Under the pieces are notes generated by a model that was not told the origin of the DNA, ran no database searches, and saw only the letters and a program-made list of their open reading frames with translations. A stretch of 64,000 bases of DNA from Babesia bovis T2Bo (taxonomy: Eukaryota; Apicomplexa; Aconoidasida; Piroplasmida; Babesiidae), in contig NC_010575.1 of assembly GCF_000165395.2 (NCBI RefSeq), positions 1,349,001 through 1,413,000 of the forward strand, written 5' to 3'. The first letter of the stretch is position 1; each line of letters starts with the position of its first letter. This document shows positions 1 to 64,000 of this stretch, in pieces. The position numbers and the translations under genes are program-made.

Positions 1-287
1 CCGTGCATGAGGTAAGTCGTATATTCCGGGTGTTACTGTCATTGTGGCTCTCTATGAGCCCATTTGCATATGGGATGATGTATATTCTGTAATTCGTTTA
101 ACAATACGTGCAGACCATCGCAGCCGGTATGACCAAACTTCAGAGCATGCCCGCTGGTGGCGCTGCCATGCCTGCTGCTGCCGCTGGAGGTGCTCCCGCC
201 GCTGCTGAGGACAAGGCTGAGGCTAAGAAGCCCGAGGCTGAGCCTGAGGAGGAAGAGGACGACATGGGTTTCTCTTTGTTCGACTGA
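1..287 (+). CDS. RPLP2: 60S acidic ribosomal protein P2, 3' part (exons 1-11 and 114-287)
   Basis: Component of the ribosomal stalk that recruits translational GTPases. Only the end of the gene is in the window: the last 11 nt of one exon, a 102-nt intron at 12-113 (GTAAGT donor, CAG acceptor, phase 0) and a final exon. The visible protein has a TIAAGMTKL segment followed by an Ala/Gly hinge, a charged Lys/Glu tract and the universal stalk tail [11 protein letters not shown]. The segment before the hinge resembles P2 more than P1, so I call P2. The 5' end lies upstream of the window. Confidence 0.88.
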
Positions 288-493
288 GCTTATGGCGCGT
301 TGAGCGGGTATTACACTCTGCTTATAGACAGCCGTACATGAAATCGTCTTATGTAAACCCGTGTCTTAAACTTTGTTCAGTTATGTGTTGTGTATAGTTT
401 AGGGTAGAATCACACATGGCAAGTGTGTAAGCAAATAAGTGGTGTCTACTAGGTGTTATTCCTTATGTGGTGGCAGTTTTTTTAACTATAAGC

Positions 494-1656
494 ATGACGG
501 CGGATTCGGCGGCTTTGGAAGCGACCGTCCGTAAGGGACTAGGTATGCTGCGGCATAGAGTTCCACTTACACATGTGTAGACGCTGGAAAGGTTGCCGTT
601 GTGACGTCAGGAGGGACGTGCGTCCCACTGGATGGATTCGGAGTGAGAACCATGGACAACTTCTCCACAGGGAGAAGGGGCTCACGTATCGCAGAGTGAG
701 TTTATATATTCAAGGATCTTGTAAAACATCCACAGGGAACTGCTTCGTAGGGGATACTACGTTATCTTCATATACAGAACTGGCAGCCATTTGCCATTCC
801 TCAGGGCTATATCGGAATGCGGTGGAGCACTTGGTCTTCTAGATGCCATGCACCTAGATGACGATGGACAGATAAAATGTGGGTATAAAGTCACTGCCAT
901 TATGTAATCCACAGTTGTACCTCCCGAGGAAAGGATGCCACAGATAACTAGGGCTGTTAAGGATTACCATAAGGTTGGTAGTCTATGTGCCAGACACCAT
1001 ACGCAGTACAAGAGCAAACTCTTTACAATCGCATTTAAGCTAGTTTCTGAATATACCAATGCACTGGAGTAGGTGGTTACGTGAAATTGATATCTTACCC
1101 AGCATGGTATGTAGGATAATTCATGCCAACCCAAGTGCTGCCATGTTCTTCCTGGCAGCTGCAGTCTCGGACTTTAAGGTAGCAGATGATATGCTGGTAT
1201 GTCTAGGTACCTCAACAACACACTTTACACACAGCCGAGGAATAAAGTATCCTCTGGGAGTGATATGACCCTGTACTTTACCAGGATGGATAAAGTGAGG
1301 TATGTCTGGTGGGAAGAAACTAATTAATCCTAGAAACATTGTGAGGGACATCCTGGGAAACAAGCCTGTACTGTGCTGCTTCAAGTTGGAAACAGATGAG
1401 TCCATTGCAGTGCAAAAGGCGAAGACACTACTCCAGGGGCCAACATATGCCGATGCAGTGGTGCTCAACATGCTAGACCAAAGGTACAATACAGTCGAGC
1501 TGATATTTGCACAGGGCGATTCCATACGCCTGGAAGCTAAGGTGGGTACTCTAGAGCTCAATATCATAGATACAGAACGGCGATATAGATGAAGGCATTG
1601 TAGATCTCCTGTTAGAGCTACATGAGCGCAAAAAGAATATGTTACATAAGGAATAA
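494..1656 (+). CDS. PPCS: Phosphopantothenate-cysteine ligase, 8 exons
   Basis: Catalyses condensation of 4'-phosphopantothenate with cysteine, the second step of coenzyme A synthesis. No long ORF exists; exons are 494-542, 581-695, 736-878, 915-1068, 1103-1196, 1235-1299, 1334-1541 and 1570-1656. All seven introns are 28-40 nt GT-AG. The sum is 915 nt, 304 residues, close to the eukaryotic PPCS length of about 310. Family motifs run in order: VTSGGT near the N-terminus, [25 protein letters not shown], and a late ANIL-equivalent segment (VVLNML). The start is the first ATG in frame with VTSGGT. It is tail-to-tail with the phosphatase gene (29 bp apart). Donors include GTGGGT twice. Exon edges are by eye, but the frame is continuous throughout. 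Confidence 0.85.
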
Positions 1657-1685
1657 TATCTGTTATAGTGCATGGGACATAATTT

Positions 1686-2758
1686 TTATAGCAAGTCGTC
1701 ATTACGATTTGGGGTTATACCGCCCAAGCTCGATTCAACCGGTAGCTTGTCCACTTTAGACAGTTGTATCTGGAATGCGGGAACCTGTAGGTAGCCACAG
1801 GAACAACGACGACCGTGCCAGCAGTAAAAGCCTAACTTCGCTGAACAGCGCCTGTTTTTGCATATAATCTTCCCCGACTGGCCGTCAACATCAACCATCC
1901 AGTCCATAGGCTCTACAAATACACTGCTGCAGGGTTCTGTATTGCCTATAGTATCTCCAGGTACATGCGGTATGACGTTCTGGGCATAGAATAGAGTCTG
2001 CCTACATTTAGCGCATCCGTATACCGATGGGCTGTTGTCTAGGTCGGCATTTGACTTCTTTGTCTCAAAGTACTCAAGACGATCGAGGTCGATCGTGGAC
2101 AATAAGTTGCGATAGGCACTCCAAAACTCCTTTTCATTTCGAATTGTAAAATCCCTTTGGTAGAATAGTATCAGCTGGCATACGAAACCATCACTAGGCA
2201 TTGCAATAGGGTGTTTCCTCCGAATTTGGTTAAGCACCTCGGTGTATGGGCTGTCGTACTTCTTCATGAGGTACGCACATACCAAGGAGCAACTGCGTGA
2301 CATACCCATCATACTGTAATAGAATATATAAACAGTGCCACAACATACCAGTGAACGTAAGTAGCGCCATTGGCAATGGATTCCACGGATTCAATAAACT
2401 CAAATGTCATGAGAAAACCACGGTAAAGTGGCTCACTACGAGCGTCATTGGCCTTTATTGACATGTGAATTACATAGTTGTCATCCTCATCGGAATGACG
2501 TGGGATGCGATCTATATGTAGATCAATGTAACTAGGGTCGTAGTGAGGTGACTTGATTAACCGTGAATAAACTTCATTCTGGTGGTCACACCTAGAATAG
2601 TCATTACACCACCTAGGGACATCGAAGCACGCAGATATCACGCCCTTGACTTCAAGGGACGGGGTCTCGTCACTGTCCCAGGATTGGCTTTCTGGTTCAA
2701 AGAGGCTGTGAGCCGTGTCAACGTCACCAACGTAGAGGTAAGGCAAAATCTTCGACAT
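1686..2758 (-). CDS. YVH1: Dual-specificity phosphatase, YVH1/DUSP12 type
   Basis: In other eukaryotes YVH1 removes phosphate from proteins and acts in 60S ribosome maturation through a C-terminal zinc domain. Two exons, 2758-2349 and 2313-1686, with a 35-nt intron at 2314-2348, give 345 residues. The N-terminal half has the DSP fold start (ILPYLYVGD) and the active-site loop HC-MMGMS-RS (HCx5R). The C-terminal half has Cys pairs (CAKCRQT, CKNRRC, CSCG) and the YCWHGRRCSCGYLQVPAF segment typical of YVH1. The intron splits the catalytic cysteine codon (TG/T), so an unspliced message would read tryptophan there and terminate soon after. Only one intron is needed. Confidence 0.88.
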
Positions 2759-3140
2759 TAGGGATACCAGGAAGACGGTGTCTAGGCATATTGCGAGTGC
2801 CGATATTCTAGAACAGGTATTACACCTGTTTACCTATAGACACTAGTGTGTAACATATTGGTAGATTGTGTTACATAACGGTGTAATTACTAAGAATTGC
2901 AACACACCGCTGCACTCGTGGCTGTCTTATACACATCCCAACAAACTAAGGGCGAAACCTATACGTGACAGGCCAGGTTTCTTAAAAGTGCCTCGGATAT
3001 GTATATGTAGCGGCAACAATGGTTTTGATGATAGCCAACACATCATTGATGACATGAATGACAGTGGGTGAATTATGACATTTATCGCCAAAATAACGTA
3101 AGATTCCATAGAGAAACTTATTATAGTGACTGTATTAATT
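2759..3140. other. Divergent intergenic region
   Basis: 382 bp between the starts of the YVH1-type and CARNMT1-like genes, presumably holding both promoters. It contains a short open frame (2868-3071) with no recognisable features. No RNA gene or repeat seen. Confidence 0.5.
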
Positions 3141-4382
3141 ATGGATGCATTATCACCGGAAGTCAGAGAGGAGTACCAGCATTTCATAAACGTTGTATAT
3201 GCTTTCCTTACGTACAAGAACGATGGCTCCATTGATGCGCAACGCATATACAGGTCCATGCAGCTGCTGTCGGATGATGACAAATCACTGCTTATCGAGA
3301 AACCAGCTGCACGTGTCATGAAGGTGATACACGCCCTTTTCATGAACCAGCGCTTCATCAACGCAATGCTAAGCTGTTTCTGCGGAGAGACCATACAATC
3401 AGAGGATGATATAGATGACGGCATAACGCCCCCGGTACTAACCAAGCGCGATGGCAACCCCCAAAATAGGAAATCTACTATTTTGGGCCAGCTGAGGACA
3501 GTTGTACGCAATTCACCCTTTTGGAAAATGCCACCAGGAGTTAGTGACGAAGAGATCGTACCCACTGCTGACCCCGAGGTACTCGCCAGGAATATGAACT
3601 GGGTTAGGACTACACTAAGGCAATTTGTACGCGATTGGTCCCATGAAGGTGAAGCGGAGCGCCAGCAGGCTTTCGCACCATTGTTGGAAAGCCTGCTGCG
3701 GTACGTACCAATCACGGACCCTAGGAACCCACCAAAGGTGCTGTGCCCAGGCTCTGGCCTGGGAAGACTGCCGTATGAGGTACTCATGCTGGGATATGAA
3801 AGCCAGGGCAACGAGTTCTCAAGTTTCATGCTCATTGGAGCCTATTTTGCCACTAACTTCATGGACAAGCGGTACGCATACAAACTGTACCCATACTGCC
3901 TCTCCACAAGTAACCTCGTCAAACACGAAGACCAGATGTACGCCTGCCGAATACCAGATGCAGCGCCCGCAGAACGCGATGGAACTGGATTATTCAGCAT
4001 GTGTACAGGCGAGTTCACCGAGGTCTACGCTAATTCAGACAACACTTTCAACGCAGTTCTCACATGCTTCTTCCTGGATACAGCGAAAAACGCTGTGGCG
4101 TACATACGCACGTGCGCTAGAATAATCGTCCAAAACGGACTCTGGGCAAACTTCGGGCCTTTACTGTACCACTACGCAGATTTCAACCACAACTCAGTGG
4201 AACTATCATGGGAAGAGCTACGGCACATAATATCGATATGGTTCAATATCGTAAAGGAAGAATGGCGTGACGCCAACTATACATCAAACCCACTGAGCAT
4301 GATGAAGACACATTACAGATGCATATATTTCGAGGCCATAAGGAACGAAGTCGAGGTGTTTGGCTATTCCAACCCGTTTTAA
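3141..4382 (+). CDS. CARNMT1-like (N2227 family) SAM-dependent methyltransferase
   Basis: 413 residues, single exon. Human CARNMT1 methylates carnosine and histidine in some proteins; the yeast relative is YNL092W. The SAM-binding loop VLCPGSGLGRLPYEV (about residues 200-214) and the following YESQGNEFSSFML match the family hallmark of a G-x-GLGRL loop followed by Q-GNE-S-FM. Further family blocks are the TGEFTEVY segment, the FFLDTAKN block, and the GPLLYHYAD-SVELSWEE block. I start at ATG 3141; an upstream in-frame GTG at 3126 is not a plausible eukaryotic start. The substrate in Babesia is unknown. Confidence 0.85.
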   Translation: MDALSPEVREEYQHFINVVYAFLTYKNDGSIDAQRIYRSMQLLSDDDKSLLIEKPAARVMKVIHALFMNQRFINAMLSCFCGETIQSEDDIDDGITPPVLTKRDGNPQNRKSTILGQLRTVVRNSPFWKMPPGVSDEEIVPTADPEVLARNMNWVRTTLRQFVRDWSHEGEAERQQAFAPLLESLLRYVPITDPRNPPKVLCPGSGLGRLPYEVLMLGYESQGNEFSSFMLIGAYFATNFMDKRYAYKLYPYCLSTSNLVKHEDQMYACRIPDAAPAERDGTGLFSMCTGEFTEVYANSDNTFNAVLTCFFLDTAKNAVAYIRTCARIIVQNGLWANFGPLLYHYADFNHNSVELSWEELRHIISIWFNIVKEEWRDANYTSNPLSMMKTHYRCIYFEAIRNEVEVFGYSNPF

Positions 4383-4642
4383 AATGGGCTAGAGCCAGGT
4401 GGCATGAAATGTAGCAGGCCCACAGGAAACTGGTTTATTATATACAAACCACGGAACATTAATATGCTTTATCGCAATATATCTATATGTCATATTAGAC
4501 CCAGGTTAACATAATGTGTAAGTATGTACTACACTTATGCATCACGCGGCGTAACGGAGTGCAGCCTTCTAGGGCGAAATAAGTTCACTAAGACACACAC
4601 ATTGGTTATTGTTTATTTAAGGACTCACCGACAGCCGTCGGT

Positions 4643-5437
4643 ATGAGTACCTTTTGTATATCTCCACTCCAATTGCAAAGCAGACACACTGGTAAATCAA
4701 GGATACACAATCGTTTCTATCTTTTAGTACGGGTACTGGCAGTGTATACATATTTAACACTTGTTATAATACACTCCTATGCACTAAGATTGAGTAGGAA
4801 CCGCTACTATGCCAGTGTTACTCACCAGACATACCCCAAAGCATTCGTCGCGCCGTCAATATCGCAAACGCAGGGTAGGCATATATCGCCATTAAACGCA
4901 CAAAGGTGGAGTTACACCAGAGTTACACTGCTTAAGGATACGCCACAGGTAGGGAAGGAAGGTGACGTAGTCCTGGTTAATCGGAACTATGCCTTTAACT
5001 ACCTAGTGCCATTTGGATTCGCTAGGTACACCACCAGGGCTGAATTAATAGGCCTGACACTCCAGAAGGACTACAAAGATGCACTAGTCAATGTCAGGAA
5101 GGCCAGTGCCATGCATCTAAAGAATAGACTAGGTGATAACACAGTGCTACAGTTCGAGGTACCAGCTGAGGCCAAAGGCTCGGATAGAGTCCTAACACCA
5201 ATACTACCCATACATATAATAGATCACATGCGCCAGAAGAGGATGCTGCTAGTAGTGGATATGTTGCGTGAACAGGATGTCAAAATAATCACAGAAGAGG
5301 GAGTTATCAACAGATTTGGGGAGCACCGAGTACAACTGAATGTAGACCCAGATGTTAATATTGAGGTCATAGCCAATGTCAAGGAACAGCCAGTGGATAC
5401 CAATTTTTTGCAAGACGTAGTCCCATTCGGTAGTTAG
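4643..5437 (+). CDS. Ribosomal protein bL9, predicted apicoplast-targeted
   Basis: 264 residues. The core from about residue 92 (VTLLKDTPQVGKEGDVVLV, then the NYAFNYLVPFGFA block) is the N-terminal domain of bacterial-type L9, which binds 23S rRNA; the C-terminal domain follows. Bacterial L9 is about 150 residues; the extra 90 N-terminal residues contain a hydrophobic stretch (about residues 27-48) followed by a basic, Ser/Thr-rich region, the layout of an apicoplast bipartite leader. A mitochondrial destination cannot be excluded. The start is the first ATG of the frame. Only 37 bp separate its stop from the next start on the same strand. Confidence 0.85.
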   Translation: MSTFCISPLQLQSRHTGKSRIHNRFYLLVRVLAVYTYLTLVIIHSYALRLSRNRYYASVTHQTYPKAFVAPSISQTQGRHISPLNAQRWSYTRVTLLKDTPQVGKEGDVVLVNRNYAFNYLVPFGFARYTTRAELIGLTLQKDYKDALVNVRKASAMHLKNRLGDNTVLQFEVPAEAKGSDRVLTPILPIHIIDHMRQKRMLLVVDMLREQDVKIITEEGVINRFGEHRVQLNVDPDVNIEVIANVKEQPVDTNFLQDVVPFGS

Positions 5438-5474
5438 AACTGGTATCCAGGACTTTGGATACATTTGGAGTACC

Positions 5475-6453
5475 ATGGCGAAACATAGTCACATAAACGG
5501 TGCTATTGGCATGATTGGGTACATGCCACGTACAAGGCAATGTATATTTAGGATTCCTAGGGTTAACATCGCATCTTATATCGTGGATGGAGTTACTATT
5601 AAAGGTAACCACCAGAACTCACAAATGCATATTTCCCGGAGGTTTTCACACCATTCCGCACAAAAGGGGAAGTATTACACCAATAGATTCTACATGAAAA
5701 AATGTAGCTCATGCTCATCGTGGAATAACCTGGTGGTAACACAATGCGTACACTGCCTAACACCACTGGGAGATAGTGATATTAGATTAAGGACCATAGA
5801 CCCATTGTGTCGAACTGCAAATGCCAGGAAAGGCGAAGCATTTATTGAACATGAGAATTACGTCATACTCGAAAGATGCTTCGATTTCACTATTATGCTA
5901 TATCCACAACCCTCAGCTGCAATACATATATCAGCAGTGCCAAACGGTACTTTCTATGATATAAAAAACTTTAGGAAAACGCATTTAACAATGATCAAGA
6001 AGATGAAAGAACGTTGTGATATGTTAATGAAGCATATAATAGCTGGGCGCGCTGGACCTGAATATTTACAAAATGATGACTTAGTCAAGCACCTAAGGGA
6101 GTTAACAAAGGAGGCACGTGTCAACCAACAAAAGATTACAACCAGCGATATTGTACAGCATGCAGTCTATGGCTTTAACTACCCAAATAGATACTCACAT
6201 GTAGGAATGCACGGCATGCTGCCGCCATTCAAGTCATACAGTGTCTTCCAAAGCCCGTTCTTCTACCCACTGTCCAAGGTCATATCGGATTTACACAACC
6301 TATCACAGGTGAAACCCTATACACCAGAGGAAGCCAAGGAGCTGTAAGTTGGAGTATACATTGCATATACCACCCAGGTACAACCACGATATCATCATGG
6401 AGGACATAGTCGATCTAGATAAAACATTCAGGGCACAATATGGCCTTGAGTGA
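5475..6453 (+). CDS. Zinc-ribbon plus HIT-like domain protein, 2 exons
   Basis: Exons 5475-6343 and 6378-6453, with a 34-nt intron (GTAAGT...CACCCAG), give 314 residues. A four-cysteine ribbon (C77, C80, C91, C94) is followed by a segment resembling a histidine-triad fold: a strand-rich IHISAVPNGTFYDI block near 150-163 and the triad site SHVGMHGML near 241-249. HIT enzymes have HxHxH there; here the middle, normally catalytic, histidine is Gly (H242, G244, H246). So the protein may be a non-catalytic or divergent HIT member. Without splicing the frame stops at a TAA inside the donor, losing the acidic C-terminal tail. Role unknown; a nucleic-acid or nucleotide-binding role is inference. Confidence 0.65.
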
Positions 6454-6550
6454 TTGGTTACACCAAACATGCTTAGTGCTACCTAATTCACATTAAGTCG
6501 GTTAAAGTATAGATTATATAGAGTTGTGCTGTGCAATTGTGTAGACAGCC

Positions 6551-7711
6551 TTAACGGCTGTCAGTCGATCTAGAGCGCCTGTCACGGCGTCTGCGTGAAG
6601 GGGAGCGAGAGTAATCAGAAGAGGAGTATGACCTAGGGCGCCTGCGACCCCTTCTACCGTCATCACGGCGACGATCACGCGAATATGATACGCTGCGTTT
6701 ACGACGAGAGTCAATAGAGCTATATGATGAACGACTTGAATAGACCGATCTGGAGGAATGTGGGCTTGACGTTGATGAATGACTGGAGTAGGAACGACGA
6801 GGATGTGGTGACCTGCGGTCACCAGAATATGACCTCGATGATACGCTGCGATGTGAAGTCGAACTGGATAATGTACGTGAAACGGAACGCCTACGAAGAG
6901 TACGGCGATATGAAGCTGAACTTGATCTAGATCGACTGGACGAATAAGATCGTCGACGTCTACGGGTGTAGCCACGATCACGATAGCTCCCGGCACGCCG
7001 AGTACCACGATAACCCTGTCTGCGCGAGTTGTCGTACTTACGTGTTTCGTACCAAGCTCGCGACCGAGATGCTTCGCGAGGGTGATGTTCCACCTTGGGT
7101 GAGGCGTCACGCTCACCGCTGTGGTCGTGTGCTAGATCAGCCCTTGTACCAGAGGGCTCCACAGGAGGTGGACTAGATACACGCTCATGCCTACGCTGCT
7201 GATTAGCAGCAAGCTCACGCTTCTTCTCGTCAATAAATGACTGAGGCATGCCGTGCTCACTGTCCTGAGCCGCTAATAAAAGATCCCAAAGCTCCTTGAC
7301 GAAGACGCGTGCATTCTTTGCCATGAAACCAGTCAAGTTAATCTGTAGCTTCTTGGGATCCAAGTACGGCTTTTCATTCAGTACCTTGCCACCGTCACCT
7401 GTAATAGTGTTATAACATAACTAAGGTAACATACCTGCATTCTCTGCATTGGCCTTGGCATCCGTCTCACCAAAGAATTTCAATTGGCTGAGACAGTACT
7501 CCACAACAATCTCATCCTCCACGCCCATAAGCTCAGTTACACGACGTGATATCCATGGCTTGAAGGCGTCAATCTGTACCTTCGTTATATCCACAGACTG
7601 CGAAAAACAAGCAGGCCACTTTTTGGATTCCAAAAGCTCACGCTCCTTGCCAGCAAGGAATGGCGTCTTCAAGTCGCCGTGGTCACGGCTAAACCGAGAG
7701 CCATGCATCAT
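6551..7711 (-). CDS. PWI/RS-domain splicing factor, SRRM1-like
   Basis: Exons 7711-7435 and 7398-6551 with a 36-nt intron (7399-7434) give 374 residues. The N-terminal PWI domain spans both exons: KPWISRRVTELMGVEDEIVVEY in exon 1 (around residues 53-74) and QINLTGFMAKNARVFVKELW in exon 2. PWI domains bind nucleic acid. The C-terminal half is Arg/Ser/Tyr-rich with many RS and SR dipeptides, as in SRRM1/SRm160, an exon-junction and splicing coactivator. The RS part is shorter than in animals. It is convergent with the zinc-ribbon/HIT gene (97 bp) and divergent from the YTH gene. Confidence 0.9.
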
Positions 7712-8067
7712 TCAGTAATCAATAGCATATAGTCCCAAGAAACACATTCGACTGTACTGAAAGCCACTAGATACAACGATGTGTAATCATGGATTGCCTG
7801 GGAAAAGATTGGACTATACAAGATTCAATAGGCCTAATCCCCACCATAGACAATGGAGCAAATAGAGGCTAAACTAAACACACCAAATACACACAATGAA
7901 TATGGTTATAATATCTCTGTAATCTTTTGATCCGTAGAGTTACAGAAGACTCCGTGCCAAGGCATATACTAAAATGATACACAGTATGTACCATGGAATC
8001 TGGGCTTTTGGCGCCCTAAATGTTATAACAGTGACCCTGTAAGTGTTCATGTGTCTAGTAAATTAAC
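7712..8067. other. Divergent intergenic region
   Basis: 356 bp between the SRRM1-like and YTH gene starts, likely shared promoter space. I see no other gene, RNA or repeat. Confidence 0.5.
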
Positions 8068-9023
8068 ATGGATCTTGGTGAATATTCACATAAGAACGTC
8101 GATCATAACAAAGCAAAAAGTATATGTAAGTTTGGTCATTCACTGTATGAACCTGAACAGATGAACATGGAGTAAACGTATATTACATTGTTAAAAGCTT
8201 CTCGGATCAAAATGTACGAGCTGCGCTGATACACAACGTATGGGCGACAACACCAAAAAACGAAGTCATCTTGGACAAAGCATACCAAAAGGGAGGCAAC
8301 GTTATATTGGTCTTCTCTATCAACGGCAGCTCAAGGTTTATCGGTTATGCCCTAATGCAATCTAGGCCTGGGCATGCATCATTCAACGAAAGTGTTTTCT
8401 TCATGGCCAATGGAAATAAATTCAACGGCAAGCATTTCGATATATTGTGGATAAGGGTCATAGATCTGCCATTTACAGCATGCGCTAAGCTCAAGAACTC
8501 ACTAAACGAGTACAAACCAGTGAAACTAGCAAGAGATGGACAGGAAATAGATAAAACTACTGGAAAAGCATTATGTATCATTTTTGAAGAACACTACACC
8601 AAGTGCAGTGATATAACATTAAGAGACGAAACAAGTAAAACTACTGGATTCACAATACCAACAGGTGTTCCAAACACTGTAGGGCCTGGATCACCATTAA
8701 TCCCTGGAATAATAAATCCACAACTGTTTCTGGGCATATCTCAAATCGGATCTATACCAACACATATATACCAAGGTATGCCCACTTCAATGTTACAGTC
8801 ACCAAGGACAGCAACTAGCAAGCCAGGGAAGGATACTCAATACCACTTTCATATCACCAAGGAACAAGCACTCATCGCAGCGGAATTTAACCCAGCCATA
8901 TCTATATTCCCAATAGATCTGACTAACATGTCATATGACCAGTATATATCACTGTATAAGGTATCACTGCATCACTGGGAAAACCAGCAGGTACAACAGA
9001 TAAAAGAGGAGAATGATGGGTAG
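8068..9023 (+). CDS. YTH-domain protein (candidate m6A reader), 2 exons
   Basis: Exons 8068-8125 and 8161-9023 with a 35-nt intron (8126-8160) give 306 residues. The YTH domain begins almost at the N-terminus: YYIVKSFSDQNV, then NVWATTPKNE, NVILVFSINGSSRFIGYA, and DILWIRVIDLPF. The two Trp residues in the NVWATTP and ILWIR segments correspond to cage residues that hold N6-methyladenine in known YTH proteins. The C-terminal third is Pro/Gln/Thr-rich and shows no domain. There is no CCCH zinc finger region in this gene, so it is a free-standing reader rather than a CPSF30-YTH fusion. The initiator ATG was chosen because splicing from it restores the first YTH strand. Its stop lies inside the next gene's start region. 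Confidence 0.85.
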
Positions 9024-9426
9024 TGTATATAGGTTCTCCACTTTAGTGGGACTCACACGACTTAAAGTGCTGTCCAGGGGTTCATTGGGGCACTATATGA
9101 ACCCATTCACCAATTACAACCATAGTTACTTGTCATCGGGTGTATATAATAATGAATTTGCAATTGAAAAAAACAGAGCAATAATGCGTATAAAGAATAC
9201 GGGAATGAAGGAACTAGATATTATACTAACTGATTATATAAACAAAGTAAAGGACGTATTGGATCCAAAACTAGTCAATGAACTCCACGCAATACTAGAT
9301 CTCGATACACCCACACTTTACCAAACTTTTGTAATACAACAACAACTCCCCAAGGAATTGATACAGAATGACACAGCAAAACAAATACTTGCCCATGCCA
9401 AAAGTAGGTGCTCAACACAAGGTTAA
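9013..9426 (+). CDS. SDHAF2/SDH5-like succinate dehydrogenase assembly factor
   Basis: 137 residues. SDHAF2 promotes covalent FAD attachment to the SdhA flavoprotein in mitochondria. The body (MRIKNTGMKELDIILTDYI, a short helical middle, then DLDTPTLYQTFV) follows the DUF339 pattern: an Arg-x-x-x-x-G-M-x-E-x-D helix then a five-helix bundle with the late Asp-x-x-x-Tyr. The first 30 residues are basic, hydroxyl-rich and lack acids, fitting a mitochondrial presequence. The ATG at 9013 overlaps the YTH gene by 11 bp in another frame; ATG 9016 would still overlap by 8 bp, and the next Met (about 9097) would lose most of the presequence. Confidence 0.75.
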   Translation: MMGSVYRFSTLVGLTRLKVLSRGSLGHYMNPFTNYNHSYLSSGVYNNEFAIEKNRAIMRIKNTGMKELDIILTDYINKVKDVLDPKLVNELHAILDLDTPTLYQTFVIQQQLPKELIQNDTAKQILAHAKSRCSTQG

Positions 9427-10369
9427 TCGTTCGTACTATATACGATAGTATTTGCATAGAGGGAATACATTTATAAAGCATTATATTTCTTGGACATAAT
9501 GGGTTGCACTTTATAGAGTCACGTTTTAATATGTATAGCCAATATATAATAGTTATGTATTCAACGGAGTAGTTAGAACATGGTAATCCCGATTATCGGA
9601 TGTATATAGTGGTCTCACGAGTGCATTTACCTCCAGATGTAACGGATGGATAGAGTGATAATCTGATACCTACGGGGTAGCAGCAGAAATCGTACATCAG
9701 AAAGCTGGCATCCAATAACAATGCAATTAGATGTTTAAAGCAATTTTATCACTTATTAGAACAAGTTTCTTTGATTTGACCCATGTATATAAATTATTTT
9801 CTAAAAAATTAATAATTCCAACCAATGTGAGATAATCATTGTCCCGTAACACAAATATACCGACTTGTTTTCACAAAGGCAGTTAATAAATCAAATATAT
9901 ACTTTTAAAATATAAAAACTGAAATATAAATCGCAATGCAGTAAAATGATTGATTTGAGTAGCTTGCCCAAACTGAAAAATGGTGTAAGGGGTAACAGGC
10001 TGTTGAATAACCTCATTTCCTGTGCTCAACAGTAGCCATATTTACATTATATACTATATACCTATCTATTTAGTACATAATAGATTATTCCTCTAGGTGA
10101 GAAACTTCCTATGCTGGCATCGATCCCAAAGCTATTACAGAGTGCCATTCAGTAGTTAATCGTAACGCAAAGACTTTATAAGGCTATTCAAGATAGACTG
10201 GAACTTTTAATGAACTTGGAATAATAAATACTCCCAGTGCAAAGCAAATGTACTTCATGGTAGTTGAGGAATAAAGCGTCCCTAGGAATATATCCTAACA
10301 GCGGAGAATTTATATGAAACCTAAATTGGCTTATTCGGATCATCACCTTCATGGTTTTGCTGAGAAATA
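9427..10369. other. Intergenic region with AT-rich core
   Basis: 943 bp. The stretch around 9770-9960 is strongly AT-rich. A 29-codon open frame starts at ATG 9946, and could join a downstream segment near 10099 to give about 31 codons, but I cannot support it as a gene. No RNA gene seen. Confidence 0.4.
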
Positions 10370-10732
10370 ATGGCAGGTGAACTCCAGGTTTTACTTCGTC
10401 AAGGCCAATCAAGGCTGTTGATGTTACTTTGTTTATTGATAAAGATAGTTGCAGCAGAGACCGAGGGCGACACTGATGATGCTGAGAATTGCGCAATCTT
10501 TCGTGTAGAAACGAGATATATAAAATACCTTTTATATGCTGCCATATGTGGAATAGTTGTGATGATTGGATTTGGAATAGCAGGGATTGTAAACCAGAAA
10601 TCAAAAGATTATGGTCCTGTAGTAGGCATAGGGGGCGCCATATTTGTAGGAATAGCCATTTTCTGCATGTACCGCCTCGGGTACTTTGACATTTTGAGAA
10701 GGAAGATCACACCTGTTCCCAAAGAGAGCTGA
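10370..10732 (+). CDS. Small membrane protein, unknown
   Basis: 120 residues. A hydrophobic N-terminal segment (about residues 16-29, ending IVAAE) looks like a signal peptide or first membrane helix. Two further hydrophobic segments (about 53-74 and 85-102) are followed by a basic tail (LRRKITPVPKES). One cysteine precedes the second segment. Not recognised as any family. The same-strand direction, reasonable Kozak-like context and organised hydrophobicity make it a likely gene; the opposite-strand frame over it is probably a shadow. Confidence 0.5.
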   Translation: MAGELQVLLRQGQSRLLMLLCLLIKIVAAETEGDTDDAENCAIFRVETRYIKYLLYAAICGIVVMIGFGIAGIVNQKSKDYGPVVGIGGAIFVGIAIFCMYRLGYFDILRRKITPVPKES

Positions 10733-11104
10733 TCTACATTATAGTATTGTGGTCACCATCTGGAAACTGGTTATACTCTACAAAGAGGCATGTTCTAATA
10801 AACATGGTAAACAACTCTATATTCAATCAAGAGTATATCTGGGTAACACATAGTACAGGATGTCTCAATATATAGGGACTCATAAGCTGTATACAATTTA
10901 GTGCACATTGCTTTGGAGGAAATACAACTATGGATAAAACATCCAATTATATACCTACAAAGTAGTAAATATACGCCTTTAGGAATCGCAAACTTGGCAC
11001 ATTAAATTTTGTGCCGCCACATGATTGCATCATGCTAGATGAACAAATGTATCATAACTAAATATAGCACATTTTGCAACGTCAGTTCCTAGAATTTCAT
11101 AGAG
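10733..11104. other. Convergent intergenic region
   Basis: 372 bp between the 3' ends of the small membrane protein gene and the p24-type gene. Nothing recognisable; presumably 3' untranslated sequence of both. Confidence 0.4.
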
Positions 11105-11743
11105 CTACATAACCTTCTTAGAAAGGAAGAAGCTCCGGAAGTATAAAATGAAACATATCGTACAAATGACGACGAACACACTGTTAGCAATAGCAAACTT
11201 AGTAAGCAAGCGGTACGCATCAGCAGCCCGCTTACTCGTGCGATCCATAGCGCGACTACCAGTGATCTGAGCCTTGTGAAAGGCACTGAACTCATCAATG
11301 GCATTCTGAAGATGAGCGTCAACAGGGTCCATGTGAGAGCTCTTAGCAATGATGGAGTAGTCCCGAGCATCAGCGCCAGATTTAATAGCCAGAGCTACAT
11401 AAATGTCATACTTGGAAGCAGAAATGCAACAAACAACCGATAAACCATGAACAGCAGTAAAAGAAACTGATAAGTGATTCATAAGGTTAGACTCCTCGTA
11501 AATAGGCTTGTCACCACCCTCCTCCCTAATCACAACCGCAACGCCCATATTGTCCTTCACATCAATAGGACGCACAGTAATATGCGTGTACATCTCCTTG
11601 CTAATAGGCTCTACCAAGCAGACCTTTTGTCCAGCCTTAATTCGCGTAGTCACATCTAAAAAACCAGCAGATGCTTTCTCAAATCCGATATAAGCAGCTA
11701 AAGCCGCGGCCACAAGGGCCCGAAATGCCGTAAAGTGTACCAT
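11105..11743 (-). CDS. p24/emp24 (TMED) family cargo receptor
   Basis: 212 residues, single exon. p24 proteins cycle between ER and Golgi in COPI/COPII vesicles. Signal peptide at residues 1-26 (cleavage likely after KASA-G), a GOLD-type lumenal domain starting FLDVTTRIKAGQKVCLVEPI with a second Cys pair near 103-104, a coiled-coil stretch (about 140-180), a single membrane helix near 186-205 and a short cytoplasmic tail FFLSKKVM carrying aromatic and dilysine signals. All expected modules are in order and of usual length. Confidence 0.88.
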   Translation of the reverse strand: MVHFTAFRALVAAALAAYIGFEKASAGFLDVTTRIKAGQKVCLVEPISKEMYTHITVRPIDVKDNMGVAVVIREEGGDKPIYEESNLMNHLSVSFTAVHGLSVVCCISASKYDIYVALAIKSGADARDYSIIAKSSHMDPVDAHLQNAIDEFSAFHKAQITGSRAMDRTSKRAADAYRLLTKFAIANSVFVVICTICFILYFRSFFLSKKVM

Positions 11744-12213
11744 GTCCGTGGTTCCAAATTACCACAATATATTTATAAAACACAGTCTAGTGATTCATTG
11801 AGTAGTCCCTGTCCCAGTGATGTTGCCAAGCAAGATCAAGCCTCGCGTCAACAGTAATCACCTAGAAGACGAACCACAAACCATACACAATGTTGTATAA
11901 GTAAATATACCAATTGATTTTTGGTATACCAATTACAGATATTAAAAAGTGGTGTACACTTTAGGTGTGAGTGTCATCCACCCCTAGTGTGTCGTGTTGC
12001 GGAACGCAAATATTAATGTGTTAACGACGCATTTGTTAGTGTTTACCGAGTCTACCTAGGGTAATGTATTATAATCGTACGTATACATATAACAGCTCGC
12101 TGTTATCCCATGTCTTTCCGCAGAGGAATCTCAGTTAACATACCCCCAAAACCCATGTCATCCATTAGCAGCCTACTTAGCTACATCATTGGCGGTGTTT
12201 CAGTCCCCAAAAC
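11744..12213. other. Divergent intergenic region with an upstream ORF
   Basis: 470 bp between the p24-type and cap-methyltransferase genes. A 37-codon open frame at 12110-12223 overlaps the methyltransferase ATG in another reading frame; if transcribed it would be an overlapping upstream ORF. Confidence 0.45.
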
Positions 12214-14367
12214 ATGGAATTGAATGCTCAGGAAGACCAATTTGCATTACATACACCGGAAGGATGTGTTAATAACCAAGTTATACACACTACGGAATCG
12301 AGTATATGCAATCCATTGGTCATCGAGGGGTACCCCGTTCTGGGACGATTCGATTCTACCACTGACGTCAACAATGTCATAGAGCGGGTAGTCAGGGAAT
12401 CTATGGAATGTACAACCGATCCTTCGTCCGTAAAGTGTGTCTTTCAAGTTGGTCGCCTGGTAGGGATAACCCAGAATCGCGCTATCGTCCTCCCAGTGGA
12501 AACTGAACTAATCCTAGAAAATGATACAACCAGGATATCTTTCATACCAGACGTATCGCCAAAGTTAATCGACACTTTATACCTAGATGTATTCACAAGC
12601 CAAGCAGGAGACTCCAGGCTTGTGTCATCACACGACTGTGTAGAAGTTGAAGTAGTGACTTCACAAAATATAGACCATCGCAAACCAGGTGATGACCTAG
12701 AAGGATTCCATCACATACGTATATACAGAGTCCCGTATGATAATGAAGACGGGCTTATGCTACAGCAAATGGAATGCTGGGAACATAATATACTAAACAA
12801 CTTGCTGGTGTATAGACCACACTCGCAACACCACTATCGCATACAAACGGCATCAACAACAGTGACCCACGGGACCAGCACTCCCGATAAGCTAGGCAAT
12901 GTTTTAAAACTGTCGTTCCGCCACATGCGTAACTACAAGACTAGCCCCGTGGGACCTGAAAAACTAATAAAATGGGAGCTGAATGTAGTAGACCACTGGG
13001 ATATAGTGGTAAATGAAGAAATGGCAAATATACCTATAGAAAGCCTTATCCAGTGTTTTACCACGTGTCTTGTTAGCAAACAGGATGATACACCCGAGTT
13101 TTCCTTCCTAGACCGAGATGTAGTGGATGAAGGACGTCGTCATTACATACAATTATGTTTACAAGGCAGGCAACTAGTTAACCAGTTCCAACGCATGGTT
13201 GCTTTCAAGAGGAATCGCTTTGGGTATATTCTATCCCTGGTGAGAAGTAACCTATGCATGATACTAGACAGATTTGATAAGACGTCCGTAGATATAGAAA
13301 GCACTGGGGATTTCTATCCAAATCGATTCGGTGATACCGCAGAGGTTGTTCAATTGCACTACGATACACGTAAGCTAGTACGCCAGAAAGGTTCAGCTGT
13401 TGAAGCATTGCGACGACACAACAACCTGGTGAAACGTATTTTAATAGCGTGTTACATACACCGCAAGTCCACGGTATTGGATTTGGCGTGCGGTCACTGC
13501 CAGGATCTAGATAAATATGCAACTGTAGGAATCAAGCAGTTAACGGGTATAGATATATCGCTATCGGAAATAATGGAAGCGCGAAGGCGGTATTCAGAAC
13601 GGTCATCTAGCAGGAGAATAAGATTCAGAGCTGATTTCCATCACGGCAATCTGCTGGAAGAAAAGATATACGGAGTGTTCCTGCGCAACAGAAAGTTTGA
13701 CGTGGTGACCATGCAGCTGGCAATACATTATATTATATCAGATGAAGCCAATGCAACGATGTTGTTGCGTAACATACATCAAGCACTTGGGGATAAAGGT
13801 ATATTCATAGGCAGCACTGTATGCTGCAACGCCATTGCCAAAGGGTTGAATGCAAAGACGCCGTACCAAGCATCAGATGACGGTCCTTTGCGATGGGAAT
13901 TTGGAAACTCCATATTCAGGGTCACCGTAGACGATGAGTCAATGGACAGCCTCATGGACCCGGTAACTAATAAGTACCTCTCAGGGGATGCCCTGGTGTC
14001 ACATCTAGAAACCCACTGGGGAATTAAGTACCACTTCTTCCTGATGGAGTCAATTGATGCCAGTGAATATGTGGTGCCATGGAAGGCGTTCACCGAGTTG
14101 TGCGTGCGTCTGGGATTCCGATTAATCGAGACTTTTACATTCCCGGAGTACCTGGACAATGCACCAACTATACTGAATAACCTGAGTGTTACTCTTCCAG
14201 CCAACGTAATGGATAACCTAACGCACCACATAAAGCAGATATCGTCCCTGAATATATCACCGGAGCAACAAGAAGCATTCATGCTGTATCGCACATTTGT
14301 ATTTGAAAAAATATCAGGCCGTGATAAGCTGTATATGCAGGGCGTGAAAATACGCCGAACGCAGTAG
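12214..14367 (+). CDS. mRNA cap guanine-N7 methyltransferase with N-terminal triphosphatase-like domain
   Basis: 717 residues, single exon. The C-terminal half (about 370-710) is an Abd1/RNMT-type N7-methyltransferase: SAM loop VLDLACGHCQDLDKYA, acidic strand TGIDISLSEIMEARRRY, and catalytic block FDVVTMQLAIHYI. The N-terminal 330 residues resemble the tunnel (TTM) RNA 5'-triphosphatase fold of yeast Cet1: a VFQVGRLVGI strand followed by VLPVETELIL, an LSFRHMRNYK strand and a KWELNVVD strand. The usual glutamate pairs in the first strand (ExE) are not present, so activity is uncertain. If real, this links the first and last cap-forming steps in one chain. The methyltransferase call is firm; the N-terminal domain call is tentative. 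Confidence 0.8.
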   Translation: MELNAQEDQFALHTPEGCVNNQVIHTTESSICNPLVIEGYPVLGRFDSTTDVNNVIERVVRESMECTTDPSSVKCVFQVGRLVGITQNRAIVLPVETELILENDTTRISFIPDVSPKLIDTLYLDVFTSQAGDSRLVSSHDCVEVEVVTSQNIDHRKPGDDLEGFHHIRIYRVPYDNEDGLMLQQMECWEHNILNNLLVYRPHSQHHYRIQTASTTVTHGTSTPDKLGNVLKLSFRHMRNYKTSPVGPEKLIKWELNVVDHWDIVVNEEMANIPIESLIQCFTTCLVSKQDDTPEFSFLDRDVVDEGRRHYIQLCLQGRQLVNQFQRMVAFKRNRFGYILSLVRSNLCMILDRFDKTSVDIESTGDFYPNRFGDTAEVVQLHYDTRKLVRQKGSAVEALRRHNNLVKRILIACYIHRKSTVLDLACGHCQDLDKYATVGIKQLTGIDISLSEIMEARRRYSERSSSRRIRFRADFHHGNLLEEKIYGVFLRNRKFDVVTMQLAIHYIISDEANATMLLRNIHQALGDKGIFIGSTVCCNAIAKGLNAKTPYQASDDGPLRWEFGNSIFRVTVDDESMDSLMDPVTNKYLSGDALVSHLETHWGIKYHFFLMESIDASEYVVPWKAFTELCVRLGFRLIETFTFPEYLDNAPTILNNLSVTLPANVMDNLTHHIKQISSLNISPEQQEAFMLYRTFVFEKISGRDKLYMQGVKIRRTQ

Positions 14368-14437
14368 CCAACACAGATGTAACGTGTACTAAATATTAAA
14401 GGTATATACATGCACTTTGGCATAGAGTCCCAATTGT

Positions 14438-17400
14438 CTAGACTAACGTGTTGCACTGCATGAGGCAGCTTGAGGTCTCCAGGGCCACCAGAGCTTTGTC
14501 TAGCGGGCCCTTCTCATCATGGCCACTGCTGCAGCATAAGCTACAGGCACGTTTCAAACATTGACGATCCTGATACTGTATATACATATTTATAAACAAC
14601 TCACCCCCTCGCAATGCTTAAAAGCAGGACCCTCTAACGAAACGCAACTATTGACATATGACAGAAACTTCTCCAAATATAGATTGGACACGTGGTGGTT
14701 CTTCTGGCACGTTGTCATGCACGCCTCACGATGGACTTCACCCAGTAACCTGGTGTGGTAGGAGCAGCAGGGAAAGCAAAAACTCTCAGCACAGGCACTC
14801 GCCTCGCCCCGGTTCCGGAACATCTGTTTGCACAGTGCTATGCGGTTTAATACATGCACACTCTCGGCACAGGGCCGCCAGATGTTAACACTGGAGTATT
14901 GCTGAAGGAACATAGATGGAGTGAAGCTGGAAGTAGACTCTTCCGGGGATACATGGAACTGATCAAAGTAACACGAGTCACAACCAGCGGATTTGAGACC
15001 TATGCCAAGACCTAGACCGCTGTACTCCTCCAGTTCCGCCTTGCACTCATAGTCGGTGTTACCAAACAGACCAGAGAATAGAGAGCCGTGGTCCACATTC
15101 TTCTTCACCTTGACTGATATCCTGTCGCTGCTAATGCCAACCTGCATGGCATTCCATTTCGATATGGCGTAGCTGGCCGGAACTGTACCCAGTACCTTGG
15201 AGCCCCCGGGTTGAATTAGTCTAATGCTGAGTTCCGAAGCAGTCATCTCTATGAGTATCATGTTTTGGACATTTGCGAATCTAACTACGGCGCCAATGGA
15301 GCCGCCTTCACACATTGGCAGAAACCGGAACCCAATGAACCCAGCAGTGCACGTCCTGTCGTTGTTCAATATAGCCAAAGAACCTATGCCACGCGGATCC
15401 TGGGATATGTGGTACTGGTGAATGGCCTTGTGCTTGCCACCAATGATGTCCTTGAATCGCCAAGAAGTGGTGTGCGCATGGCTGGGATTCACTACCTTGT
15501 AGGCATCACTGAAGTCGCCGGTATACGTTTCATTGTACGTGGAGCATTTGACAGCCTTGAGTCTGCCAAGGCGAACTTCCGGTGATTCCATGAGAATTGG
15601 CTTAGGAGTAACTGTAAAGTTATCAAAATAAAAGCTGCCATTGCTACCACAGGAATATAAACCAACGCCGCCATGCAGAAATGAGGTGTCCAGTACCCTG
15701 GTACATATGTTATGTAACAAGCCTAAACCTACTTTAATATGCGTTTGCCGTCACAAGTGACCTCTATCAAGTTGCCAGTGGCGGATATATTGACCTTGAT
15801 CCACGTGTTCTTTTTGTACCCGTCATCTGGGTTCGTCGCCAGGACGTGAGTGACCCCTTCCTGGACCTTGAGCAGCTGCTTGTTGCTCTGGCGTGAATTG
15901 AGTAGTAGCAAGTAATAGTTAAAATGGCCCTGTGACCTGAATGCTATACCTACGGAACCTTCATTTTTAGCCAAAAGGTCAACGGTAATATCAAAGTCAA
16001 AGTACCGGCGGTCCTTTAGCATGGCATAGGCACCTTCACCAAGTAAAGAGCTGTCAATGTCACTGCTCTGGACTATATAGGACATGTGGCCATCAAAAGG
16101 AGAGTCGGAATACCCCCATCTGCTCTGTCCACCGGAGGTCATGCTAGTATCATGTATCTTGAAGGTCCTGGAAAAGGCCATTGTTGTGTAATCCATGACT
16201 AACGGCGCCTCTGATTCCACACCCTTTGCCTGCTGCTCATGTAACAGGCGTTGGTAGTTCGATTTCTGCGATTCGCTGCTTTCCTTCAGGTAAGTCGCCT
16301 TCTGCAAAGCTGATTCAAGGCGGTCATACAGCGTAGTCATCTTCTTCTCCTGGTGCATAGATACAGACTCCAGGGGTTTAATGTACTTCTTGGCGCGACT
16401 TACAATAGCCGCAATGTTCTCTATGGTATTGATTACAGTCTTAATGTCCAAGCCATACATGGCGTTCATATCGGAGAGGACCTTCACCGCAGCCTCCTTT
16501 GTAGTGGGATCTAGATTAGCCATATCAAGGCCATCCGACGGTGACATTGCGATATCTGTAGCGTCCGATTCCTTGGGTTTCGTTGTACCCTGTGTATTGC
16601 TGTCTGCTGGTTTGTCTACGGATGTCTTTCCTGGAGTGTTACTGGGAACCTGGAGAAATGATCCGTGCGTTTGTACTATTGGACAAACGCGTTTCCTGGG
16701 TAGAATCCGAATGCTAAACCTTGACGGAGGACCGGTGTGTTCAATTTCCTTTTCACCTTCAGGCATACCGGGGTCTAACAGATCCCTGGAACCCTGCCAT
16801 GATTTGTTGAAAGCATAGCTTTGGATACCGTTTTCAGTACTACCACTGTAGAAAGGTAAACCCGTTTCTATAGATACTGTAAAAGTGCCCTTGTTGGCGA
16901 TAACACCAGCATGAATAGCAGCTCTACATATTGAGCTTCGATCACTATATACACCATCGGTACCATAAACCGGTAGTTCCGTCTTATCAGCACAGTGCTC
17001 CGAGCATGATACCACTATATTCGTGTTGGTGTTACCAACTAGTTTCTCGTTTTTATCAATTCTGTCGTCGCACTTAATGGGAATGGGCGTTACATTGTCC
17101 TCGGTTACATTGGTGGAGCATACTATAGCAGCAATGTTGGCGGTTTCAAGATCGAAGACTTCAATTTCGCCCGTTGCGAGTGACAGGCCTGCTGCGTTGT
17201 GCTCTAGTGAATGCCCTCCCTGCATAGCTGGTTGTTCAGGTGGCGTTTTGGTGCCAACTATAGAGGACTCCGTCATAAAGGTGTAAATGTTCATCAAGTC
17301 ACGGAATTTATGAGCATTGCCAAATTTGTAGGCTAACGGGATGTAGTGGTCTGCCTTACGCTCAAATCCCATCAGAAAGAGAGCTTCCCTAAGACCGTCC

Positions 17401-19534
17401 ACCTGGTGTTTGGATTTGATAATTAACGGTTCTAGGCCATAAGCAGCACACTGATACCTGATGGCTTGGGGAGATGTCAAGTTGTGCAATGCCTGAGGAC
17501 CAGAACCGCCATTCTTGCCATCCCAAATCAGCATCGATGTCTGCGAACCCATGTCGCAGTATACCCGAAGAGGATGTTTAGAACACTGAGGCTGTATCCA
17601 AAAGAAACCTGAAGTCACACCCTTGGACTGCTGTTTAATACTGTAGCAGTCCTCAGCAGGGGTTTTCATAGTCTCACCAATAGTGGAATACGTTACGTCA
17701 ACGGAATTCTGCTTGCTACACAAAGATGACATCTGTATCTGCTTCCACATGGCAGTTTCACGAGTGTGGATCTGCTCGAGCGTCTTGTCGTACTCCTTCT
17801 TCTCCTGCATACAGGTGTCAGTTTCATCCAAGGTGTCGCCCAGCGTTGCCATGTCGTCTATCACTTCACCCGTGATGCCGTGAATCTCATTCTCCATGTT
17901 CTTGATCTCGTGGGCAAGAGCAGGTTCGAAAGCTGAAACGTAAGATACAAAGTACTTATCCCGAGCATCTGGAGTGTTGGCAGCCGCCCGGCAGTCACCA
18001 ACCACAGTCTCCAAGTTGCTTGAAAGGACTTGTAACTGACGAATACCATACACATAACCACCTTCCACCTTCCCGTAGGTGTGATGAGGCCTGAGCATAA
18101 CCAGCCTGAGCTGCTTGAAATCCCTATCTTCAAGGGTATCAATAGTTACGTGATCTGCATTTGACATGTTCCTCGCTAGTTCCTTGAATACTATGTTGTC
18201 AGTACTGCCCTCAACGGTGTAAGTCACAGGCTGGTATTCCCAATCTATCCTCACCTTGGCGGCACGTGTAATCTCGCCTGTAGATAATATAGACCAATGT
18301 CATAGGACCCACCAAAGTCTATAGTGATAGTAACAGTATGAACACCTGAATCGAGGAAGAGATTGGATGCCCAGTAGGTCTTCACATTCTCATCCATAAT
18401 GGATTCAACCTTGTGACGGTCCGCTGTACTTGATGCTATGAGTTTCACCTTTTTCTTCATAATCTGAAGGAGGTCGCCCATACCGGCCTTGTCGGAATAT
18501 ACATCTGATTGAGTCATGCAAAGGTCAGTGGCGTTCTTAAGAGATATTTGGCCATTCCCAAGGAATTCCCAACGACACTGATCGTCACCATCGTCCTTGC
18601 AGTCCGCAATTACCAAGGGCCCAACTGTTAAATATACAGTTGCTATGGATTCGACTTACTCTTGTTAGGGTTCACTGAAGTAAGGCATTTGGGCGGCTTT
18701 GTTACAGCACTAACAAGGCGCTGCCTTGAATCGTGGCGCCATAGATCCTGGATATTGATTGTAGGTAATATCTAGCGAACATACCCTTCCATCAGCTGCG
18801 GCTATTGCGTAGGTACACAGGTCCAATATCACACGGGTATTGTTGTCACGACGGCCTTCCTCCAGCTGAAGACACATTTCACCCAAAGGGCTAGATATGC
18901 CAGACTTAATAACGAAAAGTGGGTTGCCAGCTCCCACAATGTGGACCTCCCTGATACCGAAGTATTCATTTATAGGACCACGCAATGTTAACCTAACGAA
19001 TTTAGCCTCAACAGGAGCGTCAAGCTTGAATACTTCCTTATATGATGCTGTGTTGTATATTACATCTAATAGTAACCTACGTTTGCTTTCAAAGGTCTTC
19101 CGAAATGGCATGACAACATTGAAGCTGTCTTGTGCCATGGAAGTTGATATCTCGACTTCCTGAGAATCACATTACATCCACCAAAGAATAGACCTACATT
19201 TGGTGCATATTCCCATATTACATCAATTTGCGATATCTTGGCAACATCCCAGAGCTCACCAGTCCAGGAGACTAAAGAGGATAGGCTCACTTTCCAGGGA
19301 CTTACCAAAGTCAGTAGAAGCATGATTACCAGCACTGCACCAATAAGATGCCCCTATCTGGAAGGCTCGGGCTGGCCCGAATTTTTGCAAGTCGTCAGTG
19401 TGTGTGACGTAGGTAGAAGTGGCCCTTGCATCCTTGAATGTGTAGAATTCATTAGCATTCCTAGCATAAACGGTTACGATCTGCACTGCGATAATTAGCG
19501 ACGAGATTAATCGCGCTAGTTGGTTAATTACCAT
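14438..19534 (-). CDS. CCp-family LCCL-domain adhesive protein (CCp1/CCp2 type), 8 exons
   Basis: Exons 19534-19306, 19271-19198, 19159-18715, 18674-18660, 18624-18313, 18277-15733, 15697-14605 and 14575-14438 sum to 4,851 nt, 1,616 residues. In Plasmodium, CCp proteins are sexual-stage secreted multidomain adhesins. Order of modules: signal peptide (residues 1-25), discoidin domain (IWEYAP core), ricin-like segment ending CRWEFLGNGQISLK, second discoidin domain (RIDWEYQPVTYTV), coiled coil, fibrinogen-like/NEC region (DCYSIKQ, YCDMG), LCCL domain (DGVYSDRSSICRAAIHAGVI), coiled coil, two levanectin-like lectin domains, and a Cys-rich C-terminus. The last intron is 29 nt and exon 4 is a 15-nt microexon. 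I cannot tell CCp1 from CCp2. The 3' exon is inferred from continued Cys spacing. Confidence 0.85.
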
Positions 19535-19666
19535 GGTTTTTCATTTGTTCATGTCGTATGGATTCCGAAACGACAACACGTGTGTATAGTGCCACTTTGC
19601 CATGGCACTATATATAAAACTATAGTAATACATATTAGCGATGTTAGCATTCATCAAGTGATAACT

Positions 19667-20795
19667 TTATGTCTTCCGGCGCTTATTCTGCGAACCGGGG
19701 AACCGATCGTCAACCAAAGTAACAGTTTCATCTCTATACACATGTGTCTATGTAACATGCCAATGTACCTGTTGCTGAGCTCAACTATTTTCAAATATCG
19801 CAATGATGCAAGCTTCGATGAGCCTGTAGTAAACATACAGTGATATCGATCTGTTATTACCTGTCTGGCCGAATACTTGTATCCCCGAAGACGATATTTC
19901 TTTAAGTTTTATAGGTAGGCATCTATGTCACAATAAGGAACTACTATCACATTGATATAACCAACCTGTTGCGTTCAACCGCCTTCTTAAAAAGGAATTG
20001 ATAAAGTTCATTAATCTGCTCTAACTTGGCCCGTCGTTTAACCAATGCCGGTATTTCATCGAACTGAGCTTGCGATACCTTAAGGAATTCAAAAGGATAC
20101 AGCATATAGATACCTGTTTAAATTCTGGCTCCGAGGCAGTAGCTTCAATCTTTGGAAGCGTATCAACACTGCTGAAATGAATGATCGATCCACCTGAAGA
20201 GGTACTAACCTTATCACCTCCGGAGATGGTTGTCCGTCCATATGATCAACATCGTTTAATTCACCAACGTCACTGTCAGTTTCATGCCACATTGCCACGT
20301 AATGCAATCCTAGGTTTTCCAGGAGCTGCGTGTCACTGTCCACTTTGTTAGGGTCCACCAATTTCTGCGGTATATAAGACAAAGGACTATATGTGGTACT
20401 AAAATAGAACAATGGTTAAGTAGCACTGCTTACCTCTATGTTCTGAATTATCGACGACTGCTTAAGCTGGCTCTCTATAACATTTACTAGGCGTTCCCTC
20501 GCTTTATACAGTTCCTATCAAACAGTGAATACACCCAGCACAAACTAACACATAGGTCATTAGTGAGTTTAGTGACGCGATTACGTATTTCCTGGCATCT
20601 TTCATGGATGTCAAACACGTCTGTGCCATATCTCGCACTCATTTCAGCAATCAGTTTCTTCTCTACCAATGCCAAGTCATCTCCCATATCAGCAAACTGT
20701 ATATGATAGAAACAAGATGAAATGACTACCTTATTACTGACAAAAGCGATAGCCTCTTCCACAGATTGTGGCTGCACCCACCGCCCATCCACCAT
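19667..20795 (-). CDS. SKA1-like kinetochore protein, 9 exons
   Basis: Exons 20795-20730, 20696-20550, 20514-20434, 20364-20210, 20171-20114, 20078-19966, 19922-19861, 19823-19769 and 19733-19667 total 804 nt, 267 residues; SKA1 is about 255. The N-terminal half is a coiled coil ending near an acidic linker. The C-terminal part has FDEIPALVKRRAKLEQINEL, matching the start of the SKA1 winged-helix microtubule-binding domain (F-x-x-x-P-x-x-x-K-x-R-x-x-x-x-Q-I-N), then LRYLKIVELSNR-ETVTLV where SKA1 has its LRxxRRxxEVR helix and hairpin. SKA couples kinetochores to microtubules. Introns are 33-69 nt. The final exon join (35-nt intron) is favoured over reading through to a stop at 19654. Confidence 0.62.
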
Positions 20796-21415
20796 ATTGT
20801 AACGATATAACTACGTTTACCGTACACATTCATAGGTACCTTAGGTTAAGTGGGATCAACCAATGAGAATTATAGTACTATATGCTGGAAGACAGTTATT
20901 TGGATACCAAAGTAACTATATCTATTATATACAACAGGAATCTAGGGTGTCACCTAGATATATCATAGCAGTATACACATTAACAGCAACACACACACCC
21001 TAGCACATGTTTGTCTATATCAGGATTCCTTTACCAGGGCACATTGTGATAAGCTCAGTCCCTAATAGCAATCAATTTGGATAACATAAAAAAGCTAATG
21101 AAGCAATAAACAAAATTATATTAGCTGTTTTAAATATTATACATCTAAGATCTTAAATACGACCACATTGGTGTTGTCTATGGTACTATTCCAGTAGATA
21201 CACTATGCTGAACTGTTGTGGTATGTAGTACAGCAGAGGGTTTTTATTGGCTCTAACTCCAGTTGGATATTGAACATTATATATACACATTTTAGCTGCA
21301 ACGCTTAAACAAAGTTGCACCTGAAACGTGTTGTGTAGTGTACCACCTAGAGCAACTCAAACATAGGCCCTGATGTGTACACATTGACTATCGCATAAAT
21401 CTATAGAATGGAACT
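20796..21415. other. Divergent intergenic region
   Basis: 620 bp between the SKA1-like and syntaxin-5 genes. A five-codon upstream ORF (21408-21422) overlaps the syntaxin ATG. Otherwise AT-rich sequence with no gene seen. Confidence 0.45.
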
Positions 21416-22354
21416 ATGGTGAAGGGTGTAAATCGTACGAATGTGTTTCTACAACAGGTTGCCCGCAACACTGCGGGACAGGAACCTACAGCCGCTCCTC
21501 CCGCCGCTGAATCATCGCAACTGGAGCAAGAAGCACAGAGAGTTGGCCTGCAACTATCAAAGTGTGAAACTAAATTGACAGAACTGTCCGCACTGGCTCG
21601 AAAACGAAGTATATATGTGGATCACACGGCTGAAATTGAACGTCTTACCAATGATGTCAAGGAGGGTATTACTGCAGCATCCAGCAAAATAGATGAATTC
21701 GAAACAAAAGTGCGTAGTATTAGACATAAGAATGATCATGTTCGACAACATTATGAAAATCTGCTAGGAACGCTGAGAAAACAGCTGTGTGAGCTGACTA
21801 AAAGCCTGAAGGATGCACTGTACCAAAGAGCACAAGTTATGATACAACAAGAAATGAGACGTAAAATGTACTCACATACAGATGCAGACCATAGTATCAA
21901 CGCTACAAGTAACACCAGGAGGAGGTTCACTATGCAACCGAGCCATGAAGATGTTCAACAGCTGGACCTCGAAAGGTAAGAGTGATATACCTACGGCAAT
22001 AACCACGCAGTGGTGTAGTGGAACGACCCTCGCGATCAGTAATAGCTGATGCAAAGGCAGAAGCACTAGCTAATGTGCAACGCGCCATCAGCGAACTTAG
22101 TCAAATCTTCCAGCGCATGACCACAATGGTAACACAGCAAGATGAAATGATACAACGCATAGACATGGATACAGAAGACTCATTGGCAAATGTAATTGCT
22201 GGTAAGTTGATAATTAAATAGATATCATAATATAACAGCACAAAGCGCGCTCTCACGCTACTACAAACGCATCTCCAACAATCGCATGCTTATACTAAAG
22301 ATATTCTGCATACTAGTCGTGTTTCTGATCTGCTATATCCTATTCCTAACATAA
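21416..22354 (+). CDS. Syntaxin 5 / Sed5 Qa-SNARE, 3 exons
   Basis: Exons 21416-21975, 22011-22201 and 22239-22354 (introns 35 and 37 nt) give 288 residues. Sed5-type syntaxins drive ER-to-Golgi and intra-Golgi fusion. The N-terminus has the Sed5 signature NRTNVFLQQVAR, which in yeast binds Sly1. A helical Habc-like region follows, then the SNARE motif with its central Gln (ELSQIFQRMTTMVTQQDEMI), and a tail anchor: SRYYKRISNNRMLILKIF followed by about 17 hydrophobic residues. Convergent with uL14, only 23 bp between stops. Confidence 0.92.
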
Positions 22355-22377
22355 TGGATAATAATATTATCACAGTG

Positions 22378-22981
22378 TTAAACGATAGATGGAGCAGCAG
22401 CTGAAATCTTTGGCCACATCTCAGCGCACTCCTTAGCAACCGGGCCAGTAATAGCAGAACCCTTCATTTCACCCTTGGGGTTCACAATAACACCAGCATT
22501 GTCCTCAAAATATATAAAGTATCCTTCCCTACGCCTCCAGGCCTTGCGCTGACGTACGATAACGGCGGTGTGAACCTTCTTCCTGAGGTCAGGCTTACCC
22601 TTCTTCACAGTAGCCAAAACCATATCACCAACAGCAGCTGATGGAAGCCTGTTGAGGCAAGCACCGATACCCTAAAACAAAGTGATTTTTGTTACTTAAT
22701 AAAATAATGTGTATAGGCCATCAGAATCGGATTGTTCGGCTAAATGAAATCATCAAGAAATCAGGCCTATCATTGAAAATCATCACAAAACCCTTCGATA
22801 TAACGGACGTTCTACCTACCTTGACAGCAATGATGTAAAGGTTCTTACCACCGCTGTTGTCACAGCAGTTGATAATGGCGCCCACCGGCAAACCAAGAGT
22901 TACGCGAAGTTTGTTGCCACCGGCACCTCCTCTTCCTATGGAAATGTATTATCAAACACCCAAGAACATACCTCTCTTCAT
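22378..22981 (-). CDS. RPL23: 60S ribosomal protein uL14 (L23), 3 exons
   Basis: Exons 22981-22972 (10 nt: start codon plus two codons and one base), 22935-22820 and 22671-22378, with introns of 36 and 148 nt, give 139 residues (human 140). Diagnostic blocks are [38 protein letters not shown] and [20 protein letters not shown]. The tiny first exon is common in ribosomal protein genes. Its start faces a small plus-strand gene only 57 bp away. Confidence 0.95.
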
Positions 22982-23038
22982 TGTGTATACGTTTTAGCCG
23001 TCTACGTTTGACGCGTCTTTGGGGTGTAGTTCTATTGG

Positions 23039-23248
23039 ATGCTATCCAAGACTATATTTGCCGATAAAGTAGAGTTTCTTGCCGAGAAACTCTTGTTAGA
23101 TGAATATGTGAAGTCAGTATCAATTGGAAGGCCTTGAGTTTCCTAGTTTCAGGGCTACAGCTTCTGGGGTGCCTTGGAGCTCGCCAACCGCCCGCCACTA
23201 GGAACCAAGAAGGATTCCATAAAGTTACAACGAATAATTAAGCAATAA
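23039..23248 (+). CDS. Small 57-residue protein, unknown, 2 exons
   Basis: Exons 23039-23116 and 23153-23248 flank a 36-nt GTATCA...TTTCAG intron of the usual size, giving 57 residues. The N-terminal half is an amphipathic helix (FADKVEFLAEKLLLDEYVK); then comes a YSFWGALELANRPP segment and a basic tail. A small subunit of a mitochondrial or ribosomal complex would fit, but I do not recognise it. The gene is divergent from uL14 with 57 bp between start codons. Support is the intron, composition and position only. Confidence 0.5.
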
Positions 23249-23793
23249 CATTAACATAATATCGTGAATCAACATACAGCCACTCAATGCCTATTGTGTT
23301 TGATTAAAGTTATATCTAGGGACATTTTTGACCATATGCACGCACAGTGGATATAGGTACAATTTGTAGCTTGACAGTTAATTATTTAACTGCCATCGCC
23401 TAATGTGTAACCTTAGGTCATGTCTGGTATGTGCTGTAATCATCAGTAGCGTAACAGTTAACTATAAGAAAACAATACTGGACATAACAATGAAATAGCT
23501 GTAGTCCGTAATTATAACACACTTATGCAGAGTAACTTGGTCAACAGGATACATCCTGGGATAGTATATATAAGAATTGTAGTCTATTTTGAAGCTAGAT
23601 AACGGTGTATGTTCCTTTCTTTATAATGATTGTAGCCCCCATTTCACAGGCCATAGTTGCTCACAGTGGCGCACTTACCAGTCAAAATTACTCACTCTAA
23701 CATTAATGGCGTTTAGATCACGTGGAATATCAGCTATATTTCGCAAATTTCTGGCATGTGAAGTATTTTAACAAACATTCATCACGTACCATA
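23249..23793. other. Intergenic region
   Basis: 545 bp before glutaminyl-tRNA synthetase. It holds AT-rich sequence and a short frame (ATG 23705, 22 codons, ending at 23771) out of frame with the synthetase, which may be an upstream ORF. Nothing else recognised. Confidence 0.4.
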
Positions 23794-25584
23794 ATGAGTG
23801 CCGTTGTTCCTGATTCACCTGTTTCTGGCATCGACACCAACCCAGTGGACATTGTAGACGATGATTGCGATCGTACCAATTTCATTTACAAAATAGTTGA
23901 AAGTGATGTGGCAGAAGGTCGTATAAAAAAAGTTATCACACGATTTCCTCCAGAGCCAAATGGGTTTTTGCACATTGGACACGCGAAATCAATTTGTCTA
24001 AACTTTGAATTGGCAAAGGCATTCGGAGGACGTACACACCTAAGGTTTGATGATACAAACCCTACGACGGAAGATATCATCTATATCGACTCCATCAAGA
24101 AGGATGTGCAATGGTTAGGTTACGATTGGGGTGAACACCTCTATTTCGCATCAGACTACTTCCAACAGTTATATGAATGGGCAGTGTTGCTAATTAAAAA
24201 GGGGCTAGCATATGTAGACGATCAAAGTGTCGAGGAAATACGTGAGACAAGGGGAAGCATTACAGAACCAGGAAAGGAATCACCATACCGTAACCGCAGC
24301 ATCGAAGAAAATCTTGATCTCTTCGAAAAGATGCGAGCGGGAGAGTTCCCCGATGGTTATTGCTCGTTGCGCGCCAAGATAGACATGGCTTCCGGTAACA
24401 TGAACATGCGTGACCCTATTCTTTACCGAATTATTCGTGCAACCCACGTTAATACAGGTGACCAGTGGATTATATATCCCATGTACGATTATGCCCACGG
24501 TCAATGTGATAGCCTTGAGAATATCAGCCACTCCATCTGTACGGTGGAGTTTGAGAATCATCGACCTTTGTACGACTGGTTCCAGGAGAAGCTGGAAATT
24601 CCTCCAACACGGCAGATTGAATATGCGCGACTTAACCTGACTTACTGTGTAATGAACAAACGGTTGTTAATACAATTAGTTAAACGAGGTTTGGTACGAG
24701 GCTGGGATGATCCACGTATGCCTACCATATCAGGTTTGAGAAGGCGCGGGTGCCCTGCAGCTGCAATTCGACGTTTCTGCCGCAAGGTTGGAGTTGCTAA
24801 ACGTGAAAATTTGATACAAATTGAGCTATTAGAAGATTGTATGCGGGAGGTTATGAATGAGAATGCCGTACGACTATTTGCGGTTATAGACCCTCTGCTG
24901 GTTGAAATTGAAAATTTACCGGAGGACTTCGAAGAAGTTGTTGAAGTGGATGGTGCAGAGGGAAATCGCCGTCTTACCTTTGGTAAACGCTTTTACGTTG
25001 ACCGCAAAGATTTCATGGAAGAACCTTCGACAGGTTTCCACCGATTGTTCGTAGGCAACGAAGTTAGGCTACGTCATTGCTACTGGATCAAGTGCATTAA
25101 TTTTGTTAAAAACAATGACAAGGTTGAAAAGCTAATATGCACATACGATCCTAGCACTAAAGGTGGAGCGGCGCCACCCGATGGACGCAAAGTAAAGGCT
25201 ACCATCCATTGGTTAAATGAAAAGGATTCAAAGCCTGCCGAAATAAGGTGGTATTCACGCCTTTTCACCAAGCCAGATCCCAAAGAAGGAGTTGTAGAGA
25301 AAGATGATTGGATCAAGAACTTTAACCAAAATTCAATGCACATTTACGAGCATAGTCTATGTGAACGAGCCGCAGCCGATTTGGAAGTAGGTGAACCCAT
25401 ACACTTCGAGCGACATGGTTACTTCACTAAGGACCCTGATTCCACCGATTCTCACACTGTATTCAACCTTACAGTAGGAATACCAGATAAGTTCGAAGTA
25501 GACAGCATGAAAAAGGAACATAAGGAGCGCGAGCGTCAGCGCCGCCTAGAGGCAGCCGCTAGACGCATGAAGCATGCTTCATAA
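23794..25584 (+). CDS. Glutaminyl-tRNA synthetase, cytosolic type
   Basis: 596 residues, single exon. Charges tRNA-Gln with glutamine. Class I motifs: [16 protein letters not shown] (HIGH near residues 60-63) and VMNKR near residue 286, the KMSKS equivalent, where GlnRS usually has V-[ML]-S-K-R. The GlnRS-specific blocks [13 protein letters not shown] and [16 protein letters not shown], which contact the tRNA, are intact. The C-terminal anticodon-binding barrels are present and the tail is Lys/Arg/Glu-rich. There is no N-terminal YqeY-like extension as in animal enzymes. I start at ATG 23794; the frame is open back to a GTG at 23722 but has no earlier ATG. Confidence 0.95.
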
Positions 25585-25751
25585 CTGAAAATATCTTTTA
25601 AATATATTATGTTTTGATATTTAGTGCAATGCCGTTGTATTGGTGCATAAATAAGTGTATATCTCGTGAAAGCTAACGGTGTGTATATGCATATGGTGCG
25701 GTAAGAACGCCCATAGCCAGTCAAGTGGATTCAATTACACAGTATACGTCA

Positions 25752-26539
25752 ATGTATGAATCACAGCTGCCGCCACGTACAACGTGGTACGGCAAACTAG
25801 TGTTGCTCCACTACATCTCATCGCTGTGTATATGGCTAAGCGTGGAGCTATTGTTGCTGACGTATTTTCTAAGACTAGAAAAAGGAAAATGGCCATCCAT
25901 AACAACTATTGCAAACACTAACCCATCTGAATTTTGGAATTACATTCGACCCTTCTTCCAATGCGGACTGATTGCACAGTGTCTAACGGCTGTGTACGCT
26001 TTTTTCGGTAAGTCACACAATACTAACCGCTAGAGTCAACACAGATGGCCAAGTAAAAGGTGCACTTTGCCTTTTGGCACTGGAACAATGCATTCGAGTA
26101 GTTGCGGTTTACTTTACCGCCCTACCACTGCTCAAAGGAGCTGTGTCCCTTAGAGCATTACTAATAGTAGTTAGTGGATGGACACTCCTAAGTATTCTAA
26201 GATGTCTTGATGCTTTATATGCTCGTAAAGGGTCTAGACATGGCATTTTAGAATGGATTTCTCATAAAGGTAAGTCTGATTTGTCGAGTGTCATTATGTC
26301 TAGTGTTTCTATTGCTCTACCCACTCATTGCATTCGAAGAGCTTTTCTTGCTTCGCACATCAGCAACCCTACTCCAAACTAACCCACTAGCTAGGGAATT
26401 TCCTAGCAGGATGCCAAACATATACAACTTCGAGATCGATGTTTATCTTATATACAACGTGCTGCCATTTGTGATGGTGCCGTCCGCACTCATTTTCTAC
26501 TGTCTAAAATTGCGTAATCGCAAACTGAAAGATCTCTAA
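25752..26539 (+). CDS. 3-hydroxyacyl-CoA dehydratase-like (HACD/PTPLA/PAS2), 3 exons
   Basis: Exons 25752-26007, 26045-26269 and 26304-26539 (introns 37 and 34 nt) give 238 residues. HACD enzymes perform the third step of very-long-chain fatty acid elongation in the ER. The protein is polytopic with about six hydrophobic segments. The active-site-like segment LLLYPLIAFEELFLL places Glu seven residues after Tyr, matching the Tyr/Glu dyad of HACD (YP-x5-E). LSILRCLDALYA resembles the family's E-[IV]-x-R-Y-x-x-Y helix but lacks the usual Glu and Arg-Tyr pair. The sequence is divergent, so the family call rests mainly on topology, length and the YP...E site. Confidence 0.6.
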
Positions 26540-26632
26540 TATTTTAAATATCGCGACATTAATAATAAAATGCATGTTGTCGTGAAAGTGTAAAATACGC
26601 TCTGTATAGAGGGAACGCTAGATGCATGTGAA

Positions 26633-27928
26633 CTACACTGCTTTCATCCATCGAAATTGGTCAATGACATCGTAATCAACGTCTGTCAACGGTTCGTCGT
26701 CAAGGTTTGCAGCATCTTTAACCGACGCGGAGTGAACACCCTCAGGGCTATTCAAAAACCATTCGAAACCTTCTACATTCTGCTCATTCGGGTCGGTAAT
26801 CAACAAATCGTCACTCCCTTCCTTACCATCACACTCCTCCGGTAAAAGACGACGAAGATCATCAAGAACCTTGTCAAGGTTATGAGGCTCGGCATACCCA
26901 AATATGTGGTTTGTAAACGCATCCAAACTGTCCTCTCGCATATCAAAAGAATCTGAACGCTTCACACATGGCACACAATTGTCAAATTCAGAATCGTTAG
27001 CCGTCAAGTCATTGTCAGTGGTAACCTTGTTTATCTTTAAATCATAGACCTTCAAAGTATCAGGATCGTGAGATACTTCAGGTAAAATGGGACCGGTCTT
27101 CAAATCCAACGATACATCAGAGACAGTGGAACTCTGACGAGTGCTTGCATCCTTTACAGGGTCATAGCAAGGCATAACGAAAAACTTGATGCCGTCAAAT
27201 TCCATAACGTCATCCGTTTCAAGAATAGGCATACCGTTTTTACCTATTACAAAACCACGCTTACGAAGGAATTCACACATATCTGGATCTAATGGAAGCG
27301 GTAAATCAACCCTGATGATCTCTTCACGATTGACATAGGAACCAGATAAGGTCTCAACTTTAGTGTCACCTGTACAGATAGCCTGCATCGCAGATCGCCA
27401 ATTGAACACCTTCTTGACCACACCAGCACGCTTTGTGGATTCCATTAACATGACAGCATTGTTGTATGCGATGCCCTCGTGCTCGAGGAACTCCAGGGCC
27501 TCTTGTTCCGTGGAAGGCATTGCACAACCAGACTTCCTTTTGGCAAAATGTTGCGCAAGATCTATGATTCCAACAGCTGGTATTCGCATGTTATTCAACA
27601 TTTCAGCAACATCCATTTCCTTTTGTGGCTGATAGCTGTTGGTTGTACTACATGATGATTCAGAGCGAGGCAAGTTAGCTAGGGAACGGGGCTTGGATTT
27701 CTCAACCATAGCTTTGATGGTACTTGCGTACTGCTTGTTTGGCACTGCATTTTGAAAGTAATTGCAAAGTCGTTTAACGTGGCCCTTCAATACAACGCTG
27801 AGTTCCTTTTCATCGTAACATTTGTAACTCGCAGATAAACGACTGGGCGCATCATCTGCAAATTTATTAGAGGGTGGATCGCATTTTCCTGTGCCCTTTT
27901 TGCGGCGCATAAATATAGAAAGACACAT
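26633..27928 (-). CDS. Hypothetical protein, 431 residues
   Basis: Starts at ATG 27928 (the frame is open further upstream but without an earlier ATG). Basic N-terminus (MRRKKGTGK soon after the start), a helical region with LKGHVKRLCNYFQNAVP, a middle with mixed alpha/beta character (VNREEIIRVDLPLPLDPDMC and FDGIKFFVMPCYDP), and an acidic, Asp/Ser-rich C-terminal third. No signal peptide or membrane helix. I do not recognise a family. It converges with the HACD-like gene (93 bp apart). Confidence 0.65.
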   Translation of the reverse strand: MCLSIFMRRKKGTGKCDPPSNKFADDAPSRLSASYKCYDEKELSVVLKGHVKRLCNYFQNAVPNKQYASTIKAMVEKSKPRSLANLPRSESSCSTTNSYQPQKEMDVAEMLNNMRIPAVGIIDLAQHFAKRKSGCAMPSTEQEALEFLEHEGIAYNNAVMLMESTKRAGVVKKVFNWRSAMQAICTGDTKVETLSGSYVNREEIIRVDLPLPLDPDMCEFLRKRGFVIGKNGMPILETDDVMEFDGIKFFVMPCYDPVKDASTRQSSTVSDVSLDLKTGPILPEVSHDPDTLKVYDLKINKVTTDNDLTANDSEFDNCVPCVKRSDSFDMREDSLDAFTNHIFGYAEPHNLDKVLDDLRRLLPEECDGKEGSDDLLITDPNEQNVEGFEWFLNSPEGVHSASVKDAANLDDEPLTDVDYDVIDQFRWMKAV

Positions 27929-28046
27929 TTTATCTAGTGAAGTACATACAGCAATAGAAGTGTAGATGGCATATGACCACGCCCAACTAATACGCAGGGT
28001 AAAGTAACTCGATATGTAAATCACGCAAATTGACAACTATACGGCA

Positions 28047-28504
28047 TCATATAAAGGGCCTGGAAGCCCTAAGGTCTATTTCTAAGTGATATACCAATGA
28101 ATCACCACCGGCCAACATAACATAAATTACCTGGCCACTGATCAATACCAAACCAACCCATTTAAATACACCGCACTCATATAATAACTGGTAGATAACA
28201 TAACACACCAATGTGTAGCCATACAACACATACCTGTATTCGATTGGACTACGTGATTCGGGATGTGTGGAACATGACCTTGAAGTGAAGCGTTATATGC
28301 TCGCTGTGCAGTTAAAAAATCACGATTATGATGCTTCCCTTGAGTCAAATAGTAATCGTGAAATGACTTAAACCTGGGAGGTGGAGCTTCCTTTTTAATA
28401 GGAGGGAACTCCCTGTTGACGAGTCCAGGGTGCTTAGGAGTGGTCGGTGTTTTTGAGATTCTTCTAAGTCCATTCCGTTTTGCAATCAACTCATCCGACT
28501 CCAT
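28047..28504 (-). CDS. Small hypothetical protein, splice structure uncertain
   Basis: Start ATG 28504. The first about 95 residues are basic and proline-rich (KHPGLVNREFPPIKKEAPPP; then FKSFHDYYL). After the NTG near 28233 a GTATGT donor appears. Reading straight through gives 120 residues ending at 28142. A 152-nt intron would instead give about 107 residues ending EIDLRASRPFI at 28047. A third frame here (28229-28047) is hydrophobic but cannot be joined through a normal splice site that I can find. Family unknown. Confidence 0.45.
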
Positions 28505-28738
28505 CGCGTTTTAATCATATAGCCACATAACCGGATCTCAATGATTCATAACCAACAGGTCAGAGCCACCGAGATGTGTAGAGGTGCTAATGTTACCCGG
28601 ACGTTTTGCGCTTTGAAATCAACCTTAAAATACTTTTGAAGATTAATGAAGACCAGTGTGTAGAATAATATTGTGGAGTGTGGCCCCTCGCACGTGCACG
28701 TCACGCTGCACTCCTCACTAAGCGCGACATATGGCAAA

Positions 28739-30574
28739 TCACGGAAAGACGAATTGGACATAAGGGTCATCAATTGAAGTCTCCTTTAAATTAGCCTTGC
28801 GTAATTGCCGCTGATATTCTGACAAATCGCCGCGAAATGGCAGAGGCAGCATGTCCCTCTGACCCTTTGGGAATACCCTTTCAAAGTTGTCGTATGATTT
28901 GGCAATGGATGGCTGCAAAAGAGAATCTATATCATCAAACCACGGGTGCCTAAGCCCTTGCGCAGCAGTGATGCGCTTTTCAGGAACGAATTGCAACATG
29001 TTATAGAATAAATCAAGACCCGTTTCGCTGATAAGCTGCCGACCAAAGTGATCTGTAAACATCTTCCTCAGAGATGCCCTACCATCCCGCTCAATCTTTG
29101 GCATGCTGTCCGTTAGATGCTTTAAATGCCTAGCGAAATCAGGCATCTCATCCAGATTAGGCGCTCCAACGGTGCACATTATACGCATGAGGACACTGAA
29201 CTCAGTCCTGGCACGGAACATAGGCTTCCCAAGTAAGCATTCTCCCACACTAGCAGCAGTGGACCATATGTCAACCGCCGTGGTGTACTTGCAGTCACCC
29301 AGTAATAACTCCGGTGGTCGGTATAGCAATGTCACAACCTCTTCAGTCATAGTAGTGAGGTATCGTGCAGGTATTATAGTGGACAATCCCAAGTCACCTA
29401 TCTTAACTTGCCTACGTAAAAATGAATGAGACAATAGCTACGCTTACCATTCACATGGTGAACTAAGCGCTTCATGAGTGTTGATAAGCCCGTTAGATTT
29501 CTTTATTAGAATGTTTTGTGGTTTGATGTCCCTATGAATAATGCGATTTGAATGTATGTAGGCCAATCCTTGTAACATTTGGTACATGATGACCTTGACA
29601 ATGTCCTCGTGAAGGCCAGGAAGTGGAATACGCTCACTCCTAATGGAAGTCCCAGATAGACCATCTGGGCGCACTTCTTCCTTACGCTTCTTAAGGTATA
29701 GAGTTGACCATTGATTTATAATATCCTGGATATTGTACTCTCCTTCGGTATGATCACTCGTACTACTAAATAGATCCACTTCATGCGATTTATACTTGAG
29801 GGATAACTCCTTAACAAAGTGGTTAAGATCCATATCACACAACTCAAATATTAAGTAAAAGGCAATACATTTGCGCTTGTTTTCTTTACGATCCGATTTG
29901 GAGGAATTGCGCGGAACTACAGTCTCCATAGCAGAGCAAAAATCATACAGTCTTACGATATTGGCATGTGGACGCCTCAGCGCCCTGAGGGCGTGCAACT
30001 CCTTTATAATGTTCTGATCTAAACCAAAAATTTTTTCAATAGGAGATGGTGCCTGCTGTATACGTTTTACCGCAAACTTTTTTGTGCGGTCTGCACGTAA
30101 GTGGCACAGAAAGACATCGCCATAAACACCTTGGCCAAGCCGCTTGTCAAACGACAACACATCAGTGATACTGCGTACTCCATTACTCTCAGAGTATCCA
30201 AAGTAACTTGAACCCCTGAAGTCAAACCTAGTTGAGCTTTCAGCTTCTTTCGCTAATTCATCATCATAAGTGGTCAAATCGTCAAGTTCCATATCGCCCA
30301 AAAGGTCACATCCTCGAACACTAGCCCTTCTAGGTGCCTGAGCCAAACCTTCCATGCAATGGTCTATATTTGCAGCGTTATTATCGGTACCCATTAGGCC
30401 ATCGTCCCTTATTGATCTGTTAGAAAGCCGACTGTTATAACCCGGAAGATTGTTTGGCCCTTCCACAAAGAAATTGCCTTTGCCACTAGTCTTTCTACCG
30501 TTCTCCACATCTTTACGAAGTTCCCTGGTGGGATCACCCCTATCGTGAGTATACGTACACCCTAACAAGTTCAT
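28739..30574 (-). CDS. CDK-like (CMGC) serine/threonine protein kinase, 2 exons
   Basis: Exons 30574-29448 and 29411-28739 with a 36-nt intron give 599 residues. Catalytic features: Gly loop LGQGVYGDV, Lys in [16 protein letters not shown], metal-binding DLG (in KIGDLGL) and the CDK-type activation segment [17 protein letters not shown]. About 155 residues precede the kinase domain, and an insertion of roughly 90 residues separates the hinge ([14 protein letters not shown]) from the alpha-E helix. The helix following the Gly loop ([14 protein letters not shown]) differs from the PSTAIRE sequence of cell-cycle CDKs, so I place it only as a CDK-related kinase. Confidence 0.85.
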
Positions 30575-30779
30575 ATCGCCGCTGAAGGGTACACCCCAAC
30601 TGTGCTTCGCCTAAGCACACATATTAATTCCTATTATCATTTAGAGAAGTTGGGATAAATATAAACCAGTTTTTATCAACTACAACGCTGCTAACCTGTG
30701 TGTGACGGCATACCTAGTACATGCTTGCGCCAACCGATCCCCATCCATATGTCAAAGATGTTCTATTCCAGGACAAAAA

Positions 30780-31712
30780 ATGTCACGGAATCCACGTGAA
30801 AAGGTGCTTCTGCTTGGAAAGCTCCTGGTGTTCGAGGGAATAGACAGGTGTGTGAATGTCTACTGGAAGTATACATACTTTCAGGTCGGGGAAGTCAACA
30901 CAAGTGAAGTTACTCTCACAGAAGCTAACCGATAAAGGAATCGACCACAAACTTCTAAAATTCCCTTGTATGTGTTACGTTTAAACGGTCATACGGTGTA
31001 GGTTATGAGACAGAATGCGGTAAAATGTTAGCAACACACCTAGCCTCTCATGGCGCTGTCCGTTCTCGACGATGTATACACCTTCTTTTCTCCGCAAATA
31101 GATGGGAGATGATGTAAGTATGAATATAAACTGTATATATCATCGTAGGAAGGAAATTGTCGCTACATTGGTTTCTGGCACACATATCATTGTAGACAGA
31201 TATGCTTTTTCTGGAGTTGCCTACTCCGTTGGAGCCGAGGTAACATAAACATAACCGTTTAGTCATCTGTCATTAGAATCTGTCATATGAGTGGTGCATT
31301 ACAGCTGATGATGGGTTGTTAAGTCCAGATCTAGTGGTTTATCTCGACAATCCAGCGGCTGTAAGCGCCGCACGTAGCAATTTCGGTAGGTCCGCTCTTT
31401 TATATAGAATTGCTAATATTTATAGGCGATGAAAGATATGAGCAGGAAGGCAAATTGGAAGCAGTACGCCGAGTGTATGAAGAGTTTAGCTCTCTACCAT
31501 ATTGGCATAAGTACGATGCTACGCTGCCACAAGAGGTATGCAACCGAACTATTTATACCATATAAACACAGGTATTATCTAAAGCCATATATGAGAGGGT
31601 CGCAAGCGTGTTGCAGTCTGAACCGCGACGTCTCCATGATGCTGAACTACATTTGCCCAAGGATGTAACCATTGAAACAAATAAAGATGTTCATCTCGTC
31701 CCACCATTTTAA
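30780..31712 (+). CDS. Thymidylate kinase (dTMP kinase), 7 exons
   Basis: Phosphorylates dTMP to dTDP. Exons 30780-30847, 30885-30967, 31002-31113, 31149-31239, 31292-31385, 31426-31535 and 31572-31712 total 699 nt, 232 residues, normal for the family. P-loop FEGIDRSGKST (split by intron 1), HLLFSANRWE, the DRY segment VDRYAFSGVAYS, PDLVVYLD and the lid region GDERYEQ are all present and in order. At the FP-[DE]-R-x-T-x-x-G site this protein reads FPCYETECG, so the usual arginine is Tyr. Five introns are 34-40 nt and one is 52 nt. Divergent from the kinase gene, 205 bp between starts. Confidence 0.87.
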
Positions 31713-32524
31713 TTATATATGCGTCGATTGCACTCATGCATATATGCAAAAGCGTTTGTCTCTTTGGGGAGGTTGTCTAATAAGGAACCTTCCCTGATTG
31801 TCACATTTCAAAGTTGATGTATGGCACTGCCTGGATCGGGACACATCATAATGGTGATTGATTTCGTCGATTCTGCACCAAGCTATCTCCAATATATTGT
31901 ATCATGTCACAATATTCACCAGCAGAAACTGACTGATATGGAGGAGATCATTACACGCTTTTGGATACATCGCCATGACGACTATTGCTCACCGAAACGG
32001 TCTTATTTTCAACACATTGTTAATATGAAACTCACATCTAGTCTCTTGTGTGTATATACAACGCATTAAATGCCAAAAGTGCTAAAAACCGTGAAAATGT
32101 GGAATTGTGAGGGTTAGCTTTACAGCTGCACATCAGGATTCTACATACATGGTGATTGTGGTTAAAGAGGCAGGTCACGATCTACAAATATAGATCTTTG
32201 GTCTCATATATTTTAATATAATACGTATGCCATGATGTGAATCAATTTGTATGATGCATATGTGAATTATAAGTAGGTGTAGCACATGATCAACCAATAT
32301 GAAACGACGGTGAGTGTCTAACAAGGAATATCAATCAACAAGTATTAATCTCATTGGGGAAATCATCAGCGATAAGTTTAAAAGGACGGAGTTATCAATA
32401 ACTGCTTTCTAACAACGATGGTTATTCATGATCCTGCAAACACACATGTTCTTCAACAATCAGTACCATATTACGTGCTCGCAGACACGTAGTAGGTTTA
32501 CACAGGTTTGCGCAGAGAATCGCA
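31713..32524. other. Intergenic region, possible unresolved exons
   Basis: 812 bp between thymidylate kinase and the ABC transporter. An ATG at 31719 opens a 32-codon basic frame resembling a mitochondrial leader, and a longer frame runs over 31821-32069. I could not join them into a convincing gene. Confidence 0.35.
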
Positions 32525-35500
32525 ATGATATTCAAGAGATGGTCACGCAAAGGGGATACCCCTGGTACCTTCAGGAAGTTATATTATTACGATGACCTGC
32601 ATCCGCTAAGATACTTGTGTATGTCATGGGTATATGGATGGGTAGATTATATTGCTAAAGGTAAATGTGACCTGGAATCCCTTCATCCACTACCCAAAGC
32701 TGACCGACTTTCCGAATGGCAACAAACATTCTCCAAATACATCAGCGATGGTGTTTTGCAATTGGAGCTCACCGAGTCCAGAGCTTCGGAGTCAACATCG
32801 AAGGGCCAGAAAAATAGTTGCAATCACACCATCTTTTTGAGAGCAATGGTTCTAACATTTTGGCGCCGTGGGTTGTTAACGTTGCTTGGTAGCGTCTGCG
32901 TAAGTATAATCAGTATGACTACAGCTATTCTCTTGAAGTATCTGTTTGATATTCTTTCCTCTGATTCCGAAATGCACACGCGGTCCCTTGGGAAGATTGC
33001 TGCTATTGTGATGGTAGTGGTTCTGGTTGAATCCTTACACTCTACTCTGGACCAGCATGTACAATTGTACGTCAGCAGGTTGCAAATATGCATGGAAGCT
33101 TCCATAGCTATCACATTGTTTCAACATGGATTGTGTTACCGTAGAAACTATTCTCTGACACTTAAATCGCGTGATAATATGGAGTCGTGCAATCGTGTGT
33201 TGCATTACAATGATGGCTTTGAAAACAAATGCTCAAGGAATTCACTGTCCTGTCCTGCTCAACGTCATCAAAACCGTGAACTGCCCCCAAGCATGTATAC
33301 TCACATGGTTCTGGATGCTACTGCCATAACATTAGCTGTGGATTCTGTCATATCTCTGGTGAAATTTTTATGCAGTTTTATTTCTGGCGTGGCATTTGTA
33401 AAGGCGGTAATGGATTTCCCTATTCTGCTGCCTACGATTACCATAGTTATTGCCGTCGTTTCTATGATATTCATAGAGTTGATAAATGGATCTCTGCGAA
33501 ATTATTCGCTGGAATCAGTTGATTCACGTATAGCCGTCAGCTCTGATGTATTGGGAAATTTGGAACTGTGCACTGCCATGGGAGTGGATGATGTATGTTA
33601 TCGCTCCATAGAATATAGCCGTCAAGACGAACTGTCGGTGCTAAGGATTAGTTTATTCTTACGGTTCCTATCTCGGAGTGTTGAACGTTCTGTAGGGATA
33701 GTTTTGTTTTGGGTTTTCGTGTTTGTTTTCAACAGGGAAGTAACAAGAGTAGAACCTGGAGGCGCATTGAAATTTCAATTGAGTGAACTTATCTCACTGA
33801 TTTTCATTATAACTAACATCGTGGTGTCATGTAAACATCTGCCAAGAGCTTTTCGCCAATTCATCGAGTCTGCCACTTCCTATGGTCGCGTAGAATCATT
33901 TTTACGCAACTGTTCACCAAATTTTTATCTGGACATAAGCTTGGACGAAAATGATACTGAACGGGTTGGTCAACAAACTGTACCTAGCGAAATGTCAGCT
34001 GATACATTGGTTTACTTCAAAGATGTATCTTTCAGTTATTATTCAACACGGAAACAATTGTTGGATGAAGCAAGCCCCAATACGATGCCTTTGCTGAAGT
34101 CACTGAACTTTATACTAAAACGCAAAGATATTTGCATAATAACTGGTAACCAAGGCAGCGGCAAAACTAGTTTTATTAAATCGATCCTTGGGGAAATGAC
34201 CTTGGTTTCTGGTAGTATGGCAGTGGCACCCTTGTCCACTGGTATGCCCATTTTTTACAGCTCACAAGATATATGGCTACCAAGAGGGACTATTCGATCT
34301 GTTATCACCTTTGGCTACACCTTTGACGAAGAAGTTTATAATCAAGTGTTACGCAGTGTCGAACTTGAATCAGATATACAATCTTGGCCAGACGGAGATT
34401 CACGTGTCATTTCTGAGCAAGGTTACTCACTGAGTGGTGGGCAACGTGTTAGAGTGGGTCTGGCTAGGGCCCTTTATGCATATATGATATTCAGCAAAGC
34501 TAATGAACAACTGGAGAACCGTTGTTGCTTCCTTATGTGCCTAGATGAACCATTAGAAGGACTAGATATGGTCGTTTGCCAAACCATTATATACAGACTA
34601 TTCAATAGAATAGATGGATTATTGGTACGTGATGATGTTGCTGTGGTCATGTCCATATCAAACATGTCGCTTGATATTGGTATGCTACGCGATTCGCCTA
34701 AATCCTTAGTAAAGATGGGCATTTATGTTATTGAAGACAATCAGCTGAGAGAGCTTGAGGCAATTGGTTATGAGCGCAATCCAGTAGAAAATAAAACGAA
34801 TTCCATTTCAGATCTACCCAAAGAAACTAACGCCTATCATTCATTTAATAGAATGTCTCAAAGGTTAAGTTGTGGCACATTACTATCATTAAAAATGAAT
34901 GACCCTGTGAGCCCAAACGATCTCGGCAACATGGATGACGCTCAATCGAATAGTCAGGAATGTGATAATACGACATTTTCCTACACGTGGAGCGCTTATA
35001 GAGTGTACTTAAATGCAGTGAGTCATTTGTTATTCACGGTTCTGATGATATTTCTTGGATTAAGCAATGTCATGGTTAACTTGAAACTTTTGGTGACTGC
35101 CAGATGGGTAGATGGTATGCGTCGTGTAAAATCATCTGAGAGTATAGCAGCCCTAATGTCACATCACCAAATACATTACTTCTGGATCACATTGTTGACT
35201 TTGTCGTCGCTTGTGTGCTTTGTTATATTGATTTTTTCGGTAGTCACCACAAGCTTGAAAGGTTCCAGGTGTATTCATACATTCGCAATTAAGTCTATTT
35301 TTCAAAGAACATTTGGGGAATTTGAATTCAAAGAACGTATAGGTTCTTTAATGACATTCCTCACAAGTGATATTCATATAATTGACGAGATGATTGCCAG
35401 CTACCTATATGAATCTACTTTCTCTCTCCTTGCGTTCTTGATTAAGTTAGCAAGCTTATTCTACATTGTACCTGTCGCTGTTCCAGTGCCATTGGTAACC

Positions 35501-37195
35501 TTCTTAGTATTGTACTTCTGTGTTCATCGCAAAGTTTTGCGTTCGGCAAAGATTTTGCAACGCTTGATGTTGGATGCAAATAGCAATGTCAATAGCGTAT
35601 ATAACGAGGTGATCTCAGGGTCTTCAATATATCGCAGCTTTTGCAAAGAAAGAATGTGGCTAAATGATGTACGGTTACGATCGGAAGAATACTACCGTAC
35701 ACTGTTTTTGAAGGCAGCTTATACGACATGGGTATCCTTAATAACAAGGCTCAGTGTATCGGTGATGATTGCCATTTTCATAGCGATACCTATATTGCGT
35801 TCTTATTTGGGCCATACTGAATTAAATGTAGCACACCTGGGAGTGGGAATGTCAATGTGTCTGGGCTTCGGTCATAGTTTACAGTGGTTGATCATCAATT
35901 ATGCCCATTTAGAGAAGTACATGTGTTCTGTAAGACGATTTGAGGATTTCTTTTTGAAAGAAGGCGTATCATTGAAGCAGAAATTTGAAAGCATGGATGA
36001 ATCTATCATATCAGGCTCCAGATCGCCTGACAGCTCAAATATCAGACAAATTGGCAATGAAATTGGAGCTGGCCATTCAAATGGTATTCAATATTCAGAA
36101 ATTGATAAATCAGATCCTTCTGTTACACTCGAGATAAACGAAATACAAAATGTTATTTATGACGATGCTGAAGTAATGGAACAATTGCTTCATAGACGAC
36201 GGATGGAATATCGTCTTTTCCAGTTTCGACGTTACACTTCAGTATATGGATGGTTCTTATATAAACCTAGAATAGATATGTTAGATGCTTCGCCTTATCT
36301 GTCACCGAACACCACTTTGGAATTGCGTGGTGTCGCCGTGGTTGCCGACTCATCGGATGATTCCATTAATAAAGTATATCGGTTAAAGCCCATAAGTTCT
36401 GGCGCGGTTAAAGGAGATGTTATCGGTATCATAGGCCGTACAGGTGCTGGCAAGAGCACATTGCTTAGTGTTATACAAAATGTAGTGCCCGGTAGATTAG
36501 GTTCCGTTATGTTAAATGGACACGATATAAACATGATTCCACGTCGTATATTGCGGCATTTGATTGGAGTATTGCCTCAATTGCCTTACATATTTAAAGG
36601 TTGGACTCTGAGACGTTTTGTCGATCCTCGTATGATGTACTGCGATGATGAAATCATGGATTCCATAGAACGTTGTGGATTGACAGACCTGGTCAACGTT
36701 TTTTCACGTTCGGAAATCTTAGATACCGTGCTAATATCTGACAACATTACTGCTCGTCGTAGACTCTTCCTGGCTGCACCGCTTGGGCCATTGACTTCTA
36801 ATCCATGTGAACAGTGTACCTGTATTATTTTGAACCCAGAATCGTCAAACGATCGTCAGGTATTATTATCCTCATCACAGCAGCGCCAACTTATGTTTGC
36901 AAGGTTGGTGCTCTATCGTAATACATTCCGCATCCTTCTCATTGATGAACCTCCATGGACAAATAACGGTGCCCTAGATATAGAAGATATGCCATCGGCC
37001 ATTGCATCTGAACAGTCAATAAACTCGCTAGTACGACGTTACTTCTCACATTGTATCACATTCATTGTGGCTCATGATCGTCATGCATTACAATGTTGTT
37101 CGAGACTGTGGTACGTACAAGATGGGCACGTTAGTGAAGATAAATCTGTTGAAGAACTCCTGAATGAACATTTCACTGATACCCCAAATATGTAG
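32525..37195 (+). CDS. ABC transporter, ABCC/MRP-like full transporter
   Basis: 1,556 residues, one exon, two halves each with a membrane domain and a nucleotide-binding domain. NBD1: Walker A GNQGSGKTS (about 539-547), signature LSGGQRVRVG (about 637), Walker B CFLMCLDEP (about 673). NBD2: Walker A GRTGAGKST (about 1301-1309), Walker B ILLIDEPP (about 1470), H-loop VAHDRH (about 1513). The signature of NBD2 reads SSSQQRQLMFAR instead of LSGGQ, and a segment of about 60 residues (DNITARRR through NDRQ) precedes it. Likely exports organic anions or glutathione conjugates across the plasma membrane or an internal membrane; the substrate is unknown. Confidence 0.88.
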   Translation: MIFKRWSRKGDTPGTFRKLYYYDDLHPLRYLCMSWVYGWVDYIAKGKCDLESLHPLPKADRLSEWQQTFSKYISDGVLQLELTESRASESTSKGQKNSCNHTIFLRAMVLTFWRRGLLTLLGSVCVSIISMTTAILLKYLFDILSSDSEMHTRSLGKIAAIVMVVVLVESLHSTLDQHVQLYVSRLQICMEASIAITLFQHGLCYRRNYSLTLKSRDNMESCNRVLHYNDGFENKCSRNSLSCPAQRHQNRELPPSMYTHMVLDATAITLAVDSVISLVKFLCSFISGVAFVKAVMDFPILLPTITIVIAVVSMIFIELINGSLRNYSLESVDSRIAVSSDVLGNLELCTAMGVDDVCYRSIEYSRQDELSVLRISLFLRFLSRSVERSVGIVLFWVFVFVFNREVTRVEPGGALKFQLSELISLIFIITNIVVSCKHLPRAFRQFIESATSYGRVESFLRNCSPNFYLDISLDENDTERVGQQTVPSEMSADTLVYFKDVSFSYYSTRKQLLDEASPNTMPLLKSLNFILKRKDICIITGNQGSGKTSFIKSILGEMTLVSGSMAVAPLSTGMPIFYSSQDIWLPRGTIRSVITFGYTFDEEVYNQVLRSVELESDIQSWPDGDSRVISEQGYSLSGGQRVRVGLARALYAYMIFSKANEQLENRCCFLMCLDEPLEGLDMVVCQTIIYRLFNRIDGLLVRDDVAVVMSISNMSLDIGMLRDSPKSLVKMGIYVIEDNQLRELEAIGYERNPVENKTNSISDLPKETNAYHSFNRMSQRLSCGTLLSLKMNDPVSPNDLGNMDDAQSNSQECDNTTFSYTWSAYRVYLNAVSHLLFTVLMIFLGLSNVMVNLKLLVTARWVDGMRRVKSSESIAALMSHHQIHYFWITLLTLSSLVCFVILIFSVVTTSLKGSRCIHTFAIKSIFQRTFGEFEFKERIGSLMTFLTSDIHIIDEMIASYLYESTFSLLAFLIKLASLFYIVPVAVPVPLVTFLVLYFCVHRKVLRSAKILQRLMLDANSNVNSVYNEVISGSSIYRSFCKERMWLNDVRLRSEEYYRTLFLKAAYTTWVSLITRLSVSVMIAIFIAIPILRSYLGHTELNVAHLGVGMSMCLGFGHSLQWLIINYAHLEKYMCSVRRFEDFFLKEGVSLKQKFESMDESIISGSRSPDSSNIRQIGNEIGAGHSNGIQYSEIDKSDPSVTLEINEIQNVIYDDAEVMEQLLHRRRMEYRLFQFRRYTSVYGWFLYKPRIDMLDASPYLSPNTTLELRGVAVVADSSDDSINKVYRLKPISSGAVKGDVIGIIGRTGAGKSTLLSVIQNVVPGRLGSVMLNGHDINMIPRRILRHLIGVLPQLPYIFKGWTLRRFVDPRMMYCDDEIMDSIERCGLTDLVNVFSRSEILDTVLISDNITARRRLFLAAPLGPLTSNPCEQCTCIILNPESSNDRQVLLSSSQQRQLMFARLVLYRNTFRILLIDEPPWTNNGALDIEDMPSAIASEQSINSLVRRYFSHCITFIVAHDRHALQCCSRLWYVQDGHVSEDKSVEELLNEHFTDTPNM

Positions 37196-37891
37196 TACAA
37201 CCTTTGAAATATATTATATAAGCGTACTCTGTTTAATTTGGTGTTGTGGACAGCGATAATAGTCCATCCATAATTGAACTATGTAAAAATCATAGGCCAT
37301 CATCATAATAAAGATTTTGTTAGAATAACCCTAACATTCACCTATCCATTTTTGATGCTAAGACCACTACACGTTTCATTGTAATCAATGAAGAAGATAG
37401 GGTAGGATACATTTGTTGCAATATATTGGAACTATCATTGCGAAAGTTCTAACAGATTTAATATGAACAATAATATATCGATACCTCAGTGTTTGACCTT
37501 ATCGATTGACTGTTATTACGTATAGTTTTATTTCATTGCCCAATTATAATGGCAAATATAATCGGTTTGACATACATAACTGACTGAGGATCTACCGTTG
37601 TTACTTCATCATTGTTTTTAAAACACATCAAGTATGAGGATGGGAATGACTCTGACGTGTAGGGGTATCCATTAATTATATAATAAACTGTCAACGGTTA
37701 TTCATGGAGGAGGATGTATATCACGAAACTCTGTAATCTTTTAAATGAGTTATACTATAATCCAAAATAGAGAATGAGCAGTAGGATACTACAATAGTAG
37801 TGATACGATGCATCTACCACGAATGTGAACATAAATGTAACTCCACAGCCAACAAAATAAACATCAATGCAAACAAATTCTGTGATAGCAC
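37196..37891. other. Unique spacer left of the tandem array
   Basis: 696 bp of AT-rich sequence between the ABC transporter stop and the first base that matches the repeat units. No gene seen. Confidence 0.5.
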
Positions 37892-38820
37892 CCCCATCTC
37901 ACTCAGTAAGTATTAATGTGCATTTACGACTCTAGGAATACGGAGCATATATAGCAGTCACCTGTGGCACCACAATAACCATGTCAAGCACTGACCAACA
38001 TTTGGATGTTATTAATATTCACAGCATAATATTGTGGCTCCACAGTATACTATCAGGATTGTCTATAGACTGGAGCTGTGATGAACATAGCCACATCAAT
38101 GGTCCTGGTGTATACCGATGTTATGGTGACATTGACGGGACCAAGGTTACAGTGATGTGAAACGTCTTGACAATGGACACTGTTTTGCTCAGACCTCAGT
38201 AGTGGCATCCGTTGTAACTCTGTAACAGTGTTAGATCACTCCAATGGCGCCATATAGGCTACATTAACAGTCATCAAATGTAAGGCTGTACGTCGGATGC
38301 TCAAGCGGTATAGGGTAACGTTTTGCTACATCGTCTACTATGGATTTAGGTTGCTGGTACGTTTGGAACAGAGTACCATAAGCAATACTGACTTTAACAG
38401 AAGTATTTCACCAGAGTAGCATATAACGCCAAAAGGCGCTTCATGGGACGGAATTGACATGAATGACCAACCGCTAAAATTATAATGTTCTTATGGTTGT
38501 GATTTCCATTGATTAACCGGCTATTACGTCACTAACCGTTTGGGAAACTGTGGAAGGATCTAGTTGTATGTGACTATAGTATGGAGGGTTAGAGACCATT
38601 GGACTTTGCATCGTCCAAGCTGGCATCACACTGCTGAAGTAGTGATTAATCAGCGCATTGTCGAATATAGACGACGATTGAATGATCCGTGATAACATGC
38701 AATGCATGAATCGTCCAATTCCCCAGGTGCATACCACCATATATTCATTATCAATTATTACACCATTTACCAACTGGATCCCTTAGGAAGATATTTGACT
38801 CACCTACAATTTTGTTAAGT
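37892..38820. other. Partial repeat unit: SBP2t upstream region, copy 1
   Basis: Corresponds to the spacer between the 437-residue gene and the SBP2t-like gene in full units. A frame open in other units (66-80 codons) has lost its ATG and gained a stop here, so it is not a conserved gene. Contains the palindrome at 38696-38708. This copy is closest to the copy-5 spacer (for example around 38510-38620 and 57700-57810). Confidence 0.75.
38696..38708. promoter_or_regulatory. CATGCA-A-TGCATG palindrome upstream of SBP2t copy 1
   Basis: Perfect 6-bp arms around one base, 113 bp before the ATG, nested on its right in outer arms GACGATT ... AATCGTC. The same element precedes all five SBP2t-like genes (43588, 48364, 53158, 57880). 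GCATGC-type cores are ApiAP2 targets in Plasmodium; a regulatory role here is inference. Confidence 0.4.
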
Positions 38821-39693
38821 ATGGAAGTAGCAAGGCGTAGCAACGGCTTCCGTAAGGTTGCCAAGTGGATTGTCGGCGCAGTTGTTGTGGCAGGTGCTGC
38901 CAGTGGCAATGTCCTATGCAATGAGGTTTCGGAACCACAACAGGCTGAACTTGGTGAAGTGAACACTGAGGTTAATGTGAATGAAGAAATTAACACCGAG
39001 GTTAAAGATTCAAAGAGCGCTGATGTAAATGTTGCTCACGCCGACATTAAATCCAAAGACCATGGAAATGAATCCGGTAAAAATGTAGCTGCTATTGCTC
39101 AAGATGTGAAGATATCAAGAGAACCGGAGGCTGTAGGTTTTGTCAGCTCTCTTGGCAAAGAGTACACTAACAGAGAAATAGACAACCTTATAGACCGAAC
39201 TGGTTTGACAGGTAAAAAAGGAGTAATCCGGCATATGTTAGGCGTCAGGAGGGCTGAATTATTACGTGAAATGAGGAAGTTCAACAGAATATTAGAATCT
39301 CTTCCAGAAGACATTGCTGTGAAAGCAGGCGCTTATGCAACCTATGATAAACTACCAGCTGATTTAGCTGAAAAAGTGAAATGGAGCCATCTGAATACTA
39401 CTACCTTTGGCCTTTTGGAAAAGGTCCCTCAAAACCTAGCAGATGAAATGATGAAATGTGATATTTACGAAGGATTCCCAGGTACTTTGATCGATAAAAT
39501 CAATGCATTTTTACATCCTGTCGATCCCTCTACTGTGATTAATGATAAAGAAAAAGATGGGAAGAGTGTTGATGGTACACCGGCCACACCGGGAAGTACT
39601 GAAGTTACAGAAGAAGCCGAAGAGAGAGAGGATGCCATAAAGGAGAGTGATGATAGTGTAAACGAGGGTAAGGAGTCCAAAGAAGAGGAATAA
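38821..39693 (+). CDS. SBP2-truncated-like protein, copy 1 (type A)
   Basis: 290 residues from ATG 38821. Signal peptide at residues 1-28 (MEVARRSNGFRKVAKW, then a hydrophobic AVVVAGAASG core). A low-complexity Glu/Val/Asn segment follows, then the type A body: a Gly-Lys-Glu-Tyr-Thr-Asn block, RRAELLREMRKFNRILESLP helix, and repeated LPxDLA-like turns. The tail is acidic and ends KESKEEE. The leader and architecture fit my memory of truncated spherical body protein 2 of B. bovis, a protein family exported from spherical bodies to the infected erythrocyte. The 3' flank keeps an in-frame relic of the type B C-terminus (PWYKFW codons at 39778-39795). Confidence 0.75.
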   Translation: MEVARRSNGFRKVAKWIVGAVVVAGAASGNVLCNEVSEPQQAELGEVNTEVNVNEEINTEVKDSKSADVNVAHADIKSKDHGNESGKNVAAIAQDVKISREPEAVGFVSSLGKEYTNREIDNLIDRTGLTGKKGVIRHMLGVRRAELLREMRKFNRILESLPEDIAVKAGAYATYDKLPADLAEKVKWSHLNTTTFGLLEKVPQNLADEMMKCDIYEGFPGTLIDKINAFLHPVDPSTVINDKEKDGKSVDGTPATPGSTEVTEEAEEREDAIKESDDSVNEGKESKEEE

Positions 39694-40274
39694 TTGGTTG
39701 ACAAAACTACGGAGTTAATACATAATACCTGAAAACAATGGAGATATTGAAAGTTACCAAGTAAACTTTAATCTAAACCATGGTACAAATTTTGGTAATT
39801 AATTGAAGAGGTCATGCCGTTTACTAATGGTAACAGTATTGAATGATAGTGTGGATTCCACAGCGCTAGAGACACGGCTCTCAACGAAGGAATAAAACAA
39901 GTGGTTCATTCCGATGTACATAATGTTGAGCGTATAATTTCTTATTGCATTGATCATGCATTTATACACATGTCTAGCGTTACACATTCCTTATAATATG
40001 TTGCAATATATACGATAAAACCGAGTTCATTTGCCAAATGTTATAAGAAAATGTATAACACGTAGACGCCTAACCCTCGAAATGCCGTTTAAATATAGTA
40101 TGCCAAGGGTACATTGGCTTTTGTGTAGTCGAAGGTGGTAACAGTCATGCCAGGGACAACTATGGGACGTGAGTAAACAAACCTACAATAATGTGCAAAA
40201 CACCATCCCAAGGCACCAATAGTGACTGATTTGGCCATATATGTGACCAATGTGTATCACATAATAAATAGGCT
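39694..40274. other. Spacer between SBP2t copy 1 and 5S copy 1
   Basis: 581 bp. Includes the relic coding end at 39778-39798 and conserved spacer shared by all units. The transcripts of the two flanking genes converge here. No other gene seen. Confidence 0.7.
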
Positions 40275-40389
40275 GCCGGCACCGAAAGGAGTTCCCGGGC
40301 GGTCCCCCACCCCAGTACTATCCCGGCCTAGCGCCGCTTGACTTCGGAGTTCGGATGGGATCCGGTATTTTCGACGCAGTATGGCCGGC
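40275..40389 (-). rRNA. 5S ribosomal RNA, copy 1
   Basis: 115-nt core on the minus strand, reading 5' GCCGGCCATACTGCGTCGAA and ending GGTGCCGGC. The terminal GCCGGC arms pair to form helix I. The internal control region typical of 5S genes is present: GAAGTCAAGCGGC (A box), GGGATAGTACTGGGG and GTGGGGGACC (C box). The mature end may extend a few bases. Downstream in the transcription direction there is no run of four T within about 80 nt (only TTT). The five copies look identical. Confidence 0.95.
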
Positions 40390-41346
40390 AACGATGATGA
40401 GCTCGGATACATCTACATATAGCACGTGGCAGCATTCAATATCCAGGCCATACAATGAATATCACTAACTGTTATACCCATTTGTGGATGTTAGTCAACA
40501 TAGCCTACTTTGCGCTGCTTGTACTAGACTCGTAATCAACAGCATATAGATCAGAACCTTATATGATATGGCGGCATAAAATGTCTTTCTTCATCCCTCT
40601 GTTGTATCATTGCTTGGCGATCATGGTGATGCCTAGTAGACACTGTCATGTGTTGCCCATTGGCAATATGGAATACGACCGGGTAGAAATCTATGGTTGC
40701 CACTGGCCTATTCCAATATCTGGTACGTTACCCAAGTTGTCACCCTGTAAACCCTATGCGTTTGTCTGAGATACTCTTTTCAACTGTGCCACTATCATAT
40801 AGTACTTTGTATTCAACATGGTGGTAGTCTTATGGTCAATCGGTCTTACAGTGACATACCCAATACCGTCCCAAACACCTACAGGTGGAAATCCACCATG
40901 TAAAAACGGAATGACATTCAAGCTGTGCATTGGCAGATACTATAGATGTTTTTCCATACCTAACTGAATATGTTACTAAGTCTGCCAGGACGCATATACT
41001 TATATGGAAACTATTAAGAGTGTCAATATATCTGGGTTCCAATGTCCTGATGTATACTATTCTGCCTGGAGTAATATTCCAATGAATAATCTGGCAAGTC
41101 TAATAACACAGAGTAATATACACTATGGGATGTCTCATGGCACTTGGTATGAAGTTGTTTATATTATTGTAAATATATTTTGTAGCAGTGACACAATGTG
41201 CCGTGAATGCTATCAGCCAACGATATCTAGTACATCAAGTTATCAATCAGCTGTTACAGCGATAATTCGAAATCGAGTTAGTGCCTACCGTAGAATAAGC
41301 AAACCCCCAGGTACAGTCTAGAATGCCTCAATTACAATATATTTAA
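40390..41346. pseudogene. 5S-to-437 gene spacer, unit 1, with gene-like fragments
   Basis: Holds a frame at 40563-40769 (68 codons; the second Met starts a signal-peptide-like MSFFIPLLYHCLAIMVM) and another at 41004-41321 (105 codons, with CSSDTMCRECYQP). Between them are stops in all frames that I could not remove with normal introns. The segment HGTWYEVVYIIVNIF faintly resembles HGWEYVVVNTMKVY of the 437-residue protein, so this may be a decayed relative. It could also be a spliced gene I failed to resolve. Confidence 0.4.
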
Positions 41347-42660
41347 ATGGCAGTTAGGTCCATAGTAAACATGGGCCCAATATGGACTTGCTTGCTACTT
41401 ATATGTCCTAGGCTATCATATGCTCTGGAAGTGGATCTCATGCAACCTACTATCCCCTACCCAGTAGAGAGTTTCGAAGGGAGTTTCTATGGTGGAGGTC
41501 GATTCAGACTGATACATTCAAGTACACCTAGTATAACCCTAGTCAAATATGGTAACCTCACAATCTTCAACAATATGTCTGGCATGAACAACTCATTGGA
41601 CGTATACGTCCAGGAATACAGGCGCGGCATTGGCCTGATTGTGTCCATCATCGATGTGGATAGGACTACTAATGAATCTAGGCATATAAGGCATTTCGAG
41701 ATTGTGGAAGACCAGTTAACATTGATTAACCGCATGAGGAAGCTTGATTTTGTAAATGGGCCCATATCACTGATGATTGACTTGTGGAGTATTAAGTTGA
41801 ACCCCCTTGTAATCAAGACGACCAAGGGAACCAATATACGATACCGTCTGGCTAGGCATTACAATGCAAAATTCAGGGACAGCATAAGCCGTATAAGAGG
41901 ATCTTATGATGTTTTCCTGATATCCCCTATAATGAATATAGACTGGTTGTACCAAACCCCTGGAAGTTCCCAATCATTAATCAGCTCACACAGTATTAGA
42001 GTACATGTGGACGTAGTATTGCAACAATTTACATTGTGGATCAAACATAAGGGTTACGTAGGTAACTACACGTTGAGCCTTCCTCTAGTAGTGAACGGTA
42101 TGTTCAAGGCACAGCACATACTGGACCCTTCATACCGCAATGTCCGCCCTATTCCAACGGGTGGCGCCAGTAGTACAGGTCAACTTGAGATTGACGTTTC
42201 CAGGTTTGAGAATAGTTCGCCCGAGGTCATTGTTGTAGCCAACCTTAGGAGGGGTTGCTGGCTGTACAGGCAATACTGCATTGTGCCGTTTCCGTACCCC
42301 GAACAAGTCGTAAGAGTTATCAACTCACAAGTCCAGACTGTTATTTATGAATCTAGTGGCGTGCTTGTAACGCACGTGGAGGTGTTTGACCACGTTGTTC
42401 ACGGCTGGGAATACGTGGTGGTGAACACGATGAAGGTATATGACACTGATATCAATGACGAGTTTCACACAGAGACCGTGCGAGAGGTTTTCAAGCGTAT
42501 GAGCAGCCAAGGTCCCAATGCATATTTTGACTTGAGCATGATATGTCGGTGCCCGTACGTGAAGATGCTCTATAGCATTAGCATATGGGAACAGAGTTGT
42601 GTCAACGTAGATGTACATGACCTCGTGGAAAGTGACTGCAAAGCCGTAGAGTGCTCGTGA
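41347..42660 (+). CDS. 437-residue signal-peptide protein, copy 1
   Basis: Unknown family. Signal peptide at residues 1-26 (MGPIWTCLLLICPRLSYA core). The remainder has no membrane helix or GPI-like tail. It has several N-x-S/T sequons and is rich in beta-type hydrophobic alternation. Cysteines cluster in the C-terminal third: CWLYRQYC, CRC, a single C, and the end DCKAVEC. That spacing could support a disulphide domain. Strict repetition of the gene in the array with its reading frame intact in all four copies argues it is functional. It alternates with the SBP2t-like genes on the same strand and is divergent from the preceding 5S gene. Confidence 0.8.
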   Translation: MAVRSIVNMGPIWTCLLLICPRLSYALEVDLMQPTIPYPVESFEGSFYGGGRFRLIHSSTPSITLVKYGNLTIFNNMSGMNNSLDVYVQEYRRGIGLIVSIIDVDRTTNESRHIRHFEIVEDQLTLINRMRKLDFVNGPISLMIDLWSIKLNPLVIKTTKGTNIRYRLARHYNAKFRDSISRIRGSYDVFLISPIMNIDWLYQTPGSSQSLISSHSIRVHVDVVLQQFTLWIKHKGYVGNYTLSLPLVVNGMFKAQHILDPSYRNVRPIPTGGASSTGQLEIDVSRFENSSPEVIVVANLRRGCWLYRQYCIVPFPYPEQVVRVINSQVQTVIYESSGVLVTHVEVFDHVVHGWEYVVVNTMKVYDTDINDEFHTETVREVFKRMSSQGPNAYFDLSMICRCPYVKMLYSISIWEQSCVNVDVHDLVESDCKAVECS

Positions 42661-43712
42661 CTTCAAGGTATCATCTGTTTGTGTACATATGGTAGCCTCA
42701 GTGTATCCATTTGACATAGTGCTAACCACTAACTGTAGGCTACATCTCTCATTGTGCTATTGTTACACAATGTGGTAATCCCCATCTCACTCATTAAGTA
42801 TTAATATGCATTTACGACTCTACGAATACGGCACGTATATAGCAGTAACCTGTGGCACCACAATAACCATGTCAAGCACAGACCAACATTTGGATGTGAT
42901 CAATATTCACAGCATAATCTTGTGGCTCCACAGTATACTATCAGGATTGTCTATAGACTGGAGCTGTGATGAACATAGCCACATCAATGGTCCTGGTGTA
43001 TACCGATGTTATGGTGACATTGACGGGACCAAGGTTACAGTGATGTGAAACGTCTTGACAATGGACACTGTTTTGCTCAGACATCAGTAGTGGCATCCGT
43101 TGTAACTCCGTAACAGTGATAGGACACTTCAATGGCGCCATAAAAGCTACGTAAACAGAGTCATCAAATGTAAGGCTGTACGTCAGAAGTTCAAGCGGTA
43201 TAGTGCAATGTTTTGCGATATCGTCTACTATGGATTTAGGTTGCTGCTACGTTTGCCGTGGCATATAATTAACAGAGCTTACGTATTAACAAAAACAATT
43301 CACCAGAGCAGCGTATAACGTCAAAAAGCTCTTCATGGGACGAAATAGAGATGAATGACCAACCGTTAAAATTAGAATGTTCTTATGACTGTGGTTTCCA
43401 TTGATTAAATGGCTATTACGCCACTAACTGTTTTCTAAACTGTGGAAGGATGTAATGCTAAGTGAATATAGCATGGAGGGTTGTAGACCATCGGGATTGA
43501 CAGCGTCCAAGCTGGCATACTACTGCTGAAGTAGTGATTAAACGGCGCATTGTCGAATATAGACGACGATTGAATGATCCGTGATAACATGCAATGCATG
43601 AATCGTCCAATTCCCCAGGTGCATACCACCATATATTCATTATCAATTATTACACCATTTACCAAGTGGATCCCGCAGGAAGATATTTGAATCATCTGCA
43701 ATTTTGTTAAGT
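42661..43712. other. 437 gene-to-SBP2t spacer, unit 1
   Basis: About 1.05 kb. Contains an 80-codon frame (42806-43048) that is not conserved in length between units, and minus-strand frames that overlap the next gene's upstream region and are probably shadows. Palindrome CATGCA-A-TGCATG at 43588-43600. This unit has the same short patch (GAGCTGTGATGAACATAGCC) as the left partial unit; the other units have a different version. Confidence 0.7.
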
Positions 43713-44570
43713 ATGGAACTAGCAAGGCGTAACAACGGCTTCCGCAAGGTTGCCAAGTGGATTGCTGGTGCCCTTGTTGTGGCAGGTGCTGCCAGCGGAA
43801 ATGTCCTATGTGATGAGGTTTCGGAACCACAGGAGGCTGAAGTGAAGTCTGAGATTAATGTGAATGGAGAGGATAAGGCGATGAGTAATATTGAGAACGA
43901 TGATTTTGAAGCAATTATAGGCAGACTTCCACACGACCCTGCTGCAGTGGCCATTGTGAACTCAAGGGGCAAGTCCTTTACAAACCAAGACATTTACGGA
44001 TTGATCGATCACGATATACGCCTAGGTTTATTGTCCATAACGTTGACTGAAGAAGAGATACCAAGCGTCCGGGAAGGTATAGTAGAGTTAAGAAGACAGA
44101 AATTATTGGACGCCATATCCTTTTTCGATCAGCTACTATCAGAACTACCTGCTGAACTCGCCCAAGAAGCATCAAAGTACAGCTACCTTAGTGAACTACC
44201 TGAAGACCTAGCTAGTGCTCTTGACAAGTATGTCAAGGCTCTAAACGATAGAATCGAAAAAGAGCAAGACAAAATACGGGAGGCAGAAATGAAAAAAATG
44301 GTAGCTAAATGGCGAAAACAAAGAGGAAGAGTAGACGAAGAAGATGAAGAGGAGGACGAAGATGATCAACCCATAAAGAGCAAGATCAGTGCAAAGAAAA
44401 CAAGAAGATCACAGCAAGAGGAGGAAGAAGAGGACGAAGATGATCAACCCATAAAGAGCAAGATCAGTGCAAAGGACCAGAATCCATCAGAAAACAACCA
44501 TTTGAAAGGAAAAGCGCCAGAAAACGAAGATAAAAAGCCAAAATCCAAGCCATGGTACAAATTTTGGTAA
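43713..44570 (+). CDS. SBP2-truncated-like protein, copy 2 (type B)
   Basis: 285 residues from ATG 43713. Leader nearly the same as copy 1 (MELARRNNGFRKVAKW, hydrophobic core to ASG). The body is type B: GKSFTNQDIYGLIDHD, an RRQKLLDAISFFDQLLSELP helix, then a coiled coil. Two copies of an acidic-basic repeat (EDEDDQPIKSKISAK) separated by a KKTRRSQQ linker follow, then a C-terminal tail ending PWYKFW. Type A and B bodies align weakly (GKxxTN, RR-x-x-LL helix, SELP/ESLP turn), so they are homologous but diverged. Function unknown; family assignment from memory. Confidence 0.75.
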   Translation: MELARRNNGFRKVAKWIAGALVVAGAASGNVLCDEVSEPQEAEVKSEINVNGEDKAMSNIENDDFEAIIGRLPHDPAAVAIVNSRGKSFTNQDIYGLIDHDIRLGLLSITLTEEEIPSVREGIVELRRQKLLDAISFFDQLLSELPAELAQEASKYSYLSELPEDLASALDKYVKALNDRIEKEQDKIREAEMKKMVAKWRKQRGRVDEEDEEEDEDDQPIKSKISAKKTRRSQQEEEEEDEDDQPIKSKISAKDQNPSENNHLKGKAPENEDKKPKSKPWYKFW

Positions 44571-45047
44571 TTAATTGGAGAGGTCATGCCTCTTAGTAAT
44601 GGTAACAGTATTGAATGATAGTGTGGATTCCACAGCGCTAGAGACACGGCTCTCAAAGAAGGAATAAAACAATTGGTTCACGCCAATATACTTAAACGTT
44701 GAGCGTATAATTTCTTATTGCATTGATCATGCATTTATACACATGTCTAGCGTTACACATTCCTTATAATATGTTGCAATATATACGATAAAACCGAGTT
44801 CATTTGCCAAATGTTATAAGAAAATGTATAACACGTAGACGCCTAACCCTCGAAATGCCGTTTAAATATAGTATGCCAAGGGTACATTGGCTTCTGTATA
44901 GGCCAAGGTGGTAACCGTTATGCCAGGGACAACTATGGGAAGTGGATGCACAAACCTACAATAATGTGCAAAACACCATCCCAAGGCACCAATAGTGACT
45001 GATTTGGCCATATATGTGACCAATGTGTATCACATAATAAATAGGCT
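44571..45047. other. Spacer between SBP2t copy 2 and 5S copy 2
   Basis: 477 bp of conserved unit spacer. It carries the alternative patches CTCTTAGTAATGG and GTATAGGCCAAGG instead of those of copy 1. No gene seen. Confidence 0.7.
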
Positions 45048-45162
45048 GCCGGCACCGAAAGGAGTTCCCGGGCGGTCCCCCACCCCAGTACTATCCCGGC
45101 CTAGCGCCGCTTGACTTCGGAGTTCGGATGGGATCCGGTATTTTCGACGCAGTATGGCCGGC
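45048..45162 (-). rRNA. 5S ribosomal RNA, copy 2
   Basis: Same 115-nt core as copy 1, with GCCGGC terminal arms and the same internal control elements. No difference from copy 1 seen by eye. Confidence 0.95.
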
Positions 45163-46119
45163 AACGATGATGAGCTCGGATACATCTACATATAGCACGT
45201 GGCAGCATTCAATATCCAGGCCATACAATGAATATCACTAACTGTTATACCCATTTGTGGATGTTAGTCAACATAGCCTACTTTGCGCTGCTTGTACTAG
45301 ACTCGTAATCAACAGCATATAGATCAGAACCTTATATGATATGGCGGCATAAAATGTCTTTCTTCATCCCTCTGTTGTATCATTGCTTGGCGATCATGGT
45401 GATGCCTAGTAGACACTGTCATGTGTTGCCCATTGGCAATATGGAATACGACCGGGTAGAAATCTATGGTTGCCACTGGCCTATTCCAATATCTGGTACG
45501 TTACCCAAGTTGTCACCCTGTAAACCCTATGCGTTTGTCTGAGATACTCTTTTCAACTGTGCCACTATCATATAGTACTTTGTATTCAACATGGTGGTAG
45601 TCTTATGGTCAATCGGTCTTACAGTGACATACCCAATACCGTCCCAAACACCTACAGGTGGAAATCCACCATGTAAAAACGGAATGACATTCAAGCTGTG
45701 CATTGGCAGATACTATAGATGTTTTTCCATACCTAACTGAATATGTTACTAAGTCTGCCAGGACGCATATACTTATATGGAAACTATTAAGAGTGTCAAT
45801 ATATCTGGGTTCCAATGTCCTGATGTATACTATTCTGCCTGGAGTAATATTCCAATGAATAATCTGGCAAGTCTAATAACACAGAGTAATATACACTATG
45901 GGATGTCTCATGGCACTTGGTATGAAGTTGTTTATATTATTGTAAATATATTTTGTAGCAGTGACACAATGTGCCGTGAATGCTATCAGCCAACGATATC
46001 TAGTACATCAAGTTATCAATCAGCTGTTACAGCGATAATTCGAAATCGAGTTAGTGCCTACCGTAGAATAAGCAAACCCCCAGGTACAGTCTAGAATGCC
46101 TCAATTACAATATATTTAA
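45163..46119. pseudogene. 5S-to-437 gene spacer, unit 2, with gene-like fragments
   Basis: Same fragments as unit 1 (frames at 45336-45542 and 45777-46094), apparently identical in sequence. Intervening stops are also conserved. Confidence 0.4.
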
Positions 46120-47433
46120 ATGGCAGTTAGGTCCATAGTAAACATGGGCCCAATATGGACTTGCTTGCTACTTATATGTCCTAGGCTATCATATGCTCTG
46201 GAAGTGGATCTCATGCAACCTACTATCCCCTACCCAGTAGAGAGTTTCGAAGGGAGTTTCTATGGTGGAGGTCGATTCAGACTGATACATTCAAGTACAC
46301 CTAGTATAACCCTAGTCAAATATGGTAACCTCACAATCTTCAACAATATGTCTGGCATGAACAACTCATTGGACGTATACGTCCAGGAATACAGGCGCGG
46401 CATTGGCCTGATTGTGTCCATCATCGATGTGGATAGGACTACTAATGAATCTAGGCATATAAGGCATTTCGAGATTGTGGAAGACCAGTTAACATTGATT
46501 AACCGCATGAGGAAGCTTGATTTTGTAAATGGGCCCATATCACTGATGATTGACTTGTGGAGTATTAAGTTGAACCCCCTTGTAATCAAGACGACCAAGG
46601 GAACCAATATACGATACCGTCTGGCTAGGCATTACAATGCAAAATTCAGGGACAGCATAAGCCGTATAAGAGGATCTTATGATGTTTTCCTGATATCCCC
46701 TATAATGAATATAGACTGGTTGTACCAAACCCCTGGAAGTTCCCAATCATTAATCAGCTCACACAGTATTAGAGTACATGTGGACGTAGTATTGCAACAA
46801 TTTACATTGTGGATCAAACATAAGGGTTACGTAGGTAACTACACGTTGAGCCTTCCTCTAGTAGTGAACGGTATGTTCAAGGCACAGCACATACTGGACC
46901 CTTCATACCGCAATGTCCGCCCTATTCCAACGGGTGGCGCCAGTAGTACAGGTCAACTTGAGATTGACGTTTCCAGGTTTGAGAATAGTTCGCCCGAGGT
47001 CATTGTTGTAGCCAACCTTAGGAGGGGTTGCTGGCTGTACAGGCAATACTGCATTGTGCCGTTTCCGTACCCCGAACAAGTCGTAAGAGTTATCAACTCA
47101 CAAGTCCAGACTGTCGTTTATGAATCTAGTGGCGTGCTTGTAACGCACGTGGAGGTGTTTGACCACGTTGTTCACGGCTGGGAATACGTGGTGGTGAACA
47201 CGATGAAGGTATATGACACTGATATCAATGACGAGTTTCACACAGAGACCGTGCGAGAGGTTTTTAAGCGTATGAGCAGCCAAGGTCCCAATGCATATTT
47301 TGACTTGAGCATGATATGTCGGTGCCCGTACGTGAAGATGCTCTATAGCATTAGCATATGGGAACAGAGTTGTGTCAACGTAGATGTACATGACCTCGTG
47401 GAAAGTGACTGCAAAGCCGTAGAGTGCTCGTGA
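46120..47433 (+). CDS. 437-residue signal-peptide protein, copy 2
   Basis: Essentially the same protein as copy 1; the one residue difference I see is QTVVYESS where copy 1 has QTVIYESS. Signal peptide and the C-terminal cysteine cluster are unchanged. Confidence 0.8.
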   Translation: MAVRSIVNMGPIWTCLLLICPRLSYALEVDLMQPTIPYPVESFEGSFYGGGRFRLIHSSTPSITLVKYGNLTIFNNMSGMNNSLDVYVQEYRRGIGLIVSIIDVDRTTNESRHIRHFEIVEDQLTLINRMRKLDFVNGPISLMIDLWSIKLNPLVIKTTKGTNIRYRLARHYNAKFRDSISRIRGSYDVFLISPIMNIDWLYQTPGSSQSLISSHSIRVHVDVVLQQFTLWIKHKGYVGNYTLSLPLVVNGMFKAQHILDPSYRNVRPIPTGGASSTGQLEIDVSRFENSSPEVIVVANLRRGCWLYRQYCIVPFPYPEQVVRVINSQVQTVVYESSGVLVTHVEVFDHVVHGWEYVVVNTMKVYDTDINDEFHTETVREVFKRMSSQGPNAYFDLSMICRCPYVKMLYSISIWEQSCVNVDVHDLVESDCKAVECS

Positions 47434-48488
47434 CTTCAAGGTATCATCTGTTTGTGTACATATGGTAGCCTCAGTGTATCCATTTGACATAGTGCTAACC
47501 ACTAACTGTAGGCTACATCTCTCATTGTGCTATTGTTACACAATGTGGTAATCCCCATCTCACTCATTAAGTATTAATATGCATTTACGACTCTACGAAT
47601 ACGGCACGTATATAGCAGTAACCTGTGGCACCACAATAACCATGTCAAGCACAGACCAACATTTGGATGTGATCAATATTCACAGCATAATCTTGTGGCT
47701 CCACAGTATACTATCAGGATTGTCTATAGACTGGGAGCGTGAAGACTATGGTCACATTAGCAGAGGTTCTAGTGTATAGCGATGATATGGTGACATTGAC
47801 GGGACCAAGGTTACAGTGATGTGAACCGTCTAGACAATGGACACTGTTTTGCTCAGACATCAGTAGTGGCATCCGTTGTAACTCCGTAACAGTGATAGGA
47901 CACTTCAATGGCGCCATAAAAGCTACGTAAACAGAGTCATCAAATGTAAGGCTGTACGTCAGAAGTTCAAGCGGTATAGTGCAATGTTTTGCGATATCGT
48001 CTACTATGGATTTAGGTTGCTGCTACGTTTGCCGTGGCATATAATTAACAGAGCTTACGTATTAACAAAAACAATTCACCAGAGCAGCGTATAACGTCAA
48101 AAAGCTCTTCATGGGACGAAATAGAGATGAATGACCAACCGTTAAAATTAGAATGTTCTTATGACTGTGGTTTCCATTGATTAAATGGCTATTACGCCAC
48201 TAACTGTTTTCTAAACTGTGGAAGGATGTAATGCTAAGTGAATATAGCATGGAGGGTTGTAGACCATCGGGATTGACAGCGTCCAAGCTGGCATACTACT
48301 GCTGAAGTAGTGATTAAACGGCGCATTGTCGAATATAGACGACGATTGAATGATCCGTGATAACATGCAATGCATGAATCGTCCAATTCCCCAGGTGCAT
48401 ACCACCATATATTCATTATCAATTATTACACCATTTACCAAGTGGATCCCGCAGGAAGATATTTGAATCATCTGCAATTTTGTTAAGT
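47434..48488. other. 437 gene-to-SBP2t spacer, unit 2
   Basis: Like unit 1 but with the alternative patch GAGCGTGAAGACTATGGTC near 47735. The small frame here has 66 codons and a different end. Palindrome at 48364-48376. Confidence 0.7.
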
Positions 48489-49364
48489 ATGGAACTAGCA
48501 AGGCGTAACAACGGCTTCCGCAAGGTTGCCAAGTGGATTGCTGGTGCCCTTGTTGTGGCAGGTGCTGCCAGCGGAAATGTCCTATGTGATGAGGTTTCGG
48601 AACCACAGGAGGCTGAAGTGAAGTCTGAGATTAATGTGAATGGAGAGGATAAGGCGATGAGTAATATTGAGAACGATGATTTTGAAGCAATTATAGGCAG
48701 ACTTCCACACGACCCTGCTGCAGTGGCCATTGTGAACTCAAGGGGCAAGTCCTTTACAAACCAAGACATTTACGGATTGATCGATCACGATATACGCCTA
48801 GGTTTATTGTCCATAACGTTGACTGAAGAAGAGATACCAAGCGTCCGGGAAGGTATAGTAGAGTTAAGAAGACAGAAATTATTGGACGCCATATCCTTTT
48901 TCGATCAGCTACTATCAGAACTACCTGCTGAACTCGCCCAAGAAGCATCAAAGTACAGCTACCTTAGTGAACTACCTGAAGACCTAGCTAGTGCTCTTGA
49001 CAAGTATGTCAAGGCTCTAAACGATAGAATCGAAAAAGAGCAAGACAAAATACGGGAGGCAGAAATGAAAAAAATGGTAGCTAAATGGCGAAAACAAAGA
49101 GGAAGAGTAGACGAAGATGATGAATACGACGAAGAAGATGAAGAGGAGGACGAAGATGATCAACCCATAAAGAGCAAGATCAGTGCAAAGAAAACAAGAA
49201 GATCACAGCAAGAGGAGGAAGAAGAGGACGAAGATGATCAACCCATAAAGAGCAAGATCAGTGCAAAGGACCAGAATCCATCAGAAAACAACCATTTGAA
49301 AGGAAAAGCGCCAGAAAACGAAGATAAAAAGCCAAAATCCAAGCCATGGTACAAATTTTGGTAA
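48489..49364 (+). CDS. SBP2-truncated-like protein, copy 3 (type B)
   Basis: 291 residues from ATG 48489. Identical to copy 2 by eye except for an 18-nt in-frame insertion in the acidic run near 49117 (adds residues of the form DDEYDE). The expansion lies in a GAA/GAT-rich microsatellite-like tract, the likely cause of length change. Signal peptide, paired acidic-basic repeats and PWYKFW end are as in copy 2. Confidence 0.75.
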   Translation: MELARRNNGFRKVAKWIAGALVVAGAASGNVLCDEVSEPQEAEVKSEINVNGEDKAMSNIENDDFEAIIGRLPHDPAAVAIVNSRGKSFTNQDIYGLIDHDIRLGLLSITLTEEEIPSVREGIVELRRQKLLDAISFFDQLLSELPAELAQEASKYSYLSELPEDLASALDKYVKALNDRIEKEQDKIREAEMKKMVAKWRKQRGRVDEDDEYDEEDEEEDEDDQPIKSKISAKKTRRSQQEEEEEDEDDQPIKSKISAKDQNPSENNHLKGKAPENEDKKPKSKPWYKFW

Positions 49365-49841
49365 TTAATTGAAGAGGTCATGCCGTTTACTAATGGTAAC
49401 AGTATTGAATGATAGTGTGGATTCCACAGCGCTAGAGACACGGCTCTCAAATAAGGAATAAAACAATTGGTTCACGCCAATATACTTAAACGTTGAGCGT
49501 ATAATTTCTTATTGCATTGATCATGCATTTATACACATGTCTAGCGTTACACATTCCTTATAATATGTTGCAATATATACGATAAAACCGAGTTCATTTG
49601 CCAAATGTTATAAGAAAATGTATAACACGTAGACGCCTAACCCTCGAAATGCCGTTTAAATATAGTATGCCAAGGGTACATTGGCTTCTGTATAGGCCAA
49701 GGTGGTAACCGTTATGCCAGGGACAACTATGGGAAGTGGATGCACAAACCTACAATAATGTGCAAAACACCATCCCAAGGCACCAATAGTGACTGATTTG
49801 GCCATATATGTGACCAATGTGTATCACATAATAAATAGGCT
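49365..49841. other. Spacer between SBP2t copy 3 and 5S copy 3
   Basis: 477 bp. It combines the copy-1-type start (CCGTTTACTAATGG) with copy-2-type later patches (GTATAGGCCAAGG), a mosaic. No gene seen. Confidence 0.7.
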
Positions 49842-49956
49842 GCCGGCACCGAAAGGAGTTCCCGGGCGGTCCCCCACCCCAGTACTATCCCGGCCTAGCG
49901 CCGCTTGACTTCGGAGTTCGGATGGGATCCGGTATTTTCGACGCAGTATGGCCGGC
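49842..49956 (-). rRNA. 5S ribosomal RNA, copy 3
   Basis: Same 115-nt core as the other copies; GCCGGC terminal arms and internal control region intact. Confidence 0.95.
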
Positions 49957-50913
49957 AACGATGATGAGCTCGGATACATCTACATATAGCACGTGGCAGC
50001 ATTCAATATCCAGGCCATACAATGAATATCACTAACTGTTATACCCATTTGTGGATGTTAGTCAACATAGCCTACTTTGCGCTGCTTGTACTAGACTCGT
50101 AATCAACAGCATATAGATCAGAACCTTATATGATATGGCGGCATAAAATGTCTTTCTTCATCCCTCTGTTGTATCATTGCTTGGCGATCATGGTGATGCC
50201 TAGTAGACACTGTCATGTGTTGCCCATTGGCAATATGGAATACGACCGGGTAGAAATCTATGGTTGCCACTGGCCTATTCCAATATCTGGTACGTTACCC
50301 AAGTTGTCACCCTGTAAACCCTATGCGTTTGTCTGAGATACTCTTTTCAACTGTGCCACTATCATATAGTACTTTGTATTCAACATGGTGGTAGTCTTAT
50401 GGTCAATCGGTCTTACAGTGACATACCCAATACCGTCCCAAACACCTACAGGTGGAAATCCACCATGTAAAAACGGAATGACATTCAAGCTGTGCATTGG
50501 CAGATACTATAGATGTTTTTCCATACCTAACTGAATATGTTACTAAGTCTGCCAGGACGCATATACTTATATGGAAACTATTAAGAGTGTCAATATATCT
50601 GGGTTCCAATGTCCTGATGTATACTATTCTGCCTGGAGTAATATTCCAATGAATAATCTGGCAAGTCTAATAACACAGAGTAATATACACTATGGGATGT
50701 CTCATGGCACTTGGTATGAAGTTGTTTATATTATTGTAAATATATTTTGTAGCAGTGACACAATGTGCCGTGAATGCTATCAGCCAACGATATCTAGTAC
50801 ATCAAGTTATCAATCAGCTGTTACAGCGATAATTCGAAATCGAGTTAGTGCCTACCGTAGAATAAGCAAACCCCCAGGTACAGTCTAGAATGCCTCAATT
50901 ACAATATATTTAA
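49957..50913. pseudogene. 5S-to-437 gene spacer, unit 3, with gene-like fragments
   Basis: Same content as units 1 and 2 (frames at 50130-50336 and 50571-50888), apparently identical in sequence, including the intervening stops. Confidence 0.4.
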
Positions 50914-52227
50914 ATGGCAGTTAGGTCCATAGTAAACATGGGCCCAATATGGACTTGCTTGCTACTTATATGTCCTAGGCTATCATATGCTCTGGAAGTG
51001 GATCTCATGCAACCTACTATCCCCTACCCAGTAGAGAGTTTCGAAGGGAGTTTCTATGGTGGAGGTCGATTCAGACTGATACATTCAAGTACACCTAGTA
51101 TAACCCTAGTCAAATATGGTAACCTCACAATCTTCAACAATATGTCTGGCATGAACAACTCATTGGACGTATACGTCCAGGAATACAGGCGCGGCATTGG
51201 CCTGATTGTGTCCATCATCGATGTGGATAGGACTACTAATGAATCTAGGCATATAAGGCATTTCGAGATTGTGGAAGACCAGTTAACATTGATTAACCGC
51301 ATGAGGAAGCTTGATTTTGTAAATGGGCCCATATCACTGATGATTGACTTGTGGAGTATTAAGTTGAACCCCCTTGTAATCAAGACGACCAAGGGAACCA
51401 ATATACGATACCGTCTGGCTAGGCATTACAATGCAAAATTCAGGGACAGCATAAGCCGTATAAGAGGATCTTATGATCTTTTCCTGATATCCCCTATTCT
51501 GAATGTAGACTGGTTGTACCAAACCCCTGGAGGTTCCCAATCATTAATCAGTTCACACAGTATTAGAGTACATGTGGACGTAGTATTGCAACAATTTACA
51601 TTGTGGATCAAACATAAGGGTTACGTAGGTAACTACACGTTGAGCCTTCCTCTAGTAGTGAACGGTATGTTCAAGGCACAGCACATACTGGACCCTTCAT
51701 ACCGCAATGTCCGCCCTATTCCAACGGGTGGCGCCAGTAGTACAGGTCAACTTGAGATTGACGTTTCCAGGTTTGAGAATAGTTCGCCCGAGGTCATTGT
51801 TGTAGCCAACCTTAGGAGGGGTTGCTGGCTGTACAGGCAATACTGCATTGTGCCGTTTCCGTACCCCGAACAAGTCGTAAGAGTTATCAACTCACAAGTC
51901 CAGACTGTCGTTTATGAATCTAGTGGCGTGCTTGTAACGCACGTGGAGGTGTTTGACCACGTTGTTCACGGCTGGGAATACGTGGTGGTGAACACGATGA
52001 AGGTATATGACACTGATATCAATGACGAGTTTCACACAGAGACCGTGCGAGAGGTTTTCAAGCGTATGAGCAGCCAAGGTCCCAATGCATATTTTGACTT
52101 GAGCATGATATGTCGGTGCCCGTACGTGAAGATGCTCTATAGCATTAGCATATGGGAACAGAGTTGTGTCAACGTAGATGTACATGACCTCGTGGAAAGT
52201 GACTGCAAAGCCGTAGAGTGCTCGTGA
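50914..52227 (+). CDS. 437-residue signal-peptide protein, copy 3
   Basis: Nearly the same as copy 2, with a local block of changes around 51478-51552: SYDLFLISPILNVDW and QTPGGSQ in place of SYDVFLISPIMNIDW and QTPGSSQ. The clustered changes suggest a short conversion tract rather than scattered mutation. Confidence 0.8.
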   Translation: MAVRSIVNMGPIWTCLLLICPRLSYALEVDLMQPTIPYPVESFEGSFYGGGRFRLIHSSTPSITLVKYGNLTIFNNMSGMNNSLDVYVQEYRRGIGLIVSIIDVDRTTNESRHIRHFEIVEDQLTLINRMRKLDFVNGPISLMIDLWSIKLNPLVIKTTKGTNIRYRLARHYNAKFRDSISRIRGSYDLFLISPILNVDWLYQTPGGSQSLISSHSIRVHVDVVLQQFTLWIKHKGYVGNYTLSLPLVVNGMFKAQHILDPSYRNVRPIPTGGASSTGQLEIDVSRFENSSPEVIVVANLRRGCWLYRQYCIVPFPYPEQVVRVINSQVQTVVYESSGVLVTHVEVFDHVVHGWEYVVVNTMKVYDTDINDEFHTETVREVFKRMSSQGPNAYFDLSMICRCPYVKMLYSISIWEQSCVNVDVHDLVESDCKAVECS

Positions 52228-53282
52228 CTTCAAGGTATCATCTGTTTGTGTACATATGGTAGCCTCAGTGTATCCATTTGACATAGTGCTAACCACTAAC
52301 TGTAGGCTACATCTCTCATTGTGCTATTGTTACACAATGTGGTAATCCCCATCTCACTCATTAAGTATTAATATGCATTTACGACTCTACGAATACGGCA
52401 CGTATATAGCAGTAACCTGTGGCACCACAATAACCATGTCAAGCACAGACCAACATTTGGATGTGATCAATATTCACAGCATAATCTTGTGGCTCCACAG
52501 TATACTATCAGGATTGTCTATAGACTGGGAGCGTGAAGACTATGGTCACATTAGCAGAGGTTCTAGTGTATAGCGATGATATGGTGACATTGACGGGACC
52601 AAGGTTACAGTGATGTGAACCGTCTAGACAATGGACACTGTTTTGCTCAGACATCAGTAGTGGCATCCGTTGTAACTCCGTAACAGTGATAGGACACTTC
52701 AATGGCGCCATAAAAGCTACGTAAACAGAGTCATCAAATGTAAGGCTGTACGTCAGAAGTTCAAGCGGTATAGTGCAATGTTTTGCGATATCGTCTACTA
52801 TGGATTTAGGTTGCTGCTACGTTTGCCGTGGCATATAATTAACAGAGCTTACGTATTAACAAAAACAATTCACCAGAGCAGCGTATAACGTCAAAAAGCT
52901 CTTCATGGGACGAAATAGAGATGAATGACCAACCGTTAAAATTAGAATGTTCTTATGACTGTGGTTTCCATTGATTAAATGGCTATTACGCCACTAACTG
53001 TTTTCTAAACTGTGGAAGGATGTAATGCTAAGTGAATATAGCATGGAGGGTTGTAGACCATCGGGATTGACAGCGTCCAAGCTGGCATACTACTGCTGAA
53101 GTAGTGATTAAACGGCGCATTGTCGAATATAGACGACGATTGAATGATCCGTGATAACATGCAATGCATGAATCGTCCAATTCCCCAGGTGCATACCACC
53201 ATATATTCATTATCAATTATTACACCATTTACCAAGTGGATCCCGCAGGAAGATATTTGAATCATCTGCAATTTTGTTAAGT
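52228..53282. other. 437 gene-to-SBP2t spacer, unit 3
   Basis: Matches the unit 2 spacer, including the GAGCGTGAAGACTATGGTC patch. Palindrome at 53158-53170. Confidence 0.7.
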
Positions 53283-53993
53283 ATGGAACTAGCAAGGCGT
53301 AACAACGGCTTCCGCAAGGTTGCCAAGTGGATTGCTGGTGCCCTTGTTGTGGCAGGTGCTGCCAGCGGAAATGTTGATGCTGAATCTCACCTTCATGGTG
53401 GTAAAAGCATTCCATCCAATGCACCTGAAGCTGTAGTGTTTGTCAGCTCTCTTGGCAAAGAGTACACTAACAAAGAAATAGACAATCTTGTGGATAGATC
53501 TGGTTTGAAAGGTAGCAAAGGAGTAATCCGGCACATGTTAGGCGTCAGGAGGGCTGAATTATTACGTGAAATGAGGAAGTTCAACAGAATATTAGAATCT
53601 CTTCCAGAAGACATTGCTGTGAAAGCAGGCGCTTATGCAACCTATGATAAACTACCAGCTGATTTAGCTGAAAAAGTGAAATGGAGCCATCTGAATACTA
53701 CTACCTTTGGCCTTTTGGAAAAGGTCCCTCAAAACCTAGCAAATGAAATGTTGGCATGTGATATTTACGAAGGATTCCCAGCTGATTTGATCGATAAAAT
53801 CAATGAATTTTTACATCCGTTCGATCCCTCTACTGTGATTAATGATAAAGAAGAAGATGGGAAGAGTGTTGATGGTACACCGGCCACACCGGGAAGTACT
53901 GAAGTTACAGAAGAAGCCGAAGAGAGAGAGGATGCCATAAAGGAGAGTGATGATAGTGTAAACGAGGGTAAGGAGTCCAAAGAAGAGGAATAA
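53283..53993 (+). CDS. SBP2-truncated-like protein, copy 4 (type A, short)
   Basis: 236 residues from ATG 53283. The leader is that of the type B copies (MELARRNNGFRKVAKW), but the body is type A and lacks most of the Glu/Val/Asn segment of copy 1, joining almost directly to the conserved VFVSSLGKEYTN block. From there it tracks copy 1 closely through the acidic KESKEEE end. The 3' flank again holds the in-frame PWYKFW relic (54078-54095). It looks like a recombinant of type B 5' sequence with a type A body. Confidence 0.75.
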   Translation: MELARRNNGFRKVAKWIAGALVVAGAASGNVDAESHLHGGKSIPSNAPEAVVFVSSLGKEYTNKEIDNLVDRSGLKGSKGVIRHMLGVRRAELLREMRKFNRILESLPEDIAVKAGAYATYDKLPADLAEKVKWSHLNTTTFGLLEKVPQNLANEMLACDIYEGFPADLIDKINEFLHPFDPSTVINDKEEDGKSVDGTPATPGSTEVTEEAEEREDAIKESDDSVNEGKESKEEE

Positions 53994-54569
53994 TTGGTTG
54001 GCAAAACTATGGAGTTAATAACTAATACAGGAAAATAATGGAGATATTGCAAGATACTAAACAAACTTTAATCCAAGCCATGGTACAAATTTTGGTAATT
54101 AATTGGAGAGGTCATGCCTCTTAGTAATGGTAACAGTATTGAATGATAGTGTGGATTCCACAGCGCTAGAGACACGGCTCTCAACGAAGGAATAAAACAA
54201 GTGGTTCATTCCGATGTACATAATGTTGAGCGTATAATTTCTTATTGCATTGATCATGCATTTATACACATGTCTAGCGTTGCAAATTCCTTATATTGCA
54301 ATATATACGATAAAACCGAGTTCATTTGCCAAATGTTATAAGAAAATGTATAACACGTAGACGCCTAACCCTCGAAATGCCGTTTAAATATAGTATGCCA
54401 AGGGTACATTGGCTTTTGTGTAGTCGAAGGTGGTAACAGTCATGCCAGGGACAACTATGGGAAGTGGATGCACAAACCTACAATAATGTGCAAAACACCA
54501 TCCCAAGGCACCAATAGTGACTGATTTGGCCATATATGTGACCAATGTGTATCACATAATAAATAGGCT
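53994..54569. other. Spacer between SBP2t copy 4 and 5S copy 4
   Basis: 576 bp. Mosaic: copy-2-type start (CTCTTAGTAATGG), copy-1-type middle (ATTCCGATGTACATAATG, TAGTCGAAGG), then a copy-2-type end (GAAGTGGATGC). A short deletion near 54288 removes part of the TATAATATGTTGCAAT stretch. Confidence 0.7.
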
Positions 54570-54684
54570 GCCGGCACCGAAAGGAGTTCCCGGGCGGTCC
54601 CCCACCCCAGTACTATCCCGGCCTAGCGCCGCTTGACTTCGGAGTTCGGATGGGATCCGGTATTTTCGACGCAGTATGGCCGGC
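54570..54684 (-). rRNA. 5S ribosomal RNA, copy 4
   Basis: Same 115-nt core as the other copies; GCCGGC terminal arms and internal control region intact. Confidence 0.95.
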
Positions 54685-55639
54685 AACGATGATGAGCTCG
54701 GATACATCTACATATAGCACGTGGCAGCATTCAATATCCAGGCCATACAATGAATATCACTAACTGTTATACCCATTTGTGGATGTTAGTCAACATAGCC
54801 TACTTTGCGCTGCTTGTACTAGACTCGTAATCAACAGCATATAGATCAGAACCTTATATGATATGGCGGCATAAAATGTCTTTCTTCATCCCTCTGTTGT
54901 ATCATTGCTTGGCGATCATGGTGATGCCTAGTAGACACTGTCATGTGTTGCCCATTGGCAATATGGAATACGACCGGGTAGAAATCTATGGTTGCCACTG
55001 GCCTATTCCAATATCTGGTACGTTACCCAAGTTGTCACTCTGGAAACCCTATGCGTTTGTCTGAGATACTCTTTTCAACTGTGCCACTATCATATAGCAC
55101 TCAGTATTTAACATGGTGGTAGTCTTATGGTCAATCGGTCTTACAGTGACATACCCAATACCGTCCCAAACACCTACAGGTGGAAATCCACCATGTAACA
55201 ACTAAATGTTATTGATGCTGCGCATCGACAAATGCTATAAATGCTTTTCAATACCTAACTGAATATGTTACTAAGTCTGCCAGGACTCATACTTATGTAT
55301 AAACTATTACGAGCATCAATATATCTGGGTCCCAATGTCCTTATGTATACTATTCCGACTGGAGTAATATGCCGATGAATACTCTGGCAATTCAAATGCC
55401 ATTCAGTAATATATACATTGGGATGTCTCATGGCACTTGGTATGAAATAGTTTATATTATTGTAAATATATTTTGTAGCAGTGACACAATGTGCCGTGAA
55501 TGCTATCAGCCAACGATATCTAGTACATCAAGTTATCAATCAGCTGTTACAGCGATAATTCGAAATCGAGTTAGTGCCTACCTTAGAATATGCAAACCCC
55601 CAGGTACAGTGTAGACTACCTAAATTACAATATATTTAA
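54685..55639. pseudogene. 5S-to-437 gene spacer, unit 4, more diverged fragments
   Basis: The first fragment (54858-55064) is kept with a small change (SLWKPY for SPCKPY). The region 55190-55420 differs clearly from units 1-3, and the second fragment is shorter (55369-55614). Divergence here, next to intact genes, fits non-coding or decayed sequence. Confidence 0.4.
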
Positions 55640-56953
55640 ATGGCAGATAGGTCCATAGTAAACATGGGCCCAATATGGACTTCCTTGCTACTGATATGTT
55701 CCAGGCTATCATATGCTCTGGAAGTGGATCTCATGCAGCCTACTATCCCCTACCCAGTCGAGAGTTTCGAAGGGAGCTTCTATGGTGGAGGTCGATTCAG
55801 ACTGATACATTCAAGTACACCTAGTATAACCCTGGTCAAATATGGTAACCTCACAATCTTCAACAATATGTCTGGCATGAACAAGGCATTGGATGTATAC
55901 GTCCAAGAATACAGGCGAGGCATTGGCCTGATTGTGTCCATCATCGATGTGGATAGGACTACTAATGGATCTAGGCATATAAGGCATTTCGAGATTGCGG
56001 ACGACCAGTTAAGATTGATTAATCGTGCGACGAAGCTTGATTTTTTAAATGGGCCCATATCACTGATGATTGACTTGTGGAGTGCTAAGTTGAACCCCCT
56101 TGTAATCAAGTCTACCAAGGGAACAAATATACGATACCGCCTGGCCAAACATTACAATGCAAAATTCAGGGACAGCATAAGCCGTATAAGAGGATCTTAT
56201 GATGTTTTCCTGATATCCCCTATAATGAATATAGACTGGTTGTACCAAACCCCTGGAAGTTCCCAATCATTAATCAGCTCACACAGTATTAGAGTACATG
56301 TGGACGTCGTATTGCAACACTTTACATTGTGGATCAAACATAAGGGTTACGTAGGTAACTACACGTTGAGTCTGCCTCCAGTAGTGAACGGTATGTTCAA
56401 GGCACAGCACATACTGGACCCTTCATACCGCAATGTCCGCCCTATTCCAACGGGTGGCGCCAGTAGTACAGGTCAACTTGAGATTGATCTATCCAGGTTT
56501 GATAATAGTTCACCAGAGGTCATCGTTGTAGCCAACCTTAGGAGGGGTTGCTGGCTGTACAGGCAATACTGCATTGTGCCGTTTCCGTACCCCGAACAAG
56601 TTGTCAGAGTTACCAACTCAAAAGTCCAGACTGTTATTTATGAATCTGGTGACGTGCTTGTAACGCACGTGGAGGTGTTTGACCACGTTGTTCATGGGTG
56701 GGAATACGTGGTGGTGAACACGATGAAGGTATATGACACTGATATCACGGACGAGTTTCACACAGAGACCGTGCGAGAGGTTTTTAAGCGTATGAGCAGC
56801 CAAGGTCCCAATGCATATTTTGACTTGAGCATGATATGTCGGTGCCCGTACGTGAAGATGCTCTATAACATTAGCGTATGGGAACAGAGTTGTGTCAACG
56901 TAGATATACATGACCTCGTGGAAAGTGACTGTAAAGCCGTAGACTGTTCGTGA
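55640..56953 (+). CDS. 437-residue signal-peptide protein, copy 4 (most diverged)
   Basis: Same length and frame as copies 1-3 but with many scattered substitutions, for example MADRSIVN, MNKALDVY, ADDQLRLINRATKLDFLNG and YESGDVLV. Signal peptide and all C-terminal cysteines are conserved. Retention of an intact frame with substitutions spread along the protein suggests a functional variant maintained at the array edge. Confidence 0.8.
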   Translation: MADRSIVNMGPIWTSLLLICSRLSYALEVDLMQPTIPYPVESFEGSFYGGGRFRLIHSSTPSITLVKYGNLTIFNNMSGMNKALDVYVQEYRRGIGLIVSIIDVDRTTNGSRHIRHFEIADDQLRLINRATKLDFLNGPISLMIDLWSAKLNPLVIKSTKGTNIRYRLAKHYNAKFRDSISRIRGSYDVFLISPIMNIDWLYQTPGSSQSLISSHSIRVHVDVVLQHFTLWIKHKGYVGNYTLSLPPVVNGMFKAQHILDPSYRNVRPIPTGGASSTGQLEIDLSRFDNSSPEVIVVANLRRGCWLYRQYCIVPFPYPEQVVRVTNSKVQTVIYESGDVLVTHVEVFDHVVHGWEYVVVNTMKVYDTDITDEFHTETVREVFKRMSSQGPNAYFDLSMICRCPYVKMLYNISVWEQSCVNVDIHDLVESDCKAVDCS

Positions 56954-58004
56954 CTTCAAGGTATCATCTGTTTGTGTACATATGGTAGCCTCAGTGTATC
57001 CATTTGATATAGTGCTAACCACTAACTGCAGGCTACATCTCTCATTGTGCTATTGTTACACAATGTGGTAATCCCCATCTCACACAGTAAGTATTAATGT
57101 GCATTTACGACTCTAGGAATACGGAGCATATATAGCAGTCACCTGTGGCACCACAATAACCATGTCAAGCACTGACCAACATTTGGATGTGATCAATATT
57201 CACAGCATAATCTTGTGGCTCCACAGTATACTATCAGGATTGTCTATAGACTGGGAGCGTGAAGACTATGGTCACATTAGCAGAGGTTCTAGTGTATAGC
57301 GATGATATGGTGACATTGACGGGACCAAGGTTACAGTGATGTGAACCGTCTAGACAATGGACACTGTTTTGCTCAGACCTCAGTAGTGGCATCCGTTGTA
57401 ACTCTGTAACAGTGTTAGATCACTCCAATGGCGCCATATAGGCTACATTAACAGTCATCAAATGTAAGGCTGTACGTCGGATGCTCAAGCGGTATAGGGT
57501 AACGTTTTGCTACATCGTCTACTATGGATTTAGGTTGCTGGTACGTTTGGAACAGAGTACCATAAGCAATACTGACTTTAACAGAAGTATTTCACCAGAG
57601 TAGCATATAACGCCAAAAGGCGCTTCATGGGACGGAATTGACATGAATGACCAACCGCTAAAATTATAATGTTCTTATGGTTGTGATTTCCATTGATTAA
57701 CCGGCTATTACGTCACTAACCGTTTGGGAAACTGTGGAAGGATCTAGTTGTATGTGACTATAGTATGGAGGGTTAGAGACCATTGGACTTTGCATCGTCC
57801 AAGCTGGCATCACACTGCTGAAGTAGTGATTAATCAGCGCATTGTCGAATATAGACGACGATTGAATGATCCGTGATAACATGCAATGCATGAATCGTCC
57901 AATTCCCCAGGTGCATACCACCATATATTCATTATCAATTATTACACCATTTACCAAGTGGATCCCGCAGGAAGATATTTGAATCATCTGCAATTTTGTT
58001 AAGT
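56954..58004. other. 437 gene-to-SBP2t spacer, unit 4
   Basis: Combines the patch of units 2 and 3 (GAGCGTGAAGACTATGGTC near 57255) with flanking sequence like that of the left partial unit (stop-containing start near 57110, and 57400-57810). Palindrome at 57880-57892. Confidence 0.7.
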
Positions 58005-58820
58005 ATGGAACTAGCAAGGCGTAACAACGGCTTCCGCAAGGTTGCCAAGTGGATTGTTGGCGCAGTTGTTGTGGCAGGTGCTGCCAGTGGCAATGTCATA
58101 TGTGATGAGGTTTCGGAACCACAGGAGGCTGAAGTGAAGTCTGAGATTAATGTGAATGGAGAGGATAAGGCGATGAGTAATATTGAAGAGGACGATTTTG
58201 ATGCAGTTATAGGCAGGCTTCCACACGACCCATCTGCTGTGGCCATTCTGAACTCAAGGGGCAAGTCGTTTACAAACCAAGACATTTACGGATTGATAGA
58301 TCACGATATACGCCTAGGTGTATTGCCCATAAAGTTGTCTGAAGAAGAGATACCTAGAGTTCGGGAACGTATAGTAGAGTTAAGAAGAAAGAAGTTGTTG
58401 GACGCCATATCCTATTTCGATCAGTTACTATCAGAACTACCTGATGAACTCGCCCAAGAAGCATCGAAATACAGTTACCTTAGTGAATTACCTGAAGACC
58501 TAGCCAATGCTCTTGAGGACTATGTAAAGGCTCTTAACGATAGAATCGAAGCAGAGCAAGACAAAATAAGGGAAGCAGAAATGAAAGAAATGTTCGAAAA
58601 AATGAAGGAAGAAGGAGCGCAAAATATGGGAGGAGCAGGAACAACGAATGTATCTATGCCACCAAGTGGAAAAGGAGAGCACAATAATGAAGTGACGGAA
58701 GCCAATAAAACCGATGGTTCAATGGATCAGAATCCATCAGAAAACAACCATTTGAAAGGGAAAGCACCAGAAAACGAAGATAAAAAACCGAAATCCAAGC
58801 CATGGTACAAATTTTGGTAA
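58005..58820 (+). CDS. SBP2-truncated-like protein, copy 5 (type B, variant)
   Basis: 271 residues from ATG 58005. The leader has the copy-1-like core (IVGAVVVAGAASG). The type B body has many substitutions relative to copies 2 and 3. The paired acidic-basic repeat is absent; in its place is a Gly/Met-rich segment (QNMGGAGTTNVSMPPSGKG). The C-terminal tail ending PWYKFW is conserved. If the remembered numbering applies, this would be the last member of the cluster, but I cannot confirm which locus it is. Confidence 0.75.
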   Translation: MELARRNNGFRKVAKWIVGAVVVAGAASGNVICDEVSEPQEAEVKSEINVNGEDKAMSNIEEDDFDAVIGRLPHDPSAVAILNSRGKSFTNQDIYGLIDHDIRLGVLPIKLSEEEIPRVRERIVELRRKKLLDAISYFDQLLSELPDELAQEASKYSYLSELPEDLANALEDYVKALNDRIEAEQDKIREAEMKEMFEKMKEEGAQNMGGAGTTNVSMPPSGKGEHNNEVTEANKTDGSMDQNPSENNHLKGKAPENEDKKPKSKPWYKFW

Positions 58821-59297
58821 TTAATTGAAGAGGTCATGCCGTTTACTAATGGTAACAGTATTGAATGATAGTGTGGATTCCACAGCGCTAGAGACAGAGC
58901 TCTCAAAGAAGGAATAAAACAATTGGTTCACGCCAATATACTTAAACGTTGAGCGTATAATTTCTTATTGCATTGATCATGCATTTATACACATGTCTAG
59001 CGTTACACATTCCTTATAATATGTTGCAATATATACGATAAAACCGAGTTCATTTGCCAAATGTTATAAGAAAATGTATAACACGTAGACGCCTAACCCT
59101 CGAAATGCCGTTTAAATATAGTATGCCAAGGGTACATTGGCTTTTGTGTAGTCGAAGGTGGTAACAGTCATGCCAGGGACAACTATGGGACGTGAGTAAA
59201 CAAACCTACAATAATGTGCAAAACACCATCCCAAGGCACCAATGGTGACTATTTTGGCCATATGTGTGGCCAATGTGTATCACATAATAAATAGGCT
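58821..59297. other. Spacer between SBP2t copy 5 and 5S copy 5
   Basis: 477 bp. Starts like copies 1 and 3, has the copy-2-type middle (TTCACGCCAATATAC), then copy-1-type later patches (TAGTCGAAGG, CGTGAGTAAAC). No gene seen. Confidence 0.7.
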
Positions 59298-59412
59298 GCC
59301 GGCACCGAAAGGAGTTCCCGGGCGGTCCCCCACCCCAGTACTATCCCGGCCTAGCGCCGCTTGACTTCGGAGTTCGGATGGGATCCGGTATTTTCGACGC
59401 AGTATGGCCGGC
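59298..59412 (-). rRNA. 5S ribosomal RNA, copy 5 (array edge)
   Basis: Same 115-nt core as the others, but the sequence just upstream of its 5' end (59416 onward) is unique rather than the usual CGATGATGAGCTCGG. Since 5S genes use an internal promoter it may still be expressed, unless upstream sequence contributes. Confidence 0.93.
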
Positions 59413-59670
59413 AACAGGCTTGTGCAAAATTGGTTTTTCATTACTCATGGTTATACACATTTTATGTTTGATTTTAATTGTTGGATATTCCCCTAATGAT
59501 GAATAAGAAATCTACATATTGTAACACTTCCAAATTTATCTCTATATTTATGAATACTTTAATTGATACATGACGGCATGATAGTTACAAATCCGATCAT
59601 TGACGTGGCTTAAGAATCCAAGTCGCACATCGCATGGCAGAAAATTCACTTTTTTGTGTTCAATGTCAAA

Positions 59671-61824
59671 ATGGCTACCCCTTTTAATTTTAATCAAGTT
59701 GGTACAGCTTCGTTCGGAACGGGTGGTTCACTATTTACTGCTCCTACAGGGGCACAGTCGAGCGTGAGTAACGCTCCTACCTTCGGAAACCTCGCTGCGT
59801 CGTCGAATACTTTTGGCTCACACTCATCCGTTGCAACCAGCAGTATAGGGCCATCTTCATCAGTCGGTGCTGTAGCTAATGGCGGAAGCATGGGATTTAA
59901 TCAACCTGGACAGCCGGTTTCAGTTACACCGCAGAATTTCCATTCACGTTGTACCGTCAGGCTCCTAACACAGTATGTACCTCAATGGAGTGGACATTTT
60001 GACGTAGCCGAGGTCATTTTGACAGCGCACGAGAATAGAATTTTAAAGATGCGTGAGATGGTTGACCGTTTGTTAGCATTGGATAAGCTATGTTGGCAAT
60101 CGCATGACAATATCAAGAATTTGCTAAACGGAATAAGTTTGCTACAATCAAAGTTACATAAGGGAGTGACTGATCGATGTAAACGCCAAGATACGCAGAA
60201 CATGATATCAACGAAAGCTCGTCGGTTGTGTGACACTCTTCAATCTAATGATACCCATCATGGAACCAAGTTCTTAGCATCATTTCGTGTACCAAATCAT
60301 TTACATGTGCAATTATCTAAGGAACTGCTGGACACCATACGTTCTGGGAGGCAAGAAATCCGTTTGCTGCAATTGGAAGTGATGTCACTGAAAGACATCG
60401 AGCTTTCGAAATATGTGCTTACCGTGAAGGGTGTACAGGATGCACATGACAAGACACTACACAAAATCGCAGATCGTCTTTCTAAAATTGTGTCTTCTAT
60501 GGATGAACATTTCCGTGATCGCAAAGACCTTTGGCATTGTGTAGCAGATGAAACTAGCGATTTGAAAAGGTCATTCCTTATTTCAATAGGCTTACCTGTT
60601 CGCCCTGCTGCATCACAGAGCTCTACAAATGGTTTACCATATGTTGAAAGTCATAAGGAAATAAAAAAGCAAATAGACTGTTTGAGAAAGTTCAATGCCG
60701 CATTCAGCACCACTGGAAAAATCAACATGGATGCATCATATTACAACATACGAGAGATGCTGCAAAAACCAACGCCCAATGCTGCAGCTTCTCAGGTAGT
60801 CGGCGCTTTTGGAACGACTGGCATGGTTGGCACGAATACAACTGTGCCTGGTACGTCATTATTTGGCACAAACTATGGCACCAATGCAGGTAGTGTTTAT
60901 GGCACTTCTACTGGTGCAGGGTCGCAACAAACAGGAATTGGTTTCACTGGTGGCACAGTTAACATCTTTGGTAGCAATAACACTACTACTTCTGGAAATA
61001 ACTTATTTGGAAATATTCCTACCACTAATACGGGTACATCGAATATATTCGGTACCACAAATACGGGCACTACAGGCGGCCTATTCGGCAATGCCAACAC
61101 GAACACTACGCTTGCTTCCACAGGTACTGGTGGTTTATTCGGATCTAACACCGTAGCCACACCTGGGATTACAACTAAAAGCCTTTTCGGCACTACCAAT
61201 GCAAATACAGCAGCTACTAGTGGCATTTTCGGCAATACCAACGCCGGAACAACATCGGGCTCCAGCAACCTTTTTGGAAACACTGGCACGGCAACAACTT
61301 CTACCACTGGACTTTTCGGTAACACCGGTACCAACACAACAAGTTCTACTGCCGGCTTATTTGGTGGAGGAACCACTAATACCACTGGTAATACTGGAAT
61401 ATTTGGTAGTAGTAATACTGGTGCTCCCACATTTGGCGCAAACACTACTGGTACATCGGGTTCGAATATATTTGGTTCTACCACCAACAGCACAGGGGCA
61501 ACAAATCTATTTGGCAATACTGGAGCTTCAAGTGGCGTGTTCGGAAGTGGCACATCTAATACCACCAATCCATTCGGTACCACCACCATAGGGTCTTCAA
61601 GCAATTCTGGGATATTTGGATCTTCAACATCTCCTACGGGTGGACAACAAACAGGAACAGCCGGCGGCTTATTTGGGCAACCACAATCTACAAGCACAAC
61701 TGGTGGATTATTTGGGAACCCATCTAATAATGCGACCTTTGGAGGAACAACATTCGGTCAGCAGACCAACACGTCTAAGAGCACTGCCATAGTTCCGTAC
61801 AACCCCAACCCACTTATACGTTGA
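59671..61824 (+). CDS. FG-repeat nucleoporin
   Basis: 717 residues from ATG 59671. An N-terminal Gly/Phe/Thr-rich stretch of about 90 residues is followed by a helical, coiled-coil-forming middle (about residues 95-365, with heptad-like Leu spacing), and then about 330 residues of FG repeats, mostly GLFG, NLFG, NIFG and SLFG in Asn/Thr/Gly/Ser linkers. FG nucleoporins form the permeability barrier of the nuclear pore and bind transport receptors. The central coiled coil flanked by FG sequence recalls the Nup62/54/58 channel group, but I cannot assign a member. The frame is open upstream to a GTG (59656) with no earlier ATG. Confidence 0.85.
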   Translation: MATPFNFNQVGTASFGTGGSLFTAPTGAQSSVSNAPTFGNLAASSNTFGSHSSVATSSIGPSSSVGAVANGGSMGFNQPGQPVSVTPQNFHSRCTVRLLTQYVPQWSGHFDVAEVILTAHENRILKMREMVDRLLALDKLCWQSHDNIKNLLNGISLLQSKLHKGVTDRCKRQDTQNMISTKARRLCDTLQSNDTHHGTKFLASFRVPNHLHVQLSKELLDTIRSGRQEIRLLQLEVMSLKDIELSKYVLTVKGVQDAHDKTLHKIADRLSKIVSSMDEHFRDRKDLWHCVADETSDLKRSFLISIGLPVRPAASQSSTNGLPYVESHKEIKKQIDCLRKFNAAFSTTGKINMDASYYNIREMLQKPTPNAAASQVVGAFGTTGMVGTNTTVPGTSLFGTNYGTNAGSVYGTSTGAGSQQTGIGFTGGTVNIFGSNNTTTSGNNLFGNIPTTNTGTSNIFGTTNTGTTGGLFGNANTNTTLASTGTGGLFGSNTVATPGITTKSLFGTTNANTAATSGIFGNTNAGTTSGSSNLFGNTGTATTSTTGLFGNTGTNTTSSTAGLFGGGTTNTTGNTGIFGSSNTGAPTFGANTTGTSGSNIFGSTTNSTGATNLFGNTGASSGVFGSGTSNTTNPFGTTTIGSSSNSGIFGSSTSPTGGQQTGTAGGLFGQPQSTSTTGGLFGNPSNNATFGGTTFGQQTNTSKSTAIVPYNPNPLIR

Positions 61825-61904
61825 CTTGGGCCAAATAGCCCCTTTTACAAATAAACACGCATACAATATGATTGCAATCACAGTTAGCCATATGTTGTTG
61901 TAAT

Positions 61905-62384
61905 TTAGGCTACGAGCACACATGCTCCGCCAGCCTCTTTGATCTTCTTCTCAGCCAGCTTGCTGAAGTATCTAGCCTTGACGATAAGTGGCTTTTTGGG
62001 CATGGTTCCGTTACCCAAAACCTTAAAGTAACCCTTCTGAACAACATCCAAAACAGGGGCTTTGCCAACTTCCTTGGCAGCTGCCTCGATGTCGGCTTGC
62101 GGTACCATGGACCATAGGTGGTCAACATTTACGGTTCTGCAAAAGTAACGATTCTTGATCTTGTGGAAATAACGCATACCAACCTATACACGATGATATT
62201 ATGGAAGGGTGTGACATACTTTTCCGAAGTAACCAGGGTGGAATTTATCAAAAAGTATACGATGATGAGAGAAACCACCAGCCTTACCACGACCACCGGG
62301 GTGTTTACGATGTTTCCCAACCCTACCATGTCCATGTGATACATGGCCTCTAAGTTTACGACAATTCTTAAATCTGGTCGTCAT
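61905..62384 (-). CDS. RPL27A: 60S ribosomal protein uL15 (L27a), 2 exons
   Basis: Exons 62384-62220 and 62183-61905 with a 36-nt intron (62184-62219) give 147 residues (human 148). The N-terminal exon has the typical [20 protein letters not shown] block and [20 protein letters not shown]; the second has VGMRYFHK, the LW segment and the conserved [10 protein letters not shown] and [13 protein letters not shown]. Convergent with the nucleoporin gene (80 bp). Confidence 0.95.
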
Positions 62385-63321
62385 TTTGATTGACTTTATG
62401 CACGGCTGGACCCAATCTGCAATATGATGAACTTTTTAAAAACAATGTTAGACCCTAACAATGATATAATATATTAGAAGTCGTATAGAAAAGCGAATTC
62501 GAGGTTTACACCATGTAAGATGAATGGCGCGTCGGGTAAATTCGGCTTCTCACGCCAACATCCAGCAAAACGATGATAAAAGATATTCTATAATACTTAC
62601 CTTATTTAATGGATAAAACGGGGAACCAATTGCTAGTGGTTTCGATTCATTTGTGACGTCCCCATGACAGCAGTCTCAGCCACCCGATATGTTGCTGTCC
62701 ATTCCGAATCCTTCTCTAAGAATTCTTTTCGCATTATACGTGTTTTACAGAAAGATATAAAAGTAACTGTATACTTTGTATGCGTCATTTTTAATAATAA
62801 CACATCGTTTGAAACACATGTTTTATATCAATGTGTTTACGTGCGATATTCCAATTAATTCATCGCTATTTATTTAAAGGTAAAACACTTAATCATACAA
62901 ATTGTATGAGTTGGCTTATTTACTTCTGGAAATACTGTATCCTTATAGCGATACCGGATATGTTTTAATGTGTTTTACTTATGATGGTCTTTTTGTTCGG
63001 TTTAATTGCAAAATTTTGCAGTTTAGTTATGCCACAAAAGCCATACATTTGTTGTAGTCCCAAATTTGGATAATGAAAGGCTTTGTTTATAAAATGTGTA
63101 ATGTATGTGTAATCACATTCTCTCTTAAATAAGATCAAAATATCGTTATTTCTGTTGAACAGAACATCGATGAAACAGAAGCTATTTTGTTCAGTTGGTG
63201 ACATGAGTTTTTTATTTCGCCATGATACATGACTCATCATTAAAATGGTTACATTCATCTCGCTTGATTTGTACATCTTTCCAGATTATCTATTTCATTA
63301 ACAACTTTATGTCATTTAATA

Positions 63322-63348
63322 ATATATATATATATATATATATATATT
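63322..63348. repeat. AT dinucleotide microsatellite
   Basis: About 13 uninterrupted AT/TA repeats in the spacer upstream of the TRAPPC6-like gene. Likely polymorphic in length. Confidence 0.9.
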
Positions 63349-63492
63349 AAAGATTATATTACGAACAGATTGTAAAATGTTTCTGTTACCACACACCTTA
63401 TGTGATTCCGTAGTATGAACTACTTAACGTTTTTACCTTCTGCAGGTTTTCATTTTTGGGTTTTCATTACATAAAATCTTGGTGGGAGTCTA

Positions 63493-63511
63493 CTAATATT
63501 TTAAATATTAG
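63493..63511. promoter_or_regulatory. 9-bp perfect inverted repeat
   Basis: CTAATATTT and AAATATTAG flank one base, 30 bp upstream of the TRAPPC6-like ATG. Could be a protein site or chance in AT-rich DNA. Confidence 0.25.
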
Positions 63512-63541
63512 GACCGATGGATTCGTGACTATTTAATAACG

Positions 63542-64000
63542 ATGGAGCTGGCGTCAAAACAGCTCGAGGTTCTCATGATTCATGAAATTGTAAAGTATTA
63601 TTTTGCACGTGAGATGCGTTTAAATAATTACATGCCTGATCGTACTTTGGAATTACAATCGCAAGAGTCTGAAGCCCATTCATCTGTAAAACAGGCGCTT
63701 GATCTTCATGGCTATTATTTGGGAGCAAAAATTGCTAATAGGTATGCATATGATTAGCTGAATAACAGACTTTTATAGATTGACGATAGGTAAAGGACGT
63801 ATCTGGGATCCTAACAACTGTGTCATTTTTGTTTGCAAGGATGTCTGGACTTATATTTTCGGTGAAAATGCTGGACGTTTACAATCAAACAGTCAGGGCA
63901 TTTATATAATTCTATGTGACCATATACCATGGCTTGGTCCATTAGGGATGCGGCCACCGATTACCACGGATGTTAACATCCTCCGCAGTTTCGAAGACAA
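63542..64000 (+). CDS. TRAPPC6/Trs33-like TRAPP subunit, 5' part
   Basis: Exons 63542-63741 and from 63779, with a 37-nt intron at 63742-63778; the gene continues past the window end. TRAPP complexes activate Rab/Ypt1 GTPases in ER-Golgi traffic. The first exon ends LDLHGYYLGAKIANR, and the second has FVCKDVWTYIFGENAGRLQ followed by NSQGIYII, which match the Bet3-fold Trs33 pattern of G-x-x-x-[AG]-x-R-L followed by F-[IV]-C-K-D-x-W and a late N-x-x-G-x-Y. The acceptor chosen restores the RL pair. Confidence 0.85.

What the first reader, a model, noticed from the sequence alone, without database searches (positions are those of the whole stretch)
37892..59415. 5S rRNA genes embedded in a tandem array of two secreted-protein gene families
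Four complete 4.73-4.79 kb units plus a partial one each link a minus-strand 5S gene with a plus-strand 437-residue signal-peptide gene and an SBP2t-like gene. Linking a multicopy structural RNA to host-interaction gene families means selection for 5S number and homogenisation of 5S could drive copy number and sequence exchange of the protein genes. I know of no description of this composite unit. That the SBP2t copies lie in a chromosome 3 cluster in B. bovis is from memory.
Basis: partly seen in the sequence, partly recalled or inferred. Interest (0 to 1): 0.88.

Follow-up and report, generated by a model that had tools for sequence, protein, structure and literature searches.

The report
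Babesia 5S genes within secreted-protein array
In the sequenced strain of the cattle parasite Babesia bovis, every 5S ribosomal RNA gene that could be detected sits inside copies of one duplicated DNA block that also carries genes for secreted-type proteins, so a household gene and likely host-interaction genes are copied and reshuffled together.

Summary
Confirmed to the base: repeat homology runs 37892-59415, with five identical minus-strand 5S genes 4728-4794 bp apart, four 437-codon genes and five sbp2t genes. The genome (Babesia bovis T2Bo) holds nine detectable 5S genes and all nine lie in complete or truncated copies of this composite: five here, three in two other clusters on the same contig, one on contig C2. 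Eight are identical; one has a single substitution. Unit parts outside the sbp2t coding region align at 82-98% between clusters and are mosaic, with 337 and 418 bp tracts identical between clusters 140 and 187 kb apart. Each C3 cluster lies within 2 kb of an ABC-transporter paralogue only 37-46% like the window's, so the units seem homogenised after their surroundings diverged. Best reading: a segmental-duplication family evolving in concert by unequal crossing-over and ectopic gene conversion. That 5S causes the exchange is not shown: comparable tracts lie away from it, and both protein families also multiply with no adjoining 5S. Copy number rests on one assembly; other species could not be tested; no paper I searched describes the linkage.

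The parts
37892..40392 (+). Partial first unit W1: 437-sbp2t spacer from its position ~120, sbp2t gene, 5S
   Evidence: Self-BLAST limits; the same left edge recurs at contig C2:175134
38821..39693 (+). sbp2t gene, 290 aa (sbp2t7 by order of locus tags, inferred)
   Evidence: ORF; 89.7% to a deposited B. bovis SBP2t7 that differs from this genome
40271..40392 (-). 5S rRNA gene, W1
   Evidence: RF00001, 106 bits; identical to 7 of the other 8 genomic copies
40393..41346 (.). 954-bp divergent spacer between the 5S 5' end and the 437-codon gene; site of the tracts shared with clusters A and B
41347..42660 (+). 437-codon gene, unit 2
   Evidence: ORF; dN/dS 0.25-0.37 in the 12 of 15 copy pairs with dS of 0.088 or more; all-beta AF2 model
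43713..44570 (+). sbp2t gene, 285 aa (sbp2t8 by order, inferred)
   Evidence: ORF; named relatives
45044..45165 (-). 5S rRNA gene, W2
46120..47433 (+). 437-codon gene, unit 3
48489..49364 (+). sbp2t gene, 291 aa (sbp2t9 by order, inferred); no substitution and one 18-bp indel against the copy at 43713
49838..49959 (-). 5S rRNA gene, W3
50914..52227 (+). 437-codon gene, unit 4
53283..53993 (+). sbp2t gene, 236 aa (sbp2t10 by order, inferred); C-terminal module shared with the copy at 38821
   Evidence: 90.3% to a deposited B. bovis SBP2t10 that differs from this genome
54566..54687 (-). 5S rRNA gene, W4
55640..56953 (+). 437-codon gene, unit 5, the most diverged of the four
58005..58820 (+). 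sbp2t gene, 271 aa (sbp2t11 by order, inferred)
   Evidence: 79.5% to a deposited B. bovis SBP2t11 that differs from this genome
59294..59415 (-). 5S rRNA gene, W5; unit homology stops exactly at its 5' end
32525..37195 (+). ABC transporter gene bordering the array; its two nearest paralogues border or lie inside the other two C3 clusters
   Evidence: Pfam PF00005 and PF00664; genome search
59671..61824 (+). FG nucleoporin-like gene, right border, 255 bp from the last 5S
   Evidence: Pfam PF13634

Best explanation
All detectable nuclear 5S rRNA genes of B. bovis T2Bo are carried by one family of segmental duplications whose unit is 5S(-) | 0.95 kb | 437-codon secreted-type gene(+) | 1.05 kb | sbp2t(+) | 0.47-0.58 kb | next 5S(-). 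Shown: nine of nine detected 5S genes in such units or truncated units; mosaic identity with significant shared tracts; near-invariant 5S; purifying selection on the intact 437-codon copies; swapped sbp2t C-terminal modules. Inferred: an ancestral segment holding an ABC transporter, sbp2t, 437 and 5S was duplicated; local arrays grew by unequal crossing-over (the near-identical stretch through W1-W3 is the youngest part); ectopic gene conversion keeps units alike across clusters. 5S is kept constant mainly by selection, with conversion helping; the protein genes share the same recombination, and the sbp2t 3' halves are reshuffled by it. Which gene's selection maintains copy number is open.
For: Nine 5S by covariance model and by DNA search, with no tenth at E<=1; a published table also lists nine, possibly from the same assembly (PMC5660447 Table 2, passage). 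Unit anatomy at the four 5S outside the window; unit parts other than sbp2t coding align at 82-98% to the window reference unit. 5S: 8 of 9 identical over 122 nt, one substitution in copy B. Run test: W1-A 418 bp, W1-B 337 bp, W1-W5 609 bp, 0 of 1000 permutations each. The three C3 clusters each lie within 0.7-2 kb of one of the three closest ABC paralogues, 37-46% alike to the window copy in protein by segment (36.8% over 914 columns). The left edges of the C2 and window arrays share ~190 bp of weaker homology outside the unit (score 84, best of 40 shuffles 27; 1 of 10 flanks tested). dN/dS 0.25-0.37 in the 12 of 15 pairs with dS of 0.088 or more.
Against: The order of events is inferred from one genome with no outgroup. 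Independent recent insertions of units beside ABC genes are not formally excluded. The run test assumes even rates along the alignment and looks at gap-free columns only; selection could lengthen runs in coding DNA, though the two cited cross-cluster tracts are in spacer. Tracts shared with the C2 copy D are short: longest 34-105 bp on the right side, and two of its five right-side pairs are not significant (p 0.08). Copies A (upstream of its sbp2t), B and C are truncated, so breakpoints differ and no single clean unit boundary was found. sbp2t coding identity falls to 33-50% between modules. Tandem copy number depends on one assembly.
Confidence: 0.75

Rival explanations
1. One reading: selection for 5S dose and 5S homogenisation is the engine; 5S acts as an anchor for gene conversion and the protein genes amplify and exchange because they are tied to it.
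For: All nine detected 5S are linked; in all six tested pairs of W1, W3 or W4 with A or B the longest shared tract begins 10-423 bp from the 5S and ends by 840 bp.
Against: Similar or longer tracts away from 5S (A-B 364 bp in the 437-codon gene; W1-W5 609 bp in the 437-sbp2t spacer) and a 459-462 bp stretch at 81-90% in the ABC genes (it covers a nucleotide-binding domain, so constraint may explain part of it). 26 of 35 437-family loci are distant relatives, and by coordinates none lies within 200 kb of a 5S. Gene conversion is already described for ves genes of this parasite (PMC6630957, passages).
Confidence: 0.2
2. The reverse: host-interaction genes amplify under their own selection and the 5S genes are passengers whose older unlinked copies were lost.
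For: Both protein families are large and also cluster without adjoining 5S; a diverged sbp2-like gene lies about 0.8 kb from a 31% 437 homologue on C4 with no 5S, hinting that the pair is older than the 5S link.
Against: 5S is invariant or nearly so although some 437 copies beside it are broken or cut (C2:178540; C3:1196812; C3:1259499) and sbp2t frames vary, so 5S is the most constrained part; the C4 pair is tail to tail, unlike the unit, and its chance was not assessed.
Confidence: 0.3
3. Functional coupling: the 5S gene and its bound Pol III factors act as an insulator or open-chromatin element for the flanking protein genes.
For: Nearly constant spacing in the window (952-954, 1051-1055, 473 or 572-577 bp) and 5S opposite to its neighbours in all units mapped.
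Against: Published blood-stage levels of the five array sbp2t genes run from 4 to 290, while the two highest sbp2-family genes, BBOV_II000680 (3356) and BBOV_II000740 (1059), have no adjoining 5S by inferred position (PMC7701181 Table 2, passages). The t8 and t9 coding sequences are nearly the same, so those two values are unsafe.
Confidence: 0.1
4. Assembly artefact: the array, or its number of units, is a product of assembling near-identical repeats.
For: W1-W3 are 96-100% alike over kilobases of their right-hand parts apart from one 150-bp bin (88%), and t8 and t9 differ only by 18 bp; one genome only.
Against: Units carry distinct sbp2t 3' modules; deposited B. bovis relatives of t7, t10 and t11 that differ from this genome exist, though the listing does not state their strain; the same linkage occurs in separate contexts on C2 and C3.
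Confidence: 0.05

Closest known systems
5S-histone, 5S-spliced-leader and 5S-snRNA mixed repeats of animals and protists (recalled; only listings and abstract starts of related papers seen)
   Same: 5S shares a tandem repeat with another multigene family and can evolve in concert with it
   Different: The partners here are fast-evolving secreted-type protein genes of a parasite, and the whole detected 5S set of the genome is in the composite
Plasmodium 5S locus (PMC12235521, passages)
   Same: Few 5S genes in an apicomplexan, linked head to tail
   Different: One locus of three 5S flanked by Pol III genes (a proline tRNA and SRP RNA); the passages mention no protein genes between them
sbp2 truncated gene clusters of B. 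bovis (PMC5848574, part 1 of 4 and passages; PMC3826834, passages)
   Same: The same genes, three clusters on chromosome 3
   Different: The parts of those papers that I read describe sbp2t alone, without 5S or the 437-codon partner
ves segmental gene conversion in B. bovis (PMC6630957, passages)
   Same: Short tracts copied between dispersed family members
   Different: There it alters expressed ves genes; here it covers a composite with a structural RNA gene

Membership tests
5S rRNA (RF00001) | Full-length match above the gathering score | tested here: met
   Five in the window, model 1-120, 106 bits against 38; nine in the genome, 102.1-106 bits
5S rRNA (RF00001) | Transcribed into ribosomes | not testable with these tools
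   No RNA data held; identity of 8 of 9 copies makes function likely
Canonical tandem 5S array with non-coding spacer | Spacer free of protein genes | tested here: not met
   Two protein genes per complete unit
SBP2 truncated family | Sequence relatedness to named SBP2t proteins | tested here: met
   The copy at 58005 hits named SBP2 truncated copies; at other loci exact translation matches to t2, t4, t5
SBP2 truncated family | Export by way of spherical bodies | not testable with these tools
   Literature only (PMC5848574, part 1 of 4)
437-codon family as a known Pfam family (FAINT/DUF529 considered, name recalled) | Match to a Pfam model | tested here: inconclusive
   No family for the window protein at E<=1; among 12 members two families at E<=0.1, one member each; structure search without a clear match
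Mixed 5S/other multigene repeat | Repeat unit contains both genes and is tandemly repeated | tested here: met
Mixed 5S/other multigene repeat | Concerted evolution of the unit | tested here: inconclusive
   Mosaic identity and run test support it, but with one genome the similarity within against between isolates is untested
Transposable element carrying 5S | Fixed ends, terminal repeats or a recombinase gene | tested here: inconclusive
   Copy ends differ between loci and the unit ORFs scanned show no recombinase domain, but no dedicated element search was run

The most novel reading that the evidence does not exclude
The composite is a host-interaction rDNA: the need to keep 5S copies numerous and identical sustains ectopic recombination that also maintains and reshuffles two secreted-protein families, tying a parasite's translation machinery to the evolution of its host-cell-modifying proteins.
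Probability: 0.2. Interest if true: 0.85.

Novelty: new variant of a known kind. Interest (0 to 1): 0.66.

Why it matters
5S genes are usually found in arrays of their own, dispersed, or beside other conservative genes (recalled). A parasite whose complete detected 5S set shares its repeat unit with host-cell-modifying protein genes is a natural test of whether homogenising an essential RNA gene can shape neighbouring adaptive genes. It also warns that sbp2t expression and copy-number studies work on a repeat in which two copies have the same coding sequence apart from 18 bp.

Tried and rejected
Missing Pol III terminator as an oddity: no run of four T within 70 nt of any of the nine 5S (first at +71 in six, then +99, +220, +233), but only 8 of 20 tRNA genes of the same genome have one within 20 nt (20 of the 60 tRNA matches: the 19 best and one weak one), so this is ordinary here and read-through into sbp2t is not argued.

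Conserved promoter block 5' of 5S: no full 20-nt bin stands out (15-19 invariant columns of 20 among W1, A, B, C and D).

Linkage in other species: not testable. Protein relatives of the 437 family came from Babesia sp. Xinjiang (five) and B. ovis (one) besides B. bovis; the SBP2t11 search listed only B. bovis proteins where a name was given.

5S relics near other family members: none of any RNA family at E<=0.5 in 14 loci.

45S rDNA position: the 18S search did not complete.

Rows left out: run test, right side: W2 (nearly the same as W1), W5 and C (no full right side); left side: W3 (nearly the same as W2), A (not homologous upstream of its sbp2t) and B (75 bp only). Left out of dN/dS: the broken C2 copy, the truncated copy at C3:1196812 and the fragment at C3:1259499. 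The cluster-1 ABC gene was compared as DNA over part of its length only (L062 covers C3:1193000-1195400).

Full report
IDENTITY. The window is G000:C3:1349001-1413000 of an 8.23 Mb genome in 8 contigs. Proteins deposited as Babesia bovis T2Bo (for example BBOV_III005620, BBOV_II000710, SBP2 truncated copies 2, 4 and 5) are matched exactly by translations at other loci of the same genome, so the organism is B. bovis T2Bo.

OBSERVATION. Five 5S genes, all minus strand, each 106 bits to RF00001, spaced 4728-4794 bp. Repeat homology begins at 37892 and ends at 59415. Between successive 5S genes lie a 437-codon ORF and an sbp2t ORF, both on the plus strand. Spacings are nearly constant: 5S to 437 ATG 952-954 bp, 437 stop to sbp2t ATG 1051-1055 bp, sbp2t stop to 5S 473 or 572-577 bp. 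The first unit lacks the 437-codon gene; the last ends exactly at the 5' end of its 5S, beyond which the sequence differs. The array lies between an ABC transporter and an FG nucleoporin-like gene.

WHOLE GENOME. A covariance search (47 of 279 candidates scored) and a DNA search both find nine 5S genes; the DNA search finds no tenth at E<=1. A published comparison also lists nine for B. bovis, against six in B. ovata and B. bigemina, two in B. microti, three in P. falciparum and 47 in T. gondii (PMC5660447 Table 2, passage seen); it may rest on the same assembly. The four 5S outside the window lie in the same composite: A, C3:1202512, with sbp2t on one side and the 437-codon gene on the other; B, C3:1249499, inverted, with the 437-codon gene and the next sbp2t, and only 75 bp of homology on its 3' side; C, C3:1257056, inverted, with sbp2t and, beyond it, a 437 fragment, and 180 bp on its 5' side; D, C2:177461, with both, its 437 copy broken (a TAG and a second reading frame). 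So sbp2t adjoins the 3' side of 8 of 9 5S and the 437-codon gene the 5' side of 7 of 9; each 5S has at least one of them. Eight of nine 5S are identical over 122 nt and B has one substitution.

PROTEIN FAMILIES. The 437-codon gene has 36 matching rows in the genome, i.e. 35 loci since one gene gives two rows: nine close (85% or more) and 26 distant (23-33%). All nine close copies are in or at the edge of the composite clusters; by coordinates none of the 26 distant ones lies within 200 kb of a 5S. The protein has no Pfam family at E<=1 and relatives in Babesia sp. Xinjiang and B. ovis. Its model is all-beta, of moderate confidence, without a clear structural match. The 12 of 15 pairs of intact copies with dS of 0.088 or more give dN/dS 0.25-0.37; the three other pairs differ at eight sites or fewer. 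So it is a real gene under purifying selection. Its signal peptide was not tested with a predictor. The sbp2t ORF at 58005 hits named SBP2 truncated copies. By locus-tag order the five are t7 to t11 (inferred); t7, t9 and t11 are reported as raised in attenuated strains (PMC3826834 passages; PMC5848574 part 1 of 4). Deposited B. bovis proteins so named, which differ from this genome and whose strain the listing does not state, agree at 89.7% for t7, 90.3% for t10 and 79.5% for t11, but the one named t9 is only 57.5% like the copy at 48489 and is closest to t4 (71.3%).

EXCHANGE. Identity along the unit is patchy. A matches W1-W3 at 100% from 450 to 750 bp from the 5S but at 95% at 150-300 bp; B matches W1-W3 at 99-100% at 150-450 bp and W1 at 81-97% elsewhere; W1 and W4 share the sbp2t 3' module at 94-100% where W1 and W2 are 33-50% alike; W1 and W5 are 100% alike in part of the 437-sbp2t spacer where W1 against W2-W4 is 78-89%. 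A permutation test on runs of agreement at gap-free polymorphic sites gives 0 of 1000 for W1-A (418 bp), W1-B (337 bp) and W1-W5 (609 bp). On the right side 13 of 15 pairs had p<=0.001 (the two misses are W1-D and W3-D, 0.08); on the left side 13 of 15 (the others 0.011 and 0.033). Rows were dropped before the test as listed under Tried and rejected. Tracts shared with the C2 copy are short (34-105 bp on the right side).

SURROUNDINGS. The window's ABC transporter has two close relatives in the genome, at C3:1251668-1256149 and C3:1190857-1195329, 37-46% alike in protein; the other matches, on C1 and at C3:2387496, are short and weaker. These two lie inside or beside the two other C3 clusters, within about 2 kb of unit DNA. 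As DNA the parts compared align with the window copy mainly over one 459-462 bp stretch at 81-90%; this lies in the first nucleotide-binding domain, so constraint may explain part of it. The left edge of the window array and that of the C2 array begin at the same point of the unit and share ~190 bp of weaker homology beyond it (score 84 against a best shuffle of 27; the nine other flanks tested gave nothing). Units are therefore more alike than their surroundings. The simplest account is old segmental duplication with later homogenisation of the units; repeated recent insertion beside ABC genes is the alternative.

MECHANISM AND CAUSE. Shown: shared unit, mosaicism, near-invariance of 5S, selection on the 437-codon gene. 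Inferred: unequal crossing-over for the tandem copies and ectopic gene conversion between clusters. Not shown: that 5S causes the exchange. In its favour, the longest tracts shared by the window array with A and B lie near 5S. Against, tracts of similar or greater length lie elsewhere, and members of both families multiply without adjoining 5S. Co-regulation is weak: published blood-stage values for the five array genes run from 4 to 290, while BBOV_II000680 and BBOV_II000740, with no adjoining 5S by inferred position, reach 3356 and 1059 (PMC7701181 Table 2, passages).

NOVELTY. Searches: 'Babesia bovis' + '5S rRNA' (11 papers; passages read in three of them), 'spherical body protein' + '5S rRNA' (one paper, on B. 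gibsoni; passages read, no linkage told), six locus tags of the array (three papers; passages read in two). Nothing that I saw describes the linkage. The B. bovis genome paper is not held, so an earlier mention there is possible. Mixed 5S repeats with histone, spliced-leader or snRNA genes are known (recalled; listings and abstract starts seen), so this is a new variant of a known kind.

Noticed in passing
window 43713-44570 and 48489-49364: The two sbp2t coding sequences differ by no substitution and one 18-bp indel, so assays meant for one of them may count both.
   Followed up: partly
window 32525-37195; G000 C3:1251668-1256149; C3:1190857-1195329: Three ABC-transporter paralogues, each bordering or inside one of the three C3 5S clusters; one 459-462 bp stretch in a nucleotide-binding domain is far more alike than the rest.
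   Followed up: partly
G000 C4:642147-642776 and C4:643686-644876: A diverged sbp2-like gene tail to tail with a 31% relative of the 437-codon gene and no 5S; possibly an older pairing.
   Followed up: partly
G000 C3:2415859-2434186: Ten distant 437-family members in tandem, another array of the family, with no 5S there.
   Followed up: no
G000 tRNA genes (L063-L082): Only 8 of 20 tRNA genes have a run of four T within 20 nt downstream, so Pol III termination here may use weaker signals.
   Followed up: partly
G000 C2:178540-179851: A broken 437 copy appears to be deposited as a shorter gene model (P0003, 418 aa).
   Followed up: no
window 15729-18167: An LCCL-domain protein gene (PF03815) on the minus strand.
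   Followed up: no
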